From Microcella daejeonensis (GTDB taxonomy: Bacteria; Actinomycetota; Actinomycetes; Actinomycetales; Microbacteriaceae): a stretch of DNA of 64,000 nt. The stretch lies in the NCBI RefSeq assembly GCF_026625045.1, contig NZ_CP113089.1, positions 2,108,001 through 2,172,000 on the forward strand, written 5' to 3'. Each line of letters begins with the position of its first letter. Position 1 is the stretch's first letter. Shown piece by piece: positions 1 to 64,000 of this stretch. Under the pieces are notes generated by a model, which did not search any database, was not told the DNA's origin, and saw nothing but the letters and a program-made list of their open reading frames with translations. A program made the translations under genes and the position numbers.

Positions 1-1242
1 GACGAGCTCGGCTCGCGCATCGGCGCCGGCCTCGAGCTCGTGGGCGTCGCGGTGCGAGATGTGGATGCCCCGCGCGACACCGAGATCCCGCGCGAGCTGC
101 TCACCGCCGACGCCGAGAGCCTCATCCTGGGCTCCGACATCGTCGTCGAGCTCATGGGCGGCATCGAGCCCGCGCGCACGCTCATCCTGCAGGCCCTGAA
201 CTCGGGAGCGGACGTCGTCACCGCCAACAAGGCGCTCCTCGCCACCCACGGCCCCGAGCTCTTCGAGGCCGCCGAGCAGGTCGGCGCCCAGCTCTACTAC
301 GAGGCCGCCGTGGGCGGGGCCATCCCGATCATCCGGCCGCTGCGCGATTCGCTCGCGGGCGACCGCGTCGAGCGCATCCTCGGCATCGTGAACGGCACGA
401 CGAACTTCATCCTCGACCGCATGGACCGCCACGGCGAGAGCATGGAGGAGGCGCTCGCGACGGCGACCGAGCTCGGCTACGCCGAGGCCGACCCCACGGC
501 CGACATCGAGGGCTTCGACGCGGCGCAGAAGGCCGCGCTGCTCGCGAGCCTCGCCTTCCACACGCGCATCCCGCTCGACGAGGTGCACCGCGAGGGCATC
601 ACGCAGGTGACGCTCGACGACGTGCGCGCGGCGCGCAAGGCCGGCTACGTGGTCAAGCTGCTCGCCATCTGCGAGCGCATCGTCGACGCCGCGGCTTCCG
701 TCGACGGCGTCTCCGCCCGCGTCTACCCGGCCCTCGTGCCGCTCGACCACCCCCTCGCGGCGGTGCACGGCGCCAACAACGCGATCTTCGTCGAGGCCGA
801 GGCCGCGGGCCCCCTCATGTTCTACGGCGCCGGCGCCGGCGGCATCCAGACGGCCTCGGCCGTGCTCGGCGACGTGGTCTCGGCCGCCCGTCGGCACGTC
901 GTCGGCGGCCCGGGTGTGGCAGAGTCGACGAATGCCGACCTGACGGTGCTGCCCATCAGCGCCGTCACCACCCGCTACCAGATCACCCTCCAGGTGGCGG
1001 ACGAACCCGGCGTGCTCGCGCGAATCGCCACCCTTTTCAGCGAGCACGGGGTCTCCCTCGAGACGATCGAGCAGTCGATCGTCGCCTCCGACGCCGAGCA
1101 GGCGGGCAGCGCGCCCGCGGCTACCCTGGTGATCGGCACCCATGAGGCCCGGGAGGCCGATCTCGCCGCAACGGTCGCGGCACTGACCACCAGCACGGTC
1201 GTCCACAGCGTGACCGGCGTGCTGCGAGTAGAAGGACTGTAG
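1..1242 (+). CDS. hom: homoserine dehydrogenase (5' end outside window)
   Basis: Reduces aspartate semialdehyde to homoserine with NAD(P)H, the branch point to threonine and methionine. The frame is open from base 1, so the nucleotide-binding start of the protein lies upstream of the window; 413 residues are visible. The catalytic-domain block [11 protein letters not shown] is at about residues 130-140 of the visible part, preceded by [15 protein letters not shown]-terminal ACT domain ([17 protein letters not shown], about residue 326 onward) is the usual threonine-feedback module. thrC follows after 5 nt and thrB overlaps thrC, so the three form one threonine operon. Family assignment is secure; only the start is missing. 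Confidence 0.95.
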
Positions 1243-1247
1243 AAATC

Positions 1248-2333
1248 TTGTCGAAGCAGTGGCGCGGTCTCCTGCACGAGTACGCCGACCGTCTGAACAT
1301 CTCCGCGGCGACGCCGATCATCACGCTCGGCGAGGGCGGCACGCCGCTCATCCCGGCGCGGTACCTCTCCGAGCGCACCGGCGCCGACGTCTACGTGAAG
1401 TACGAGGGGATGAACCCCACGGGCTCCTTCAAGGACCGCGGTATGACGATGGCCATCTCGAAGGCCGTCGAGCACGGCGCGAAGGCCGTCATCTGCGCCT
1501 CGACCGGCAACACCTCGGCCTCGGCGGCCGCCTACGCCACGCACGCGGACATCACCGCCGCCGTGCTCGTGCCGGAGGGCAAGATCGCGCTCGGCAAGCT
1601 CAGCCAGGCGATCGCCCACAAGGCCGAGATCATCCAGATCGAGGGCAACTTCGACGACTGCCTCGAGATCGCGCGCGAGCTCGCCACCGGCTACCCGGTG
1701 CACCTCGTCAACTCCGTCAACCCCGATCGCATCGAGGGCCAGAAGACGGCCTCCTACGAGGTCGTCGAGGTGCTCGGCGACGCCCCCGACTTCCACCTTC
1801 TGCCGGTCGGCAACGCGGGCAACTACACCGCCTACCACCGCGGCTACCGCGAGGAGCTGGAGCGCGGTGTCACGACGAAGCTGCCCCGCATGTTCGGCTT
1901 CCAGGCCGCGGGCAGCGCCCCGCTCGTCACCGGCTCGGTCGTCAAGAAGCCCGAGACCATCGCGAGCGCCATCCGCATCGGCAACCCCGCCTCGTGGGAG
2001 CTCGCGCTGCACGCGCACGCCGACAGCCAGGGCTACTTCGGCGCGATCGACGACGCGCACATCCTCGAGGCGCACCGCCTCCTCTCGCAGGAGGTCGGTA
2101 TCTTCGTGGAGCCCGCCTCGGCCATCTCGGTCGCGGGACTCCTCGAGCGCAGCGAGGCCGGCGTCATCCCGCGCGGGGCGACCGTGGTGCTCACCGTCAC
2201 CGGCCACGGTCTGAAGGATCCGCAGTGGGCGCTCAAGCGCGCCGACGGCTCCGAGGTCTCGCCGACCGTCGTGCCGGCCGACACCGCGGGCGTCGCGGAG
2301 GTGCTGGGCCTCACGCGCGAGGCCGTCGTCTGA
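1248..2333 (+). CDS. thrC: threonine synthase
   Basis: PLP enzyme that converts O-phosphohomoserine to threonine. It has 361 residues, the short form typical of actinobacteria. The PLP lysine is K62 in [22 protein letters not shown] and the phosphate-binding loop [11 protein letters not shown] are also present. I chose the TTG at 1248 because GAAGGA at 1231-1236 is a Shine-Dalgarno sequence at suitable distance and the product then begins [12 protein letters not shown], in line with the family; the next ATG would cut into the N-terminal region. Its stop overlaps the thrB ATG (TGATG), which implies translational coupling. Confidence 0.95.
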
Positions 2334-3280
2334 TGACCGACCCGCGGCTCGCGGGCCGCCGGGTGCACGTCAAGGTGCCCGCCACCACCGCCAACCTCGG
2401 GCCGGGCTTCGACACGCTCGGGCTCGCCCTCGCCGTCTACGACGAGCTCGACGTCGCCGTTCGCGATGCTCCCGGCGCCACGGTCGTCGTGCACGGCGTG
2501 GGGGAGGGGGAGGTGCCCACCGACGAGACGAACCTCGTGGTGCGCTCCATCCGGCACACCTTCGACGCTTACGGCATCCCGATGCCCGGTCTCGACCTGG
2601 TCGCGCGCAACGTCATCCCGCACGGGCGCGGCATGGGCTCCTCCGGCGCGGCGATCGTCGCGGGGGTCATGGCCGCCAAGGGGCTCCTCGAGGGCATCGT
2701 CGACATCGACTCCGCGGGGCTGCTCGCGCGCGCGACGGAGCTGGAGGGGCATCCCGACAACGTCGCCCCCGCCCTCTTCGGCGGCCTCACGATCGCCTGG
2801 ATGGCGGAGGACGGCCCGCAGCACAAGCGCCTCACCGTGCACCGCGGCGTCTCGCTGCTCGTCTGCGTTCCGGAGACGAGCACGATGTCGACGGCGCTCG
2901 CGCGCTCCCTGCAGCCGGAGTCGGTGCCGCACGCCGACGCGATCTTCAACGTCTCCCGCTCGGCGCTGCTCATCGCGGCGCTCATCCAGAGCCCCGAGCT
3001 GCTCTTCGCCTCGACCGAGGACAGGCTGCATCAGAACTACCGGGCCGCGGCCATGCCCGAGACCGATGCGCTCGTGCAGGCGCTGCGGGCGAAGGGCTAC
3101 GCGGCCGTCGTCTCGGGCGCCGGGCCCTCGGTGCTCGTGCTCTGCGGCGACCCCGCCGAGCGCCTCGCGGCCGCCGAGGTGGTGGCCGCGGCGAGCACCA
3201 CGCCGTGGCAGGCGCACATGCTGGCCGTCGATTTCAAGGGTGCTACAGTGGTGCCGAATCCGGTCGAGACCGTCGCCTAG
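2333..3280 (+). CDS. thrB: homoserine kinase
   Basis: GHMP-family kinase that phosphorylates homoserine for ThrC. It has 315 residues. The N-terminal VKVPATTANLGPGFDTLGLAL and the ATP-binding loop PHGRGMGSSGAAIVAG are hallmarks of the family, as is the C-terminal SGAGPSVLVLC. The ATG overlaps the thrC stop. The last 40 bases of the gene contain an extended -10 element that probably starts rho transcription, so the 3' end of thrB is both coding and regulatory. Confidence 0.95.
   Translation: MTDPRLAGRRVHVKVPATTANLGPGFDTLGLALAVYDELDVAVRDAPGATVVVHGVGEGEVPTDETNLVVRSIRHTFDAYGIPMPGLDLVARNVIPHGRGMGSSGAAIVAGVMAAKGLLEGIVDIDSAGLLARATELEGHPDNVAPALFGGLTIAWMAEDGPQHKRLTVHRGVSLLVCVPETSTMSTALARSLQPESVPHADAIFNVSRSALLIAALIQSPELLFASTEDRLHQNYRAAAMPETDALVQALRAKGYAAVVSGAGPSVLVLCGDPAERLAAAEVVAAASTTPWQAHMLAVDFKGATVVPNPVETVA
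3241..3249 (+). promoter_or_regulatory. candidate extended -10 promoter of rho inside thrB
   Basis: TGC-TACAGT is a TGn extended -10 box. No good -35 is seen 17-18 bp upstream, which extended -10 promoters tolerate. Transcription from here would give a 5' leader of roughly 195 nt before the rho GTG. Inferred from sequence only. Confidence 0.45.
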
Positions 3281-3451
3281 GCGCATCTCCCCGGTCATCC
3301 CCAAGCAGCTCTCGCTTTCTCCCGGCGCTCCGCGATCACCGCGCGACGGCCGTTCCACAGCACGTCCCGCCGCCTCTCTGGTGCGGCCGGTGTCGAAGCG
3401 ATTGCCATCCTTCGCGGCAGTGCGCCGCGGAGTCGAAAGGACCAACCCCCT
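3281..3451 (+). promoter_or_regulatory. rho 5' leader, C/T-rich, candidate Rho-autoregulation region
   Basis: This 171-nt gap holds no convincing ORF. Its first part (about 3285-3345) is rich in C and T and poor in G, for example TCTCGCTTTCTCCC, resembling an unstructured Rho-loading (rut) segment. Autogenous control of rho through its leader is known in other bacteria; that it operates here is inference. AAAGGA at about 3435-3440 is the only SD-like element and lies somewhat far from the GTG start. Confidence 0.4.
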
Positions 3452-5611
3452 GTGACTGATTCCCTCGACCGCGCCACGAGCGCGGGCGTCCCCGCCGACC
3501 TGACCACCCTCAAGCTCCCGCAGCTGCAGCAGCTCGCCACCGAGCTCCGCATCCCCGGGGTCTCGAAGCTCCGCAAGGGCGACCTGCTCGCCGCGATCAC
3601 CGCCCATCAGGCCGGTGACGCACCCGCCCCCGACGCCGTCGTCGACACGACCGCCGCGGTGGATGCCCCCGCCGAGGCCCCCGTGGCCGCCGAGGCCGCG
3701 CCCGCCGCGGAGGCCCCCAAGCGCCGCGCCTCGCGCCGCGTCTCGAGCGACACCGTGACCGCAGCCGTGCGCACGACCTCGGAGCAGCCCGCCGAGCCCG
3801 TGACCACCACCGCCGGCGCCTCGTCCGCGAGCGCCGAGCCCGCCGCCGAGGCCACCGCCGACACCGCCGCCGCCGAGGCCCCTGCTGCCGAGACCGAGCA
3901 GCCCGCCGCGACGGCGCGCTCGGGTCGCGGCAACCGTCGTTCCGCTCGCGCCCACGTCGCGGGCGGCGAGGCCGGCGTCGATGTGGCCGAGGCGGCGCCG
4001 TCCGCCGCCGCGCCGACGGACGGCGCCGACGAGCCCGCCTCCGCCCCGCGCGACGAGGAGGCCCGCGAGGGCGACGAGCAGGGCGAGGGCCGCGGTCGCG
4101 GTCGCAACCGCAACCGTCGCAGCCGCGGCGACCGCCAAGGCGGCGGTCAGAACCCGGCGCAGAACGGCTCCGAGGCCGAGGGCGACGACGCCCGTCCGGC
4201 CCGCGGCCAGCAGGGCGGCCGCCAGAACGGCCAGCAGAACCAGAACGGCCAGCAGAACCAGGGCGGCCAGCAGAACCAGAACCGTCAGGGCGGCCAGCAG
4301 AACGACGGCGGCCAGAACGGCCCGCAGGCGCAGGGCAACCGCGCGGCGGAGCAGGACGCCGATGCGCGCGGCCGCGGCCGCGGGCGCGACCGCAAGCGCG
4401 GGCGCGGACCGGGCGGCGACGACTTCGAGCCCGAGGTCAGCGACGACGACGTGCTCATCCCCGTGGCGGGCATCCTCGACGTGCTCGACAACTACGCCTT
4501 CGTGCGCACCACCGGCTACCTGCCCGGCCCGAGCGACGTCTACGTCTCGCTCGGTCAGGTGAAGAAGTACCACCTGCGCAAGGGCGACGCGGTCGTCGGC
4601 GCGATCCGCCAGCCCCGCGAGGGCGAGAACCAGGGCCGTCAGAAGTACAACGCCCTGGTCTCGATCGACTCCGTCAACGGTCAGACGATCGAGGAGGCGG
4701 GTGCGCGCGTCGAGTTCGGCAAGCTCACCCCGCTGTACCCGCAGGAGCGCCTGCGCCTCGAGACCGAGCCGCAGAAGCTGTCGACCCGCATCATCGACCT
4801 CATGGCGCCCATCGGCAAGGGCCAGCGCGGCCTCATCGTCTCGCCGCCCAAGGCCGGCAAGACGCTCGCGCTGCAGGCCATCGCCAACGCGATCGCGAAG
4901 AACAACCCCGAGGTGCACCTCATGGTCGTCCTCGTGGACGAGCGCCCCGAAGAGGTCACCGACATGCAGCGCTCGGTGAAGGGCGAGGTCATCGCCTCGA
5001 CCTTCGACCGCCCCGCCGAGGATCACACCACGGTCGCCGAGCTCGCCATCGAGCGCGCGAAGCGCCTGGTCGAGCTGGGCCACGACGTCGTCGTGCTGCT
5101 CGACTCGATCACCCGCCTCGGTCGCGCCTACAACATCACGGCGCCCACGAGCGGCCGCGTGCTCTCGGGCGGCGTCGACTCGGCGGCCCTCTACCCGCCG
5201 AAGCGCTTCTTCGGCGCGGCGCGCAACATCGAGGACGGCGGCTCGCTGACCATCCTCGCCACCGCGCTCGTCGAGACCGGTTCGAAGATGGACGAGGTGA
5301 TCTTCGAGGAGTTCAAGGGCACCGGCAACATGGAGCTGCGCCTCTCGCGCCAGCTCGCCGACAAGCGCATCTTCCCGGCCGTCGACATCAGCGCCTCGGG
5401 AACCCGTCGCGAGGAGATGCTCCTCGGGGCCGAGGAGGTCAAGGTCACCTGGCGCCTGCGTCGCGCCCTCGCCGGCCACGACCCGCAGCAGTCGCTCGAG
5501 ATCGTCCTCGGCAAGCTGAAGGAGACGCAGTCGAACGTCGAGTTCCTCGTGCAGATCCAGAAGGCGCTGCCGCAGACCGGCCACCAGGGCTCCGCCCACA
5601 AGGACGACTGA
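3452..5611 (+). CDS. rho: transcription termination factor Rho with long disordered insertion
   Basis: Hexameric RNA-dependent ATPase that terminates transcription. It has 719 residues against about 420 in E. coli. Order: Rho_N/SAP-like segment (about 4-52), then about 280 residues of low complexity (Ala/Glu/Pro-rich, an RG-rich patch about 213-233, a Q/N/G tract about 252-293, a second RG patch about 307-322), then the cold-shock RNA-binding domain (about 333-410) and the ATPase domain. Walker A is SPPKAGKT with K470; [16 protein letters not shown] is Walker B. The insertion is of the actinobacterial type but strikingly rich in Q/N repeats. The GTG start gives MTDSLDRAT. The actinobacterial neighbour rpmE is absent between rho and prfA. 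Confidence 0.97.
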
Positions 5612-5616
5612 CCGAG

Positions 5617-5634
5617 CGGGCCCACACGGGCCCG
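5617..5634 (+). terminator. GC hairpin between rho and prfA
   Basis: CGGGCCC-ACAC-GGGCCCG forms a perfect 7-bp stem with a 4-nt loop 5 nt after the rho stop. No T tract follows, so it may be a partial terminator, a processing site or an mRNA-stability element between two genes that otherwise look co-transcribed. Confidence 0.35.
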
Positions 5635-5652
5635 ATCACGAGGGAGCACGAC

Positions 5653-6735
5653 ATGTTCGACTCGGTCGGCGCACTGATCGCCGAGCACGAGGAGCTGCAG
5701 GAGCAGCTCGCCGACCCCGCGGTGCACGCCGACGCGGGGCGGGCCAAGAAGCTCAACCGGCGCTACGCCGAGCTGAGCCGCATCGTGCACGCCAACACCG
5801 TCTGGCTGCAGGCGCAGGACGACCTGCGGGCGGCGCGCGAGCTGGCCAAGGAGGACGAGGCCTTCGCCGAGGAGGTACCGGCGCTCGAGGAGCGGGTGGC
5901 GACGACGCAGGAGAAGCTGCGCCGCCTGCTCATCCCGCGCGACCCCGACGACGCCCGCGACGTGATCATGGAGATCAAGGGCGGCGAGGGCGGCGAGGAG
6001 TCCGCGCTGTTCGCCGCCGACCTCCTGCGCATGTACACGTACTACGCCGAGTCGCGGGGGTGGAAGACCGAGCTGCTCGACGCGACCAGCTCCGACATGG
6101 GCGGGTACAAGAACGTGCAGGTGGCGATCAAGTCGAACGCCTCCGATCCCTCTCAGGGCGTCTGGGCGAGCCTCAAGTACGAGGGCGGCGTGCACCGCGT
6201 GCAGCGCGTTCCGGCGACCGAGTCGCAGGGGCGCATCCACACCTCGACGACGGGGGTGCTCGTCTTCCCCGAGGTGGACGAGCCGGAGGAGGTCGAGATC
6301 AACCAGAACGACCTCAAGATCGACGTCTTCCGCTCCTCCGGGCCCGGCGGCCAGTCGGTGAACACGACCGACTCCGCCGTGCGCATCACGCACCTGCCCA
6401 CGGGCATCGTCGTGTCGATGCAGAACGAGAAGAGCCAGATCCAGAACCGCGAGGCCGCCATGCGCGTCCTGCGCGCCCGCATCCTCGCGAAGCACCAGGA
6501 GGAGGTGGATGCCGCCGCCTCCGACGCCCGCAAGAGCCAGATCCGCGGCATGGACCGCTCGGAGCGCATCCGCACGTACAACTTCCCTGAGAACCGCATC
6601 GCCGATCACCGCACGGGCTACAAGGCGTACAACCTCGACACCGTGATGAACGGGGCGATCGGACCGGTCATCGAGTCGTGCATCCAGGCCGATGAGGAGG
6701 CGCGTCTCGCCGCCCTCGGCGAGACCGACTCCTGA
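5653..6735 (+). CDS. prfA: peptide chain release factor 1
   Basis: Recognises UAA and UAG stop codons and triggers peptide release on the ribosome. It has 360 residues, normal for the family. The stop-codon selectivity motif PAT is at residues 187-189 and the catalytic GGQ at 232-234, within [18 protein letters not shown]. The ATG has a strong SD (GAGGGAG at about 5640). prmC, which methylates the GGQ glutamine, starts 5 nt downstream, so modifier and substrate are made together. Confidence 0.97.
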
Positions 6736-6740
6736 CCGGC

Positions 6741-7625
6741 GTGACCTCCTCCCCGGAGCGCCGGAGCCCCCCGGATCTCGAGGCGCTGCGCACGCACGCC
6801 ATCGCGGTGCTCACCGAGGCCGGCGTGCCATCGCCGGAGGCCGATGCCGACCTGCTCATCGGGCACGTGCTCGGGTTCAGCCGCGGGCAGGTGCAGGCCA
6901 AGGCCCTCATCCGCAGCGCGGTCGACGCCGAGCAGATCCTCGCCATCACCGAGGCCGTCGAGCGCCGATCGCTGCGCGAGCCGGTGCAGCACATCACGGG
7001 CCTCGCCCCGTTCCGCCTGCTCGAGCTCGCCGTGGGCCCGGGAGTCTTCGTGCCCCGGCCCGAGACCGAGTTCGTCGTGCAGTTCGCCATCGACGCCCTC
7101 GCGGCGGTCGCCTCGCCCGAGCCGCTCGCGGTCGACCTCGGCAGCGGCAGCGGTGCGATCGCGCTCGCCATGGCGACCGAGGTGCCGCACTCCCGCGTCG
7201 TCGCGGTCGAGAACTCGCCCGCGGCGCTGCCCTGGACGCGGCGCAACGTGCAGAGGTACGGCGCCGATCGCGTGAGGCTCGTCTTCGCCGATCTGGCGGA
7301 TGCCCTGCCCGAGCTCGACGGCACCGTCGACGTCGTCGCCTCGAACCCGCCCTACATCCCGCTCGGCGCCGTGCCCCGCGACCCCGAGGTGCGACTGTTC
7401 GACCCGGAGGCGGCGCTCTACTCCGGCGAGGACGGCCTCGACGCCGTGCGGGCGCTGTCGCGCACCGCGCTCCGACTGCTGCGCCCCGGCGGCGCGCTCG
7501 TCATCGAGCACGGCGAGCTGCAGGCGGCGAGTATCGCCGCCATCCTGCGCGCCGACGGCTTCACAGCCGTGGATGCCCACCGCGACCTGCTCGGACGCGA
7601 CCGGGCCACGACCGCCCGCCGCTAG
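6741..7625 (+). CDS. prmC: peptide chain release factor N5-glutamine methyltransferase
   Basis: SAM-dependent methylase of the GGQ glutamine in release factors. It has 294 residues. The SAM motif DLGSGSGAIALAMA and the catalytic NPPY (N202 in SNPPYIP) are clear, and the N-terminal helical domain is present (EADADLLIGHVLGFSRGQV). It starts with GTG 5 nt after prfA. Downstream the next gene is on the opposite strand, which ends this transcription unit. Confidence 0.95.
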   Translation: MTSSPERRSPPDLEALRTHAIAVLTEAGVPSPEADADLLIGHVLGFSRGQVQAKALIRSAVDAEQILAITEAVERRSLREPVQHITGLAPFRLLELAVGPGVFVPRPETEFVVQFAIDALAAVASPEPLAVDLGSGSGAIALAMATEVPHSRVVAVENSPAALPWTRRNVQRYGADRVRLVFADLADALPELDGTVDVVASNPPYIPLGAVPRDPEVRLFDPEAALYSGEDGLDAVRALSRTALRLLRPGGALVIEHGELQAASIAAILRADGFTAVDAHRDLLGRDRATTARR

Positions 7626-7660
7626 GGGTCCCGCCGCCCGTCCGCCGCGGGCCCTACTGC

Positions 7661-7674
7661 CGCCGACGTCGGCG
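7661..7674. terminator. palindrome between convergent prmC and HAD gene
   Basis: CGCCGACGTCGGCG is a perfect 14-bp palindrome in the 60-nt gap between convergent genes. It could terminate from both sides, but it lacks a T tract. Confidence 0.3.
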
Positions 7675-7685
7675 TCGGCGCCGGC

Positions 7686-8309
7686 TCAGCTCGCCGGAAC
7701 GCGCGCGGCGAACGACTCGATCGCCTGCAGCATCCCGGCCGCATCGCGGTAGAGGTGCCCGGTGATGCCGATGCTCTCGGCGCCGGCGACGTTCTCGGGC
7801 CGGTCGTCGGTGAAGAAGGCGTCGGCGGCGTCCGTCCCGTAGTGCGCCAGCACGCGCTCGAAGACGAGCGGGTCGGGCTTGCGGGCGCCGAAGGCCGCGG
7901 TGGCGTGCATGTTCTCGCGCCCCATGATGGGCACGAGCTCCGGGGCGACCTCGTGCAGGTGGTGGTGCACGAGGATCCCGTTGTTGGTGAGCAGGGCGAC
8001 CCGGCCGAGCTCGGTCGCGCGCTGCACGGCGGCGAGCGCGTCGGGCCGCGGTCGGGTCGCGTCGCCGCGGATCCGCACCCACTCCTCGCGCGGGATGCTC
8101 GCCCCGATGCTCTCGTTGACCATCTCGAGGTACCCCTCCGGCGTCGCGGGGTCGCCCGCCTCCGCCGACCACTCGCGCCCGCTGATCCACCAGCGGCGGC
8201 GCAGCTCGTCGAGGTCGTGACCGGTGATGGCCGTGAGCCCGGCCATGCGCTCGCGCCAGTCGTAGTCGTAGAGGACGTCGTCCATGTCGAAGAGGAACAG
8301 CAGGCTCAT
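7686..8309 (-). CDS. HAD-superfamily hydrolase
   Basis: Predicted Mg-dependent phosphatase of the haloacid dehalogenase superfamily, 207 residues, cytoplasmic. Motif I is FLFDMDD with nucleophile D8 and acid D10; motif II is LLTNNG; the lysine of motif III is in GARKPDPLVF; motif IV is FFTDDRPENV. A cap of about 70 residues lies between motifs I and II. The region just upstream of the ATG is pyrimidine-rich with no SD. It lies on the minus strand between prmC and tsaC, which are normally adjacent, so it looks like an insertion. The substrate cannot be told from sequence. Confidence 0.85.
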   Translation of the reverse strand: MSLLFLFDMDDVLYDYDWRERMAGLTAITGHDLDELRRRWWISGREWSAEAGDPATPEGYLEMVNESIGASIPREEWVRIRGDATRPRPDALAAVQRATELGRVALLTNNGILVHHHLHEVAPELVPIMGRENMHATAAFGARKPDPLVFERVLAHYGTDAADAFFTDDRPENVAGAESIGITGHLYRDAAGMLQAIESFAARVPAS

Positions 8310-8433
8310 GAGGGGGAGGGGGCTCTCGGGTCGACGTCGGGGGAGCGGGCTCGGGGCGGCGATCCGGTTCCGCCGACGGAGGACGGAGCCGGGGCTGCGG
8401 TGCTGCTGAGCCCGTCCTGCCAGTGTGCCGCAC

Positions 8434-8439
8434 TACGAT
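8434..8439 (+). promoter_or_regulatory. -10 box of tsaC (near-leaderless)
   Basis: TACGAT lies 9 nt before the tsaC ATG, so transcription would begin within about 3 nt of the start codon. No SD is present, as expected for a leaderless mRNA. Confidence 0.5.
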
Positions 8440-8448
8440 GAACGCATC

Positions 8449-9126
8449 ATGACCACCGTGTACGACTGCTCCGACGAGAGCCGGCTGCTCGCCGGTCTGC
8501 GAGCGGCCCGCGGCGCGATCGGCCGGGGCGAGCTCGTCGTCATGCCGACCGACACCGTCTACGGCATCGCGGCCGACGCGTTCCGCCCCGAGGCGGTGCA
8601 GCGGCTGCTCGACGCCAAGGAGCGCGGGCGCGATGCACCGCCGCCCGTGCTGGTGCCGGGCATCCCGACCCTCGCCGCCCTCGCCGAGACCGTGCCCGAC
8701 GAGGTGACGGCGCTCGCGCGCGAGTTCTGGCCGGGCGGCCTCACCGTGATCGTCGAGGCGCGCGAATCCCTCGCCTGGGATCTCGGCGAGACCCGCGGCA
8801 CCGTCGCCCTGCGCATGCCCGACGACCGCGTCGCCCTCAACCTGCTCGCCGACACCGGTCCGCTCGCCGTCTCGAGCGCCAACATCAGCGGGATGCCCGC
8901 CGCGCGCACCGCGCAGGAGGCCCTCGAGATGCTCGGCGAACGGGTCTCGGTGTACCTCGACGGCGGCGAGGTCGGCGCCGAAGCCGAGCCGGGGCGCGAC
9001 CCGGGCTCGACGATCGTCGACGCGACCGGCCTGCTGCGACCCGACGGCCGCCTGCGCATCGTCCGCCACGGCGCGATCTCCGACGAGGAGATCATCCGGG
9101 TGGTCGGCGCGGAGCGCGTGGCGTGA
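8449..9126 (+). CDS. tsaC: L-threonylcarbamoyladenylate synthase
   Basis: Makes threonylcarbamoyl-AMP for the universal t6A37 tRNA modification. It has 225 residues and is a YrdC/Sua5 catalytic domain only: VVMPTDTVYGIAADAF, a phosphate-binding region around FWPGGLTVIVEA, and SSANISGMPAA. The C-terminal Sua5 domain is absent. I prefer the ATG at 8449 over an in-frame GTG at 8425 because a -10 box lies between them. The stop overlaps the GTG of the next gene (GTGA). Confidence 0.92.
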   Translation: MTTVYDCSDESRLLAGLRAARGAIGRGELVVMPTDTVYGIAADAFRPEAVQRLLDAKERGRDAPPPVLVPGIPTLAALAETVPDEVTALAREFWPGGLTVIVEARESLAWDLGETRGTVALRMPDDRVALNLLADTGPLAVSSANISGMPAARTAQEALEMLGERVSVYLDGGEVGAEAEPGRDPGSTIVDATGLLRPDGRLRIVRHGAISDEEIIRVVGAERVA

Positions 9127-10379
9127 GGTTCTACCTCCTCGTCGCCCTCGTCTCCGGGCTCGCGAGCCTCGGAGCCTCCTACGCCGTCTACCGGCTGAGC
9201 AAGCGCTACAAGCTGTACCCGGGCATCCGGGACCGCGATGTGCACACGAACCCGACCCCGCGCCTCGGCGGCATCGCGATCCTCCTCGGCGTCGCGGTCT
9301 CGCTCGCCGTCGCCTCGCAGATATCCTGGTTCGAGGGCGTCTACGCCGATCCGTTCCCCATCATCGCGATCCTGCTCTCGGCCGGGGTGATGCTCGGGGT
9401 CGGCGTGCTCGACGATCTCTTCGACCTCAACTGGATGACGAAGCTCGCGGCCCAGCTGATCGTCGCCTGGTTCCTCGCCTGGTCGAGCGTTCAGATCGTC
9501 TCACTGCCGATCGGCATCGACAACGGCATCTCGTTGTTCGGCCCGACCGGGTTCCTCATCCTCACCGTCCTCGCGGTGGTGCTCGTCATGAACGCCGTGA
9601 ACTTCATCGACGGTCTCGACGGCCTCGTCGCCGGCGTCACGCTCATCGCCGGCGGGGTCTTCTTCGTCTACAGCTACATCCTCGCGATCGACACCTCGCA
9701 GACCGCCTTCAACCTCGCCTCGCTGGTCATGGCGGTACTGCTCGGCGCCGTGGCGGGCTTCCTGCCCTTCAACTGGCACCCGGCGAAGATGTTCATGGGC
9801 GACGGGGGAGCACTCGTGGTCGGCCTGCTGCTCGCGGTCTCCACGATCACCGTGACCGGGCAGATCAACCCCGCCTCGATCGATCGCAGCCTGCTGCTGC
9901 CCGCCTTCATCCCCATCGCGCTCCCGTTCGCGATCCTCGTCGTGCCGCTGCTCGACTTCGGGCTCGCGGTGCTGCGCCGCCTGCGCGCGGGCAAGTCGCC
10001 ATTCAGCGCCGACCGCCAGCACCTGCACCACCGCCTGCTCGACATGGGCCACTCGCACTTCCACGCCGTGCTGATCTTCTACGGCTGGACGGCCGTCGTC
10101 GCCTTCGGCGCCCTCCTGTTCCTGTTCGTGGCGTGGTGGTGGGCGCTCTCCGCGATCGCCTTCGGGCTGATCGTCTGCACGGCGGTCACGCTCGCGCCGC
10201 TCAGCCGCCGCAAGCGCGTCGAGGCCGCCGCGCAGTCGGCGATGGATGCCCCCGCCGACGTCGCCCGCTTCGACCCGCTCGACGCCGCCGCGCCCCCTCT
10301 CGACCACGAGCCCGATCCCGCCGAGGCCCCCGCCTCCATGACCGCCCGCGGCCCGCGCCGCGCCGAGGAGATCCGATGA
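9123..10379 (+). CDS. wecA: MraY/WecA-family undecaprenyl-phosphate sugar-1-phosphate transferase
   Basis: Integral membrane enzyme that transfers a (GlcNAc-)phosphate from the UDP sugar to undecaprenyl phosphate, starting a cell-wall polymer linkage. It has 418 residues with about ten hydrophobic segments. Conserved acidic cytoplasmic loops are LDDLFDL, NFIDGLDGLVAG and FMGDGGAL, and the family His motif is HLHHRLLDMGHSH. The C-terminal 50 residues are hydrophilic and Pro/Asp-rich. The same gene (rfe) lies before the atp operon in mycobacteria. It overlaps tsaC upstream and the atpI-like gene downstream. Exact sugar specificity is inferred. Confidence 0.9.
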   Translation: MRFYLLVALVSGLASLGASYAVYRLSKRYKLYPGIRDRDVHTNPTPRLGGIAILLGVAVSLAVASQISWFEGVYADPFPIIAILLSAGVMLGVGVLDDLFDLNWMTKLAAQLIVAWFLAWSSVQIVSLPIGIDNGISLFGPTGFLILTVLAVVLVMNAVNFIDGLDGLVAGVTLIAGGVFFVYSYILAIDTSQTAFNLASLVMAVLLGAVAGFLPFNWHPAKMFMGDGGALVVGLLLAVSTITVTGQINPASIDRSLLLPAFIPIALPFAILVVPLLDFGLAVLRRLRAGKSPFSADRQHLHHRLLDMGHSHFHAVLIFYGWTAVVAFGALLFLFVAWWWALSAIAFGLIVCTAVTLAPLSRRKRVEAAAQSAMDAPADVARFDPLDAAAPPLDHEPDPAEAPASMTARGPRRAEEIR

Positions 10380-10861
10380 CGACCCCCGACCAGCCCGCCG
10401 ACCCCCGCCCCGCCGACGGCACCGCGGTCTCCGGAGCGGTGCCCGCGATGCGCAAGTCGCTCCTGTACGGCGCCGTGTTCACCGTCGTCCTCGCGATCGG
10501 CGCGAGCGTCGTCGGAGCGCTCGTGGCCGAGCTGCCCGGCCTCCTGAGCGGGCTCATCGGCGCGCTCATGGGATTCGTGTTCCTCGGGCTCACCGCGGCG
10601 AGCATCCTGCTGGCCGATCGCGTCACGCGCGGCGACCTGCTCTCGCCCGCGTACTTCGGCATCGTGCTGGGCGCCTGGCTGCTGAAGTTCCTGATCTTCC
10701 TCGTGCTGATCTTCGTGCTCGGCGACGTCCCCGCCCTCGACCGCATCGTGCTGTTCCTGACGCTCGTGGTCGCCGTGCTGGGTGGTCTCGTGACCGATCT
10801 GCTCGGCGTCGCGCGGGCGCGAGTGCCCTACGTCGACGCGCCCCGCGCACCCCGCCCCTGA
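10376..10861 (+). CDS. AtpI-like four-helix membrane protein
   Basis: 161 residues with a hydrophilic Pro/Asp-rich N-terminus of about 25 residues and four predicted transmembrane helices, including LLYGAVFTVVLAIGASVVGAL and LLKFLIFLVLIFVLG. The position, directly upstream of atpB, and the topology match the poorly conserved AtpI-type assembly helper and the mycobacterial Rv1303 protein. The ATG overlaps the wecA stop (ATGA). A hairpin downstream separates it from atpB. Function by position and topology only. Confidence 0.8.
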   Translation: MTTPDQPADPRPADGTAVSGAVPAMRKSLLYGAVFTVVLAIGASVVGALVAELPGLLSGLIGALMGFVFLGLTAASILLADRVTRGDLLSPAYFGIVLGAWLLKFLIFLVLIFVLGDVPALDRIVLFLTLVVAVLGGLVTDLLGVARARVPYVDAPRAPRP

Positions 10862-10888
10862 CCCCGTCGCCCTCCCCGTGCGAGGGGC

Positions 10889-10909
10889 CCTCCCGATTCG
10901 GTCGGGGGG
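10889..10909 (+). terminator. intrinsic-type terminator before atpB
   Basis: CCTCCCGA pairs with TCGGGGGG (8 bp with one T-G pair) around a 5-nt loop TTCGG, followed by CGTTCTCTT. It lies 28 nt after the stop of the AtpI-like gene and would end the tsaC-wecA transcript. A new -10-like box (TAAGGT, 10921-10926) follows directly and may start the atp operon. Confidence 0.5.
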
Positions 10910-10920
10910 CGTTCTCTTGC

Positions 10921-10926
10921 TAAGGT
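10921..10926 (+). promoter_or_regulatory. candidate -10 of the atp operon
   Basis: TAAGGT fits the TANNNT consensus and sits just after the hairpin; the -35 region (about TTCGGT, 10897-10902) is weak. The leader to the CTG start of atpB would be about 55 nt. Confidence 0.35.
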
Positions 10927-10986
10927 GAGAAGCAACTGCCGATCGCCGCGGCACACTCTCGTGCCGCCCCGATTCTGGAGACTCCC

Positions 10987-12098
<1,112 letters not shown>

Positions 12099-12107
12099 GG
12101 GTCTTCC

Positions 12108-12659
12108 ATGCTGACCGAACTCATCATCGCGGCGGAAGAGGGGGAGCCCGTCAACCCCCTGCTCCCGGCGTGGTACGACATCGTCTACTCGATCATCCCG
12201 TTCGCGCTCGTCCTCCTGCTGTTCTGGAAGGTCGTGCTGCCGCGCATGCAGCGCACGCTCGACGAGCGCGCCGCGAAGATCGAGGGCGGCATCGCGCAGG
12301 CGGAGTCGGCCCAGGCCGAGGCCAAGGCGGCGCTCGAGGAGTACAACAAGCTCCTCGCCGAGGGTCGCGCCGAGGCCGCGAAGATCCGCGAGCAGGCACG
12401 CGTCGACGGCGGAGCCATCCTGGCCGAGCTCAAGGAGCAGGCCTCCGCGGAGGCCGCCCGTATCACGGCGACCGCGCAGCAGCAGATCGAGGCCGAGCGC
12501 CAGGCGGCTCTCGTCTCGCTCCGCGCCGAGGTCGGCTCGCTGGCGCTCGACCTGGCCAGTGGCGTGATCGGCGAGTCGCTCGCGGACGACAAGAAGGCCA
12601 CGGCCCTCGTCGACCGCTTCCTCGCCGACCTCGAGACGAGCGAGAAGGCGGCCAAGTAG
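12108..12659 (+). CDS. atpF: ATP synthase Fo subunit b
   Basis: Peripheral stalk subunit, 183 residues. One transmembrane helix (about 25-47, IVYSIIPFALVLLLFWKVVLP) is followed by a long charged helix rich in Ala, Glu and Lys (about 50-165) that forms the stator coiled coil. It begins 9 nt after atpE and ends 2 nt before atpH. Confidence 0.95.
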   Translation: MLTELIIAAEEGEPVNPLLPAWYDIVYSIIPFALVLLLFWKVVLPRMQRTLDERAAKIEGGIAQAESAQAEAKAALEEYNKLLAEGRAEAAKIREQARVDGGAILAELKEQASAEAARITATAQQQIEAERQAALVSLRAEVGSLALDLASGVIGESLADDKKATALVDRFLADLETSEKAAK

Positions 12660-12661
12660 GC

Positions 12662-13450
12662 ATGGGTTCCGCGACGAGAGGCGCCACCGAGTCGGCCCGC
12701 GCAGCGCTGGCCCGCACCTCGGGCGTCGATCTGACGACCGGCGAGCAGCTGCTCGGCGCGGCCCGCACCATCGGGTCGTCGAAGCAGCTCGTGAGCGCGC
12801 TCACCGACCCCTCGGCCACCGATTCCGCGAAGGCCGGCCTCATCGGCACGATCTTCGCGGGTCTGCAGCCCGCGGCCCGCACCCTCCTCGAGGGCATGGT
12901 CGCGAGCCGCTGGTCCAGCGGGGACGACCTGCTCGCCGGCATCGAGGAGGTCGGCATCCGCGCGATCGCCGCCTCGGCCCCCGCCGGCTCCTCGGTCGAG
13001 GGCGAGCTGTTCGCCTTCGGTCAGGGCGTCACCTCCGACGCCGAGCTCGAGCTGGCCATCGGCAGCAAGCGCGGCGCCCCCGAGGGCAAGCGCGACCTGG
13101 TCGACGCTCTGCTCGCGCAGGCCAGCCCGCAGGCGCGATCGATCGCCGGGCACCTCGTGCAGCAGCCGCGCGGCCGCCGCATCGGCGAGCTGGTCCGCTC
13201 GGCCGCCACCACGGTCGCCGATGCCTCCGGCAAGGGCGTCGCCACGGTGACCGTGGCCCGTCCGCTCACGGACGAGCAGCGCAGCGCCATCGCGCAGAGC
13301 ATCGCCCGCCGGTACGGCCGCGAGCACACGCTCAACCAGGTCATCGACCCCGCCGTCATCGGCGGCGTGCGCGTGCAGGTCGGCGACGAGGTCGTCGACG
13401 GCAGCATCGCCGCGCGACTGTCCGAACTCAAGCTCCGGCTGGCCGGCTAG
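12662..13450 (+). CDS. atpH: ATP synthase F1 subunit delta
   Basis: Connects the b stalk to the top of the alpha3beta3 head. It has 262 residues from the ATG two bases after the atpF stop, longer than the E. coli protein (177) because of an actinobacterial N-terminal part. The conserved C-terminal region ATVTVARPLTDEQRSAIAQSI (starting near residue 195) and INPxVIGGxxVxxGDxxxDGS-like ending (DPAVIGGVRVQVGDEVVDGS) identify it. Unlike mycobacteria, b and delta are separate genes here. Confidence 0.93.
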   Translation: MGSATRGATESARAALARTSGVDLTTGEQLLGAARTIGSSKQLVSALTDPSATDSAKAGLIGTIFAGLQPAARTLLEGMVASRWSSGDDLLAGIEEVGIRAIAASAPAGSSVEGELFAFGQGVTSDAELELAIGSKRGAPEGKRDLVDALLAQASPQARSIAGHLVQQPRGRRIGELVRSAATTVADASGKGVATVTVARPLTDEQRSAIAQSIARRYGREHTLNQVIDPAVIGGVRVQVGDEVVDGSIAARLSELKLRLAG

Positions 13451-13512
13451 GCCTTCGCCGTCACACCAGACGGCTCGCCCTCGCGGGCGGGTCGTAACGA
13501 AAAGGGAAGAAC

Positions 13513-15141
13513 ATGGCAGAACTGACGATCAGCCCGGACGAGATCCGCGACGCGCTGAAGAACTTCGCCAAGGGCTACGCGCCCGGCGCGGCCGCGGCCA
13601 CCGAGGTCGGTCGCGTCACCGACGCCGCTGACGGCATCGCGCACGTCGAGGGCCTGCCCGGCGTGATGGCCAACGAGCTCATCCGCTTCGCCGACGGCAC
13701 CCTGGGCCTCGCCCAGAACCTCGACGAGAACGAGATCGGCGTCGTCGTGCTCGGCGAGTTCACCGGCATCGTCGAGGGCATGGAGGTCACCCGCACGGGC
13801 GAGGTCCTCTCCGTCCCCGTGGGCGACGCGTACCTCGGTCGCGTCGTCGACCCGCTCGGCGCCCCGATCGACGGTCTCGGCGACATCGTCGACGAGGGCC
13901 GCCGCGCCCTCGAGCTGCAGGCGCCCGGCGTCATGCAGCGCAAGAGCGTGCACGAGCCCCTGCAGACCGGCATCAAGGCCATCGACGCCATGATCCCCGT
14001 CGGCCGCGGCCAGCGCCAGCTCATCATCGGCGACCGCCAGACCGGCAAGACGGCCATCGCGATCGACACGATCATCAACCAGAAGGCGAACTGGGAGTCG
14101 GGCGACGCGACGAAGCAGGTGCGCTGCATCTACGTCGCCGTCGGCCAGAAGGGCTCGACCATCGCCGCGGTGAAGGGCGCCCTCGAGGACGCCGGAGCCA
14201 TGGAGTACACGACGATCGTCGCGGCCCCGGCCTCCGACCCCGCCGGCTTCAAGTACCTCGCCCCCTACACCGGCTCGGCCATCGGCCAGCACTGGATGTA
14301 CGGCGGCAAGCACGTCCTCATCATCTTCGACGACCTGTCGAAGCAGGCCGAGGCCTACCGCGCCGTGTCGCTGCTCCTGCGCCGCCCGCCGGGACGCGAG
14401 GCGTACCCGGGCGACGTGTTCTACCTGCACTCGCGTCTGCTCGAGCGCTGCGCCAAGCTCTCCGACGAGCTGGGCGCCGGCTCGATGACGGGTCTCCCCA
14501 TCATCGAGACGAAGGCGAACGACGTCTCGGCGTACATCCCGACCAACGTGATCTCGATCACCGACGGCCAGATCTTCCTGCAGTCCGACCTCTTCAACTC
14601 GAACCAGCGCCCCGCGGTCGACGTCGGCATCTCGGTGTCGCGCGTCGGTGGTGACGCCCAGGTGAAGAGCATCAAGAAGGTCTCCGGAACGCTGAAGCTC
14701 GAGCTCGCGCAGTACCGCTCGCTCGAGGCCTTCGCGATGTTCGCCTCCGACCTCGACGCGGCCAGCCGTCGTCAGCTCGCCCGGGGCGCCCGCCTCACCG
14801 AGCTGCTCAAGCAGCCGCAGTACTCGCCGTACCCCGTCGAGGAGCAGGTCGTCTCGATCTGGGCCGGCACCAAGGGCAAGCTCGACACCATCCCGGTGGA
14901 GGACGTGCTGCGGTTCGAGCGCGAGCTCATCGACCACCTCGGCCGCAACACCGACGTGCTCACGACGCTGCGCGAGACGAACGTCCTCGACGGCGACACC
15001 GAGGCCGCTCTCGAGAAGGCCGTCGACCAATTCGTCACCGAGTTCCAGGCCGGCAACGGCTCGGCGCCCGGCGCCGAGAAGTTCGACGCGATCGACGAGG
15101 ACGAGATCCAGCAGGAGAAGATCGTCAAGCAGAAGCGCTGA
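13513..15141 (+). CDS. atpA: ATP synthase F1 subunit alpha
   Basis: Non-catalytic nucleotide-binding subunit, 542 residues. The P-loop is GDRQTGKT (173-180, K179), and ALVSDLS-type features include [16 protein letters not shown] and [23 protein letters not shown]. The acidic C-terminal tail (about 515-542) extends past the E. coli end, as in other actinobacteria. The gap to atpH is 62 nt and to atpG 112 nt; the latter holds a long perfect hairpin. Confidence 0.97.
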
Positions 15142-15147
15142 TCGGGC

Positions 15148-15182
15148 GCCCGGTGGATGCCGCTCTCGCGCATCCACCGGGC
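15148..15182 (+). other. strong hairpin between atpA and atpG
   Basis: GCCCGGTGGATGC (15148-15160) and GCATCCACCGGGC (15170-15182) form a perfect 13-bp stem with a 9-nt loop, starting 7 nt after the atpA stop. No T tract follows, so full termination is unlikely. It could act as a partial terminator or as a 3'-end stabiliser of an upstream processed mRNA, lowering gamma output relative to alpha. Confidence 0.7.
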
Positions 15183-15253
15183 CCCAGCAGCGCGGGGCGC
15201 CGCCGCCCCGGTCGCACATCGACTCCACCACCGACTACAGGAAAGCAAGGGAC

Positions 15254-17678
<2,425 letters not shown>

Positions 17679-17680
17679 CC

Positions 17681-17944
17681 GTGGCCGAGCTCAGCGTGAG
17701 CGTCGTCTCGGCCGACCGCGAGGTCTGGTCGGGCGCCGCGAAGCAGATCGTCGCGCGCACCACCGAAGGTGAGATCGGCATCCTCCCCGGCCACGAGCCC
17801 CTCCTCGGGATCCTCGGGGCCGGCGAGGTGCGGATCACGCCCGTGTCGGGTGCCGTCGTGACGGCGCGCGCGGAGGACGGCTTCCTCTCCGTCGAGAACA
17901 ACACCGTGACCATCGTCGCGGGCCAGGCCGAACTGCTCTCCTGA
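17681..17944 (+). CDS. atpC: ATP synthase F1 subunit epsilon, short form
   Basis: 87 residues from a GTG start two bases after atpD. It contains the beta-sandwich domain (VVSADREVWSGAAKQIVART, GEIGILPGHEPLLGIL) but stops where the C-terminal two-helix domain would begin. That helical domain is the part that inhibits ATP hydrolysis in E. coli and Bacillus. Short epsilon subunits are known in actinobacteria. The next gene begins one base after the stop. Confidence 0.93.
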   Translation: MAELSVSVVSADREVWSGAAKQIVARTTEGEIGILPGHEPLLGILGAGEVRITPVSGAVVTARAEDGFLSVENNTVTIVAGQAELLS

Positions 17945-17945
17945 C

Positions 17946-18467
17946 GTGCTGATCGCCATGGCCGGGCTGCCCGGCTCGGGCAAGAGCACGATCGCGGAGG
18001 GCATCGCCCGCGCGCTGTCGGCTCCCGTGGTCTCGGTCGACCCCGTGGAGTCGGCCATCCTGCAAGCGGGGATCGACAGCGACCAGCCCACCGGACTCGC
18101 GGCGTACCTCGTCGCGGAGACGATCGCCGACGCCGTGCTGCGCACCGGCCCGGCGGTTATCGTCGATGCGGTCAACGCGGTCTCGCCGGCGCGAGACCAG
18201 TGGGTCGGGCTCGCGCGGCGTCATCGGGTCGAGGTGCGCTTCGTCGAGGTCGTCTGCAGCGATACCGAGCTGCACCGGCGGCGCCTCGAGCAGCGCCAGC
18301 GCGATCTCGCCCATTTGGTCGAGCCGACCTGGCACGCCGTGGAGCAGAGCCTCGAGGAGTACGCACCCTGGTCGGGCGAGGCCGACGCGGCTCCGCGCAT
18401 CGTGCTCGACACCGTCGCACCGCTCGAGCAGCTGGTGGCCGAGGCGGTCGCCTTCCTGCGGTCGTGA
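17946..18467 (+). CDS. P-loop kinase-like ATPase (AAA/zeta-type)
   Basis: 173-residue cytoplasmic protein starting with GTG one base after atpC, so probably read through from the atp operon. Walker A is GLPGSGKST (about 7-15). A DAVNAVSPARDQW block and an arginine-rich RRRLEQRQRD lid resemble small ATP-dependent kinases such as gluconate-kinase-like and zeta-toxin-like proteins. No antitoxin-like partner is seen, so I do not call it a toxin. Substrate unknown. The stop overlaps the yaaA GTG. Confidence 0.8.
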   Translation: MLIAMAGLPGSGKSTIAEGIARALSAPVVSVDPVESAILQAGIDSDQPTGLAAYLVAETIADAVLRTGPAVIVDAVNAVSPARDQWVGLARRHRVEVRFVEVVCSDTELHRRRLEQRQRDLAHLVEPTWHAVEQSLEEYAPWSGEADAAPRIVLDTVAPLEQLVAEAVAFLRS

Positions 18468-19240
18468 CGCTGCTCCTCCTGCTGCCGCCCTCCGAGACCA
18501 AGCGCGACGGTGGTGCGCCCGGATCCGCCCTCGACGTCGACGCTCTGCTCGCCGCCGATGACGCGGCGGTGCGGGATGCCCGGCTCGCGACCCTCGCCGC
18601 GCTCGAGCAGCTCGTGGCCGGCGACGACGCTCACGCTGCCCGCGCGCTCGGCGTCGGCGCGAAGATCGCCGAGGCGGAGCTCGCCCGCGATCGCGCGGTG
18701 CGCTCGAGCCCGCTCATGCCGGCCCTCGAGCGCTACACGGGCGTGCTGTTCGACGCCCTCGATGCGCCGACCCTGAGCGCGGCGGCGCGCGAGCGCGCGG
18801 GGCGCCACGTGCGCATCCACTCCGCCTTGCTCGGCCTCCTGGGCGCGGACGACCCCGTGCCGGCCTACCGGCTCTCGCACTCCTCGCGGCTTCCGGGCGG
18901 GGCCCTGAGGCGGCGGTGGGCTCCCGCGCTGGGTGCCCTTCTCGAGCGGCACGAGGGTCCGATCCTCGACCTGCGCTCGGAGGGCTACGCGGCGCTCGGC
19001 CCGTTGCCTGCGCGGCCGGACGCGCTGTTCGTCCGCGTCGTGGCGGAGGGGCCCGACGGCGCGGTGCGAGCGCTCAACCACTTCAACAAGAAGTCGAAGG
19101 GGCTCTTCGTGCGCGCGCTGCTCGAGCACGGAGATCCGCCGGACTCGGTGGAGGGGCTGCTCGAGGTCGCGCGCGAGGCGGGCTGGGTGCTGCGCCCGGG
19201 TGCCGAGGGCGAGCTGGCGCTCGTCGCCCGCGAGGGCTGA
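18464..19240 (+). CDS. yaaA: peroxide stress protein YaaA family (DUF328)
   Basis: 258 residues beginning MTLLLLLPPSETKRDGG. The family is linked in E. coli to lower intracellular iron and protection during peroxide stress. Conserved features include the N-terminal LLLPPSETK, YTGVLFDAL, LILDLRSEGY-like region (ILDLRSEGYAALG) and the C-terminal HFNKKSKGLFVRALL. It starts with GTG overlapping the stop of the P-loop gene (GTGA), so the two are coupled. Confidence 0.88.
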   Translation: MTLLLLLPPSETKRDGGAPGSALDVDALLAADDAAVRDARLATLAALEQLVAGDDAHAARALGVGAKIAEAELARDRAVRSSPLMPALERYTGVLFDALDAPTLSAAARERAGRHVRIHSALLGLLGADDPVPAYRLSHSSRLPGGALRRRWAPALGALLERHEGPILDLRSEGYAALGPLPARPDALFVRVVAEGPDGAVRALNHFNKKSKGLFVRALLEHGDPPDSVEGLLEVAREAGWVLRPGAEGELALVAREG

Positions 19241-19291
19241 TCGCGACGGCGCCGGCGTCGCGGGCGCCGATCGCGCAGCGGGGCGCAAGTC

Positions 19292-19387
19292 GACCGGGAG
19301 GGCGCCGGGCGATCCGTCGAGCGTCGGTGGGCCGCTGCAGCAGAGGCAGACCGAGAGGGCGCCCGTCGATCCGTCGAGCGCCGGTGC
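19292..19387. repeat. two-copy degenerate direct repeat, 57-bp period
   Basis: A 39-nt unit at 19292-19330 recurs at 19349-19387 with five mismatches (core GATCCGTCGAGCG). It lies in the 236-nt gap between yaaA and tag, which are convergent. No ORF there looks real. The purpose is unknown; a decayed coding segment or a duplicated spacer are possible. Confidence 0.6.
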
Positions 19388-19476
19388 TCCGTCGCGCTGC
19401 AGTCCGGTCAGCAGGGCCCGGCCGAGGGGCGCTTCGCGGGCCGGTCGGCCCAGCGCGGGGCGATGAGGGCACTGCG

Positions 19477-20073
19477 TCAGGCTTCCGCCCGCCAGCACCC
19501 CTCGAGGTGATCGTCGACGAGGCCGGCGGACTGCATGAGCGCGTAGGCGGTCGTCGGACCGACGAAGCGGAGGCCGCGCGCCTTGAGGGCCCGGGCGAGC
19601 GCGGTGGACTCGGGCGTGGTGGCGGGAACCTCGGCGAGCGACCTCGGGCGGGTGCGGCGCCCCGGCGCGGGAGCGTGCGACCAGATGAGGGCGTCGAGCC
19701 CGCCGGGCTCCTGCTGCAGCCAGTCGTGGAGCACGCGCGCGTTCGCGATGGTCGCGGCGATCTTCGCGGGGTTGCGGATGATGCGCTCGTCGAGGAGCAG
19801 GCGCTGGGCATCCTCATCGTCGTAGGAGGCAACCGCCTCGATGGCGAACCCGTCGAAGGCGGCGCGGAAGCCCTCGCGGCGGCGGAGGATGGTGATCCAG
19901 GAGAGCCCCGATTGGAAGGCCTCGAGGCTGAGCTTCTCGAACAGCGGCCGATCGCCGTGCAGGGGTCGCCCCCATTCCTCGTCGTGGTAGCGCCGGTACT
20001 CGGCGTCCTCGCCGATCCAGCCGCAGCGCGCGCGATCGTCGGGTCCGACACGCAGATCGTGACGCACGACCAT
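19477..20073 (-). CDS. tag: DNA-3-methyladenine glycosylase I
   Basis: Excises 3-methyladenine from alkylated DNA. It has 198 residues with the HhH-fold Tag signature RCGWIGEDAEYRRYHDEEWG. The four ligands of the Tag zinc snap are present: C17, H30, H189 and C193 (DDHLEGCW). LSWITILRRREGFRAAFDGF and the KIAATIANAR helix are typical. The ATG overlaps the stop of ogt by one base (TGATG), so two alkylation-repair enzymes form one operon. No ada-like regulator is visible. Confidence 0.93.
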   Translation of the reverse strand: MVVRHDLRVGPDDRARCGWIGEDAEYRRYHDEEWGRPLHGDRPLFEKLSLEAFQSGLSWITILRRREGFRAAFDGFAIEAVASYDDEDAQRLLLDERIIRNPAKIAATIANARVLHDWLQQEPGGLDALIWSHAPAPGRRTRPRSLAEVPATTPESTALARALKARGLRFVGPTTAYALMQSAGLVDDHLEGCWRAEA

Positions 20074-20672
20074 CAGCGGTGCGCGATGCGCTCGAGGTCG
20101 AGCAGCTGAGCCTTGGTCGTCACGCCGGCGCCGGCACTGTAGCCCGTGATGCGCCGATCGCCCGCGAGCACGCGGTGGCAGGGCACGAGGAGGGGGACGG
20201 GGTTGGCGCCGACCGCCCCGCCGACGGCGCGGCCCGCGGTCGGGCGCCCGCTCGCGATGCCGAGCTCGCCGTAGGTGCGGGTCTCGCCCCAGGGGATCTC
20301 GCGCAGCTGCTGCCAGATCTGCTGCTGGAAGGCGGTGCCCTGCAGCAGCACCGGCACGGTGAAGCTGCGGCGGCCGTTGTGGAAGTACTCCGCCAACTGC
20401 ACGGCGGCGGCGTCGAGCACGGAGTCGGATTCGAGCTCGGGCGCCGGCACGGCGGTGCGGAAGCCGTGCAGGCCCTCGATCTCGAGCAGGGTCACATGCG
20501 CGCCATCGCCCAGCAGCAGGATGCGCCCGATCGGGGAGTCGATGACGCGGGCGGCCGAGGCGCGGGCGGCGATGGCCGCGGCGGAGGCCGCGAGGGCTCG
20601 AGGGGCGACGGCCGGTGCGTCGGCAGGAGCGGCAGGAGCGGCGGCGGCGGGGGCGTCGGTCAGGGTCGGCAT
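20073..20672 (-). CDS. ogt: methylated-DNA--protein-cysteine methyltransferase
   Basis: Suicide repair protein that takes the alkyl group from O6-alkylguanine onto a cysteine. It has 199 residues. The acceptor is C165 in VPCHRV, with the HTH segment FQQQIWQQLREIPWGETRTYGELG and the Asn hinge VGANPVPLLVPCHR. The first about 40 residues are an Ala/Pro-rich extension unlike the rest. A -10 box lies 6 nt upstream of the ATG and there is no SD, so the message is probably leaderless. Confidence 0.94.
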   Translation of the reverse strand: MPTLTDAPAAAAPAAPADAPAVAPRALAASAAAIAARASAARVIDSPIGRILLLGDGAHVTLLEIEGLHGFRTAVPAPELESDSVLDAAAVQLAEYFHNGRRSFTVPVLLQGTAFQQQIWQQLREIPWGETRTYGELGIASGRPTAGRAVGGAVGANPVPLLVPCHRVLAGDRRITGYSAGAGVTTKAQLLDLERIAHR

Positions 20673-20678
20673 GGCTCG

Positions 20679-20684
20679 AGGCTA
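20679..20684 (-). promoter_or_regulatory. -10 box of the ogt-tag operon (leaderless)
   Basis: TAGCCT on the minus strand lies 6 nt before the ogt ATG. Confidence 0.5.
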
Positions 20685-20811
20685 GCGCGGGGGACCGAGC
20701 GACTCCGGCGGGAATCGGACGCGGGGGACGGGCATCCCGAACCGGCGTCGGGGGAGGAGCGGCAGGCGCACGCGCGGGACGCACCGACCGCGGTAGGGGA
20801 GGATGGAGGGC

Positions 20812-21801
20812 ATGAGCGAGATGACCTACCGCACCCTCGGCCGCAGCGGACTCCGCGTCTCGACCGTCGGACTGGGCTGCAACAACTTCGGCCGCCCCGG
20901 CACCGCGACCGAGACGCAGGAGGGCACCGATCGCGTGCTGCACGCGGCGATCGATGCGGGGATCACGCTGCTCGACGGCGCCGATATCTACGGCTACGCC
21001 TACGGGCGCAGCGAGACGCTGATGGGGCACGCCCTCAAGGGCCGCCGCGACGAGGTCGTGCTCGCCACGAAGTTCGGTCACGCCGACTACGACAGCCCGG
21101 TGCCGCACTGGGGCGCGAAGGGGTCGCGCCGCTACATCCGGCTCGCGGTGGAGGGCTCGCTGCGGCGCCTGCAGACCGACTGGATCGACCTCTACCAGTT
21201 CCACACGCCCGACCCGCTCACCCCGATCGAGGAGACGCTCGCGGCGCTGCACGAGCTCGTCGACGAGGGCAAGATCCGCTACTACGGGCACTCGAACTTC
21301 GCGGCCTGGCAGCTCGTGCAGGCCGACCTCATCGCCGAGCGCGACGGGCATCCTCGATTCGTGTCGACGCAGAACGAGTACAGCCTGCTCGTGCGGGGCG
21401 CCGATGCCGAGCTGCTGCCGGCGGCGACCGCGAGCGGCGTGGGCCTGCTGCCCTACTTCCCGCTGCACAACGGGCTGTTTACCGGCAAGTTCACCCGCGA
21501 CGGCGGCCCCGCCGACACTCGCATCATGCGTCAGCGCCCGCACCTGGTCGAGAACGCGCCGTGGGACGCCATGGACGCCTACGCGGCCTTCTGCGCCGAC
21601 CGCGGCATCGGGATGCTCGAGGCGACCATCGGCTGGCTGCTGAGCCGCCCGTCCCTCACGAGCGTCATCGCGGGTGCCACGACGCCCGAGCAGGTCGTGC
21701 AGAACGCCGGGGCCGCGGATTCCTGGACGCCGTCGCCCGACGACCTCGCGGCCATCGACGCGCTCTTCCCGCCCGGCAGCGGCGGCTTGACCTCCTACTA
21801 G
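20812..21801 (+). CDS. aldo/keto reductase
   Basis: NADPH-dependent oxidoreductase of the AKR superfamily, 329 residues, TIM barrel, cytoplasmic. The catalytic tetrad is visible: D55 and Y60 in LDGADIYGYAYG, K87 in LATKFG, and the His in YQFHTPDP. The C-terminal VIAGATTPEQVVQNAGA is the cofactor-binding end. Three in-frame ATGs occur at 20803, 20812 and 20821; I chose 20812 because GGGGAGG (20796-20802) is then correctly spaced. The sequence type resembles general-stress AKRs; the substrate is unknown. Confidence 0.88.
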   Translation: MSEMTYRTLGRSGLRVSTVGLGCNNFGRPGTATETQEGTDRVLHAAIDAGITLLDGADIYGYAYGRSETLMGHALKGRRDEVVLATKFGHADYDSPVPHWGAKGSRRYIRLAVEGSLRRLQTDWIDLYQFHTPDPLTPIEETLAALHELVDEGKIRYYGHSNFAAWQLVQADLIAERDGHPRFVSTQNEYSLLVRGADAELLPAATASGVGLLPYFPLHNGLFTGKFTRDGGPADTRIMRQRPHLVENAPWDAMDAYAAFCADRGIGMLEATIGWLLSRPSLTSVIAGATTPEQVVQNAGAADSWTPSPDDLAAIDALFPPGSGGLTSY

Positions 21802-21826
21802 CGCGCCCGCTCGCCGGTCGTACGGC

Positions 21827-22936
21827 TCAGCCGCCGGAGGGGTCCGTCTCGACGGCTCCCTCGGGCGGGGGCGCGGTCTCCTCGAGCGGCTGCGCGACGA
21901 CGTTGATCGCCTGGTTGAGGGCGGCGGCCTCGGCGTTGAGCGCCTCGAGCTCGACGAGCAGCGCGTTGTGCTCGTCGACGAGGGCGTTGGTCGCGTCGCG
22001 GCGCGCGCGCAGGGCATCCTGTCGCGCGATCAGCGCCTCGCGGTCGGCGAGGAAGACGGACTGGCTGCGGTAGCCGCCGGGGGTGGCGGCGCGCTCCTCG
22101 AACACGGCGAGATCGGCGGCGAAGGCGTCGGAGTCGGTGCGGTAGGCCTGCTGCTCGCTCACGATGCGGGCGGACAGCTCATCGACCCGCGCGGAGAGCT
22201 GCCGCAGCTGCTCGTCGAGCTGCGCGAACAGGGTCTGCACCTGCTGGGCGAGCGCGACGACGCGCGAGCGATCGTCGAAGTACGCGGCGTAGTGCTCCTC
22301 GAGGATCGGGCCGAGTCCGTCGTTCGCGGAGCCGGCGATCTCGGTGCCGATGATCGCGTACAGCTCGGGGATGCGGGAGTCGGGATCGCGCTCCTCGTAG
22401 CCGGCGATGCGCTCGACGAGCTCGTGGTCGGGGCCGAGCGCGGCGAGGGCCGATTCGAGCGGATCGACCAGGGCGCTGCGCTCCCGGGGCTCGAGCCTGT
22501 CCCACGCCGCGTGGAGCGTCTCGTGCGCCGCGACGACGGGCTCGAGCGCCGAGAGCGCGTCATCGGTGACGTCGTAGAGGTGGATGCGGGCGTCATCGAG
22601 CGTGTAGCAGCCGAGCACGCCGATACCGGGGGCCGAGACGGTGCAGAACTGCTCGAAGCGCTCGGCGGGCAGGATCTGCGGCAGGCTGGCGGCGAGCAGG
22701 AACCTGCCGCGATCGCTGAGCCCGGCATCGGCGGCGTAGCGCTCGATCGTCGGGTCGAGCTCGGTGGTCCAGACGGTGACGGCGTCGGTGACCGGTCGGG
22801 GGTTCGCGACCGCCCAGGATGCTCCCGCGATGACCGCGCCCTGCGCGAGCACCGCGAGGGCGGCCACCGCGACGAGCGCGCCCCGGCCGGCGCGCGATGC
22901 CCGGGATCGCGGGGTGCGGACGGCGGGGGAGGTCAC
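21827..22936 (-). CDS. membrane-anchored HExxH protein, putative metallopeptidase
   Basis: 369 residues: cytoplasmic Arg-rich tip, one transmembrane helix (about 20-44), then an extracytoplasmic domain with HETLH at 138-142 and candidate third zinc ligands E191 and E199 (IPELYAIIGTE). C98 and C110 could form a disulfide. The C-terminal half (about 215-345) is long charged helix, probably coiled coil, with an acidic/Pro tail. I know no named family for it; peptidase activity is inferred from the motif. The GTG at 22936 is preferred to one at 22945 because TACCGT lies 7 nt upstream (leaderless pattern). It follows tspO closely. Confidence 0.75.
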   Translation of the reverse strand: MTSPAVRTPRSRASRAGRGALVAVAALAVLAQGAVIAGASWAVANPRPVTDAVTVWTTELDPTIERYAADAGLSDRGRFLLAASLPQILPAERFEQFCTVSAPGIGVLGCYTLDDARIHLYDVTDDALSALEPVVAAHETLHAAWDRLEPRERSALVDPLESALAALGPDHELVERIAGYEERDPDSRIPELYAIIGTEIAGSANDGLGPILEEHYAAYFDDRSRVVALAQQVQTLFAQLDEQLRQLSARVDELSARIVSEQQAYRTDSDAFAADLAVFEERAATPGGYRSQSVFLADREALIARQDALRARRDATNALVDEHNALLVELEALNAEAAALNQAINVVAQPLEETAPPPEGAVETDPSGG

Positions 22937-22964
22937 GCCGTCCACGGTACCGGCGGTGCGCCGA

Positions 22965-23498
22965 TCAGACCGCGAGGACGGCGATCGCCGCGTTGAGAGT
23001 CGTGGCGAAGAGCACCCAGAACCAGTACGGGATGAGGAGGGCCGCCGCGGGCTTGCTGACCTCGGCGAAGCGGATGATGGCCGCGAGCACCATGAAGTCG
23101 AGCACGACGATGATCACGAGGGCGACCCAGATGCCGGCGACACCGACCACCGAGCCGAGGCCGAAGAAGGCGGGGGTCCACACCGCGTTGATCATCAACT
23201 GCGCCACGTAGATCGACAGCGCACGGCGGCGCGCTTCGCTCGCGGGGCTGCGCCAGACCAGCCAGGCCGCCACCGACATGGCGCTGTACAGGATCGTCCA
23301 GACAGGGCCGAACAGCGCGTTCGGCGGGTTCCACATGGGCTTCGGGGTGTCGGCGTACCAGCCGTCGATGGCGGGAGCCGAGACGGCGGAGCCGAAGGCG
23401 GCGACGAGGAAGGCGATGCCGAAGAAGCCGACGAGTGCGACGGTGGAGCGCACAGCGCTTCGCTCGGCCGCGCGACTGCGGGGCTGCATCGTGACCAT
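22965..23498 (-). CDS. tspO: TspO/MBR family protein
   Basis: Five-helix membrane protein of the translocator-protein family, which binds tetrapyrroles. It has 177 residues, with hydrophilic start MVTMQPRSRAAERS. Hallmarks are WYADTPKPMWNPPNALFGPVW, AQLMINAVWTPAFFGLGS and the aromatic-rich helix PYWFWVLFATTLNAAI. SD GGAG lies just before the ATG at 23498, and a TACTCT -10-like box lies at 23524-23519. It is followed on the same strand by the HExxH protein. Confidence 0.93.
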   Translation of the reverse strand: MVTMQPRSRAAERSAVRSTVALVGFFGIAFLVAAFGSAVSAPAIDGWYADTPKPMWNPPNALFGPVWTILYSAMSVAAWLVWRSPASEARRRALSIYVAQLMINAVWTPAFFGLGSVVGVAGIWVALVIIVVLDFMVLAAIIRFAEVSKPAAALLIPYWFWVLFATTLNAAIAVLAV

Positions 23499-23618
23499 GG
23501 CACTCCTCTCCGATGTCGAGAGTACGGCGGCTCGCTCCGAGCCTCCTGCACGCGGGCTGGGCGCGGCCGAGGCGGGAGCGGGGGAGCGCGTGCGAACGCG
23601 TCCGCGTGATCCCCGCGC

Positions 23619-25004
23619 TCAGTGACCGATCAGCGGTGCCATGGCCCGCGCGATGAGGGATCCCCGCCCGGTGAGGCGCTCCTCGCGATCGGCCGCCGTC
23701 ATCGCGACGAGGCCGGCGTTCGCCCCGAGGAACCGCAGGGGCTCCGGTTCCCACGAGGGGGAGCGGTGCCCGACCCAGGGCAGGCGGGTCAGCGGCGTCT
23801 CCTCCTCGGTGAGGAGGTCGGCGAGGGTGCGCCCGGCGAGGTTCGTGGTCGAGAGGCCGTCGCCGACGTAGCCGCCGGCGGAGGCGATGCCGGTGACGCG
23901 GTCGTACTGCACGCTCGCGTGCCAGTCGCGGGGCACCCCGAGCGGCCCGCCCCAGCGGTGGGTCACCGGCAGCTCGCCGATCGACGGGAACAGCTCGCGC
24001 ACGGTCGCGACGAGGTGCTCGAACACCGCCTCGACCCGGTCGTAGGACGGGTCGATCGCGCTGCCGAAGTGGTAGCGGGCGCCACGCCCGCCGAAGGCGA
24101 GCCGGTCGTCGGCGGTGCGCTGGCCGTAGATGACGAGGTGCCGGCCGTCGGAGAAGGTCTGACCGTGCTCGATGCCGATCTCCTCCCAGACGCTCGACGG
24201 CAGCGGCTCGGTGCCGATCATCAGGGAGTAGAGCGGCAGCACGCGGCGCCGGGTCTGCGCGACGGCGGCCGCATAGCCCTCGAGCGCGACGACGATGCGC
24301 CGGGCGCGCACGCGGCCGCCATCGGTGAGCACCTCGCCGGGGCTCCAGGAGCGCACCGTCGTGCCCTCGCGGATGATCGCGCCGCGTCGCTCCACGATGC
24401 GGGCGAGCGAGCGCACGAGCTGCGCGGGGTGCACGCGGGCGCAGGCCGGGTCGAACACGGCGCCGAGGGCGCCGGCGGCGCGCACGCGCTCGGCACCCCA
24501 GAGCTCGAGGTGGTCGACGCCGAAGCCCGCGGCCCGCTCGACCTCGGCCCGGGCATCCCGCCACTGGTTCTCGGAGCGCGCGAAGACGACCGTGCCGCCC
24601 TTCGCGAACCCGGCGTCGATGCCCTCCTCGGCGATGACGCGGCCGACCTCGTCGACCGTGCCGATCATGGCGCGCCGCATCGCGAGCGCCGCCTCGCGGC
24701 CGTGCCGCTGGGCGAGCGCCGCGGTCGACTGCGGGAACAGCGCCGAGACCCAGCCGCCGTTGCGCCCGGAGGCGCCGAAGCCCGCGATCTCCTTCTCGAG
24801 CAGCAGGATGCGCAGACCGGGGTCGCGCTTCTGCAGCTCGTAGGCCGTCCAGAGGCCGGTGAGCCCCGCACCGATGATCGCGACATCGGCCGTGTCGTCG
24901 CCGTCGAGCGGCGCGCGCGGGCTCAGATCATCGTCGACCGTGCCGTGCCACAGGCTGAGCCCGCGGTAGTCGGCGTCGGTGCGGGGAGCGGCGGGATCGA
25001 TCAG
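23619..25004 (-). CDS. FAD-dependent amine oxidase, DAO family (PuuB-like), probable CTG start
   Basis: 461 residues. An N-terminal lead of about 35 residues precedes the FAD-binding VAIIGAGLTGLWTAYEL and the ASGRNGGWVSALFP block typical of gamma-glutamylputrescine oxidase-like enzymes. The C-terminal GGYVGDGLSTTNLAGRTLADL closes the FAD domain. No ATG, GTG or TTG precedes the Rossmann motif in frame. The best start is a CTG at 25004-25002 that overlaps the aminotransferase stop as CTGA, with GGGGAAG just upstream. It is last in the lrp-aminotransferase-oxidase operon. Oxidation of putrescine or a derivative is inferred from context. Confidence 0.88.
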   Translation of the reverse strand: MIDPAAPRTDADYRGLSLWHGTVDDDLSPRAPLDGDDTADVAIIGAGLTGLWTAYELQKRDPGLRILLLEKEIAGFGASGRNGGWVSALFPQSTAALAQRHGREAALAMRRAMIGTVDEVGRVIAEEGIDAGFAKGGTVVFARSENQWRDARAEVERAAGFGVDHLELWGAERVRAAGALGAVFDPACARVHPAQLVRSLARIVERRGAIIREGTTVRSWSPGEVLTDGGRVRARRIVVALEGYAAAVAQTRRRVLPLYSLMIGTEPLPSSVWEEIGIEHGQTFSDGRHLVIYGQRTADDRLAFGGRGARYHFGSAIDPSYDRVEAVFEHLVATVRELFPSIGELPVTHRWGGPLGVPRDWHASVQYDRVTGIASAGGYVGDGLSTTNLAGRTLADLLTEEETPLTRLPWVGHRSPSWEPEPLRFLGANAGLVAMTAADREERLTGRGSLIARAMAPLIGH

Positions 25005-26482
25005 AGCAGCTTCCCCGCCTCGGTGAGGACCTTGCGCAGGATCCCCTCGATCTCGTCGAACTCGGCCGGGCCGATGGTGAGCGGCGGGGCGAGCTGGATG
25101 ACGGGGTCGCCGCGGTCGTCGGCGCGGCAGTAGAGGCCCGCGTCGAAGAGCGCCTTGGAGAGGAAGCCGCGCAGCAGGCGCTCGGACTCCGCCTCGCTGA
25201 AGGTCTCCTTCGTCTCCTTGTTCTTCACCAGCTCGATGCCGAAGAAGTACCCCTCGCCGCGCACGTCGCCCACGATGGGCAGGTCGAGCAGGCGCTCGAG
25301 CGCCGCGCGGAACTTCGGCGAGTTCTCGCGCACGTGCTCGAGGATGCCCTCCTCCTCGAAGATGTTGAGGTTCTCGAGCGCGACGGCGGCCGAGACGGGA
25401 TGCCCGGCGAAGGTGTACCCGTGGTAGAACGCCGTCGTGCCCTCGGTGAAGGGCGCGTAGACCTTCTCGTTGACGATCATCGCGCCCAGCGGCGAGTAGC
25501 CGGAGGTCAGGCCCTTGGCCGAGGTGATGATGTCGGGCACGTAGCCGAAGCCCTCGCAGGCGAACATGTAGCCGGTGCGGCCGTAGGCGCAGATGACCTC
25601 GTCGCTCACGAGCAGAACGTCGTACTGGTCGCAGATCTCGCGCACCCGCTGGAAGTAGCCGGGGGGCGGCGGGAAGCAGCCGCCCGAGTTCTGCACGGGC
25701 TCGAGGAACACGGCCGCGACGGTGTCGGGGCCCTCGAAGAGGATCATCTCCTCGATGCGGTTCGCGGCCCACTGGCCGAACTCCTCGAGGGTGCCGTGGA
25801 AGCCCATCTCCTCGGCGCGGTAGTAGTTGGTGTTCGGCACGCGGAACCCGCCGGGGGTGAGCGGCTCGAACATCTCCTTCATGCCGGGGATGCCGGTGAT
25901 CGCGAGCGCGCCCTGCGGGGTGCCGTGGTACGCGACGGCGCGCGAGATGACCTTGTGCTTCATCGGCTTGCCGACGAGCTTCCAGTACTGCTTGGCGAGT
26001 TTCCACGCCGACTCGACGGCCTCGCCGCCGCCGGTGGTGAAGAAGACGCGGTTGAGGTCGCCGGGGGCGTAGTCGGCGAGGCGGTCGGCGAGCTCGATGG
26101 CGGTGGGATGCGCGTACGACCACAGCGGGAAGAACGCGAGCTCCTCGGCCTGCTTGCGGGCGGCCTCGGCCAGGCGCTCGTTGCCGTGGCCGAGCTGCAC
26201 GACGAAGAGGCCGGAGAGGCCGTCGATGTACTTGTTGCCGAGGCTGTCGTAGATGTGGTGGCCCTCGCCCTTGACGATGATGGGCACCCCGTTGCCGGCG
26301 GCCATGCCCGACTGACGGGCGAAGTGCATCCAGAGGTGGTCCTTGGCCTTCTTCTGCATCGCCGCCTCGGCGGCGGCCGCGGGGCCGGTGAGCTTCTTCA
26401 CCGCCGCGGCGGGCGCGACGTGCGCCTCGTGCGCGGTGGTCGCGTCGGTGGAGGTCTTCTTCTTGCTCTTCAGGAGTTTCAT
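25001..26482 (-). CDS. class III aminotransferase, putrescine/GABA type
   Basis: PLP enzyme of 493 residues. The PLP lysine is K323 in IITSAKGLTSG; VVSDEVICAYGRTG-like motif (LLVSDEVICAYGRTG) and TTGGGEAVESAWKLAKQYW are typical of the SpuC/PatA-like group that moves the amino group of putrescine or GABA to a keto acid. The first about 48 residues are a Lys/Ala-rich extension. The ATG overlaps the lrp stop (ATGA) and has a GGGGAA SD. With the oxidase, the regulator and the divergent aldehyde dehydrogenase it forms a catabolic set. Exact amine is inferred. Confidence 0.9.
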   Translation of the reverse strand: MKLLKSKKKTSTDATTAHEAHVAPAAAVKKLTGPAAAAEAAMQKKAKDHLWMHFARQSGMAAGNGVPIIVKGEGHHIYDSLGNKYIDGLSGLFVVQLGHGNERLAEAARKQAEELAFFPLWSYAHPTAIELADRLADYAPGDLNRVFFTTGGGEAVESAWKLAKQYWKLVGKPMKHKVISRAVAYHGTPQGALAITGIPGMKEMFEPLTPGGFRVPNTNYYRAEEMGFHGTLEEFGQWAANRIEEMILFEGPDTVAAVFLEPVQNSGGCFPPPPGYFQRVREICDQYDVLLVSDEVICAYGRTGYMFACEGFGYVPDIITSAKGLTSGYSPLGAMIVNEKVYAPFTEGTTAFYHGYTFAGHPVSAAVALENLNIFEEEGILEHVRENSPKFRAALERLLDLPIVGDVRGEGYFFGIELVKNKETKETFSEAESERLLRGFLSKALFDAGLYCRADDRGDPVIQLAPPLTIGPAEFDEIEGILRKVLTEAGKLL

Positions 26483-26946
26483 CGTGTTCCCCAGTTGTAG
26501 AACTGCTTCTGCAGTCGTAGATAGACGAACGTCTCGGTCGAGAGCACGCCCTCGATGCCGCGGATGCGCGTGTTGAGAAGGGTGATGAGGTCGTCGTCGC
26601 TCTCGCAGACGACCTCGGCGAGGATGTCGAAGCTGCCGGCCGTGAGCACGACGTAGTCGACCTCGGAGATGCCGGCGAGGGTGTCGGCGACGTGCGTCGC
26701 GTCACCCGTCACGCGGATCCCGATCATCGCCTGGCGGTAGAAGCCGAGCTGCATCGGGTCGGTGACCGCGACGACCTGCATGACGCCCGACTCGGTGAGC
26801 TTCTGCACGCGCTGTCGCACGGCCGCCTCGCTGAGCCCGACGTGCTTGCCGATCTCGGCGTACGAGCGGCGGCCGTCGTCCTGCAGCTGCTCGATGATCG
26901 CTTTCGAGACCTCATCGAGCTGCACGGGCTTGCTACGGGCTGCCAT
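26479..26946 (-). CDS. Lrp/AsnC-family transcriptional regulator
   Basis: 155 residues. The HTH is at about 12-60 (LDEVSKAIIEQLQDDGRRSYAEIG, LSEAAVRQRVQKL) and the C-terminal RAM effector domain at about 70-150. It starts at the ATG at 26946; a longer frame upstream is not coding. Its promoter has -35 TTGTCA and -10 CAGGAT with a 17-bp spacer, leaving only 6 nt before the ATG. As first gene of the aminotransferase-oxidase operon and divergent from the aldehyde dehydrogenase, it is the likely local regulator, responding to an amine or amino acid. Confidence 0.93.
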   Translation of the reverse strand: MAARSKPVQLDEVSKAIIEQLQDDGRRSYAEIGKHVGLSEAAVRQRVQKLTESGVMQVVAVTDPMQLGFYRQAMIGIRVTGDATHVADTLAGISEVDYVVLTAGSFDILAEVVCESDDDLITLLNTRIRGIEGVLSTETFVYLRLQKQFYNWGTR

Positions 26947-27070
26947 GAGCCGATCCTGACAGTCATCGCGTCGTTTGACAAGTGAATCCGTATCCAGCAC
27001 GGCGGATTCTCGACTGATTCCGTCGCTCCAGCTCTGGAATCCGGTGCAGCGGCCCGGTACTGTTCCCAGC
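26947..27070. promoter_or_regulatory. divergent lrp / aldehyde dehydrogenase control region with two inverted repeats
   Basis: Minus strand: -35 TTGTCA (26981-26976), 17 bp, -10 CAGGAT (26958-26953). Plus strand: -10 TACTGT (27058-27063), 7 nt from the ATG. Between them lie GAATCCG-N12-CGGATTC (26984-27009) and GATTCC-N14-GGAATC (27016-27041). Both span 26 bp and their centres are 32 bp apart, about three helical turns. The first abuts the lrp -35, the second covers the expected -35 of the dehydrogenase. This fits cooperative binding by an Lrp-type oligomer (inference). Confidence 0.6.
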
Positions 27071-28525
27071 ATGACCCCTCCCGCCGCCGGCCCCGACCGC
27101 ATCCTGACCAATCTCATCGACGGCGAGCACGTGCGCAGCGGCGCCGACGAGGCCATCGATCTCATCGACCCGGCGACCGAGGAGGTCTACGCCCGAGCGC
27201 CGATCAGCACGCCCGAGGAGGTCGATGCGGCGTACCGCGCGGCCGAGCGCGCCTTCGCCGGCTGGGGCCGCACGACCCCGGCGCAGCGGCAGCTCGCGCT
27301 GTTCCGGCTCGCCGACGCCGTCGAGGCGCGCGCCGAGGAGTTCGCCGATCTGGAGTCGCAGGACACCGGCAAGCCCCGGGCATCCCTCATCGCCGACGAG
27401 ATCGACCAGTCCGTCGATCAGCTGCGGTTCTTCGCCGGGGCCGCGCGCGACCTCGACGGGCGGTCGGCGGGGGAGTACCTCGCCGGGCACACCTCGTACG
27501 TGCGCCGCGAGCCCATCGGCGTGATCGGGCAGGTGACGCCGTGGAACTACCCGCTCAACATGGCGGTGTGGAAGATCGCTCCGGCCATCGCCGCGGGCAA
27601 CACCGTCGTGCTGAAGCCCTCCGACACGACCCCGCAGTCGACGCTGCTGCTGGCCGAGATCGCCGCGGAGCATCTGCCGGCAGGAGTGCTCAACGTCGTG
27701 CTGGGCGACCGCGGCACGGGGGCGGCGCTCGTGGAGCATCCCACCCCCCAGATGGTCGCGATCACCGGATCGGTGCGCGCGGGCATGGAGGTCGCCCGCT
27801 CCGCCGCTCAGGGTCTCAAGCGCGTGCACCTCGAGCTCGGCGGCAAGGCGCCCGCGCTCGTGTTCGCCGACGCCGATCCGCGGGCGGTCGCCGAGGGCTT
27901 GACGCTCGCCGCCTTCTTCAACGGCGGGCAGGACTGCACCGCGGCGACCCGGGTGATCGTGCACGAGTCCATCTACGACGAGGTGGTCGCGGCGCTCGCC
28001 GACCGCATCGCTGGGCACGCCCGCACCGGCGCGCCGCACGAGGAGGGCATCCTGTACGGCGCCCTCAACAACGCCGACCAGCTGGCCCGGGTGCAGGGCA
28101 TGGTCGAGCGCCTGCCCGCGCACGCCGAGATCGTGACCGGCGGACGTCGGCAGGGCGAGCGCGGCTACTTCCACGAGGCGACGCTCGTCACCGGGATGCG
28201 GCAGGACGACGAGGCCGTGCAGGAGGAGGTCTTCGGGCCGCTGCTGACGGTGCAGAGCTTCCGCGACGAGGCGGAGGCGCTCGCGCTCGCCAACGGGGTG
28301 CGGTACGCGCTCGCCGCCAGCGTGTGGACGACCGACCACGCCCGGGCGATGCGCGTGAGTCGCGACCTGGACTTCGGCTGCGTGTGGATCAACACGCACA
28401 TCCCCTTCGTCTCGGACATGCCGCACGGCGGCTTCAAGCACTCGGGCTACGGCAAGGACCTCTCCCACTTCGGCTTCGAGGACTACACCCGCCTCAAGCA
28501 CGTCATGAGCTACCTGGGGGAGTGA
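27071..28525 (+). CDS. aldehyde dehydrogenase, gamma-aminobutyraldehyde/betaine-aldehyde type
   Basis: NAD(P)-dependent dehydrogenase of 484 residues. Catalytic Cys is C289 in NGGQDCTAATR, the general-base Glu is in LELGGKAP, and TPWNYPLN and FGPLLTVQSF are family motifs. The C-terminal PHGGFKHSGYGKDLS is typical of aminobutyraldehyde/betaine aldehyde dehydrogenases. The ATG at 27071 is preferred over an upstream frame start at 26975 because a -10 box lies 7 nt before it. It would oxidise the aldehyde made by the amine oxidase or aminotransferase on the divergent operon. Confidence 0.92.
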   Translation: MTPPAAGPDRILTNLIDGEHVRSGADEAIDLIDPATEEVYARAPISTPEEVDAAYRAAERAFAGWGRTTPAQRQLALFRLADAVEARAEEFADLESQDTGKPRASLIADEIDQSVDQLRFFAGAARDLDGRSAGEYLAGHTSYVRREPIGVIGQVTPWNYPLNMAVWKIAPAIAAGNTVVLKPSDTTPQSTLLLAEIAAEHLPAGVLNVVLGDRGTGAALVEHPTPQMVAITGSVRAGMEVARSAAQGLKRVHLELGGKAPALVFADADPRAVAEGLTLAAFFNGGQDCTAATRVIVHESIYDEVVAALADRIAGHARTGAPHEEGILYGALNNADQLARVQGMVERLPAHAEIVTGGRRQGERGYFHEATLVTGMRQDDEAVQEEVFGPLLTVQSFRDEAEALALANGVRYALAASVWTTDHARAMRVSRDLDFGCVWINTHIPFVSDMPHGGFKHSGYGKDLSHFGFEDYTRLKHVMSYLGE

Positions 28526-28536
28526 GCCGCGCGCGG

Positions 28537-28542
28537 TAGCGT
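28537..28542 (+). promoter_or_regulatory. -10 box of the FHA/kinase locus (leaderless)
   Basis: TAGCGT lies 7 nt before the ATG of the first FHA gene, 12 nt after the dehydrogenase stop; no SD is seen. Confidence 0.45.
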
Positions 28543-28549
28543 TCATCGC

Positions 28550-29158
28550 ATGGGGCACGAGGGGGAGCCGGGGCGCGGCGACGAGCACGACGACACCGTC
28601 ATCCGACCGCGCCGGTCGCTCGGTCCGAGCCCGCTCCCGGCCGAGGGCGTCGATGACGCGACCGTCATCCGCCTCATCGAGCCCGACATCCCGCCCACCG
28701 TGCCGCTCGGGGTGCCGGCCGGGGCGCCGCTCTCCGCGGCGGTGCTGCCGCCCCGTCCGCCCGACGAGCCCGTCGAGGCGAGCCCGCCCGCGCTGCCGGC
28801 GCCGCTCGCCACGCTGCGCATCCCGGGCGTCGATCGCGACGTGCCCCTCGACCGGCCGGTCGTGATCGGCCGCCGACCGGGGGCGGTGCGGATGCCCGAG
28901 ACGCCCTCCCCGCTGCGCATCGTCGTCCCCGCCGACCGCCGGGGCGTCTCGGCGCGGCACGCGCGCATCGAGCAGCTCGGCGGCGCCCTCGTCGTGACCG
29001 ACCTCGGATCATCCAACGGCATCGTCGTACACTTGCCCGGTGGGCCGGTCCGCCGGCTCCGCCCTGGAGAGTCCTGCGCGGTGCTCCCCGGCTCGGTCGT
29101 CTCGCTCGGAGACGGGATCGACATCGCCGTCCAGGCGATCGATCCCGGAGCGTCGTGA
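28550..29158 (+). CDS. FHA-domain protein with two N-terminal T-V-I-R motifs
   Basis: 202-residue cytoplasmic protein. A disordered acidic/Pro-rich N-terminal half carries DDTVIR (T16) and DDATVIR (T38), similar in form to the phosphorylated threonine motifs of actinobacterial FHA proteins such as GarA. The C-terminal FHA domain (about 90-195) has VIGRRPG, the phospho-threonine-binding SARHARI and the turn LGSSNGI. FHA domains bind phosphothreonine, so this protein could be phosphorylated by the kinase at 30159 and bind itself or partners. First gene of the locus. Confidence 0.88.
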   Translation: MGHEGEPGRGDEHDDTVIRPRRSLGPSPLPAEGVDDATVIRLIEPDIPPTVPLGVPAGAPLSAAVLPPRPPDEPVEASPPALPAPLATLRIPGVDRDVPLDRPVVIGRRPGAVRMPETPSPLRIVVPADRRGVSARHARIEQLGGALVVTDLGSSNGIVVHLPGGPVRRLRPGESCAVLPGSVVSLGDGIDIAVQAIDPGAS

Positions 29159-29219
29159 TCGGCGCCGCCCCCTCCGCACGACGCCCGTCCGCCCCTCGAA
29201 TCCCCGTACGGAGACGCCC

Positions 29220-30011
29220 GTGACCGCGCTCGGCCGCAGCACTGTGCGACACATCCTCGCCCTCCCCGATCGCGCCGACGTCGTCGAGCTCTCGTGGCAC
29301 GGCGTCACCCACGTCGGCTACCGCCGCGCCGCCAACGAGGACAGCTACCTCGCCGACGTGCCGCTCTTCGCCGTCGCGGACGGCATGGGCGGGCACGCCC
29401 ACGGCGACCGCGCCAGCGACGCGGTCGTGCGGCGCCTGCAGGCGGCCGTCGACGGCGACTTCGTCGAGCCCGACCGCATCATCGAGGCCCTGCAGCGGGC
29501 GACGATGGACATCGGCGAGCTCGACGAGGAGGAGCGCGGCATCGGTACGACCGTCACCGGCGCGGCGCTCACCCTGCACGACGGCCGGCCGGTGGTCACG
29601 GTCTTCAACGTCGGCGACTCGCGCGTGTACCTCTTCACCGGCAACGAGCTGCGGCAGGTCACCACCGATCACTCGATGGTGCAGGAGATGGTGGACGCCG
29701 GGCAGATCACCGCCGATGAGGCCGAGAGCCACCCCGACGCGAACGTCATCACGCGGGCCGTCGGCTTCTCGGTCGATCCCGAGATCGACTTCGTGCGCAT
29801 CCCGCTCGAGGCCGGCATGCGCCTGCTGCTGTGCTCCGACGGGCTGACGAAGGAGGTGCCGGCCGAGCGCCTGCGCCTGCACCTCGCCGCCCGCCTGAGC
29901 GCCCGGGAGACGGCGAACGCGCTCGTCGACGCCGCGCTCGCCCAGGGCGGCCGCGACAACATCACGGTCGTCGTCGTCGACGTCGTGCGCGCTCCCTCCT
30001 CCGACGACTGA
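29220..30011 (+). CDS. PP2C-family protein serine/threonine phosphatase
   Basis: 263 residues, GTG start with a GGAG SD about 7 nt upstream. The metal-binding motifs of PPM/PP2C phosphatases are present: RRAANEDSYL, VADGMGGHAHG, a GTTVTGA strand, VGDSRVYLF, LLLCSDGLTKEV and the C-terminal GRDNITVVVV. No transmembrane segment is seen, so it is cytoplasmic. It lies between an FHA protein and a Ser/Thr kinase and is the likely counter-enzyme of that kinase. Confidence 0.93.
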   Translation: MTALGRSTVRHILALPDRADVVELSWHGVTHVGYRRAANEDSYLADVPLFAVADGMGGHAHGDRASDAVVRRLQAAVDGDFVEPDRIIEALQRATMDIGELDEEERGIGTTVTGAALTLHDGRPVVTVFNVGDSRVYLFTGNELRQVTTDHSMVQEMVDAGQITADEAESHPDANVITRAVGFSVDPEIDFVRIPLEAGMRLLLCSDGLTKEVPAERLRLHLAARLSARETANALVDAALAQGGRDNITVVVVDVVRAPSSDD

Positions 30012-30158
30012 CGAGGGGAGCGCAGGCCCGGCCGCAGCCATCCCCGGCCGGACCCGCTCCGCGCATCCGACGCGCCGATCACGATGCGGTGACGCGGCAC
30101 GGCGGCGCTGCCCCCACTCCCTACACTGAGGGGAAGACAGCGGCAGAAGGGGGGAACC

Positions 30159-31547
30159 GTGGCGCGTCGTCGACCCTCGGATCCGCCGATCCTGCCGGGC
30201 TTCAGCCACATCCGCATGCTCGGATCCGGCGGCTTCGCCGACGTCTTCCTCTACGAGCAGAACATGCCCCGGCGGCAGGTCGCCGTGAAGGTCATGCTCG
30301 CCGACGTCGTCACCGAATCGGTGCGGCAGATGTTCCAGGTCGAGGCGAACCTCATGGCGCAGCTGTCGGCGCACCCGAGCATCCTCACCGTCTACCAGGC
30401 CAGCATCTCGGCCGACGGCCGTCCGTACCTCGTCATGGAGCTGTGCTCCGCGCAGCTCGCCGAGCGGTTCCGCCGCGAGCGGATGCCCGTGACCGAGGTG
30501 CTGCGCATCGGCGTGCAGATCGGCAGCGCCGTCGAGACCGCCCACCGGCAGGGCGTGCTGCACCGCGACATCAAGCCCTCGAACATCCTCACCACCGTCT
30601 ACGGGCATCCCGTTCTGAGCGACTTCGGCATCGCGGCGACGCTGAGCGCGGCGACGGCGCACGACACGGTCGGGATGTCCATCCCCTGGTCGGCGCCCGA
30701 GGTGCTGCTCGACACCACGCCGGGGGCGGTCACGAGCGAGGTCTGGTCGCTCGCCGCGACCGTGTACTCCCTGCTCGCCGGGCGCTCGCCGTTCGAGATC
30801 GTCGACGGCACGAACACCTCCGACGAGCTCATCGCCCGCATCACGAAGGCGAAGCTGCCGGCGATCGGGCGGGACGACGTACCCGACTCGCTCGAGCGGA
30901 TGCTGCGCCGGGGCATGTCGCGCGACCCGGGTCGCCGCCAGCAGAGCGCTATGGAGTTCGTGCGCGAGCTGCAGACCATCGAGCTCGAGCTCGGCTTCAC
31001 GCCGACGCCCGCCGACGTCGCGGTGCAGGACTGGGCCCTCGTCACCGCCGACGACCCCGGCGACCGCACGGTCGTGCGCGCGGTGGCCCCGGCATCGCCG
31101 GCTCCGCGCCCGGATCGGCGTCGGCGGCGATCGGCCCCCGAGGCGGCGGCGCCCGCGTCGACCGGCACGGGGGCGCGACGGACGGCCCCGCGCGGGCGGC
31201 TCGCGGCGGGCATCCTCGTCGGATCGGTCCTCGCGGTCGTCGGTCTCGGCGCCCTCGTGACCGTGATCGCGCTGCAGGGGGCCGATGGCGACCTGCCCCG
31301 GGTGACCGGTGTCACCGCGACGGTCGACGGCCCGACCGTCGCCTTCCGGTGGCCCGACCCCGGTATCCGCGAGACCGACGCGTTCCAGGTGCGCGTCGAG
31401 GGCGGCGAATCGACCGTGCAGCGCTCGACGGAGTTCTCGGTCGCCGCGCCCGAGGGCACGCGCGTCTGCCTCACCGTGAGCGTCACCCGCGAGGGCCGCG
31501 TCGGACCCTCCAGCGCCGAGCAGTGCGCCGAGTCGGCGGGGGGCTGA
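30159..31547 (+). CDS. transmembrane Ser/Thr protein kinase with FN3-like ectodomain
   Basis: 462 residues. Kinase domain about 15-280: glycine loop LGSGGFADVF, lysine K44 in VAVKVML, catalytic D137 in HRDIKPSNIL, and D155 in SDFG. The juxtamembrane linker is Pro/Arg-rich and holds DRTVVR (T304), matching motifs in the FHA proteins. One transmembrane helix (about 351-373) is followed by about 90 residues of beta-rich sequence resembling a fibronectin III fold, not PASTA repeats. GTG start with an AAGGGGGG SD; a TACACT -10-like box lies at 30122-30127. Two bases separate it from the giant gene. Confidence 0.92.
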   Translation: MARRRPSDPPILPGFSHIRMLGSGGFADVFLYEQNMPRRQVAVKVMLADVVTESVRQMFQVEANLMAQLSAHPSILTVYQASISADGRPYLVMELCSAQLAERFRRERMPVTEVLRIGVQIGSAVETAHRQGVLHRDIKPSNILTTVYGHPVLSDFGIAATLSAATAHDTVGMSIPWSAPEVLLDTTPGAVTSEVWSLAATVYSLLAGRSPFEIVDGTNTSDELIARITKAKLPAIGRDDVPDSLERMLRRGMSRDPGRRQQSAMEFVRELQTIELELGFTPTPADVAVQDWALVTADDPGDRTVVRAVAPASPAPRPDRRRRRSAPEAAAPASTGTGARRTAPRGRLAAGILVGSVLAVVGLGALVTVIALQGADGDLPRVTGVTATVDGPTVAFRWPDPGIRETDAFQVRVEGGESTVQRSTEFSVAAPEGTRVCLTVSVTREGRVGPSSAEQCAESAGG

Positions 31548-31548
31548 C

Positions 31549-34500
31549 GTGGGATTCCGGGACTGGTTCGCGCGTCATCGCTCGGCGGCCGTCAGCGGCA
31601 TCGGCGGCGGCACCGCCCTCGCCGTGCTCACGACGCTCGCGATCGTGGCCCCCGGGTTCCAGGCCGAGCGGCTCGACCTCAACGACGGCTCGGTGTGGGT
31701 CGCCAACGGCGAGCGCCAGGCCGTCGGTCGCGCGAATCTGCAGCTGGGCTCGCTCGACACGGTGGTGCCGGGGGAGGGCTCCTCGCTCGCGGTGGTGCAG
31801 GACGAGACCGACGTCGTCGTGGTCGACGCCGTCAACGCGACCGCCGACATCGTCGATGCGGCCCTCGCCGAGGTCTCCGACACCGTGCCGCTGCCGCCCG
31901 ACTCGCCGAGCCTCATGATGCTCGACGAGACCGCCGTCGTGCACAGCGGCGGCACCGGCGAGACCTGGCTCGTGCCGCGCACCCTGCTCACCGACTTCGA
32001 CTCCTTCTCGGCCGCGCCCTTCGTCTTCGGCGAGGGCTCCGCCGTCGTGATGGATGCCCGCCTCGGCCTCATCGCCGCCGCACCCGGCACCGCCGAGGTG
32101 CTGCGCATCCGCCTCGATGCCCCCGACCGCGTGGCCGAGCGCTGGCCGCTGCCCGTGGAGCCCGACGAGCCCGTCGCGGTGACCACCGCCGGCGACCGCT
32201 GGGCCGTGCTGTCCCTGCGCACGGCCGTGCTGCACACCGCCGAGGGCGCGGTGGATCTCTCGGGGTTCATCGACGCGCCCTCGGAGGCCGTGCTCGCGGC
32301 ACCGGGCGGTGACGAGCTGCTCATCGCGCATCCGGGCGGCCTGATCGCGGTCGACGCCGACGGCGGCGCGACGGTCGTCGCGGAGGGCCGCGACGGCCGC
32401 CCGGCCGCTCCCGCGCTGGTCGACGGCTGCGTGCTCGCCGCGTGGTCCGACGGCGCGGCATGGCGGCAGTGCGAGGGGCAGCAGGCCGTGCTGCTCGAGC
32501 TCGCCGGCATGGCCGCGAACGCCGAGCTCGCGGTCGCCGCTCGGGGCGGGCGCGCCGTGCTCAACGACACCCGCTCGGGATCGGCGTGGGCGGTGCAGGC
32601 CGACGGCGCCCTCATCGACAACTGGGACGAGCTCCTCGTCGAGGAGGAGGACGAGCAGCAGGCGCAGCTCGACGAGCTCGACACGCCGCCCGAGCTCGAG
32701 GTCGCGCCGCAGCCGCCCGTCGCCGTCGACGACGAGTTCGGCGCCCGCCCTGGCCGGGTCTCCCCGCTGCCCGTGCTGCTCAACGACAGCGATCCGAACG
32801 GGGACGTGCTCGTCATCAGCGCCGTCGAGCCGGTCGACCCGGCGTTCGGCCGCGTCGACGTCGTCGGTGCGGGCCAGCAGCTGCAGATCGAACTGGCGGG
32901 CTCGGCGAGCGGCACGGCGTCCTTCGCCTACACGATCACCGACGGGCGCGGCGGCAGCGACAGCGCCGTCGTGACCGTGACCGCGCGCGCGGCGGGTGAG
33001 AACGGGCCCCCGGTGCAGGTGCGCACGGCGAAGACCCTCGTCGCGGAGGGCGGCACGGTGACGGCCGCGGTGCTCGCCGAGTGGGTGGACCCTGACGGCG
33101 ACCCCCTCTACCTCGCCGACGCCGCGATCGCCGCCCCCGACGTCGTCACCTTCCGCGCCGACGGCCGGGTCACCGTGCGGGAGGCCGGCGGTGCCGGCGA
33201 GCTGCGCCCCGTCTCGCTCACCGTCTCCGACGGCGCGCTCAGCGGTGCCGGCTCGCTCGCCGTCACCGTGCAGCCGGTGGGGCAGACGCCGATCATCACC
33301 GAGCCCTTCGCGGTCTCGGCCTACGCGGGGGAGGAGGTGCGCATCGATCCGCTCGTGCACGTCCGCGGCGGCTCGGGGCCCATCCGGCTGAGCGCCGTGC
33401 CGCCCAAGCAGGGGTCGACGATCACCCCGAGCCTCGACCGCGGCATCTTCCGCTTCGTGAGCGACGAAGTGCGCACGCACTACCTCGAGTACGTCGTCAC
33501 CGACAACGAGGTGACGGCGACCGGCGTGGTGCGCGTCGACGTGCTGCCGCCGCCCGAGACGGGCGCGGGGCCGATCACCGTGCCGAAGACGGCGTTCGTG
33601 CGCACGCTGTCGAGCACCACGGTGGCCGTCGCGACGGCGGACATCGATCCCGCGGGCGGCGTCCTCGTGGTCACCGGCATCTCCTCCGTGCCGCCGGCGA
33701 GCGGCATCCGCGCCGAGATCCTCGAGCAGCGCGACATCCGCATCTCGCTCACCCGCCCGCTCGACGGCCCCACCGACGTGCGCTACCGCATCAGCAACGG
33801 GGTGGCCGAGGCGGAGGGCACCATCACCGTCATCGAGATCCCTCCGCTCGACCGGCTCCAGCCGCCGATCGCCCGGGACGACGCGATCACGGTGCGGGTC
33901 GGCGACGCCGTGAGCATCCCCGTTCTCGACAACGACGAGCACCCCGACGACGAGCCGCTCACGCTCTCGCCCGTGCTGCCCCAGGGCCTCGAGGGCGACT
34001 CCGGCCTCCTGTTCGTCGCCGGCGACCGCCTGCGGTACCTCGCGCCCGACCAGCCGGGCGAGTACACGGCCGTCTACGAGATCACCGGCCCTCTCGGGCT
34101 CGAGCGCGCCCAGGCGACCGTGCGCATCAGCGTGCGCGAGGTCTCCGTCGACACCAACTCCGCCCCGGTGCCGCGCACGGTGACCGCGCGGGTGATCGCC
34201 GGCGAGACCGTGCGCATCCGCATCCCCGTCGAGGGGATGGATCCCGACGGCGACTCGGTGCAGATCATCGGGCAGCAGACCGCGCCCGAGCGGGGCACCG
34301 TCACCGAGGTGACGGCAGACACCATCGTCTACACGGCGGGGGAGTACGCGGCGGGCACCGACGAGTTCCGCTACACCGTCGTCGACGCGCTCGGCGCGCG
34401 CGCGACGGGCCTCGTGCGCGTCGGCATCAGTCCGCGGCTCGACGGCGCCCGCAACCCCGTCGCGAACGACGACCTCGTCGTGGTGCGCCCCGGGGTCGCG

Positions 34501-37470
34501 GTGCTCGTGCCGGTGCTCGAGAACGACACCGACCCCGACGGCTCGGCGCTGCGGGTGAGCGCCGTGGAGTCCTCCGATCCGACGGCCGCCGCCGCGGTGG
34601 TCGACGAGGAGTTCGTGCGCGTCGTGCCGCCGGAGGGCACGGGCCGGTACGGGTTCGTGTACACGATCGTGAGCGAGGCGGGCGGAGCATCCCAGGCCTT
34701 CCTCACCGTCGACGTGGTCGAGGACGCCCCCCTCACGCCGCCCGTGGCGCGCGACGTCGTGCTGACCCTCGCCGACGTGCTCGACCGCGAGACGATCGAC
34801 GTCGACGTGCTCTCGCAGGTCTTCTTCGCGGAGGGCGAGATCGCCGAGCTCGGGCTCGGCATCGTGCCCGGCTACGACGGCGAGACCGCGCGCATCCTGC
34901 CGAACCGGAGCATCCGGGTCACAGTCGGCGAGCAGCGGCAGATCATCCCCTTCGAGCTGCGGCACCCCGTCGATCCCTCCGTGCGCGCCTACGCCTTCAT
35001 CTGGGTGCCCGGCACCGATGACGCGCTGCCGCAGCTCGATCGCCGGGCGCGGCCCATCAGCGTCGTGAGCGAGGAGACCGTCGAGATCGACATCAACGAC
35101 CACGTCATCGCGGTCGGGGACGACGGCGTGCGGCTGACCGATACCGCGACCGTGCGCGCGACGAACGCCGACGGCTCGTCCCTCGTGGTCGACGAGGACA
35201 CGCTGCGGTTCACCTCCGCCGACCTGTACTTCGGGCCCGCCTCGATCTCGTTCGAGGTGACCGACGGCACGAGCGCGACCGACCCGGAGGGACGCGTCGC
35301 GACGATCGTGCTGCCCATCGAGGTGACGCCGCGCGAGAACCAGCCGCCCGCGCTCATCGGGGCGACGATCGAGCTCGAGCCGGGCGGCGAGCGCGAGATC
35401 GACCTGCTGCGGGTGACCTCCTACCCGTACCCCGACGACCTCGAGGAGCTCGTCTACTCGGTGCTCGCCGGTCCGCAGGCGGGGCTCGAGGTGCAGCTGC
35501 GCGGGCAGACGCTCATCGTCAGCGTGCCGCCGGGAACGGCGCGCGGCACGATCGCGAGCGTCACCCTCGGTGTCCGGGATGACGCCGCGGTCGGCACCTC
35601 CGGCCGCGTCACGGTGACCGTCGTGCCCTCCACGCGTCCTCTCCCGAACCCGGCGGCGGATTCGGCGATCGCCCCGCGCGGCGAGACGACCACCGTCGAT
35701 GTGCTGCAGAACGACCAGGCGGGCAACCCGTTCCCCGACGAGCCGCTGCGGGTCGAGGCGATCCGCGGCATCGACGGCGGCTCGCTGCCGGCCGGGGTCC
35801 GCGTCGTCCCCTCGGACGACGGGCAGCGGCTCGAGGTGACGGTGTCGAGCACCGCCGCTCCCGTGGACACGAACCTCCAGTACCAGGTCTCCGACGCGAC
35901 GCGCGATCCGGATCGCTACGTGTGGGCCTCGGTGCGCATCTCGGTGCAGGACGTCCCGGACGCCGTGACCGGCCTGCGGGTGCAGGGGTACGGCGATCGC
36001 GAGCTCGAGGTCGCCTGGCAGCCCGGCGGGTCGAACAACGCCCCCATCGAGGGATTCGTCGCGCGCGTCGTGCGGGTCTCCGACGGCGCGCAGACCGCCG
36101 AGGTCGACTGCGCCTTCTCCCCGTGCACCGTGCCGACCCCCGGCAACGGCTCGGAGAACGCGGTGCGGATCAGCGTGGTCGCCCTCAACGCCCAGGGCGA
36201 GTCGGCGCCGACGACCCTCGCCGAGCGGGTCTGGAGCGACCTCGTCCCCCCGGCCCCGGTCATCTCGCGGATCACGCCGCTCGACGGCGGACTGCGCGTC
36301 GCCTTCCGCAAGCCCGCGCAGGAGGCGTCCGCCTCGCCGATCACTAGCTACGTGGTGACGGTCGGCCCCGTCGTGAGGGAGGTCCGGGCCCTCGCATCCG
36401 ACCCCGAGGGCACGGACTACGTGATCGCGGTGCGCGACGGAGCGCTCGAGAACGGCACCAACTACGGGGTGAGCGTGAGCGCCCGCAACGACTCGTTCGG
36501 ACCGCTCACGCGGTGGAACAGCGCCGAGGGGTCCGGCACGCCGGCCGGGGCGCCGCTCGTGGTCGGCGCGGTCTCGGCCGTCGGCTCGCGCGACACCACC
36601 GGCGACACCGGCCATCGCGTCGACGTCGCCTGGCCCTCGGTCTTCGCGGGCAACGGGCAGGCCGTGCAGTACTACTACGTCTGGGTCTCAGCGGGCGGAA
36701 CGGCGCCCGCCTGCACCGTGACGGGGGTCGAGGACGGCGCTCCGCAGCCCGTTCAGCCTCCCGGCACCACGAGGGTGGACGGCGCGACGAGCACGACGGT
36801 CTCCGGGCTCGCCGCCGACACCGAGTACCGGGTCGTCGTCTACGCATACAACGGGCAGGGATGCACGGCCGCCGTCGAGGTGCGCGCGACGCCGCGGCCC
36901 GTGCCCGGCGCCGTCACCGAGGTCGACGTCGCCGCGCCGCCCCGGCAGGCCGGCCCCAACGACATCGGACCGTGGAATCCCACCCTGCGCTCCGTCGCGG
37001 TCGAGGGCGGCGGGCGCATCGACAGCGTGCAGTACCGCCTCATCGCCGACGGCTCGACCCGGGGCGAGTCCGGCCTCGTGACGCTCCCGGCCGCCCTGAC
37101 GACGGCGGACCGCTCGCACTACGGCGCCGCCCTCGCCCTCGAGGTGCGGGCGTGCCGGCAGTACGAGACGCTGCTGTGCGGTGCATGGTCGGGGCCCTTC
37201 GCCCTGCCGGCCGCGGTCGAGATCGACGCAGCCCCCGCGGCGGAGTTCACCGAGACCTCGCCCGACGTGCGCGCCGTCGTCATCACCTGGAGCCCCGTCC
37301 GCGGCGCGGCGTACGACCTCGTCGAGCAGATCTGCCGCGGCGGTGCCGTCGTATCGATCGACACCGACGCGGGCCGGTGCGAGATGACGCTCTCCACCGG
37401 GCAGGTGCCCGAGCTCCTCATCCGCGTCCGAGAGGGCGGCGCGGAGTACGACCGGGTCTACCGGTGGTAG
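31549..37470 (+). CDS. giant surface protein with Ig-like and fibronectin III domains
   Basis: 1973 residues. A short Arg-rich cytoplasmic tip and one transmembrane helix (about 13-36) are followed by a beta-rich part with propeller-like repeats (about 45-360), an acidic linker (EEEDEQQAQLDELD, about 365-378), then about 1080 residues of tandem Ig/cadherin-like domains carrying recurrent LNDSDPNGD, DNDEHPDDE and ENDTDPDGS calcium-type turns, and from about 1469 to the end fibronectin III-like domains. It is very acidic outside the membrane. The protein is anchored by its N-terminus and would extend into or through the wall. It matches the Fn3 member of the Bifidobacterium PFNA cluster by position. 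Ligand unknown. Confidence 0.9.
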   Translation: MGFRDWFARHRSAAVSGIGGGTALAVLTTLAIVAPGFQAERLDLNDGSVWVANGERQAVGRANLQLGSLDTVVPGEGSSLAVVQDETDVVVVDAVNATADIVDAALAEVSDTVPLPPDSPSLMMLDETAVVHSGGTGETWLVPRTLLTDFDSFSAAPFVFGEGSAVVMDARLGLIAAAPGTAEVLRIRLDAPDRVAERWPLPVEPDEPVAVTTAGDRWAVLSLRTAVLHTAEGAVDLSGFIDAPSEAVLAAPGGDELLIAHPGGLIAVDADGGATVVAEGRDGRPAAPALVDGCVLAAWSDGAAWRQCEGQQAVLLELAGMAANAELAVAARGGRAVLNDTRSGSAWAVQADGALIDNWDELLVEEEDEQQAQLDELDTPPELEVAPQPPVAVDDEFGARPGRVSPLPVLLNDSDPNGDVLVISAVEPVDPAFGRVDVVGAGQQLQIELAGSASGTASFAYTITDGRGGSDSAVVTVTARAAGENGPPVQVRTAKTLVAEGGTVTAAVLAEWVDPDGDPLYLADAAIAAPDVVTFRADGRVTVREAGGAGELRPVSLTVSDGALSGAGSLAVTVQPVGQTPIITEPFAVSAYAGEEVRIDPLVHVRGGSGPIRLSAVPPKQGSTITPSLDRGIFRFVSDEVRTHYLEYVVTDNEVTATGVVRVDVLPPPETGAGPITVPKTAFVRTLSSTTVAVATADIDPAGGVLVVTGISSVPPASGIRAEILEQRDIRISLTRPLDGPTDVRYRISNGVAEAEGTITVIEIPPLDRLQPPIARDDAITVRVGDAVSIPVLDNDEHPDDEPLTLSPVLPQGLEGDSGLLFVAGDRLRYLAPDQPGEYTAVYEITGPLGLERAQATVRISVREVSVDTNSAPVPRTVTARVIAGETVRIRIPVEGMDPDGDSVQIIGQQTAPERGTVTEVTADTIVYTAGEYAAGTDEFRYTVVDALGARATGLVRVGISPRLDGARNPVANDDLVVVRPGVAVLVPVLENDTDPDGSALRVSAVESSDPTAAAAVVDEEFVRVVPPEGTGRYGFVYTIVSEAGGASQAFLTVDVVEDAPLTPPVARDVVLTLADVLDRETIDVDVLSQVFFAEGEIAELGLGIVPGYDGETARILPNRSIRVTVGEQRQIIPFELRHPVDPSVRAYAFIWVPGTDDALPQLDRRARPISVVSEETVEIDINDHVIAVGDDGVRLTDTATVRATNADGSSLVVDEDTLRFTSADLYFGPASISFEVTDGTSATDPEGRVATIVLPIEVTPRENQPPALIGATIELEPGGEREIDLLRVTSYPYPDDLEELVYSVLAGPQAGLEVQLRGQTLIVSVPPGTARGTIASVTLGVRDDAAVGTSGRVTVTVVPSTRPLPNPAADSAIAPRGETTTVDVLQNDQAGNPFPDEPLRVEAIRGIDGGSLPAGVRVVPSDDGQRLEVTVSSTAAPVDTNLQYQVSDATRDPDRYVWASVRISVQDVPDAVTGLRVQGYGDRELEVAWQPGGSNNAPIEGFVARVVRVSDGAQTAEVDCAFSPCTVPTPGNGSENAVRISVVALNAQGESAPTTLAERVWSDLVPPAPVISRITPLDGGLRVAFRKPAQEASASPITSYVVTVGPVVREVRALASDPEGTDYVIAVRDGALENGTNYGVSVSARNDSFGPLTRWNSAEGSGTPAGAPLVVGAVSAVGSRDTTGDTGHRVDVAWPSVFAGNGQAVQYYYVWVSAGGTAPACTVTGVEDGAPQPVQPPGTTRVDGATSTTVSGLAADTEYRVVVYAYNGQGCTAAVEVRATPRPVPGAVTEVDVAAPPRQAGPNDIGPWNPTLRSVAVEGGGRIDSVQYRLIADGSTRGESGLVTLPAALTTADRSHYGAALALEVRACRQYETLLCGAWSGPFALPAAVEIDAAPAAEFTETSPDVRAVVITWSPVRGAAYDLVEQICRGGAVVSIDTDAGRCEMTLSTGQVPELLIRVREGGAEYDRVYRW

Positions 37471-37472
37471 GG

Positions 37473-37577
37473 ATGAGGGAGGGCGTGCGCCGCACGGCAC
37501 CGCCGCCCGCCGCCCCTCGCCCGCCCGCCGCCCCGCGCCCGCGCATCCCCGACCCGGAAGGCCACCCCCGACCATGA
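37473..37577 (+). CDS. possible 34-residue Pro/Arg-rich micro-ORF
   Basis: An ATG three bases after the stop of the giant gene opens a 34-residue frame that ends TGA overlapping the moxR ATG (ATGA). It fills exactly the only sizeable gap in a run of genes joined by overlaps. The product is rich in Pro, Ala and Arg (MREGVRRTAPPP start). It may serve to couple translation into moxR rather than to make a functional peptide. High-GC DNA produces such frames easily, so confidence is low. Confidence 0.3.
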   Translation: MREGVRRTAPPPAAPRPPAAPRPRIPDPEGHPRP

Positions 37578-38542
37578 CGATGACCCCCGATCAGGCCCGA
37601 TGGTTCGCCGACATCTCCGCGCGCATCGTCGGCAACGTGGAGCAGGTGCTGCTCGGCAAGACCTACGTCGTGCGCCTGAGCCTCACGGCCATGCTCAGCG
37701 AGGGGCACCTGCTGCTCGAGGACGTGCCGGGAACGGGCAAGACCTCCCTCGCCCGTGCGCTCGCGCAGAGCATCCGCGGCACCACCACGCGCGTGCAGTT
37801 CACGCCCGACCTGCTGCCCGGCGACATCACCGGCATCACCGTCTACGACCAGCGCACGGGCGACTTCACGTTCCACCGCGGGCCCGTCTTCGCGACCATC
37901 GTGCTCGCCGACGAGATCAACCGAGCCAGCCCGAAGACCCAGTCGGCGCTGCTCGAGGTGATGGAGGAGGGTCACGTCACCATCGACGGCGTCACGCACG
38001 ACGTCGAGGCGCCGTTCCTCGTCATCGCGACGCAGAATCCCATCGAGCAGGCCGGCACGTACCGGCTGCCCGAGGCGCAGCTCGACCGCTTCATCATGAA
38101 GACGGCCATCGGCTACCCGGATCACGCCGCGACCGTGCGCATCCTCGACGGCGCGGGGGGACCGCGCGCCTCGGTCATCGAGCCGGTCGTCGGCCTCGAC
38201 GTCGTGCGCGACCTCATCGCCGCGGCCCGCACCGTGCACGTCGACCCCGTCATCACCGACTACGTGGCGCGCCTCGTGGAGGCGACCCGCTCGCACAGCG
38301 ACGTGCGGCTCGGGGCGAGCGTGCGCGGCGCCCTGGCGCTCGTGCGCTGCGCGAAGACCTACGCGGCGATGGAGGGCCGTCACTACGTCGTGCCGGACGA
38401 CGTCAAGGCGCTCGCCGAGCCTGTGCTCGGCCACCGGCTCGTGCTCGACACCGAGGCCGAGTTCGACGGCGTCACGACGGTCTCGGTGATGGGGCAGCTG
38501 CTGCTCGAGACGCCCCCGCCGAGCGACCGGGTCGCCGTGTGA
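37574..38542 (+). CDS. MoxR-family AAA+ ATPase
   Basis: 322-residue cytoplasmic chaperone-type ATPase. Walker A is EDVPGTGKTSLARALA, Walker B is VLADEINRASPKTQ, and VIATQNPIEQAGTYRLPEAQLDRF contains sensor 1 and the arginine-finger region. MoxR proteins commonly pair with DUF58 or VWA-domain proteins; here a DUF58 gene overlaps its stop (GTGA). GGAAGG at about 37556 is its SD, somewhat distant. It probably remodels the partner or another component of this locus. Confidence 0.93.
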   Translation: MTMTPDQARWFADISARIVGNVEQVLLGKTYVVRLSLTAMLSEGHLLLEDVPGTGKTSLARALAQSIRGTTTRVQFTPDLLPGDITGITVYDQRTGDFTFHRGPVFATIVLADEINRASPKTQSALLEVMEEGHVTIDGVTHDVEAPFLVIATQNPIEQAGTYRLPEAQLDRFIMKTAIGYPDHAATVRILDGAGGPRASVIEPVVGLDVVRDLIAAARTVHVDPVITDYVARLVEATRSHSDVRLGASVRGALALVRCAKTYAAMEGRHYVVPDDVKALAEPVLGHRLVLDTEAEFDGVTTVSVMGQLLLETPPPSDRVAV

Positions 38543-39966
38543 GTCTGCGCACCCCCAGCCGCCCGGCGCGCGGATCGACCACCTCCACGCGCGGGCGCGA
38601 CCGCGATCGGGAGCGCACGCGGCGCACCGTCGAGGACACCGCCATCGCCTCGACGGTCACGACCGCGCGCACGCGCATCGTCGGAAGCCGCACCGGCGTC
38701 GGAGCCGACGCGGTCGTCGCGGCCGTGCGCAGCGCCCGCGCCGTGCGGGCCGGCGTCGGCGGAGCGGTCGCCGCCGCCTCCTCCGTCATCACGCCGCTCG
38801 GCTGGAGCCTGCTGGCGCTCGTGCCGCTGCTCCTGCTCGCCGGGTACGCCTGGGGGTGGAGCGAGCTGGTCGTGCTCGGCATCTCCGGCTGCGTGCTCGC
38901 GGCGATCGCGCTGCTGTTCCTGCTCGGGCGCACTCCGCTCGCCGTCGAGCTCACCCCGCCGGCGGCCCGGGTGGCGGTGGGCGACGAGGCCGCGGCGAGC
39001 ATCCTGGTTCGCAATCGGCGCGCGCGCCGCAGCTTCTCCGCCGTGCTCGACGTGCCCGTCGGCGACGGCCTCGTCCCCGTCGCTCTGCCCGGCCTCGCTC
39101 CCGGTCGCGAGGCGGTCCTGAGCATCCCCGTGCCGACGCGGCGCCGCGGGCGGCTCGTCATCGGACCGGTGAACAGCGTGCGCGCCGACCCGGTGGGGCT
39201 CGTGCGGCGCGAGATCACCTGGACGGAGCCGGCCGAGGTCATCGTGCACCCGCGCACGATCGACATCCCCTCCACCTCGAGCGGGCTCGTGCGCGATCTG
39301 GAGGGCCAGCCGACGCGGCAGCTCACCGCGAGCGACCTCGCCTTCCACGCGCTGCGCGAGTACGCCCCCGGCGACGACCGCCGGCACATCCACTGGAAGT
39401 CGACGGCGAAGACCGGCACCTTCATGGTGCGCCAGTACGAGGAGACCCGTCGATCACACCTCGTCGTCGCGCTCAGCATCGCGAGCATCGACTTCGCCTC
39501 CGACATCGAGTTCGAGCTCGCCGTCTCCGTGGCCGGTTCGCTGGGCGCGCGGGCGATCCGGGATGCCCGCGACATCTCGGTCGTCGTGAGCGCCGTGACG
39601 CCGGAGTTCGCCAAGCGCACCGTCGTCGCCCTGCGGCCGCTCCCCACGCGCACGCCGACCGCCCTGCTGGATGAGCTCGCGCTCGTCGAGTTCGGACCGT
39701 CCGCCCTCGGCATCCTCGACGTCGCCCGGCTGTCGGGCGATGACGCCCGCGGCATCTCGGTGGCCTTCCTCGTCGTCGGCTCGAGCGTGACGCCCGCCCG
39801 GCTGCGCAGCGCCGCCGCGGCCTTCCCGCCCGCGGTCGAGGTCGTCGCGCTGCAGTGCGATCCCGACCGCATCCCCGGTCGTCGCCGGCTGGGCGCGCTC
39901 ACCGTCATCACGATCGGCTCGCTCGCCGACCTGCGGCGCGCCATGCGGGGGGCCGAGTCGTGGTGA
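38539..39966 (+). CDS. DUF58 membrane protein
   Basis: 475 residues, GTG start overlapping moxR. A Ser/Thr/Arg-rich N-terminal region of about 80 residues precedes two transmembrane helices (about 87-135: LLALVPLLLLAGYAWGW and VLGISGCVLAAIALLFLLG). The DUF58 hallmark FHALREYAPGDDRRHIHWKS lies near residue 270-290, followed by a VWA-like fold (LVVALSIASID). It is the standard partner of MoxR ATPases and of transglutaminase-fold proteins. The stop overlaps the next gene. Confidence 0.92.
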   Translation: MSLRTPSRPARGSTTSTRGRDRDRERTRRTVEDTAIASTVTTARTRIVGSRTGVGADAVVAAVRSARAVRAGVGGAVAAASSVITPLGWSLLALVPLLLLAGYAWGWSELVVLGISGCVLAAIALLFLLGRTPLAVELTPPAARVAVGDEAAASILVRNRRARRSFSAVLDVPVGDGLVPVALPGLAPGREAVLSIPVPTRRRGRLVIGPVNSVRADPVGLVRREITWTEPAEVIVHPRTIDIPSTSSGLVRDLEGQPTRQLTASDLAFHALREYAPGDDRRHIHWKSTAKTGTFMVRQYEETRRSHLVVALSIASIDFASDIEFELAVSVAGSLGARAIRDARDISVVVSAVTPEFAKRTVVALRPLPTRTPTALLDELALVEFGPSALGILDVARLSGDDARGISVAFLVVGSSVTPARLRSAAAAFPPAVEVVALQCDPDRIPGRRRLGALTVITIGSLADLRRAMRGAESW

Positions 39967-42311
39967 GCCGCGCGGCCGCGGCCGCCGCAGCACGCCGCCG
40001 CCGTCGACGCCCTCCGGTCACCCGTCCTCGGGCCGCGGTGCTCGTCTCCGCCGGGGTCTTCACGCTGCTCTCCTGGGCCGCCGTGGCCGCGGCGCTGTGG
40101 CCGATCTACCAGCACCCGAGCTTCCTTCTGCTCGCGGGCGTCGCGGTGCCGCTGGGCGTGCTGCTCGTCGTCGGAGGCCTGCTCGCGAAGTGGCGCGGCG
40201 AGGGCGTTCTGCTCGCCGCCGTCGCGCTCTTCATCATCGTCGGCGTGCCCCTCGCGGTGCCCGGGCGCGCGCTCTACGGCGTGCTGCCCGAGCCGCAGGG
40301 ACTGCTCGAGCTCGTCTCGGGGGTCGTGCTCGGCTGGCGGCAGCTCGTCACGATCGAGCTGCCGGTCGCCGACTACCAGGCGCTGCTCGTCCCCGCGCTC
40401 GTCCTCCTCCTCGCCGGCCCGGTGCTGACCGCGAGCATCGCGCTGCGCACCCGACGACCGGCCCTCGCGGCGCTCGTGCCGCTGCTCGCCTTCGCGCTCG
40501 CCGTCGCGCTCGGCTCCGAGCGCGTCCCGCTCCCGGCCGGCACGGCCGTGGCGCTCGCGGTCGTCCTACTGCTCTGGCTCGTCGTGCAGGGAAGGCACCG
40601 CCGTACGGACGCGGTCCGCTCCGGTGCCGCGCCCTCCTCGACCACCGCTGTGACGGGCGGTCGCGCAGCGGTCGCGCGCCCCGTCGTCGGCGCGCTGATC
40701 CTCCTGCTGCTCTCCGGCGGCATCGGCGCCGCGGCCGTCGCGATCGCTCCGCCCGAGCAGCAGCGCACCGTCCTCCGATCGCTCACCGAGCCGCCGTTCG
40801 ACCCCCGAGCGCTGCCGAGCCCGCTCGCCGCCTACCGCACGGCCTTCCTGCCCGGGGCCGTCGAGGCCCCGGCGGTGCGGGTGTCGGGGCTGCCCTCCGG
40901 CGCCCGGCTGCGGGTCGCGACGCTCGACAGCTACGACGGCGTCGTGTTCGCGGTCGGCAGCGAGCAGGTCGATGCGGCGTCGGGGCGGTTCGAGCGCATC
41001 CCGACGCGTCGCGACGTCACGGGCATCGAGGGCGACCCGATCGAGGTCGACCTCGTCATCGAGCAGCCCATCGGGCCGTGGCTGCCGACGATCGGCGAGT
41101 TCGCCGCGATCCGGTTCGACGGCGACGATGCGGCCGATGTGCGTGACCGCTTCGTCGTCAACGACGTCACCGGTACCGCGGCCCTCATCGGCGGGGTGGA
41201 TGCCGGACGCGCGTACCGCCTGACCGCCCTGCAGCCCGTGCTCACCCCGCCGGAGCTCGACGAGCTCGCGCCCGGCGCCGCCGCCGTCCCCGCGATCGCG
41301 GCCGTCCCCGACGAGCTGCGCACCTGGTTCCAGGCGGTGACGGTCGAGGCCGAGGGGCCGGGACCGCGTCTCGCCGCCGCCATCGCCGCCCTCCAGGAGC
41401 AGGGGTACATCTCGCACGGGGTCGGAGAGGACGAGCCGCCGAGCCGCTCCGGCCATTCGCTCGACCGGCTGGCCGAGCTGGTGACCGCCCGGCCCATGCT
41501 CGGCGATGCCGAGCAGTACGCGGCGGCGGCGGCGCTCCTCGCCCGCGAGGCCGGCTTCCCCTCCCGCGTCGTGCTCGGCTACGCGCCCGCCGGCTCCGGC
41601 GACCTCGTGCTGCGCGGGGCGGACCTCACCGCCTGGATCGAGATCGACGCGGCGGGCCTCGGCTGGATCCCCGTCGATGTGATGCCCCCCGAGCGCGAGA
41701 TCCCGCCGGCCGAGCCCGACGAGCCGATCCCCGTGACGCGCCCGCAGAACGCCGTGCAGCCGCCCGTCGAGGATCCGCCCGTGCGCGACGATCAGGCGCC
41801 GCCCGAGATCGAGCCGGGCGACGCGCCCGTCGACGACTCCCTGCTGGCCCTCGTCCTCCTCATCCTGACCATCACGGCAGCGGTGCTGCTCGCGCTCGGC
41901 CTCATCGCGGCGCCGTTCATCGGGATCGTCGCCGCGAAGGCCCGACGGCGCCGGCGTCGGCGGCGGAAGGGCGATGCCGTGCGCCGCATCCTCGCCGGCT
42001 GGCGCGAGGTGACGGACGCGGCCGTCGACCGGGGGATCCCGCTGCCGGCGGGCGGCACGCGCCGGGAGCTCGCCCTCGCGATCGGCAGGCCGCAGGCTGC
42101 CGTGCTCGCGCGGGTGGCCGACCGGGCCGACTACGCCCCCGAGGCGCCTCCGCTGGAGGAGGTCGACCGGGTCTGGCAGGCGGTCGACGCGGTGCGGGCA
42201 TCCCTCGCCGTCGACGGCACGCGTCGCGAGCGGTGGCGCGCCGCCGTCTCGACCCGCTCGCTGCGCCGATACCCTGGACGTGCACGACCCAGGGGAGGAG
42301 CGTCGCGATGA
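39963..42311 (+). CDS. transglutaminase-fold membrane protein, catalytic residues apparently lost
   Basis: 782 residues, GTG start overlapping DUF58. Several N-terminal helices (up to about residue 265), an extracytoplasmic region, the transglutaminase-like core (about 490-580), a Pro-rich linker, one more helix (about 625-655) and a basic cytoplasmic tail. In active relatives the Cys lies in a GxCExFA pattern and the His in a HAW pattern. Here the corresponding segments read GDAEQYA (Ala516) and LTAWIEI (Thr556), while Asp572 in WIPVD remains. It is therefore probably a pseudo-enzyme with a structural role. The position matches Tgm of the PFNA cluster. Confidence 0.85.
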   Translation: MSRAAAAAAARRRRRRPPVTRPRAAVLVSAGVFTLLSWAAVAAALWPIYQHPSFLLLAGVAVPLGVLLVVGGLLAKWRGEGVLLAAVALFIIVGVPLAVPGRALYGVLPEPQGLLELVSGVVLGWRQLVTIELPVADYQALLVPALVLLLAGPVLTASIALRTRRPALAALVPLLAFALAVALGSERVPLPAGTAVALAVVLLLWLVVQGRHRRTDAVRSGAAPSSTTAVTGGRAAVARPVVGALILLLLSGGIGAAAVAIAPPEQQRTVLRSLTEPPFDPRALPSPLAAYRTAFLPGAVEAPAVRVSGLPSGARLRVATLDSYDGVVFAVGSEQVDAASGRFERIPTRRDVTGIEGDPIEVDLVIEQPIGPWLPTIGEFAAIRFDGDDAADVRDRFVVNDVTGTAALIGGVDAGRAYRLTALQPVLTPPELDELAPGAAAVPAIAAVPDELRTWFQAVTVEAEGPGPRLAAAIAALQEQGYISHGVGEDEPPSRSGHSLDRLAELVTARPMLGDAEQYAAAAALLAREAGFPSRVVLGYAPAGSGDLVLRGADLTAWIEIDAAGLGWIPVDVMPPEREIPPAEPDEPIPVTRPQNAVQPPVEDPPVRDDQAPPEIEPGDAPVDDSLLALVLLILTITAAVLLALGLIAAPFIGIVAAKARRRRRRRRKGDAVRRILAGWREVTDAAVDRGIPLPAGGTRRELALAIGRPQAAVLARVADRADYAPEAPPLEEVDRVWQAVDAVRASLAVDGTRRERWRAAVSTRSLRRYPGRARPRGGASR

Positions 42312-43651
42312 TCTGTCGCCACTGCGGTGCGACGCTGCCCCCGATCGCCATGTTCTGCGGGGAGTGCGGTCGCTCGGTCGCCGCCCGCACGCCCGTCGTG
42401 CCCCCCGTCGTGCTGACGGCCGCGGCACCGGTGTTCTCGGCCGGCGAGGTGCTCTCGATCACGCCCGCGACGCCGCCGGAGGCCCCCGAGGACGATCCGT
42501 CGGAGCCGCAGGCCGATGCGCCGCCGCCCTCGTCCGTCTCGAACGCGGCGGGTGATCCGGCCGCCGGTGCGGCGGTGGATGCTCCCGCTTCGGCTCCTGC
42601 TGCTGCTCACGCTTCTGCTCACGCTTCTGCGCCCGCTCCCGCTCCTGCTCCCGCCGTCGCCGACGCGGTCGAGGCGGCAGCGCCCTCCGCGCGCGGAACC
42701 GCGGCGGCCGCGCCGCCTCCCGTCTGCGTCTCCTGCGGCACGGTGGGGGAGCAGGAGGACCTGTTCTGCGCCGAGTGCGGCGCGCCGATGCCGCAGGACA
42801 CCCGCGTGATCGAGCGCCTGGTCGCCCCGGCGCCTCCCGCCGAGCCGCGGGCTCCCGAGATTGCCCCGGCGGCCGCGCCGTCGACGCCGGAACCGACGCC
42901 GGATCCTGCCGCCGCCCCGCCGGCCCCGGAACCGGCCGCCGCCCCGCCGGCCCCGGAACCGGCCGCTGCCGGGCCGGCACCGGAGACGGTCGCCCCGCTC
43001 CCGTCCTGGGCGTCATTGCTCACCGGCAGCGCGGCGCCCGCGTCGAGCGGACCGCTCGCGTCGAGTACCGCCGCGTCCTCCGTCGTCGTCCCGGGGCGGG
43101 GTACGGCTGAGCCGGCGAGTACGCCGGCGGCGCCGGCGCCCGCGCGCGCCGTCCCCGAGGCCGCGGCCCCGCCCGTCGTCCCCGACGCCGCGGCGGCCCC
43201 GCTCGCGCCCGGCATCGAGCGCTCGGCCGACCGCGGGTCCGTGCGGGCGACCCCGCCGCTCGCCCCGCCTCCGCGGCTCGACCCCGACGTCGAGAGCACC
43301 CGCCTCGTCCCGCGCTCCGCCTCCGGCGCGCGCTTCGTCCTCCAGTTCTCGACCGGTGAGAGCTACACCGTGGTCGGGTCCGGTCTGATCGGGCGCAATC
43401 CGCGATCCGAGCCGGGGGAGGCCGTGGACCACCTCGTGACGATCGTCGATCCCGGCCGATCGGTCTCGAAGACGCATCTGGAGTTCGGCCAGGATTCCGG
43501 CGTCTTCTTCATCAGCGATCGGCACTCGGGCAACGGCACGATCATCCGCGAGCCCGGTGCGGAGCCCCGGTACGCCGAGCCGGGCCGCCGCTACCGCGTG
43601 GTGCGCGGCACCCGCGTCGATCTCGGCGAGCAGTTCGTCGTCATCAGCTGA
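42308..43651 (+). CDS. double zinc-ribbon FHA-domain protein
   Basis: 447 residues, ATG overlapping the previous stop (ATGA). The first zinc ribbon (CRHC at 3-6, CGEC at about 17-20) starts the protein; a second (CVSC and CAEC) lies near residues 140-160. Between and after them is a long Ala/Pro-rich disordered linker with an exact 27-nt repeat. The FHA domain (about 340-447) has VVGSGLIGRNPRSEPGE, the binding SVSKTHLEF and the turn RHSGNGT. A threonine motif VESTRLVPR (T331) precedes it. It likely reads phosphothreonine made by the locus kinase and sits directly before the FtsK ATPase. Confidence 0.88.
   Translation: MICRHCGATLPPIAMFCGECGRSVAARTPVVPPVVLTAAAPVFSAGEVLSITPATPPEAPEDDPSEPQADAPPPSSVSNAAGDPAAGAAVDAPASAPAAAHASAHASAPAPAPAPAVADAVEAAAPSARGTAAAAPPPVCVSCGTVGEQEDLFCAECGAPMPQDTRVIERLVAPAPPAEPRAPEIAPAAAPSTPEPTPDPAAAPPAPEPAAAPPAPEPAAAGPAPETVAPLPSWASLLTGSAAPASSGPLASSTAASSVVVPGRGTAEPASTPAAPAPARAVPEAAAPPVVPDAAAAPLAPGIERSADRGSVRATPPLAPPPRLDPDVESTRLVPRSASGARFVLQFSTGESYTVVGSGLIGRNPRSEPGEAVDHLVTIVDPGRSVSKTHLEFGQDSGVFFISDRHSGNGTIIREPGAEPRYAEPGRRYRVVRGTRVDLGEQFVVIS
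42911..42964 (+). repeat. exact tandem 27-bp repeat inside the FHA linker
   Basis: Two identical 27-nt units (42911-42937 and 42938-42964) encode AAPPAPEPA twice; a decayed third unit follows. Being in frame, the array can change length without frameshift. Confidence 0.75.
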
Positions 43652-43744
43652 GGCGGCTCCTCCCCAGACACCGGGGGCGACGCGCTCTCCAGAACGGTGC
43701 CGAGGTGCGGGCTCGGTGATGCGGCGGCGCGCTTCACTGGCCGG

Positions 43745-46420
43745 ATGCTCCGCCTCCCGCCCCTCCCGGCACCGCCCTCAGCGCCCCCGCGCGTGCCGTT
43801 CCCCCTGATCGCGGTCATCGCCCCTCTCCTGGGCGCCGTGGTGATCGGGCTCCTGGTGCGCAGCCCCTTCGTGCTGGTCTTCGCCGTGCTCAGTCCGCTC
43901 ATCGCGCTCGCCACCATGGCCGACGGCCGCCGCCAGGCCCGCCGCCATCGCCGCGAGGAGCGCGAGCGCTTCGAGCGCGAGGTCGTCGAGTACGAGAGGG
44001 AGATCGAGCGGGCGCACGCCGCCGAGCGGCTCGAGGTCGATCGAGCGCTCCCGCCTCCGTGGGCGGCGGGGGCGGGATCCCCCGGCGCTCCGCACCTCCC
44101 CGTGCGCATCGGGGTCGCCCCACGACCCAGTCGATGCGCGCCGGATGCCCCGCGCGCGCTCCCCGCCGATGCCGACGGCGACCGGCTCCGCGCACTCCAT
44201 GAGCGCGCGGCGGTGCATCCGTGGCTCCCGGTGGGGCTCCCGCCCGGCCCCGTCGTCGTCGAGGGGCGCGGAACGGCCGCGGACAATCTGCGCCGTCTCG
44301 TCACCGCCGCCCCCGGCACGACCCTCGTGACCGGGCCCTCCGAGGCTGCGTCCGCCGTGACGGTGCGCTCGGCCACGAGCGCGCGGCTCCAAGTACCGGG
44401 TGCGATCGGCATCGACCTGCGGCTCGAACCGGTCACCGCCCTCGAGATCGAGCTGATCCGACCCGTGGAGGCCGAGTCGGCTCTCCCGTCCTCGGTGCGC
44501 GTCGCCGAGCTCCCGAGCCCGAGCCCTCAACGGCCCGGCCGCATTCCGATCGGCGTGGGGGTGGAGGGCCCCGTTCATCTCGATCTGGTGGCGGATGGTC
44601 CGCACGCCCTCATCGGAGGCACGACGGGCAGCGGCAAGAGCGAGCTGCTGCGCACCCTCGTGCTGGGGTGGGCGAGCGCGGCCGCGCCCCGCGAGCACTC
44701 GGTCCTCCTGGTCGACTTCAAGGGCGGCGCCGCCTTCACGGGACTCGCCGCGCTGCCGCACGTCGTCGGACTCATGACCGATCTCGCGCCCGAGGCGGCC
44801 GAGCGGGCGCTCCGCAGTCTTCGGGCGGAGCTGCGTCGTCGTGAGCGGCTGCTGCTCGAGCACGGCTGCCGCGACATCGCCGAGCTGCCCCGGGGCGTGC
44901 TGAGCAGGATGCTGGTCGTCGTCGACGAGTACGCGGCGCTCGTCGAGTCGGTCGAGGAGCTGCCGGCGCTGTTCGCCGATCTCTCCGCCCGCGGGCGCTC
45001 CCTCGGCATCCATCTGGTGCTGTGCACGCAGCGTCCTGCGGGGGTGGTGCGGGATGCCGTGCTCGCCAACTGCTCCATCAGGATCCTCTTCCGGGTGACC
45101 GCGGCCTCCGACAGCCGGGCGCTGCTCGGGGCACCGGCGGCGGGCATCGAGGCCGCGCCCATCGGTCGCGCCGTCGTCGCGGCGGGCGGCGGGTCCGCCG
45201 TCGTGCAGATCGCCCGGATCGAGGAGGGCGACATCGTCGTGGTCGCCGACCGGCACCGCGCGGCGCCGGCGCCCGATCGCCCCTGGCTCGAGGCGCTGCC
45301 CGCGGTGATCCCGATGCCCCTCGACGAGGCGGGCGGCAGTCGGGGCGACCGCGTCCTCCCGGCCGGCGCCGCCTCGCTCGATGAGGGCGGGGGCTGGGCG
45401 TTCGGGGTGCTCGATCAGCCCGATGAGCAGCGGCGGGCGATCGCCCGGTGGGACCCTCGGCGTGATGGCGCGCTCCTCGTCGTCGGCGCCACCGGCAGCG
45501 GCCGCAGCCGTGCGCTGGGCGCGCTCGCCTTCTCGGCCGCCGGGGGCGGGGCGCCGGTCACCGTGCTGCCGATCGAGCCGGCCGCCGCCTGGGCGGTGCT
45601 CGGGGCGATCGTCGACGGGCGGCCCATCGCCCCACCCCGGGAGGCGGCGGGCGGCGATCCCGCAGGGCTCCTCCTCATCGACGACCTCGACGCCCTGCTC
45701 GCCGCCGCGGGCGACGCGACTCCCGCGCTGCTCGACCGGCTCGACGGTGCGATCCGGATCCTCCGGGCTCGGGGCGGGGGTCTCGCCGCGAGCGTGCGGG
45801 CTCTCACCGGCCTGCCCGCCTCCGCCGCATCGCGCTTCGACTCCGTCCTGCTCATGCGTGCCGCGTCGCTCGAGGAGCACCGACTGGCGGGGGGCGCGGG
45901 GCCGTGGAACCGGGATGCCCCGCCGGGGCGCGGGCGGTGGCACGGCACCCTCGTCCAGGTCGGGCTCTCGCCCGTGCCCCTGCCCGAGCCCGCGGCGGAT
46001 CCGATCGAGGAGTGGACGCCTCCGGCGGCGCCGATCGCCGTCGTCACCGCGCGGCCCCGCGCCGTGCTCGCGCGACTGGCCGAGAGCGGCATCAGCGCCT
46101 CGTCCGACCCCGGCGCACTCGCCGCCGCGACCGTCGACCTCGAGCATCCCGCGGTGCGTGCTCGCGCGGCCGCAGTGGTCGCGGCCGACGCCGAGACCTG
46201 GCAGTCGGCGTGGGGGGCGTTGTCCGCTGCCCGCCGCGAGGGGGCGATCGTCCTGGCGGACGTCACCGAGGCGGAGGTCCGGCTCCTGCTCGGTCACCGG
46301 ACCGCTCCGCCTCCCCGGCGCCTCGGCGCCTCCGCGGAGGTCTGGATCGCGGAGGCCGGTGAGCCGCTGCGCCGCGCGCGCTGGTCGGCCCTCGGCGCCG
46401 CCGCCGCTCCGGAGCACTAG
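43745..46420 (+). CDS. FtsK/SpoIIIE-type ATPase resembling EssC/EccC
   Basis: 891 residues. Two transmembrane helices (about 20-38, 41-58) are followed by a charged coiled coil (about 60-95), as in type VII secretion motors. The first ATPase domain has Walker A GGTTGSGKS (K298), LVDFKGGAAF and Walker B D394/E395 (MLVVVDEYAAL). The second has GATGSGRS (581-588), with Arg587 in place of the Walker Lys, and LLLIDDLDALL. An in-frame GTG exists at 43697; the ATG at 43745 gives the expected Pro-rich start before the helices. In Firmicutes EssC the FHA domains are fused at the N-terminus; here an FHA protein is the gene just upstream. No WXG100 gene is near. Confidence 0.9.
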   Translation: MLRLPPLPAPPSAPPRVPFPLIAVIAPLLGAVVIGLLVRSPFVLVFAVLSPLIALATMADGRRQARRHRREERERFEREVVEYEREIERAHAAERLEVDRALPPPWAAGAGSPGAPHLPVRIGVAPRPSRCAPDAPRALPADADGDRLRALHERAAVHPWLPVGLPPGPVVVEGRGTAADNLRRLVTAAPGTTLVTGPSEAASAVTVRSATSARLQVPGAIGIDLRLEPVTALEIELIRPVEAESALPSSVRVAELPSPSPQRPGRIPIGVGVEGPVHLDLVADGPHALIGGTTGSGKSELLRTLVLGWASAAAPREHSVLLVDFKGGAAFTGLAALPHVVGLMTDLAPEAAERALRSLRAELRRRERLLLEHGCRDIAELPRGVLSRMLVVVDEYAALVESVEELPALFADLSARGRSLGIHLVLCTQRPAGVVRDAVLANCSIRILFRVTAASDSRALLGAPAAGIEAAPIGRAVVAAGGGSAVVQIARIEEGDIVVVADRHRAAPAPDRPWLEALPAVIPMPLDEAGGSRGDRVLPAGAASLDEGGGWAFGVLDQPDEQRRAIARWDPRRDGALLVVGATGSGRSRALGALAFSAAGGGAPVTVLPIEPAAAWAVLGAIVDGRPIAPPREAAGGDPAGLLLIDDLDALLAAAGDATPALLDRLDGAIRILRARGGGLAASVRALTGLPASAASRFDSVLLMRAASLEEHRLAGGAGPWNRDAPPGRGRWHGTLVQVGLSPVPLPEPAADPIEEWTPPAAPIAVVTARPRAVLARLAESGISASSDPGALAAATVDLEHPAVRARAAAVVAADAETWQSAWGALSAARREGAIVLADVTEAEVRLLLGHRTAPPPRRLGASAEVWIAEAGEPLRRARWSALGAAAAPEH

Positions 46421-46430
46421 CGTCGACACC

Positions 46431-46446
46431 GGCGCCGAGCGGCGCC
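46431..46446. terminator. hairpin between convergent ftsK-like gene and ald
   Basis: GGCGCC-GAGC-GGCGCC forms a 6-bp perfect stem 10 nt after the FtsK-like stop, in a 63-nt convergent gap. No T tract. Confidence 0.35.
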
Positions 46447-46483
46447 GCCCGCGGTGGTGCTGCCGCGGGGAGGGCCGTCCCGA

Positions 46484-47599
46484 TCAGACCAGAGCGTCGG
46501 CGAGGGGCACCGAGTCGAGCCCGTGCGCGCGCGCGACCGGCTCGTTCGTGACCGAGCCGGCGTGCGTGTTGAGCCCGAGCGCGAGCGCCGGGTCGGCCCG
46601 CAGCGCCGCTGCCCACCCGTGCGTCGCGATCGCGCGCACGTAGGGCATCGTCGCGTTGGTCAGCGCGTGCGTCGAGGTCGAGGGCACGGCCCCCGGCATG
46701 TTGGCCACGCAGTAGAAGATGCTGTCGTGCACCGCGAAGGTCGGTTCGGCGTGGGTCGTCGGCCGCGAGTCGGCGAAGCAGCCGCCCTGGTCGACCGCGA
46801 TGTCGACGAGCACGCTGCCCGGCTTCATGCGCGAGACGAGCTCGTTGCTGACGAGCTTCGGCGCCTTGGCCCCGGGGATGAGCACCGAGCCGATGAGCAT
46901 GTCGGCCCGCACGGCGGCCTTCTCGATCTCGTAGCCGTTCGAGGCGATCGTGCGCACGCGCCCGGCGTACAGCGCGTCGATCTCGCGGAGCCGCTGCAGA
47001 TTCGTGTCGAGCACGGTGACCTGCGCTCCGAGGCCGACGGCGATCGCGACCGCGTTCGTGCCGGCGACGCCGCCGCCGAGCACGACGACGTCGGCGGGGT
47101 GCGTTCCGGGAACCCCGGGGACGAGCAGTCCGGGCCCGCCGTTCGGGCGCATCATGGCGGTCGCCCCGACGATCGGAGCGAGGCGGCCGGCGACCTCGCT
47201 CATCGGGGCGAGCAGCGGCAGGGCGCGCGAGGGCAGCTGCACGGTCTCGTAGGCGATCCCGGTGACGCCGCTCTCGACGAGCGCGTGCGTGAGCTCGCGC
47301 TCCGCGGCGAGGTGCAGGTAGGTGAAGAGCACGAGGCCCTCGCGGAAGTGCCCGTACTCGGAGGCGATGGGCTCCTTGACCTTGAGCAGCAGCTCGGCCT
47401 CGCCCCAGACCGTCTCGGCATCGGCGACGATGCGCGCACCCTGCGCCGCGTACTCGGCGTCGGTGATCGAGGAGCCGAGTCCGGCACCCGACTGGATGAT
47501 CACCTCGTGCCCGCCGCCCACGAGGTCGTGCACGCCCGCGGGCGTGATGGCGACCCGGAACTCGTTGTTCTTGACCTCTGCCGGAACCGCGATTCTCAT
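46484..47599 (-). CDS. ald: alanine dehydrogenase
   Basis: NAD-dependent interconversion of L-alanine with pyruvate and ammonia. It has 371 residues. The ATG at 47599 gives [20 protein letters not shown], the canonical N-terminus, with a GGGAGAA SD; the frame extends further upstream but is not coding. K near 74 (LLKVKEP), the catalytic His in FTYLHLA, the NAD loop [16 protein letters not shown] and the C-terminal [14 protein letters not shown] are all typical. An inverted repeat upstream of its promoter suggests control by an Lrp/AldR-type regulator. Confidence 0.96.
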
Positions 47600-47660
47600 G
47601 ACTTCTCCCTGTTCGAGGGCGCACGCGCGGCATTCCCGCGCCACGCTGCGCTGCAGGATC

Positions 47661-47720
47661 AGCGTAGCGGCCCGAGACGATGGATTCCGCACCGAAATCT
47701 CGTCTTTTGTGCTGATTTCG
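47661..47720 (-). promoter_or_regulatory. ald promoter with upstream inverted repeat
   Basis: TACGCT (minus strand, 47666-47661) is a -10 candidate about 60 nt from the ATG. CGAAATC (47693-47699) and GATTTCG (47714-47720) form a perfect 7-bp inverted repeat spanning 28 bp, at about -39 to -66, a normal activator position. AldR, an Lrp-family protein, is known to control ald in mycobacteria; the same control here is inference. Confidence 0.5.
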
Positions 47721-47758
47721 TGACGTTCATGTTTCAGAATGGGCGAATCGGGCCCTTT

Positions 47759-47770
47759 GTGGTGCACCAC
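47759..47770. promoter_or_regulatory. 12-bp perfect palindrome upstream of potD
   Basis: GTGGTGCACCAC lies about 80 nt before the potD-like ATG in an intergenic region less GC-rich than its surroundings. It could be an operator for the importer operon. I could not fix the promoter of that operon with confidence. Confidence 0.4.
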
Positions 47771-47849
47771 GTCATGCCGTATGCCAGTATCAACCCACCA
47801 TCACAGCCCGGGTACATCGCCGTACCTCCCTCGCCGAAGGAGCAGCGCC

Positions 47850-49055
47850 ATGAATCGTCCGCTTCCCGAAGACCCGATGATCCGCAGCCTGATCGCGCAG
47901 GCCCGCCGCGCGCAGGTCAGCCGCCGCACCATGCTGGCCGGTACGGGCGCGGGTGCCACGGCTCTCGCGCTCGCCGCCTGCTCCACCGGGCCCGGCGAGG
48001 TGACGGCCGCCGAGGACAACTCCGCGAACGACCCCACGCTGAACTGGTCCAACTGGTCCTTCTACATCGACGAGGACGAGGAGGGCGGCTACCCGACGCT
48101 CGAGCGGTTCCAGGAGGAGACCGGCATCACGGTCAACTACAACATCGACGTCGACGACAACAACTCGTACTTCGCGACCGTGCGCGACCAGCTGGCCCTC
48201 GGCCAGGACATCGGCGCCGACACCGTCTGCCTCACCGACTGGATGGTCTCCCGCTTCATCCAGCTGGGCTACACGCAGGAGCTCAATAAGGACAACATCC
48301 CGAACGCCTCCAATCTCGTCGAGGCGCTGCAGAACCCGGCCTTCGATCCGGGTCGCGTGCACTCGCTCCCGTGGCAGGGCGGGTTCGCCGGCATCGCCTG
48401 GAACACCGACCAGACCGACGAGCTGCGGTCCGTCGAGGACCTGTGGCGCCCCGATCTCGCCGGCCGCGTCGGCGTGCTGAGCGAGATGCGCGACACGATC
48501 GGCCTCATCATGCTGCAGAACGGCGTCGACATCACCGGCGACTTCAGCTCGGACGAGTTCATGGCCGCGCTCGACGTCTTCCGAGAGAAGGTCGACAGCG
48601 GTCAGATCCGCAACGTGCGCGGCAACGCCTACACCGAGGACCTCGTGAGCGAGGACACGCTCGCGGCCATCTGCTGGTCGGGAGACATCACGCTGCTGAA
48701 CTTCGAGGCCGGCTACGAGAAGTGGAAGTTCGTGATCCCCGAGGCGGGCGGCACGCTCTGGAACGACAACTTCCTCGTGCCCATCGGCTCGACCCGCAAG
48801 GCCAACGTCGAGAAGCTCATCGACTACTACTACCAGCCCGAGGTCGCCGCCGAGGTGGCCGCGTGGGTCAACTACGTGACGCCCGTCGAGGGCGCCTACG
48901 AGGCCGCCATCGCGATCGACCCCGAGCTCGCCGAGAACCAGCTCATCTTCCCCAACGAGGAGACGCTGTCGCAGGTCTCGGTGTTCCGCGGGCTGAGCGC
49001 GCAGGAGGAGAACGAGTTCCAGTCGGCCTTCCAGAGCGTGCTGCTCGGCTCGTAG
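47850..49055 (+). CDS. potD: polyamine ABC transporter substrate-binding lipoprotein
   Basis: 401 residues. The N-terminus combines a twin-arginine-like SRRTML (R25-R26) with a lipobox ALAAC (C44), so it is probably a lipoprotein exported by Tat or Sec. The mature part has the PotD-type start NWSNWSFYID and later IAWNTDQT, LWRPDLAGRVGVLSEMRDTIG and ICWSGD. The start at 47850 follows GAAGGAG. It is first in an operon with an ATPase and two permeases of the spermidine/putrescine family. Exact ligand is inferred. Confidence 0.92.
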   Translation: MNRPLPEDPMIRSLIAQARRAQVSRRTMLAGTGAGATALALAACSTGPGEVTAAEDNSANDPTLNWSNWSFYIDEDEEGGYPTLERFQEETGITVNYNIDVDDNNSYFATVRDQLALGQDIGADTVCLTDWMVSRFIQLGYTQELNKDNIPNASNLVEALQNPAFDPGRVHSLPWQGGFAGIAWNTDQTDELRSVEDLWRPDLAGRVGVLSEMRDTIGLIMLQNGVDITGDFSSDEFMAALDVFREKVDSGQIRNVRGNAYTEDLVSEDTLAAICWSGDITLLNFEAGYEKWKFVIPEAGGTLWNDNFLVPIGSTRKANVEKLIDYYYQPEVAAEVAAWVNYVTPVEGAYEAAIAIDPELAENQLIFPNEETLSQVSVFRGLSAQEENEFQSAFQSVLLGS

Positions 49056-49085
49056 TCCCTCTTACCCCGAAGGAGTGTCACCCCG

Positions 49086-50300
49086 GTGACGAACAGCGAC
49101 GTTCCCCACGGCGGTTTCGCCGAGGCGGGCGCCGACCTCGAACTGGTCGGCATCACCAAGCGATTCCCCGGCTTCACGGCCATCGAGAAGCTCGACCTGA
49201 CGATCCCCGCCGGGTCCTTCTTCGCTCTCCTCGGCCCCTCGGGCTGCGGCAAGACCACCACCCTGCGGCTCATCGCCGGGCTCGAGGAGCCGACCGAGGG
49301 GCGCATCCTCATCGGGGGCAAGGACGTCACGGCGACCAAGGCCTACCAGCGCCCCGTCAACACGGTCTTCCAGAGCTACGCGCTGTTCCCGCACATGACG
49401 ATCATCGAGAACGTCTCCTTCGGGTTGAAGAGGCGCAAGGTGGCCGACGCGAACGCTCTCGCGCACGAGGCCCTGCGCCTCGTGGAGCTCGACCACCTCG
49501 CCGCGCGCAAGCCCGCGCAGCTCTCGGGCGGGCAGCAGCAGCGCGTCGCCCTGGCCCGCGCCGTGGTCAACCGCCCTGCGCTCCTGCTGCTCGACGAGCC
49601 GCTCGGCGCGCTCGATCTCAAGCTGCGCCGCCAGATGCAGATCGAGCTGAAGGACATCCAGAGCACCGTCGGCCTCACCTTCCTCCACGTCACGCACGAC
49701 CAGGAGGAGGCCATGACCATGGCCGACGTCGTGGCCGTGATGAACAAGGGCGAGATCGAGCAGATGGGCGCCCCGCAGGAGCTCTACGAGCTGCCGCGCA
49801 CGGCGTTCGTCGCGACCTTCCTCGGGCAGTCGAACCTCTTCATGGGGCGCGTCACCTCCTCGAGCGGCACCTCGATCGTCGTCGACGTGCAGGGCCGCGC
49901 CATCGAGGTGCCGCGCGAGCGGGCCCAGCGGCACGCCGGCGAGGTCACCATCGGGGTGCGCCCCGAGAAGGTCGCGCTGCATCGGGATGCCCCGGCCGAG
50001 TCGAGCGCCCGCAACGTGGTCGGCCCCGGTCGCATCACCGACGTCTCCTTCAGCGGCGTGAGCACCCAGTACGAGGTGACCGTGCCCGGGCTCGGACCGC
50101 TGACGGTCTTCGCGCAGAACACCTCGATCGACACGCTCGCTCACGCGGGCGAGGAGGTCTGGCTGAGCTGGGCGGTCGAGCACGGCTTCGGTCTTGAGGA
50201 CGACCCGGCGGAGGCCATGCGCTTCGACGACGACACCGACACGAGCATGCTCGCCACGCAGAAGCGCCAGGCGCTCGCGGCGGAGCTGGAAGGGGCGTAG
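49086..50300 (+). CDS. potA: polyamine ABC transporter ATP-binding protein
   Basis: 404 residues, GTG start with a GAAGGAG SD. Walker A LLGPSGCGKTTTLRLIAG, signature LSGGQQQRVALARA, Walker B LLLLDEPLGALDLKLR and the H-loop VTHDQEEA are complete. A C-terminal TOBE-type regulatory domain (VTIGVRPEKVAL onward, about 295-370) is present, in contrast to the short ModC below. Energises uptake through the two downstream permeases. potB starts 4 nt after the stop. Confidence 0.95.
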   Translation: MTNSDVPHGGFAEAGADLELVGITKRFPGFTAIEKLDLTIPAGSFFALLGPSGCGKTTTLRLIAGLEEPTEGRILIGGKDVTATKAYQRPVNTVFQSYALFPHMTIIENVSFGLKRRKVADANALAHEALRLVELDHLAARKPAQLSGGQQQRVALARAVVNRPALLLLDEPLGALDLKLRRQMQIELKDIQSTVGLTFLHVTHDQEEAMTMADVVAVMNKGEIEQMGAPQELYELPRTAFVATFLGQSNLFMGRVTSSSGTSIVVDVQGRAIEVPRERAQRHAGEVTIGVRPEKVALHRDAPAESSARNVVGPGRITDVSFSGVSTQYEVTVPGLGPLTVFAQNTSIDTLAHAGEEVWLSWAVEHGFGLEDDPAEAMRFDDDTDTSMLATQKRQALAAELEGA

Positions 50301-50304
50301 GGCG

Positions 50305-51219
50305 ATGGCCTTCGGCGCCTTCGGCACGACGACCGCCGCGCCGGTGGAGCCCGCGGCCCGTCGCCGCAGCCCCATCGCGCTGTTCCTGCTCCTGCCGGGC
50401 ATCCTGTACCTGGGGCTCTTCTTCCTGGTGCCGCTCGTCTCCCTCGTGATCACGAGCCTGCAGGAGCCCGACCCGCTGATCTTCGGCACCTTCCAGAACG
50501 CGTTCCGCTGGGAGAACTACGTCGCGGTGCTCGAGCAGTACTGGCCGCAGGCGGTGCGCTCCTTCGGCTACGCCGCTCTGGCGACGCTCTTCGCGCTGCT
50601 CATCGGGTTCCCGCTGGCCTACTTCATCGGCATCACCCTGCGCCGCTTCCCGCTGCTGCAGGCGCTCGCCCTCGTGCTCGTCATCGCGCCGTTCTTCATC
50701 TCTTTCCTGCTGCGCACGCTCGCCTGGAAGCAGCTGTTCTCGGATGAGGGCCCGGTCGTCGGCTTCCTCTCGGCGCTCTCGATCCTGCCGGAGGGCGCGG
50801 CGATCACCGGAAGCGCCTTCGCGGTGGTCTTCGGCATCACCTACAACTTCATCCCGTTCATGACGCTGCCCATCTACACCTCGCTCGAGCGGCTCGACCT
50901 GCGCTACGTCGAAGCCGGCGGAGACCTGTACGCGAGCCCCGCCTCGACGTTCTTCCGGGTCACGCTGCCGCTCGCCGCCCCCGGCATCATGTCGGGCACG
51001 CTGCTCACCTTCATCCCGGCCTCGGGCGACTACATCAACGCCAGTCGCGAGTTCCTCGGCTCGACCGACACGGCGATGATCGGCACGGTGATCGAGGCGA
51101 ACTTCCTCGTGCTCCAGAACTTCCCGGCGGCCGCGTCGCTCTCGATCATCCTGATGGCCGTCATCCTCGTGCTGGTCAGCTTCTACGTGAAGCGCAGCGG
51201 AACGGACGATCTGCTGTGA
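50305..51219 (+). CDS. potB: polyamine ABC transporter permease (PotB-like)
   Basis: 304 residues with six predicted helices; the N-terminal about 23 residues are hydrophilic. The EAA loop that docks the ATPase reads EAGGDLYASPASTFFRVTLPLAAPG. The ATG at 50305 lies 4 nt after potA. The stop overlaps the GTG of potC. Confidence 0.94.
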   Translation: MAFGAFGTTTAAPVEPAARRRSPIALFLLLPGILYLGLFFLVPLVSLVITSLQEPDPLIFGTFQNAFRWENYVAVLEQYWPQAVRSFGYAALATLFALLIGFPLAYFIGITLRRFPLLQALALVLVIAPFFISFLLRTLAWKQLFSDEGPVVGFLSALSILPEGAAITGSAFAVVFGITYNFIPFMTLPIYTSLERLDLRYVEAGGDLYASPASTFFRVTLPLAAPGIMSGTLLTFIPASGDYINASREFLGSTDTAMIGTVIEANFLVLQNFPAAASLSIILMAVILVLVSFYVKRSGTDDLL

Positions 51220-52013
51220 GGGGTTTCGGCAAGTACGGCATCTGGGTCTACTCCGCCATCGCGCTGACGTTCCTGCTCATCCCGATCGTCTACACGATCG
51301 TGTTCTCGTTCAACGACGCCCGCCGCACGAACATCGTCTGGCGCGGCTTCACCCTCGAGAACTGGTTCACGGTGTGCGAGGCGCAGGGCGTCTGCCAGGC
51401 CTTCGGCAACAGCATCCTGATCGGCGTCGTCGCGACCGTGCTGGCGACCACCCTCGGCACCATGATCGCCCTCGCGCTCGTGCGCTACCGGTTCCGGTTC
51501 CGCTCCGCGACGAGCCTGCTGCTGTTCCTGCCGATGGCGACCCCCGAGGTCGTGCTCGGTGCGGGGCTCGCGGCGCAGTTCCTGCAGGCGGGCGTCGGCA
51601 AGGGCATCGGCACGATCATCCTGGCCCACACGATGTTCTGCATCAGCTTCGTCGTCGTGACGGTGCGCGCCCGCGTGGCGAGCCTCGATCCGGCGCTCGA
51701 GGAGGCGGGCCGCGACCTCTACGGCTCCCCGTCCCTGGTGTTCTGGCGCATCACGTTCCCGCTGCTGCTGCCCGGCATCATCGCCGCCGCGCTGCTGTCG
51801 TTCGCGCTGAGCTTCGACGACTTCATCATCACGAACTTCAACCGCGGCGCCGATGTGACCTTCCCCTCGTACATCTACACCGCGGCGGCGCGCGGCATCC
51901 CGCCCGAGGCGAATGTCATCGCGTCGGGCGTGTTCTTCCTCGCCATCGCGCTCGTGCTCATCGCCCAGTTCAGCGCGGCGGCGCGCCGGCGGCGGCTGGC
52001 GAAGACCGGCTGA
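51216..52013 (+). CDS. potC: polyamine ABC transporter permease (PotC-like)
   Basis: 265 residues with six predicted helices. The EAA loop reads EEAGRDLYGSPSLVFWRITFPLLLPG. FSFNDARRTNIVWRGFTLENW near the start is typical of the PotC group. GTG start overlapping potB (GTGA). Last gene of the importer operon. Confidence 0.94.
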   Translation: MRGFGKYGIWVYSAIALTFLLIPIVYTIVFSFNDARRTNIVWRGFTLENWFTVCEAQGVCQAFGNSILIGVVATVLATTLGTMIALALVRYRFRFRSATSLLLFLPMATPEVVLGAGLAAQFLQAGVGKGIGTIILAHTMFCISFVVVTVRARVASLDPALEEAGRDLYGSPSLVFWRITFPLLLPGIIAAALLSFALSFDDFIITNFNRGADVTFPSYIYTAAARGIPPEANVIASGVFFLAIALVLIAQFSAAARRRRLAKTG

Positions 52014-52068
52014 CGGCGGTCCCCGCCGATCGCGGGGGAGCGCGCGTCCCGGTGGGGATGCGCGAAAA

Positions 52069-52101
52069 TGCGGTAATTTATTCCGCAGATGCGGCTACTG
52101 T
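52069..52101 (+). promoter_or_regulatory. operator and leaderless promoter of the HTH-TOBE/mod operon
   Basis: TGCGG-N9-CCGCA (52069-52087) is an inverted repeat in a short A/T-rich island. The -10 box TACTGT (52096-52101) follows, 6 nt before the ATG. The expected -35 (about 52073-52078) lies inside the repeat, so a bound protein would block RNA polymerase. ATGCGG also repeats directly at 52068 and 52089. Autorepression by the HTH-TOBE protein is the simplest reading. Confidence 0.6.
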
Positions 52102-52107
52102 CGTGCC

Positions 52108-52503
52108 ATGCCCCCGCATTTCCGTGTCTCCGAAGCGGCCGCCCTCCTCGGGGTCAGCGATGACACCGTACGGAGATGGGCGGAGGCGGGGCGGCTGACG
52201 CTCAGCGGCAGCCCCGCCGTCATCCCGGGCGCCGAGCTGGCCGCCCTCGCGCAGCAGCTCGCGGGGGAGTCGCCGCTCGCCGCCGCGTTCCCCACCTCGA
52301 GGGCCTCGGCGCGCAACCGCCTGACGGGCATCGTGACGCGGGTCGTCAGGGACGGCGTCATGGCGCAGGTCGAGATGCAGGCCGGTCCGTTCCGCCTCGT
52401 CTCGCTCATGAGCAGGGAGGCCGCCGATGAGCTCGGCCTCGAGCCGGGAACGCTCGCGACGGCCAGCGTGAAGGCGACGACCGTCGTCGTCGAGCTGCCA
52501 TGA
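52108..52503 (+). CDS. HTH-TOBE molybdate-responsive regulator
   Basis: 131 residues. The N-terminal MerR/excisionase-like helix-turn-helix FRVSEAAALLGVSDDTVRRWAEAGRL is joined to a single Mop/TOBE domain (about 66-131: SARNRLTGIVTRVVRDGVMAQVEMQAGP ending LATASVKATTVVVELP in pieces). Mop domains bind molybdate or tungstate. The ATG overlap with modA (ATGA at its stop) makes it the first gene of modABC. Likely a local ModE substitute that senses the transported oxyanion. The TOBE domain may also compensate for its absence in ModC. Confidence 0.88.
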   Translation: MPPHFRVSEAAALLGVSDDTVRRWAEAGRLTLSGSPAVIPGAELAALAQQLAGESPLAAAFPTSRASARNRLTGIVTRVVRDGVMAQVEMQAGPFRLVSLMSREAADELGLEPGTLATASVKATTVVVELP

Positions 52504-53267
52504 GACGCCCGTCGGCCATGATCGCTCTCGCGGGCGCCGGGCTGATCCTGGCGGGCTGCGCGAGCGCCGTCGCCGAGCAGACGCCTCCCGACGGGGCTCC
52601 CGCCGGTGCGATCACGGTGTTCGCCGCCGCCTCGCTCGGCGGATCGTTCGCGACGATCGTCGAAGCCTTCCGGCAGGATAATCCGGGCGTCACGGTGACC
52701 GTGAGCGTGGGGGGCAGCGCCGGCCTCGCCACCCAGATCGTCGAGGGCGCGCCGGCCGACGTGTTCGCCGCGGCGAACCCGGCCACCATGGCGGCCGTGA
52801 GGGATGCGGGGCTCACGAGCGGTGCGCCGGTCGCGTTCGCGACCAACCGGCTGCAGATCGCCGTCGCCCCCGGAAACCCCGGGGCCGTCTCGGCTCTCGA
52901 CGATCTCGCGGATCCCGAGCGCACGATCGCGCTCTGCGCCGTGGAGGTGCCCTGCGGCGCGGCCGCGGCGGAGCTCTTCGCAGCCGCCGGGATCACCCCC
53001 TCGCCCGATACCTACGAGCAGGACGTCAGGGCCGTCCTCACCAAGGTCGAGCTCGGCGAGGTCGACGCGGGGGTGGTGTACGTCACCGACGTGCGGGAGG
53101 CGGGCGACGCGGTCGAGGGCATCGAGGTCGACTCCGATCCGGTCGGGTACCCCATCGCGGCCCTCTCGGCATCGAGCAACCCGCGCGCTGCGGAGGCGTT
53201 CGTGGATTTCGTGCTCTCCGCCGCGGGCCGGCGCATCCTCGGGGAGGCCGGGTTTGGCGCGCCGTAG
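52500..53267 (+). CDS. modA: molybdate-binding lipoprotein
   Basis: 255 residues with a lipoprotein signal ending LILAGC (C20). The mature protein starts with ITVFAAASLGGSFATI, the ModA oxyanion-binding loop, and has SVGGSAGLATQI, GAPADVFAAAN and VDAGVVYVTDV. It captures molybdate (or tungstate) outside the membrane. The ATG overlaps the regulator stop; modB begins inside its 3' end. Confidence 0.94.
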   Translation: MRRPSAMIALAGAGLILAGCASAVAEQTPPDGAPAGAITVFAAASLGGSFATIVEAFRQDNPGVTVTVSVGGSAGLATQIVEGAPADVFAAANPATMAAVRDAGLTSGAPVAFATNRLQIAVAPGNPGAVSALDDLADPERTIALCAVEVPCGAAAAELFAAAGITPSPDTYEQDVRAVLTKVELGEVDAGVVYVTDVREAGDAVEGIEVDSDPVGYPIAALSASSNPRAAEAFVDFVLSAAGRRILGEAGFGAP

Positions 53268-54048
53268 ATCGTCGCTGGCCCCGGTGCTGTGGGTGCCGGC
53301 GAGCCTCGCCCTCGGCCTGCTGCTTCTTCCGCTCGTCGCCCTCATCGTGCGGGCGCCATGGGCGACGCTCCCGTCGCTGCTCGCGCAGCCCGCCGTCGCT
53401 CAGGCCCTCGGGCTCTCCCTCGCCACGGCCGCCGCCGCGACGTCCGTCTGCCTCCTCCTCGGCATCCCGCTCGCTCTCGTGCTGGCGCGATCCGCGGCGT
53501 GGCCGGCCGTCCCCCGGCGGTTGCTGCGGTCCCTCATCAGCGTTCCGCTCGTGCTGCCCCCGGTCGTCGGCGGGGTCGCGCTGCTCCTCCTCCTCGGTCG
53601 CCGCGGTCTGATCGGCGAGTGGCTGCCGTTCAGCATCCCGTTCACCCCTCTCGCGGTCGTGATCGCGCAGGTCTTCGTGTCGATGCCCTTCCTGGTGATC
53701 GCCGTCGAGGGCGCCCTGCGCGCCTCCGACCGCCGCATCGAGGTCGCCGCAGCCACCCTGGGGGCGACGCGGCTCACCGTGCTGCGGCGCATCACCCTGC
53801 CGCTCGTGGCGCCGGGGATCGCCTCGGGCGCCCTGCTGTGCTTCACCCGCTCGCTCGGGGAGTTCGGGGCGACGATCACCTTCGCCGGCAGCTTCCCCGG
53901 CACGACCCAGACCCTCCCGATCTCCACCTACCTGCTGCTGCAGACCGACCCCGATGCCGCGATCGCGCTCTCCCTCGTGCTCATGGTCGTCTCGGTGGCG
54001 GTGCTGCTCGGGCTCCGCGATCGATGGGTGCCGGGAGTGCTGTCGTGA
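53254..54048 (+). CDS. modB: molybdate ABC transporter permease
   Basis: 264 residues with five to six helices. The EAA-type loop reads VAAATLGATRLTVLRRITLPLVAPG, and TRSLGEFGATITFAG is a ModB/CysT hallmark. No ATG is suitable; the TTG at 53254, 14 nt inside modA, has GGGGAGG at 53241-53247 as SD and gives MARRRSSLAPVLW. The stop overlaps modC. Confidence 0.93.
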   Translation: MARRRSSLAPVLWVPASLALGLLLLPLVALIVRAPWATLPSLLAQPAVAQALGLSLATAAAATSVCLLLGIPLALVLARSAAWPAVPRRLLRSLISVPLVLPPVVGGVALLLLLGRRGLIGEWLPFSIPFTPLAVVIAQVFVSMPFLVIAVEGALRASDRRIEVAAATLGATRLTVLRRITLPLVAPGIASGALLCFTRSLGEFGATITFAGSFPGTTQTLPISTYLLLQTDPDAAIALSLVLMVVSVAVLLGLRDRWVPGVLS

Positions 54049-54752
54049 GCCTCGAGGTGAGCATCACCGCGCACCGCGCGGAGTTCGCGGTCGCTCTCGA
54101 CGCGACGGTCGGGGCCGGCGCGACGCTGGCCCTGCTGGGGCCGAACGGCGCGGGCAAGTCGACCATCCTGCAGGCGCTCGCCGGCCTCGTCGACGCCTCG
54201 GGCACGATCCGCCTCGGCGGTCGATCGCTGCAGGGCGTGGAGCCCGAGCGCCGCCGGGTCGGGTACGTGTTCCAGGACTACCTGCTGTTCCCCCACCTGA
54301 CCGTGCTCGAGAACGTCGCCTTCGGGCCGCGGTCGCGCGGGCACGGGCGGCTCGCGTCGCGCGTTACGGCGACGCGGTGGCTCGAGCGGCTCGATATCGC
54401 CGATCTGGCGGGGCGCCGCCCGCCGCAGCTCTCGGGCGGGCAGCAGCAGCGCGTCGCCCTCGCCCGCGCCCTCGCCTCCGACCCCGAGCTGCTGCTGCTC
54501 GACGAACCGCTCGCCGCGCTCGACGTCGCGATCCGCGACGAGGTGCGTGCGGAGCTCGCCCGTCACATCCGCGAGTGGGGCGGGCCGACGATCGTCGTCA
54601 CGCATCACTTCGAGGACGCCCGGGTGCTCGCCGATCACGTGATCGTCATCGAGGAGGGGCGCACGACCCAGGCGGGCACGGTCGCGGATCTCGTCCGAGC
54701 GCCCTCGACGGCGTACGTGCGGCGCCTCGTCGCGGGCGGCGCCGACGACTGA
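54045..54752 (+). CDS. modC: molybdate ABC transporter ATP-binding protein, short form
   Basis: 235 residues, GTG start overlapping modB. Walker A LLGPNGAGKSTILQALAG, signature LSGGQQQRVALARAL, Walker B LLLLDEPLAALD and H-loop VTHHFEDARV are complete. It ends soon after the ATPase domain, whereas the classical ModC (about 350 residues) has a C-terminal TOBE domain. That regulatory function may be supplied by the HTH-TOBE protein of the same operon. Confidence 0.93.
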   Translation: MSLEVSITAHRAEFAVALDATVGAGATLALLGPNGAGKSTILQALAGLVDASGTIRLGGRSLQGVEPERRRVGYVFQDYLLFPHLTVLENVAFGPRSRGHGRLASRVTATRWLERLDIADLAGRRPPQLSGGQQQRVALARALASDPELLLLDEPLAALDVAIRDEVRAELARHIREWGGPTIVVTHHFEDARVLADHVIVIEEGRTTQAGTVADLVRAPSTAYVRRLVAGGADD

Positions 54753-54782
54753 GCGCACCAGACCGTCGCGGTGCCGACACGG

Positions 54783-54810
54783 CGGCGACCGCCGCGGCCG
54801 GCGGTCGCCG
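54783..54810. terminator. bidirectional hairpin between modC and the asparaginase gene
   Basis: CGGCGACCGCC and GGCGGTCGCCG form an 11-bp perfect stem with a 6-nt loop (GCGGCC) in the 80-nt gap between convergent genes. It lacks a T tract, like the other convergent junctions here. Confidence 0.6.
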
Positions 54811-54832
54811 ATGACGGGATACCCGCCCCGCC

Positions 54833-55840
54833 TCAGACGGCGGTGACGCGCAGCCCGCCGACGACGGTCTCCCCGCCGAGCACGGGCTCCCGCCCGGCGG
54901 CGACGACCTCGGAGGCTGCCGCCGGGTCGACGAGCCCCTCGGCGACGAGCAGGGCGAGCGCCACCGGCGTCGTCGCGCGCATGGAGCCGTCGAGCACCTT
55001 CACGGCCACCGCGTGCCCGCTCGGGGTGCCGATGACGACGAGCCCCTCCGCCCCGATCTTGGCGAGCACGCCGAGGCGCTCGATGGCCTCGGTGTTCGCC
55101 CGCCCCGGGCCGTCGATCGCCCACGGCGCGGCCTGCACGGCGGCCATGAGGCGGGCGGCGTGCGCGTCCGCGCCGGCGGCGATGCGCGCGATGGCGCGCG
55201 CGAGCCCGACGAGGCTCGTCGCGTGCAGGGGGGCTCCGCAGCCGTCGAGGCCGGAGTGCGCGACCGGCTCCCCGGTCCACTCCTCGATCGTCTCCACGAT
55301 GCGGCGCTGCAGGGGGTGCTCGGCGTCGAGGTAGTGCTCGGCGTCCGCCCCGAGCGCGTCGCTCGCCCGCAGGAAGGCCGCGTGCTTGCCCGAGCAGTTC
55401 ATGGTGATGCGGGCGGGCCCGAGTCCGGCCGCCTGACGGGCGGCGCGCTCGCGCGCGCCGAGGGGCCACTGGGCGGGGCACTGCAGGGCCGAGGCGTCGC
55501 GACCGTCGGCGGCGAGCATCCCCTCGACGACCGCGAGGTGCGCGGGCGAGCCGCAGTGGCTCGCGGTGCCGAGGACGAGCTCCTCGTCGGTGAAGCGCGC
55601 GCCGGTGCCGAGCACGGCGAGCGCCTGCACGGGCTTGAGCGTCGACCGGGGGAACACGAGCGCCCGCGCCTCGCCGACCGCCCGCAGAACGCGGCCGTCG
55701 GCATCGACGACGACGGCCGCGCCGATGTGCCGCGACTCAATGAACCCCGAGCGCTCGACGACGGCGAGCTCGACGCTGCCGGCCGCATCGAGCGGTGCGG
55801 GGGTGGTGGGGGAGGGAGCGTGCGCGGGAGCGGAGGGCAT
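54833..55840 (-). CDS. asparaginase II-family protein
   Basis: 335 residues of the thermolabile L-asparaginase (PF06089-type) family, which hydrolyses asparagine to aspartate and ammonia in Rhizobium. Visible family blocks: ERSGFIESRHIGAAVVVD, FPRSTLKPVQALAV, ASHCGSPAHLAVV, TMNCSGKHAAFL and SGLDGCGAPLHA. There is no signal peptide. A -10-like TACGCT (55855-55850, minus strand) lies 9 nt before the ATG, without SD. Substrate assigned by family. Confidence 0.88.
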   Translation of the reverse strand: MPSAPAHAPSPTTPAPLDAAGSVELAVVERSGFIESRHIGAAVVVDADGRVLRAVGEARALVFPRSTLKPVQALAVLGTGARFTDEELVLGTASHCGSPAHLAVVEGMLAADGRDASALQCPAQWPLGARERAARQAAGLGPARITMNCSGKHAAFLRASDALGADAEHYLDAEHPLQRRIVETIEEWTGEPVAHSGLDGCGAPLHATSLVGLARAIARIAAGADAHAARLMAAVQAAPWAIDGPGRANTEAIERLGVLAKIGAEGLVVIGTPSGHAVAVKVLDGSMRATTPVALALLVAEGLVDPAAASEVVAAGREPVLGGETVVGGLRVTAV

Positions 55841-55893
55841 GATGGATCGAGCGTATCCGTCGGCGCGTCCGTCGTCGGCGGGGGAGGAGCGTC

Positions 55894-56379
55894 ATGGATC
55901 CGGAGCACGGCTTCGCCGTCGAGATCACTTGGACGGGGGCCCGGGAGGGCGGCACGACCGGGTACCGCGATTACGGCCGCGACCACGATGTACGGGCCGA
56001 GGGCAAGCAGCACGCCATCGCGGGGTCGGCGGCGCGCCCCTTCCGCGGCGAGGCCGATCGCTGGAATCCGGAGGAGATGCTCGTGGCCGCCCTCGCGCAG
56101 TGCCACCTGCTGAGCTACCTGCACGTCGCCACCACCGAGGGTCTCGTCGTGGTCGCGTACCGCGATGCCGCGAGCGGCACGCTGCGCACCGAGGGGCTCG
56201 GCGGCCGCATGGTCGGGGCGGTCCTGCATCCCGTCGTCACGCTCGCCGCCCATCACGACGAGGGGGATGCGCGCCGGGCGATGGCGGCCCACGCCCGGGC
56301 GGGCGAGCTGTGCTTCATCGCGAACTCGGTGAGCTTCCCGGTGCGGCACGAGCCGCGCATCCTCATCGCCGAGGCCTGA
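55894..56379 (+). CDS. OsmC-family peroxiredoxin-like protein
   Basis: 161 residues. OsmC/Ohr proteins reduce organic peroxides through two cysteines; here C70 (LAQCHLLSYLH) and C140 (GELCFIANS) are at the expected places. RWNPEEMLVAALAQCH is the family signature. GGGGAGGAG is a strong SD. It is divergent from the asparaginase gene with only 53 nt between them. Confidence 0.9.
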   Translation: MDPEHGFAVEITWTGAREGGTTGYRDYGRDHDVRAEGKQHAIAGSAARPFRGEADRWNPEEMLVAALAQCHLLSYLHVATTEGLVVVAYRDAASGTLRTEGLGGRMVGAVLHPVVTLAAHHDEGDARRAMAAHARAGELCFIANSVSFPVRHEPRILIAEA

Positions 56380-56516
56380 ACCGGCCGCCGACCGCGCCGT
56401 CGACCTCGCCGCCGTCCGCGCATCGCGCCGCGGATGCCCGGCCGTCGTGGAGGGAGCGCATAGCCCGCCCGTGCGAGGATGGGGACTTCGTGCTCGCCGA
56501 CAGCAAAGGACATCTC

Positions 56517-57503
56517 GTGCGCCGCACCCCCGCCATCCTCTTCTCCCTCGCGCTCGTCGCGGGCCTCGCGGCCTGCGCTCCCGCCGACTCCGATGCGGAG
56601 GTCGACGGCGAGACCGCGGCCGAGGAGTGCGTGCCCACCGCGGCCGGCACCTCGTCCGACGCCGTGACCGTCGAGGGCGAGGCCGGCGCCCTGCCGACCA
56701 TCACCTTCGAGGGGCCGCTCGAGCCGACCGAGACGGAGCGCACGGTGCTCGTCGAGGGCGACGGCGAGGCCATCGAGGAGGGCGACACCCTCACCATCCA
56801 CTACACGATCGTCAACGGCGGCACGGGCGAGGAGATCGAGACCACCGGCTTCGGCGACCAGCCCCCGGTGAGCGTGCTCGTCGACACCGACTCGCAGCTG
56901 CTCGCGGGGCTGTCGAAGACCATCGGCTGCGTGACCGAGGGCTCGCGCGTCGTCGGCGTCATCCCGCCCGCCGAGGCCTTCGGCGCCGAGGGTCAGCCCC
57001 AGTTCGGTCTCGAGGCCGAGCAGTCGCTCGTCGTCGTCGCCGATGTCATCGGCATCGCGCCCGAGCCGCTCGAGCGCGCCGAGGGCGAGCCGCAGGAGGC
57101 GCCCGCCGGCCTGCCCGAGGTCGAGCTCGCCGAGGACGGCCAGCCGACCGTCACCATCCCCGACGAGGAGCCGCCGGCCGAGTTCCAGCTCGCGACGCTC
57201 ATCCAGGGCGAGGGCGAGGAGGTCGCCGAGGGCGCCACCGTCGTCGTGCACTACACCGGCTACAACTGGAACACCGGCGAGGTCTTCGACTCGAGCTGGG
57301 AGCGCGGCGAGCCCGCGAGCTTCCCGACCAGCGGCGTCATCCCGGGCTTCCGCGACGCGCTCGTCGGCCAGCAGGTCGGCAGCCAGGTCATCGCCGTCAT
57401 CCCGCCCGAGCTCGGCTACGGCCCCTCGGGCGGCACGCCCGACGGCTCGATCGGCGCGGAGGACACCATCGTCTTCATCGTCGACATCCTCGCCGTCCAG
57501 TAG
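56517..57503 (+). CDS. tandem FKBP-type peptidyl-prolyl isomerase lipoprotein
   Basis: 328 residues. Signal peptide with lipobox LAAC (C20) anchors it outside the membrane. A divergent FKBP-like domain (about 85-185, EEGDTLTIHYTIVNGGTG, GLSKTIGCVTEGSRVVGVIPP) precedes a canonical one (about 235-328) with VVVHYTGYNWNTGEVFDSSW, VIPGFRDALVGQQVGS and IPPELGYGPSG. The first domain lacks several of the aromatic pocket residues and may only bind. GTG at 56517 has AAAGGA 6 nt upstream; another in-frame GTG at 56490 is less likely. Probably helps fold exported proteins. Confidence 0.9.
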   Translation: MRRTPAILFSLALVAGLAACAPADSDAEVDGETAAEECVPTAAGTSSDAVTVEGEAGALPTITFEGPLEPTETERTVLVEGDGEAIEEGDTLTIHYTIVNGGTGEEIETTGFGDQPPVSVLVDTDSQLLAGLSKTIGCVTEGSRVVGVIPPAEAFGAEGQPQFGLEAEQSLVVVADVIGIAPEPLERAEGEPQEAPAGLPEVELAEDGQPTVTIPDEEPPAEFQLATLIQGEGEEVAEGATVVVHYTGYNWNTGEVFDSSWERGEPASFPTSGVIPGFRDALVGQQVGSQVIAVIPPELGYGPSGGTPDGSIGAEDTIVFIVDILAVQ

Positions 57504-57532
57504 CGGCGGGGGGATGCCCGGCTCGCGTCGGG

Positions 57533-57538
57533 CAGGAT
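57533..57538 (+). promoter_or_regulatory. -10-like box of dxr (leaderless)
   Basis: CAGGAT lies 6 nt before the dxr ATG, the same hexamer and spacing as at the lrp gene. Confidence 0.4.
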
Positions 57539-57544
57539 GAGACC

Positions 57545-58630
57545 ATGCGCGACATCATCATCCTCGGCTCGACCGGCTCCATCGGCGTCCAGGCGCTGGA
57601 GGTGGTCGCGGCCAACCCCGAGCGGTTCCGCGTCGTCGGCCTCGCGGCCGGCCGCAACCGCGAGCTCGTCGAGCAGCAGGCGCGCGCGTTCGGCGTCGAG
57701 CACGTCGCCCTCGGAGCCGAGCAGGCCGCCGAGCTCGTGCGCGACGTGGCCTGCGACGTCGTGCTCAACGGCATCACCGGCTCGGTCGGGCTCGCGCCGA
57801 CCCTCGCGGCGCTCGACGCCGGTCGTGTGCTCGCGCTCGCGAACAAGGAGAGCCTGATCGTCGGTGGCGAGCTCGTCACCGCGCGGGCGCGGCCGGGGCA
57901 GATCGTGCCCGTCGACAGCGAGCACTCCGCGATCGCGCAGGCGCTCCTCGCGGGCACGCACGCCGACGTCCGCCGGCTGGTGCTGACGGCGAGCGGCGGC
58001 CCGTTCCGCGGGCGCGACCGCGCCTCGCTCGCCGCCGTCACCCCGGCGGAGGCGCTCGCGCATCCCACCTGGGACATGGGGCGCGTCATCACGACCAACT
58101 CCTCGACCCTCGTCAACAAGGGCCTCGAGGTGATCGAGGCGCACCTGCTGTTCGACGTGCCGTACGACCGCATCGAGGTGACCGTGCACCCGCAGTCGAT
58201 CGTGCACTCGATGGTCGAGTTCGTCGACGGCTCGACGATCGCCCAGTGCTCGCCGCCCGACATGCGCCTGCCGATCTCGCTCGGCCTCGACTGGCCGCAT
58301 CGCGTCGCCGGCGTCGGGGCGCCCCTCGACTGGACGACCGCCAGCACGTGGACCTTCGCGCCGCTCGACGAGGAGGCGTTCCCGGCCGTGGCGCTCGCGA
58401 AGCGGGTCGGGATGGCCGGCGCGACCTACCCGGCGGCCTACAACGCGGCCAACGAGCAGGCCGTCCACGCCTTCCACGACGGCCGCATCGGCTATCTCGG
58501 CATCCTCGACGTGGTGACCGCCGTGGTGGATGCGCACGAGCCCCAGCCGATGACGCTCGATGGAGTGCTCGGGGCCGAGATCGAGGCGCGGGCGGCCGCC
58601 GACGCGCTCATCGCGCGGGGCGCCGGCTAG
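57545..58630 (+). CDS. dxr: 1-deoxy-D-xylulose 5-phosphate reductoisomerase
   Basis: Second step of the MEP isoprenoid pathway, NADPH-dependent. It has 361 residues. NADPH loop ILGSTGSIGVQAL (about 6-18), LANKESLIVGGELV, metal ligands in VPVDSEHSAIAQ, flexible loop TWDMGRVITTNSSTLVNKGLEVIEAH and the C-terminal AAYNAANEQAVHAF are all canonical. In many actinobacteria rseP (rip1) and ispG follow directly; here a DUF1428 gene, a lipoprotein and a kinase intervene. Confidence 0.96.
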   Translation: MRDIIILGSTGSIGVQALEVVAANPERFRVVGLAAGRNRELVEQQARAFGVEHVALGAEQAAELVRDVACDVVLNGITGSVGLAPTLAALDAGRVLALANKESLIVGGELVTARARPGQIVPVDSEHSAIAQALLAGTHADVRRLVLTASGGPFRGRDRASLAAVTPAEALAHPTWDMGRVITTNSSTLVNKGLEVIEAHLLFDVPYDRIEVTVHPQSIVHSMVEFVDGSTIAQCSPPDMRLPISLGLDWPHRVAGVGAPLDWTTASTWTFAPLDEEAFPAVALAKRVGMAGATYPAAYNAANEQAVHAFHDGRIGYLGILDVVTAVVDAHEPQPMTLDGVLGAEIEARAAADALIARGAG

Positions 58631-58720
58631 GAGAGCCCCGGCGACCCGTCCCGGGCCGGTGCCCATGCAGCACGATGGGTCATGCTCGCCCGCGGGGCGC
58701 CCGATCCGGAGGAGCCGCTC

Positions 58721-59131
58721 ATGACGTTCGCCGACATCACGATGGTGCCCGTGCCGCGCGATCGCCAGGAGGCCTACCGCGCCTTCTCGGCGCGCATGGC
58801 CGCGGTGTACCGCGATCACGGCGCGACCCGCATCGTCGAGTACTGGCAGGCGGGCGAGCGCGCTCGCCCGGAGGACTTCCACGCGGAGGGCGCGGTCTAC
58901 GCCGAGGGCGAGCTGCGCGGCCTCGCCGATGCCGCGGGGGCGCGCGATGCGGAGTCGGTCGTGGTCTCGGTGATCGAATGGCCCTCGCGCACGGCGCGCG
59001 ATCGCGGGATCGCGGCTGCTGCGCAGGACCGGCGCGTTCTCGACACCCTGGAGGAGGAGCCGCTCTTCGACGGAGGACGCCTCCTCGGCGAGACCTTCGA
59101 GGTCGTGCTCCGCGCGCCCGCCGATGACTGA
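58721..59131 (+). CDS. DUF1428-family protein
   Basis: 136 residues, small cytoplasmic alpha/beta protein of unknown function. FADITMVPVPRDRQEAYRAF matches the start of the family, and the ferredoxin-like C-terminal half includes VVVSVIEWPSRTARDRGI. I chose the ATG at 58721 because GGAGGAG (58708-58714) is well spaced; a longer frame from 58682 adds 13 residues unlike the family. Confidence 0.82.
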   Translation: MTFADITMVPVPRDRQEAYRAFSARMAAVYRDHGATRIVEYWQAGERARPEDFHAEGAVYAEGELRGLADAAGARDAESVVVSVIEWPSRTARDRGIAAAAQDRRVLDTLEEEPLFDGGRLLGETFEVVLRAPADD

Positions 59132-59165
59132 GCGGGCCGCGGGCGAGCGCCCTCGACCGCGGTCG

Positions 59166-59188
59166 CGCTCGACCGCCGAGGTCGAGCG
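59166..59188. terminator. hairpin between convergent DUF1428 and lipoprotein genes
   Basis: CGCTCGACC-GCCGA-GGTCGAGCG is a perfect 9-bp stem with a 5-nt loop in the 66-nt gap. Confidence 0.5.
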
Positions 59189-59197
59189 GCGCGACGG

Positions 59198-59680
59198 CTA
59201 GTCGTCGTCCTCGTCGTCCTTCTTGCCCTTGCCGCCGTTGCCCCGCTCCTCGTCGCGGGCGGCCTCCTCCGCGGCGGCCTGCTCCGCGGCGACGCGCGCG
59301 GCCTCGGCAGCGGCGGCCTCCTCGGCGGCGGCCTGCTCGGCGGCCGCGCGTTCGGCGTCCAGCGCGGCGGTGACGTCGGCGCGCACGAGGGCGATAGCAG
59401 CGGCGATCGCGTCGGCGCGGGCCTGCGTGATCTCGCCGCGGGCCAGGGCGGTCTGCGCGGCGGTCTCGAGCTCCATGAGCTCGGTCTCCGTCGTCGACCA
59501 GTCGCCCCCCGCCGCCGCGGTGCTGACGGCGGCAACCCGCTCCTGCAGCCCGAGGGCGGTCTCGGCGTCGTAGCCCGATCCGGCGCAGCCGGCGAGCACG
59601 AGCGATGCGGCGATGACGAGGGCGGCGGCGGCGCGCGAGCGCGCCGCGCGGGGCCGTCGGCTCGGGATGCGGTCGGTCAT
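59198..59680 (-). CDS. small Ala/Glu-rich coiled-coil lipoprotein
   Basis: 160 residues. Signal peptide with lipobox LVLAGC (C32). The mature part has a short helical domain (about 35-100) and then an Ala/Glu coiled coil with repeated AAEQAAAEEAA units (about 108-142), ending in a Gly/Lys/Asp-rich tail (GKGKKDDEDDD). The ATG overlaps the stop of the kinase gene (ATGA), so it is translated with it and is a likely extracellular partner or target. No named family recognised. Confidence 0.8.
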   Translation of the reverse strand: MTDRIPSRRPRAARSRAAAALVIAASLVLAGCAGSGYDAETALGLQERVAAVSTAAAGGDWSTTETELMELETAAQTALARGEITQARADAIAAAIALVRADVTAALDAERAAAEQAAAEEAAAAEAARVAAEQAAAEEAARDEERGNGGKGKKDDEDDD

Positions 59681-61050
59681 GGTTCCACGCTCCTCTGCAG
59701 CTGCTCGAGATGCTCACCCAGGGTCCCGTCGACGACGGCGTACTCCGGCGGGGTGTCCGCGTCCACGCGCGCCGCCGAGCCGGTCGTCGTTCCGAAGAGC
59801 GCGGCCAGGGCGATCCCCACGACGAGCAGGGAGGCGGCGATGCCGCCGATCGCGACGACGGGATGCCGACGGAGCGCCGTCATCGCGCCCGTCTCGGGCC
59901 GGTCGGCCGTGCGCGGTGCGGTCGAGTCGCTCTGGGACGGCGTCGTCGCCTCGGGACGGGCGGGCCGGGAGCCCGGAGCGGGGGGAGGGGGCGCCGGGAG
60001 GGCCGAGGACAGGGCGACGGTGGCGGCGGTCGGGCTCGATCGATCGGCGTGCTGCGCCGTCTCGGGGTCGGCCCCGGCGGCGCCCATCGCCGCCGTCGGC
60101 AGGTCGGCGCCCGTGCTCGGCGCGGCCACGGGCAGGCGGAGCGTCGGGTCGAGCCCCTCATCGCGCGCCGGGGGGAGCGCCGGGATCGCGGCCACGGCGC
60201 GCAGGCGCTCGGCGGCCTCGCGTGCGGTGAGACGGGCATCCTGCTCGCGCGCTGTCATGCCGCGGAGGAGCTCGGCCCACGCGGGGTCGAGTCGGGCCGG
60301 CAGGAGGGGATCGCGCGCAAGCCGGGCGGCGGCCGACTCGACACCGGAGCCCGGGAAGGCCCGCTCGCCCGTGAGCGCCTCGAGCAGTACGAGTCCGAGG
60401 CTGTAGACGTCGCTCGCGGGCCCGACCGCCCCGCCGACGGCCTGCTCGGGGCTGAGGTAGTGGGCGGTGCCGAGCACGGAGCCCGTGGCCGTCATGCGCG
60501 TCTCGTCGATGAGTCGAGCGATGCCGAAGTCGGCGAGCTTGGCGCGGGCGCCGGTGTCGGCGCTCTCGCGCTCCGGCACGAGGATGTTGCCCGGCTTGAC
60601 GTCGCGGTGCACGATGCCGCGATCGTGGCTGTAGGAGAGCGCGTCGGCGACGGCGGCCCCGATCACCGCGACCTCGCTGCTCGACAGCGGTCCGGCATCC
60701 ATCGCGGTGCGCATGTCGCCGCCCGTGACGAGCTCGAGCACGAGCACGGCGCTGCCGTCGTCGTCGGCCACGGCGTCGAAGAGCGTCACGAGGCCCGGGT
60801 GGTTGAGCGAGGCGAGCATGCCGACCTCGCCCTCGTGCCGGCGCATGTCGTCGTCGTCGGTCAGCTCCGGTCGGAAGACCTTGAGCGCCACCCGTCGGGG
60901 GATGTTCTGGTCGGCCGCCTCGTACACCGTCGACATGCCCCCGCGGCCGATGAGCCGGTCGATGCGGTAGCGACCGGCGACGAGCGCGCCGATGCGTCCG
61001 TCGGTCGTGGCGCCGTCGGTCGTGGCGCCGTCGTTCGATGTCTGGTGCAC
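59677..61050 (-). CDS. transmembrane Ser/Thr protein kinase
   Basis: 457 residues, GTG start. The N-terminus has a duplicated GATTD. Kinase domain about 28-285: GRGGMSTVYEA, K57 in VALKVF, D150 in HRDVKPGNIL, ADFGIARL and the activation segment MTATGSVLGTAHYLSPEQA, which holds typical PknB-type threonines. A Pro/Ala/Thr-rich linker (with DPTLRLP) leads to one transmembrane helix (about 398-420) and a short 37-residue ectodomain, too small for PASTA repeats. TACGCT lies 8 nt before the GTG (leaderless). It overlaps the lipoprotein gene and is divergent from rseP. Confidence 0.93.
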   Translation of the reverse strand: MHQTSNDGATTDGATTDGRIGALVAGRYRIDRLIGRGGMSTVYEAADQNIPRRVALKVFRPELTDDDDMRRHEGEVGMLASLNHPGLVTLFDAVADDDGSAVLVLELVTGGDMRTAMDAGPLSSSEVAVIGAAVADALSYSHDRGIVHRDVKPGNILVPERESADTGARAKLADFGIARLIDETRMTATGSVLGTAHYLSPEQAVGGAVGPASDVYSLGLVLLEALTGERAFPGSGVESAAARLARDPLLPARLDPAWAELLRGMTAREQDARLTAREAAERLRAVAAIPALPPARDEGLDPTLRLPVAAPSTGADLPTAAMGAAGADPETAQHADRSSPTAATVALSSALPAPPPPAPGSRPARPEATTPSQSDSTAPRTADRPETGAMTALRRHPVVAIGGIAASLLVVGIALAALFGTTTGSAARVDADTPPEYAVVDGTLGEHLEQLQRSVEP

Positions 61051-61144
61051 GGTGGTCGAGCGTACCCGCGCCGGATGAGAGGGCCGAGACGCTCCGCAGG
61101 CCGCCCTCAGGCTCCGGCGGTGCGAGCGCGGCTACAGTGTCGCC
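61051..61144. promoter_or_regulatory. divergent leaderless promoters of the kinase and rseP
   Basis: Minus strand: TACGCT (61064-61059), 8 nt from the kinase GTG. Plus strand: TACAGT (61133-61138), 6 nt from the rseP GTG. Neither gene has an SD. Both start codons are GTG. Confidence 0.5.
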
Positions 61145-62467
61145 GTGGAGATCGTGCTGTACATCGTCGGCGTGCTCTCCATCGTCGTCGGCCTCGCCGT
61201 GTCGATCGCCCTCCACGAGCTCGGTCACTTCGCCCCCGCCAAGTGGTTCGGGGTGCGCGTCGGGCAGTTCATGATCGGCTTCGGCCCGACGATCGTCTCG
61301 CGCCGTCGCGGCGAGACCGAGTACGGGCTCAAGTGGATCCCGCTCGGCGGCTACATCTCGATGTCGGGCATGTACCCGCCGGTGAAGGAGGGCGGGCGCG
61401 CGCGCACCGCCTCGACGGGCTTCTTCCAGACCCTGGTGCAGGATGCCCGCACCGCCTCGGCCGACACCATCGTCGAGGGCGAGGAGCAGCGGGCCTTCTA
61501 CCGCCTCCCGGTGCTCAAGCGCGTCATCATCATGCTCGGCGGCCCGTTCATGAACCTCGTCATCGCGGTCGTGCTCTACGGCGTGCTGCTCATGGGCTTC
61601 GGGATCCCGCAGCTGTCGACGACGATCGGCAGCGTCAACGAGTGCGTGCTGCCCGCCTCGAGCGAGCGCCAGGAGTGCGCCCCGGGCGATGCCGCCTCTC
61701 CCGGCGCCGAGGCCGGGCTGCTGCCGGGCGACCGCATCGTCGCGATCGACGGTGAGGCCGTCGAGAGCTGGGACGACGTCACCGGCGCCGTGCGACCGTC
61801 GGCGGGGGAGCCGCTCTCGGTGGAGATCGAGCGCGAGGGCGCGCCCCTCACCGTGACCGTGACGCCCCTGCTGACGGAGCGCTTCGCGGTCGTCGACGGC
61901 GAGGTCGTCGAGGGCCCCGACGGCGAGCCCGTGCTCGAGGAGGTCGGCTTCGTCGGCGTCGGTGCCGCGTTCGAGACCGTCCGGCAGCCGATCACCGAGG
62001 TGCTGCCGGCCGTCGGCGACAACATCGTGCGGGTGGTCGAGATCATCATTTCGCTGCCGCAGCGCATGATCGACGTGGCCCAGGCGGCCTTCGGCACCGA
62101 GGAGCGCGACCCGAACGGCCCCATCAGCGTCGTCGGCGTCGGGCGCATCGCGGGGGAGATCGCGAGCCTCGACACCATCCCGGTCGTCGACCGCATCGCG
62201 AACATCACAGGCGTGCTCGCCTCGCTCAACGTGGCGCTCTTCGTCTTCAACCTCATCCCGCTGCTGCCGCTCGACGGCGGGCACGTCGCCGGCGCGCTCT
62301 GGGAGGGGCTGCGTCGCCGCATCGCGAAGCTCTTCGGTCGCCCCGAGCCCGGCCCCATCGATACCGCGCGGCTCGTGCCGATCACGCTCGCCGTGGTGCT
62401 CGTGCTCGGCGCGATGAGCGCCCTGCTGATCTACGCCGACATCGTCAACCCGGTCAGCATCTTCTAG
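61145..62467 (+). CDS. rseP: site-2 intramembrane metalloprotease (RseP/Rip1)
   Basis: 440 residues. The zinc motif HELGH is at 24-28 in the first helix; a central PDZ domain (about 175-235, GLLPGDRIVAIDGEAV) follows, and the second catalytic motif is NLIPLLPLDGGHV near the C-terminal helices. These enzymes cut anti-sigma factors and other membrane proteins. GTG start, leaderless pattern. In mycobacteria rip1 follows dxr and precedes ispG; here it is separated from dxr by three genes and followed by a convergent thiolase, so ispG is elsewhere. Confidence 0.95.
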   Translation: MEIVLYIVGVLSIVVGLAVSIALHELGHFAPAKWFGVRVGQFMIGFGPTIVSRRRGETEYGLKWIPLGGYISMSGMYPPVKEGGRARTASTGFFQTLVQDARTASADTIVEGEEQRAFYRLPVLKRVIIMLGGPFMNLVIAVVLYGVLLMGFGIPQLSTTIGSVNECVLPASSERQECAPGDAASPGAEAGLLPGDRIVAIDGEAVESWDDVTGAVRPSAGEPLSVEIEREGAPLTVTVTPLLTERFAVVDGEVVEGPDGEPVLEEVGFVGVGAAFETVRQPITEVLPAVGDNIVRVVEIIISLPQRMIDVAQAAFGTEERDPNGPISVVGVGRIAGEIASLDTIPVVDRIANITGVLASLNVALFVFNLIPLLPLDGGHVAGALWEGLRRRIAKLFGRPEPGPIDTARLVPITLAVVLVLGAMSALLIYADIVNPVSIF

Positions 62468-62485
62468 CCGCCGCCCCTCCGGCGG
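62468..62485. terminator. hairpin between convergent rseP and thiolase genes
   Basis: CCGCCG-CCCCTC-CGGCGG is a perfect 6-bp stem directly after the rseP stop, in a 23-nt gap. Confidence 0.4.
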
Positions 62486-62490
62486 CCGTC

Positions 62491-63672
62491 TCAGGCGGTC
62501 TCGAGCAGCAGCGCGTCGCCCTGACCGCCGCCGCCGCAGAGCGCGATCGCCGCCCGGCGCGCCCCGCCGGCGGCGATCACGTGCGCGGCGTGCGCGACGA
62601 GGCGCGCGCCCGATGCGCCGATGGGATGCCCGAGGGCGATCGCCCCGCCGTGCGGGTTCACCCGCGCCAGGTCGACCCCGAGGTCGCGCGCCGACTGCAG
62701 GGCGACGGCGGCGAAGGCCTCGTTGATCTCGAGGTGGTCGAGCGTCTCGATGCCCCATCCCGCACGATCCGCCGCGCGCCGGATGGCGCGCGCCGGCTGC
62801 CCGTGCAGCGAGGTGTCGGGCCCGGCGACGTGCGCCCAGCCGGCGATGCGCGCGAGCACGGGCAGGCCCTGCTCGCGGGCCCACGAGGCCCGGGCGACGA
62901 TCACCGCGGCGGCGCCGTCGCTCAGCGGCGAGGCGTTCCCGGCGGTGATGGTGCCCTCGGCGGCGAAGGCCGGGCGCAGCGCCGATAGCGTCTCGACGGT
63001 GGTGTCGGGGCGGATCCCCTCGTCGGCGTCGACGACGGTGTCGCCCCTGCGCCCGGCGATGGTCACGGGCTCGAGCTCGGCGGCGAGCACGCCATCGCCC
63101 GCCGCGGCCGCCGCCCGCCGGTGCGAGTCCGCGGCGATGGCGTCCTGCTCCGCGCGGCCGAGACCCAGCACCGCCACGTCGGCCTCCGTGGCCTCGCCCA
63201 TGGAGCGGCCGCTGATCGCGTCGGTGAGGCCGTCGTGCGCGGCGTGGTCGAGCGCCGCCACGGTGCCGTAGGCCCAGCCGAGCCGGCTGCCGGGCAGCAG
63301 GTGCGGAGCGCGGGTCATCGACTCCTGCCCGCCGGCGACCACGGCGTCCGCGTCGCCCGCGAGGAGCATCCGCGCCGCATCGATGACGGCGCGCGCGCCC
63401 GAGAGGCAGACCGAGTTGACGGCGACCGAGGGCACCGTGAGCGGGATGCCCGCCCCCACCGCCGTCTGCCGGGCGGGGTTCTGCCCGGCGCCGGCCTGCA
63501 GCACCTGGCCCATGACGACGGCGTCGACCGCCGCGGGGTCGAGCCCGGCCCGTCGGAGCGCCCCGCGCACGGCGAGGGCGCCGAGGTCCACCCCCGTGAG
63601 CGGGGAGAGGGCGCCGCGGACGCGTCCGAACGGCGTGCGGGCGGCGGAGACGATCACGATGTCGTCGGTCAT
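62491..63672 (-). CDS. acetyl-CoA C-acetyltransferase (thiolase II)
   Basis: 393 residues. Catalytic residues are C89 in NSVCLSG, H349 in GHPIG and C379 in ALCGGGGQG. VNPHGGAIALGHPIGASGAR is the second thiolase signature. The enzyme condenses or cleaves acetoacetyl-CoA. ATG at 63672 has GGAG 7 nt upstream; the longer frame to 63705 is unlikely. With the divergent CoA-transferase it suggests acetoacetate or beta-ketoadipate use. Confidence 0.93.
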   Translation of the reverse strand: MTDDIVIVSAARTPFGRVRGALSPLTGVDLGALAVRGALRRAGLDPAAVDAVVMGQVLQAGAGQNPARQTAVGAGIPLTVPSVAVNSVCLSGARAVIDAARMLLAGDADAVVAGGQESMTRAPHLLPGSRLGWAYGTVAALDHAAHDGLTDAISGRSMGEATEADVAVLGLGRAEQDAIAADSHRRAAAAAGDGVLAAELEPVTIAGRRGDTVVDADEGIRPDTTVETLSALRPAFAAEGTITAGNASPLSDGAAAVIVARASWAREQGLPVLARIAGWAHVAGPDTSLHGQPARAIRRAADRAGWGIETLDHLEINEAFAAVALQSARDLGVDLARVNPHGGAIALGHPIGASGARLVAHAAHVIAAGGARRAAIALCGGGGQGDALLLETA

Positions 63673-63704
63673 GGAGTGCTCCTTCGCGCTCTCGAGGGCG
63701 GGCA

Positions 63705-63745
63705 TTGACAGCGTCGCCGGGCCGCCGATACCGTTCGGCTGAACG
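63705..63745 (+). promoter_or_regulatory. promoter with overlapping palindrome upstream of scoA
   Basis: -35 TTGACA (63705-63710, perfect consensus), 18-bp spacer, -10 TACCGT (63729-63734). The palindrome CGTTC-GGCT-GAACG (63732-63745) covers the end of the -10 and the expected start of transcription. A strong promoter with an operator there suggests repression relieved by substrate. The remaining leader to the ATG is about 125 nt. Confidence 0.6.
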
Positions 63746-63870
63746 CGGCGGCAGCCGCCACCGTAGCGCGGAAACCCCGCCCGGGTGGGGGCCGCGCACG
63801 CGGGGCACGAGGGCGTGCGGTTCTGTCGGAGACCCCGGCACGGGCGGCGCCCACCCAGGAGAGGTGCGCC

Positions 63871-64000
63871 ATGGCCATCGACAAGACCGTCCCGACCGCG
63901 CGGGACGCGGTCGCCGGCATCCCGAGCGGCGCGAGCATCGCCGTCGGCGGCTTCGGACTGTGCGGCATCCCGATGGTGCTCATCCAGGCGCTCCTCGAGC
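63871..64000 (+). CDS. scoA: 3-oxoacid CoA-transferase subunit A (3' end outside window)
   Basis: Only the first 43 residues are visible. SGASIAVGGFGLCGIPMVLIQAL is the N-terminal motif of the A subunit of succinyl-CoA:3-ketoacid CoA-transferases. AGGAGAGG is a good SD. It is divergent from the thiolase, a common pairing for acetoacetate degradation. Whether the partner is acetoacetate or 3-oxoadipate cannot be told from this fragment. Confidence 0.85.
   Translation, partial: MAIDKTVPTARDAVAGIPSGASIAVGGFGLCGIPMVLIQALLE

Follow-up and report, generated by a model that had tools for sequence, protein, structure and literature searches.

The closest described relative of the locus studied here is the PFNA cluster of Bifidobacterium, with the gene order pkb2-fn3-aaa-atp-duf58-tgm, to which prpC, a hypothetical gene and fha are added in some species (PMC8430577). 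The terms T7SS, ESX, WXG and FtsK have zero occurrences in that paper. A resemblance of PFNA to the mycobacterial moxR operon has been noted (PMC12067865, available excerpt), and the accessible parts of three papers that mention type VII secretion together with Bifidobacterium, EccC or DUF58 (PMC8477406, PMC5720513, PMC8191103) contain no link to PFNA. In its available sections, a 2024 survey of type VII systems names two subtypes in Actinomycetota, T7SSa and T7SSd, and predicts four C-terminal NTPase domains for the ATPases of T7SSc-j (PMC11217815).

The window, a stretch of 64,000 nucleotides from Microcella daejeonensis, holds a cluster of the PFNA type that ends in a short ATPase. Since PP2C and FHA genes already belong to the published eight-gene PFNA cluster (PMC8430577, as available), what is new here is the ATPase and the link to WXG100 proteins.

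The nine genes and their products

Nine open reading frames on one strand, from 28550 to 46420, are real genes according to the ORF list and Pfam, as a sequence-only reading of the window had proposed. That reading also had the genes mostly joined by ATGA/GTGA overlaps, which is not the case: overlaps occur at three of the eight junctions (38539/38542, 39963/39966 and 42308/42311), and the other five are gaps of about 61, 147, 1, 103 and 45 bases. A WXG100 gene hidden between the nine genes is rejected on the size of these gaps (at most about 147 bases), which also leave no room for a gene such as TsdH. The features are as follows.

28550..29158, plus strand: FHA-domain protein, 202 aa (Pfam PF00498, E 9e-8, FHA at 104-187)
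29220..30011, plus strand: PP2C-type Ser/Thr phosphatase (Pfam PP2C_2, E 5e-13; NCBIfam Stp1, E 3e-62)
30159..31547, plus strand: Ser/Thr kinase with a C-terminal hydrophobic, TM-like stretch (Pfam Pkinase, E 4e-40)
31549..37470, plus strand: giant envelope protein, 1973 aa (Pfam Big_9/cadherin/fn3; AlphaFold, Foldseek)
31690..32682, plus strand: predicted beta-propeller domain of the giant, residues 48-378 (model m91d6b5089616)
37574..38542, plus strand: MoxR AAA+ ATPase (Pfam AAA_3, E 4e-62)
38539..39966, plus strand: DUF58 protein (Pfam PF01882, E 5e-10)
39963..42311, plus strand: TgpA-like pseudo-transglutaminase membrane protein (Pfam TgpA_N and Transglut_core)
41508..41510, plus strand: Ala codon where a transglutaminase has its catalytic Cys (GDAEQYA in the window)
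42308..43651, plus strand: zinc-ribbon protein with a C-terminal FHA domain (Pfam Zn_Ribbon_1, E 2e-10; FHA, E 3e-5)
43697 (or ATG 43745)..46420, plus strand: short EccC/EssC-type ATPase (Pfam FtsK_SpoIIIE; NCBIfam; PDB, Foldseek)
44528..45196, plus strand: first ATPase module (D1), GTTGSGKS ... VVVDE ... RGRSLGIHLVLCTQRP (alignment A3, 16 rows)

Kinase, fn3 protein, MoxR, DUF58 and Tgm stand in the published order (Pfam; PMC8430577, partial text), which bears out the earlier assignment of a PFNA-type core. The same nine-gene order recurs in other Microbacteriaceae (seven loci), and the locus is therefore more than a chance assembly. The translation of the first gene contains GRRPG, SARH and SSNG, which we take to be phosphothreonine-pocket motifs. 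The PP2C protein, whose start is uncertain (GTG 29220 or 29244), scores 210 bits against the Stp1 model, with a cut-off of 230, and in the kinase the catalytic Lys, the HRD Asp and the DFG Asp are intact wherever the residue is aligned (135 rows).

The giant protein carries an N-terminal TM segment, a beta-propeller, Big_9/cadherin repeats and a single fn3 match (Pfam; AlphaFold for residues 1-392); its N-terminal hydrophobic stretch was read from the window letters and computed for the relatives. The propeller is predicted in the AlphaFold model of residues 1-392 (mean pLDDT 87.5), and its best PDB matches in Foldseek are the YVTN propeller (1l0q) and BamB. A C-terminal TM helix, which is a feature of TsdI, is absent from the window letters, and the C-termini of 32 relatives are not hydrophobic. 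The earlier description as a giant adhesin is not supported as stated, the N-terminus being a predicted beta-propeller.

In the Tgm-like protein the catalytic Cys is gone in all 156 rows that have a letter there (161 rows in total, including some repeats of one genome), and the triad His is found in 74 of 157; GDDEQYA of one relative aligns with GFCAHYA of TgpA (6g49). The Cys-His-Asp triad of a catalytic transglutaminase was thus not found in this protein, and the name pseudo-transglutaminase stands.

The ATPase consists of an N-terminal TM region and two P-loop modules. Pfam finds no FHA domain on it; a counterpart of the third P-loop module is missing, and the full C-terminal NTPase set was not found. 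Its nearest NCBIfam models are EssC and EccC (E 2e-53 and 3e-53, with scores that fall well short of the curated cut-offs), its best PDB sequence match is EccC 4nh0 (E 3e-55), and Foldseek places 4nh0 first (E 7e-31), with other EccC/EssC entries next and FtsK motors behind. Judged by its sequence and fold matches, the protein belongs to the EccC/EssC class, in agreement with the sequence-only reading; a housekeeping FtsK is rejected, as EccC 4nh0 is the best match in both sequence and fold. The D1 motifs are kept in the 16 rows of alignment A3; Microcella alkalica has lost the second P-loop. In a D1 tree, which classes L159 as long and L212 as short and leaves out eight rows (the repeats L085, L090 and L093; also L214, L216, L217, L218 and L223), a single branch separates 35 long rows from the short rows. 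In the EccC of T. curvata, the substrate signal peptide binds the third ATPase module; the title of PDB entry 4n1a refers to ATPases 2 and 3 with a signal sequence peptide.

Gene neighbourhoods and an orphan WXG100 protein

The neighbourhood surveys were anchored on DUF58. At the order level, 67 PFNA-type DUF58 places (E<=1.2e-43) were found in 59 of 119 genomes. At least 22 of these places are followed on the same strand, at a distance of up to 20 kb, by an EccC/EssC-like match, and for at least 19 the ATPase is a full-length open frame of 1465-1743 aa, across eight family labels; the matches listed include none on the opposite strand or up to 20 kb upstream. From gene order we infer that the family label f4 is the bifidobacterial family.

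In the named-genome survey, 50 of 80 loci were searched, with a long ATPase at 32, a short one at 6, none at 11 and one locus dropped. One of 33 'long adjacent' loci (L174) was left out because its match was a coordinate coincidence; the other named loci are assigned to their contigs by coordinates, and an ATPase start inside the locus confirms some of them. A PF06013 WXG100 match is present within 15 kb of 21 of the 32 long-ATPase loci, 2-7 kb further on, and of 0 of the 6 short-type loci. The order at L112 is TGM, ZnFHA, PP2C, FHA, kinase, a 231-aa protein, EssC and a weak WXG100 match. EccB, EccD, EccE and MycP were found neither among the nine genes nor among the 10 proteins beyond the ATPase at five loci, L112 included.

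The PFNA cluster therefore travels with type VII secretion genes, and FHA, PP2C and EccC/EssC-class ATPase genes are conserved beside the PFNA-type core in several families, as the claim of a joint occurrence predicted. In the Microbacteriaceae variant that the window represents, the ATPase is shortened, with two P-loops and without FHA, and there is no WXG100 gene close by.

No PF06013 match was found in the window or near the locus. The PF06013 matches over the cut-off in its own genome lie at 1334587 and 1483732, and the orphan WXG100 protein (E 4e-18) is encoded about 0.67 Mb from the locus, beside groEL. Its residues W43, G45, Y83 and E87 are invariant in 10 rows and form the WxG and YxxxE motifs. 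The gene stands beside groEL in 14 of 14 callable loci, a count that rests on these 14 because the gene caller showed no WXG100 in the other 7 of 21.

With cut-offs set at gaps in the lists (E<=1e-64 for the short ATPase, E<1e-20 for the orphan WXG100), the short ATPase is present in 99 of 149 Microbacteriaceae genomes, and the orthologous orphan WXG100 in all 99. Among the 50 genomes without the short ATPase, 42 have neither and eight have the orphan WXG100; three of these eight, G176 among them, encode a single-module relative of 318-338 aa, and in the other five neither a short ATPase nor a relative was found. DUF58 is not tracked in this way, the orphan WXG100 being present in 88 of 127 genomes with DUF58 and in 19 of 22 without it (p 0.13). 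Moreover, 20 of 53 genomes have no EccC/EssC-like match besides the short ATPase (E<=1e-30, with no more than 10 candidates scored per genome) and exactly one WXG100 match. On a housekeeping-FtsK tree of 20 genomes, two supported independent contrasts both agree (sign test p 0.5). These genomes were chosen for agreement of both traits, with the five full exceptions left out and the single-module G176 counted as positive, so the tree tests only the frequency of joint change. The co-occurrence may partly reflect shared ancestry.

A candidate exporter and its alternatives

The explanation that we favour, at a probability of roughly 0.55, is that the nine-gene PFNA-type cluster is a compact, phosphorylation-controlled, type VII-like exporter for the orphan WXG100 encoded near groEL. 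The short ATPase would push this protein, with its WxG turn and YxxxE signal, through the membrane; the anchored propeller/Ig giant and the pseudo-transglutaminase would form or gate the part that spans the wall, comparable to what has been proposed for TsdI; MoxR and DUF58 would assemble the exporter, and the kinase, PP2C and two FHA proteins would switch assembly on and off. This reading is opposed by the lack of a WXG100 gene in or near the window locus, by the absence of a P-loop counterpart of the EccC third module (the signal-peptide site in T. curvata), by the loss of the second P-loop in M. alkalica, by the type VII models of NCBIfam being matched far below their cut-offs, and by the eight genomes that carry the orphan WXG100 without a two-module short ATPase. 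If it is true, the PFNA operon, until now investigated as an immune-sensing locus of bifidobacteria, gains a cellular role in a secretion system, a type VII subtype is added in Actinomycetota, and type VII export may run on a two-module motor with its cargo encoded at a distance. The pair of short ATPase and orphan WXG100 makes this a testable two-gene prediction.

A wider form of this idea, which we regard as tentative and somewhat short of even odds, is a minimal split type VII system in Microbacteriaceae, composed of the two-module ATPase and PP2C, with a distant WXG100 next to groEL, and retained even where the genome measures 1.3-2 Mb. PFNA would then be the wall-spanning, phospho-gated part of a subtype outside the published T7SSa-j, and the bifidobacterial PFNA operon a relic or offshoot that has lost its own motor.

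A less likely but serious alternative is that two modules share the locus: PP2C, FHA and the short ATPase would handle the orphan WXG100, while kinase, giant, MoxR, DUF58 and Tgm would form a separate envelope sensor or surface complex, perhaps with the phosphatase in common. The short ATPase, one copy per genome in 91 of 149 genomes (several of them of 1.3-2 Mb), is adjacent to the PFNA core in 53 of the 91; in the other 38 it does not lie in the 12 kb that follow a listed PFNA DUF58. Among 17 of these non-adjacent loci that were read, core genes are nearby in 6; in the other 11 none was seen, and the ATPase is accompanied by PP2C alone or by PP2C and FHA genes. At one and the same place, the loci form a series from all nine genes down to PP2C-ATPase alone, and the same neighbours enclose either PP2C-ATPase or FHA-PP2C-ATPase; an ORF scan places the ATPase in 20 of 20 loci re-examined. 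Additionally, DUF58 gives no match at E<=1e-45 in 11 of the genomes that encode the short ATPase, one of which has MoxR about 7 kb downstream. The part that persists looks to be ATPase and PP2C, with or without FHA, and the PFNA core seems an addition absent from many lineages. Since the short ATPase persists without the core, the two need not be one machine, and of the earlier reading the conserved joint occurrence stands, qualified by the separability of the short ATPase. On the other hand, the core is followed by a full-length EssC, often with a WXG100, in other families, and core and secretion ATPase thus belong together more widely; the retained adjacency and the core genes near 6 of the 17 loci also speak against two modules.

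It is improbable that the locus is a host- or environment-sensing adhesin operon as in bifidobacteria, with sensing done by the kinase, external binding by the fn3 protein and an incidental presence of the ATPase. In its favour, the PFNA operon has the five core families in this order, and in bifidobacteria its FN3 protein is reported to bind TNF-alpha and its Pkb2 to phosphorylate MoxR (PMC8430577, available portions). Nevertheless, the cluster occurs in many genera, a long EssC-type ATPase adjoins 32 of the 50 named loci, and the extracellular part is predicted to be a propeller with Ig repeats and a single fn3 match.

Even harder to defend is a decaying type VII locus with the ATPase as a truncated, functionless remnant. 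The ATPase lacks FHA domains and one of the modules, and in one relative its second P-loop is degenerate, but single copies are kept in the 91 genomes, small ones included, the D1 motifs are conserved in 16 rows, and the D1 tree divides long from short rows at one branch. A chance junction of two unrelated operons, for which the shifting kinase could be cited (before the giant in the window type, after Tgm and PP2C in the full type), is hardly credible and was dropped, contradicted by the recurrent one-sided placement of the ATPase downstream of the core across eight family labels.

Comparison with known systems

The T7SSd system (TsdA, C, D, H, I) shares with the window a membrane kinase, a giant Ig-like envelope protein and an EssC-class ATPase (PMC11217815, available sections), but the window ATPase is shorter and lacks FHA. 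A T7SSd-like locus, L281, encodes a kinase, a 147-aa TM protein, a 1798-aa giant with N- and C-terminal TM segments, a 1523-aa ATPase and a 93-aa protein, and has no match to the MoxR, DUF58 or Tgm profiles; its genome also carries a separate PFNA cluster. On this comparison, the proposal that the window locus is T7SSd itself is rejected.

In the case of EccC/EssC of T7SSa and T7SSb, the TM region, the N-terminal region, D1 and one further P-loop module align with the short ATPase. The latter differs in having just two P-loop modules and no N-terminal FHA, and about 130 aa at its C-terminus fail to align with the long form. The Tgm-like family has the TgpA_N membrane domain and the transglutaminase-like fold of TgpA (6g49), whereas its catalytic Cys is replaced in every scorable row.

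The PFNA cluster of Bifidobacterium has the same five core families in the same order, and PP2C and FHA genes too (PMC8430577, as available). Two fn3 domains are described there, in contrast to one fn3 match in the window giant, and the window cluster starts with FHA and PP2C and ends with a zinc-ribbon FHA gene and a short EccC/EssC-type ATPase.

The nine-gene locus and its genome

The nine open reading frames reported by the sequence-only reading lie at 28550-46420, and the families it named are confirmed by Pfam. In order, the genes encode FHA, PP2C, kinase, giant protein, MoxR, DUF58, transglutaminase (Tgm)-like protein, zinc-ribbon FHA and a short ATPase. These genes had been described as mostly joined by overlaps, which occur at only three of the eight junctions. 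The core of the locus is a PFNA cluster (kinase, giant Ig/Fn3 protein, MoxR, DUF58, Tgm); in the accessible part of PMC8430577 the bifidobacterial operon is given as pkb2, fn3, aaa-atp, duf58 and tgm, joined in some species by prpC, a hypothetical gene and fha. The locus is flanked by an aminobutyraldehyde dehydrogenase gene (26975-28525) and genes for a polyamine-type ABC transporter (PotD/PotA-like, 47877-50300), and dehydrogenase genes on both sides mark the site in many relatives.

The N-terminus of the giant is predicted to form a beta-propeller (mean pLDDT 87.5), nearest to a YVTN propeller and BamB. When a relative's Tgm-like protein was aligned with TgpA (6g49) and the catalytic place thus located, the Cys proved absent in all 156 rows with a letter there, including four from family f4, whose clusters follow the gene order of bifidobacteria. 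The kinase Lys, HRD Asp and DFG Asp are conserved in every row with a letter there (135 rows).

The genome is a single contig of 2.72 Mb. Between about 271 and 289 kb it carries a second PFNA copy, whose genes run PP2C, FHA, kinase, 240-aa protein, giant, MoxR, DUF58, Tgm and zinc-ribbon FHA; next come a 97-aa protein and one of 562 aa that matches T7SS_signal (E 2e-7). An EssC-like ATPase of 1495 aa is encoded at 1.32 Mb, and about 8 kb beyond it lies a WXG100 gene. Downstream of the second copy (L038, 6484-9416) six ORFs of 130-155 aa stand in tandem, their starts alike and lipoprotein-like; the one compared with NCBIfam had no match at E<=1e-20. Upstream (L039, 12369-17747) are csrA-like and flagellar export apparatus-like genes, judged by eye from FlhA/FlhB/FliR/FliQ-like starts.

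PFNA cores beside type VII genes

The PFNA core travels with type VII genes. Across 119 genomes of the order, PFNA-type DUF58 was found at 67 places in 59 genomes, and at least 22 of these places are followed within 20 kb, in the same orientation, by an EccC/EssC-like match; none of the matches listed lies upstream or on the opposite strand over that distance. Among these 22, 19 have a long open frame (1465-1743 aa), in eight family labels. The commonest full form is giant-MoxR-DUF58-Tgm-zinc-ribbon FHA-PP2C-FHA-kinase-small protein-EssC, then WXG100-type genes. The small protein (231 aa in locus L112) has no Pfam match, and ORFs at its place in L125, L126 and L129 are matched by the FHA profile. 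The L112 EssC contains an FHA domain and scores 522 bits against TIGR03928 (cut-off 778), while the 99-aa protein after it falls below the WXG100 cut-off (21.5 of 27.3 bits), which the matches in L113 (56.6) and L121 (about 29) exceed. Repeated WXG100-type genes of equal length and with identical first 50 residues, all inside a few kb, lie past the full-length EssC in L112 (12512-13458) and L121 (10878-12859).

A scan of named genomes retained 80 of 582 relatives, and 50 of the 80 loci (49 genomes) were examined. A long ATPase adjoins the core in 32, in genera including Promicromonospora, Cellulosimicrobium, Oerskovia, Isoptericola, Agreia, Arthrobacter, Herbiconiux, Microbacterium, Brachybacterium, Nocardioides, Aeromicrobium and Schaalia; six loci, all Microbacteriaceae by record title, have the short ATPase, 11 have neither and one was dropped. 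WXG100 (PF06013) lies within 15 kb in 21 of the 32 long-ATPase loci and in none of the six short-ATPase loci. A record titled Sporosarcina beigongshangi (L149) holds an Arthrobacter-like PFNA cluster and is probably mislabelled or a mixed assembly.

The short ATPase and its putative partner, an orphan WXG100

The likeness of the last gene to EssC/EccC holds, these type VII ATPases being its closest relatives, yet it scores far under curated cut-offs. It aligns with the genome's own long form from the TM region through module D1 (long-form residues 230-478 and 546-918) and beyond D1 with one more P-loop module, best D2 (hhalign E 2e-28; D3 2e-11), and has neither the N-terminal FHA nor a third P-loop. 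EccC 4nh0 is the best structure match of an AlphaFold model predicted from 7 rows (mean pLDDT 80.6, pTM 0.62). The D1 motifs are conserved throughout an alignment of 16 relatives; Microcella alkalica has lost the second P-loop. In the D1 tree the window ATPase clusters with M. alkalica and a same-genus genome, which makes Microcella, of the Microbacteriaceae, its probable genus. In this quick tree of 77 rows one branch (SH-aLRT 100) sets the 35 long rows apart, so that one short/long switch suffices.

Two modules sharing one locus is the main rival to the exporter proposed below, and the short ATPase occurs both with and without the core. At the chosen cut-off, 91 of 149 Microbacteriaceae genomes carry a single short ATPase, whose match starts 2.9-7.7 kb downstream of PFNA DUF58 in 53 and not so in 38. 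Among 17 of these 38 loci read, giant-MoxR-DUF58-Tgm lies directly upstream after all in three (L208, L213, L220); in three (L214, L216, L217) MoxR, alone or with DUF58, lies downstream at a distance of a few kb; and in 11 no core gene was seen, PP2C standing alone or with FHA genes. At the aminobutyraldehyde dehydrogenase/alanine dehydrogenase site, loci grade from nine genes to FHA-PP2C-FHA-ATPase, FHA-PP2C-ATPase and PP2C-ATPase, for which loss of the core would be the simplest reading. Several genomes of 1.3-2 Mb keep the ATPase at the dehydrogenase-marked site with core genes not in view, and in one genus of such small genomes (1.3-2 Mb) it is a single-module form of 318-338 aa; two other small genomes (1.6-1.8 Mb) have the full cluster.

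WXG100 is present in all 53 genomes with an adjacent short ATPase, and 20 of them have no EccC/EssC-like match besides this ATPase (E<=1e-30, up to ten candidates scored per genome) and exactly one WXG100 match. The orphan WXG100 proteins are orthologous, about 96 aa long, and adjoin groEL in all 14 loci, of 21, in which the gene was called. Their profile matches in 107 of 149 genomes, and its E-values show a clear gap (4e-22 to 4e-13). At the first cut-off the orphan occurred in 91/91 short-ATPase genomes and 16/58 others; a profile search of those 58 found a short ATPase in eight of the 16 carriers, a single-module relative in three and none in five, and no short-type ATPase among the matches listed for the 42 genomes without the orphan WXG100. 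With kinship not removed, the final counts are 99 genomes with both, 0 with the ATPase only, 8 with WXG100 only and 42 with neither (48, 0, 7 and 21 by genus, first cut-off). A tree of 20 chosen genomes gave only two supported independent contrasts, both agreeing (p 0.5). As a control, the orphan WXG100 does not track PFNA-type DUF58 (88/127 with versus 19/22 without). Its invariants over 10 rows are W43, G45, Y83, E87, N90 and F94, in a spacing that fits the C-terminal HxxxD/ExxhxxxH pattern; Asn occupies the 'h' place, which also holds for the PE25 example in the portion of PMC3935865 available.

A candidate exporter and known type VII systems

On the preferred reading the nine-gene locus is probably an exporter, compact and type VII-like, every step of which is deduced from family membership and neighbourhood. 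Assembly would be set by a switch made of kinase, phosphatase and FHA proteins. MoxR and DUF58 would remodel the complex in the membrane, the wall-spanning part would consist of pseudo-transglutaminase and propeller/Ig protein, and the short ATPase would drive the orphan WXG100. The missing third ATPase module is the main weakness of the exporter reading.

In the open-access literature, as far as it was accessible, no link between PFNA and type VII secretion was found. For Actinomycetota, a 2024 survey of type VII variants (PMC11217815) lists T7SSa and T7SSd; MoxR, transglutaminase and fibronectin have no occurrence in the part of it available. The f4 genomes (L275-L280) also encode an EccC-like ATPase, in an open frame of 593-761 aa that the profile matches at E 1e-77 to 1e-93. 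Near it lies a LytR_cpsA_psr protein (Pfam run on L275 only) and, judged by eye, a WhiB-like gene in L278 and L279; no WXG100-like ORF came up when these stretches were scanned crudely. A T7SSd-like locus (L281, 746-14275) comprises a kinase, a 147-aa TM protein, a 1798-aa giant, a 1523-aa ATPase and proteins of 171 and 93 aa; apart from this locus its genome also has a PFNA cluster, at a distance of about 32 kb.
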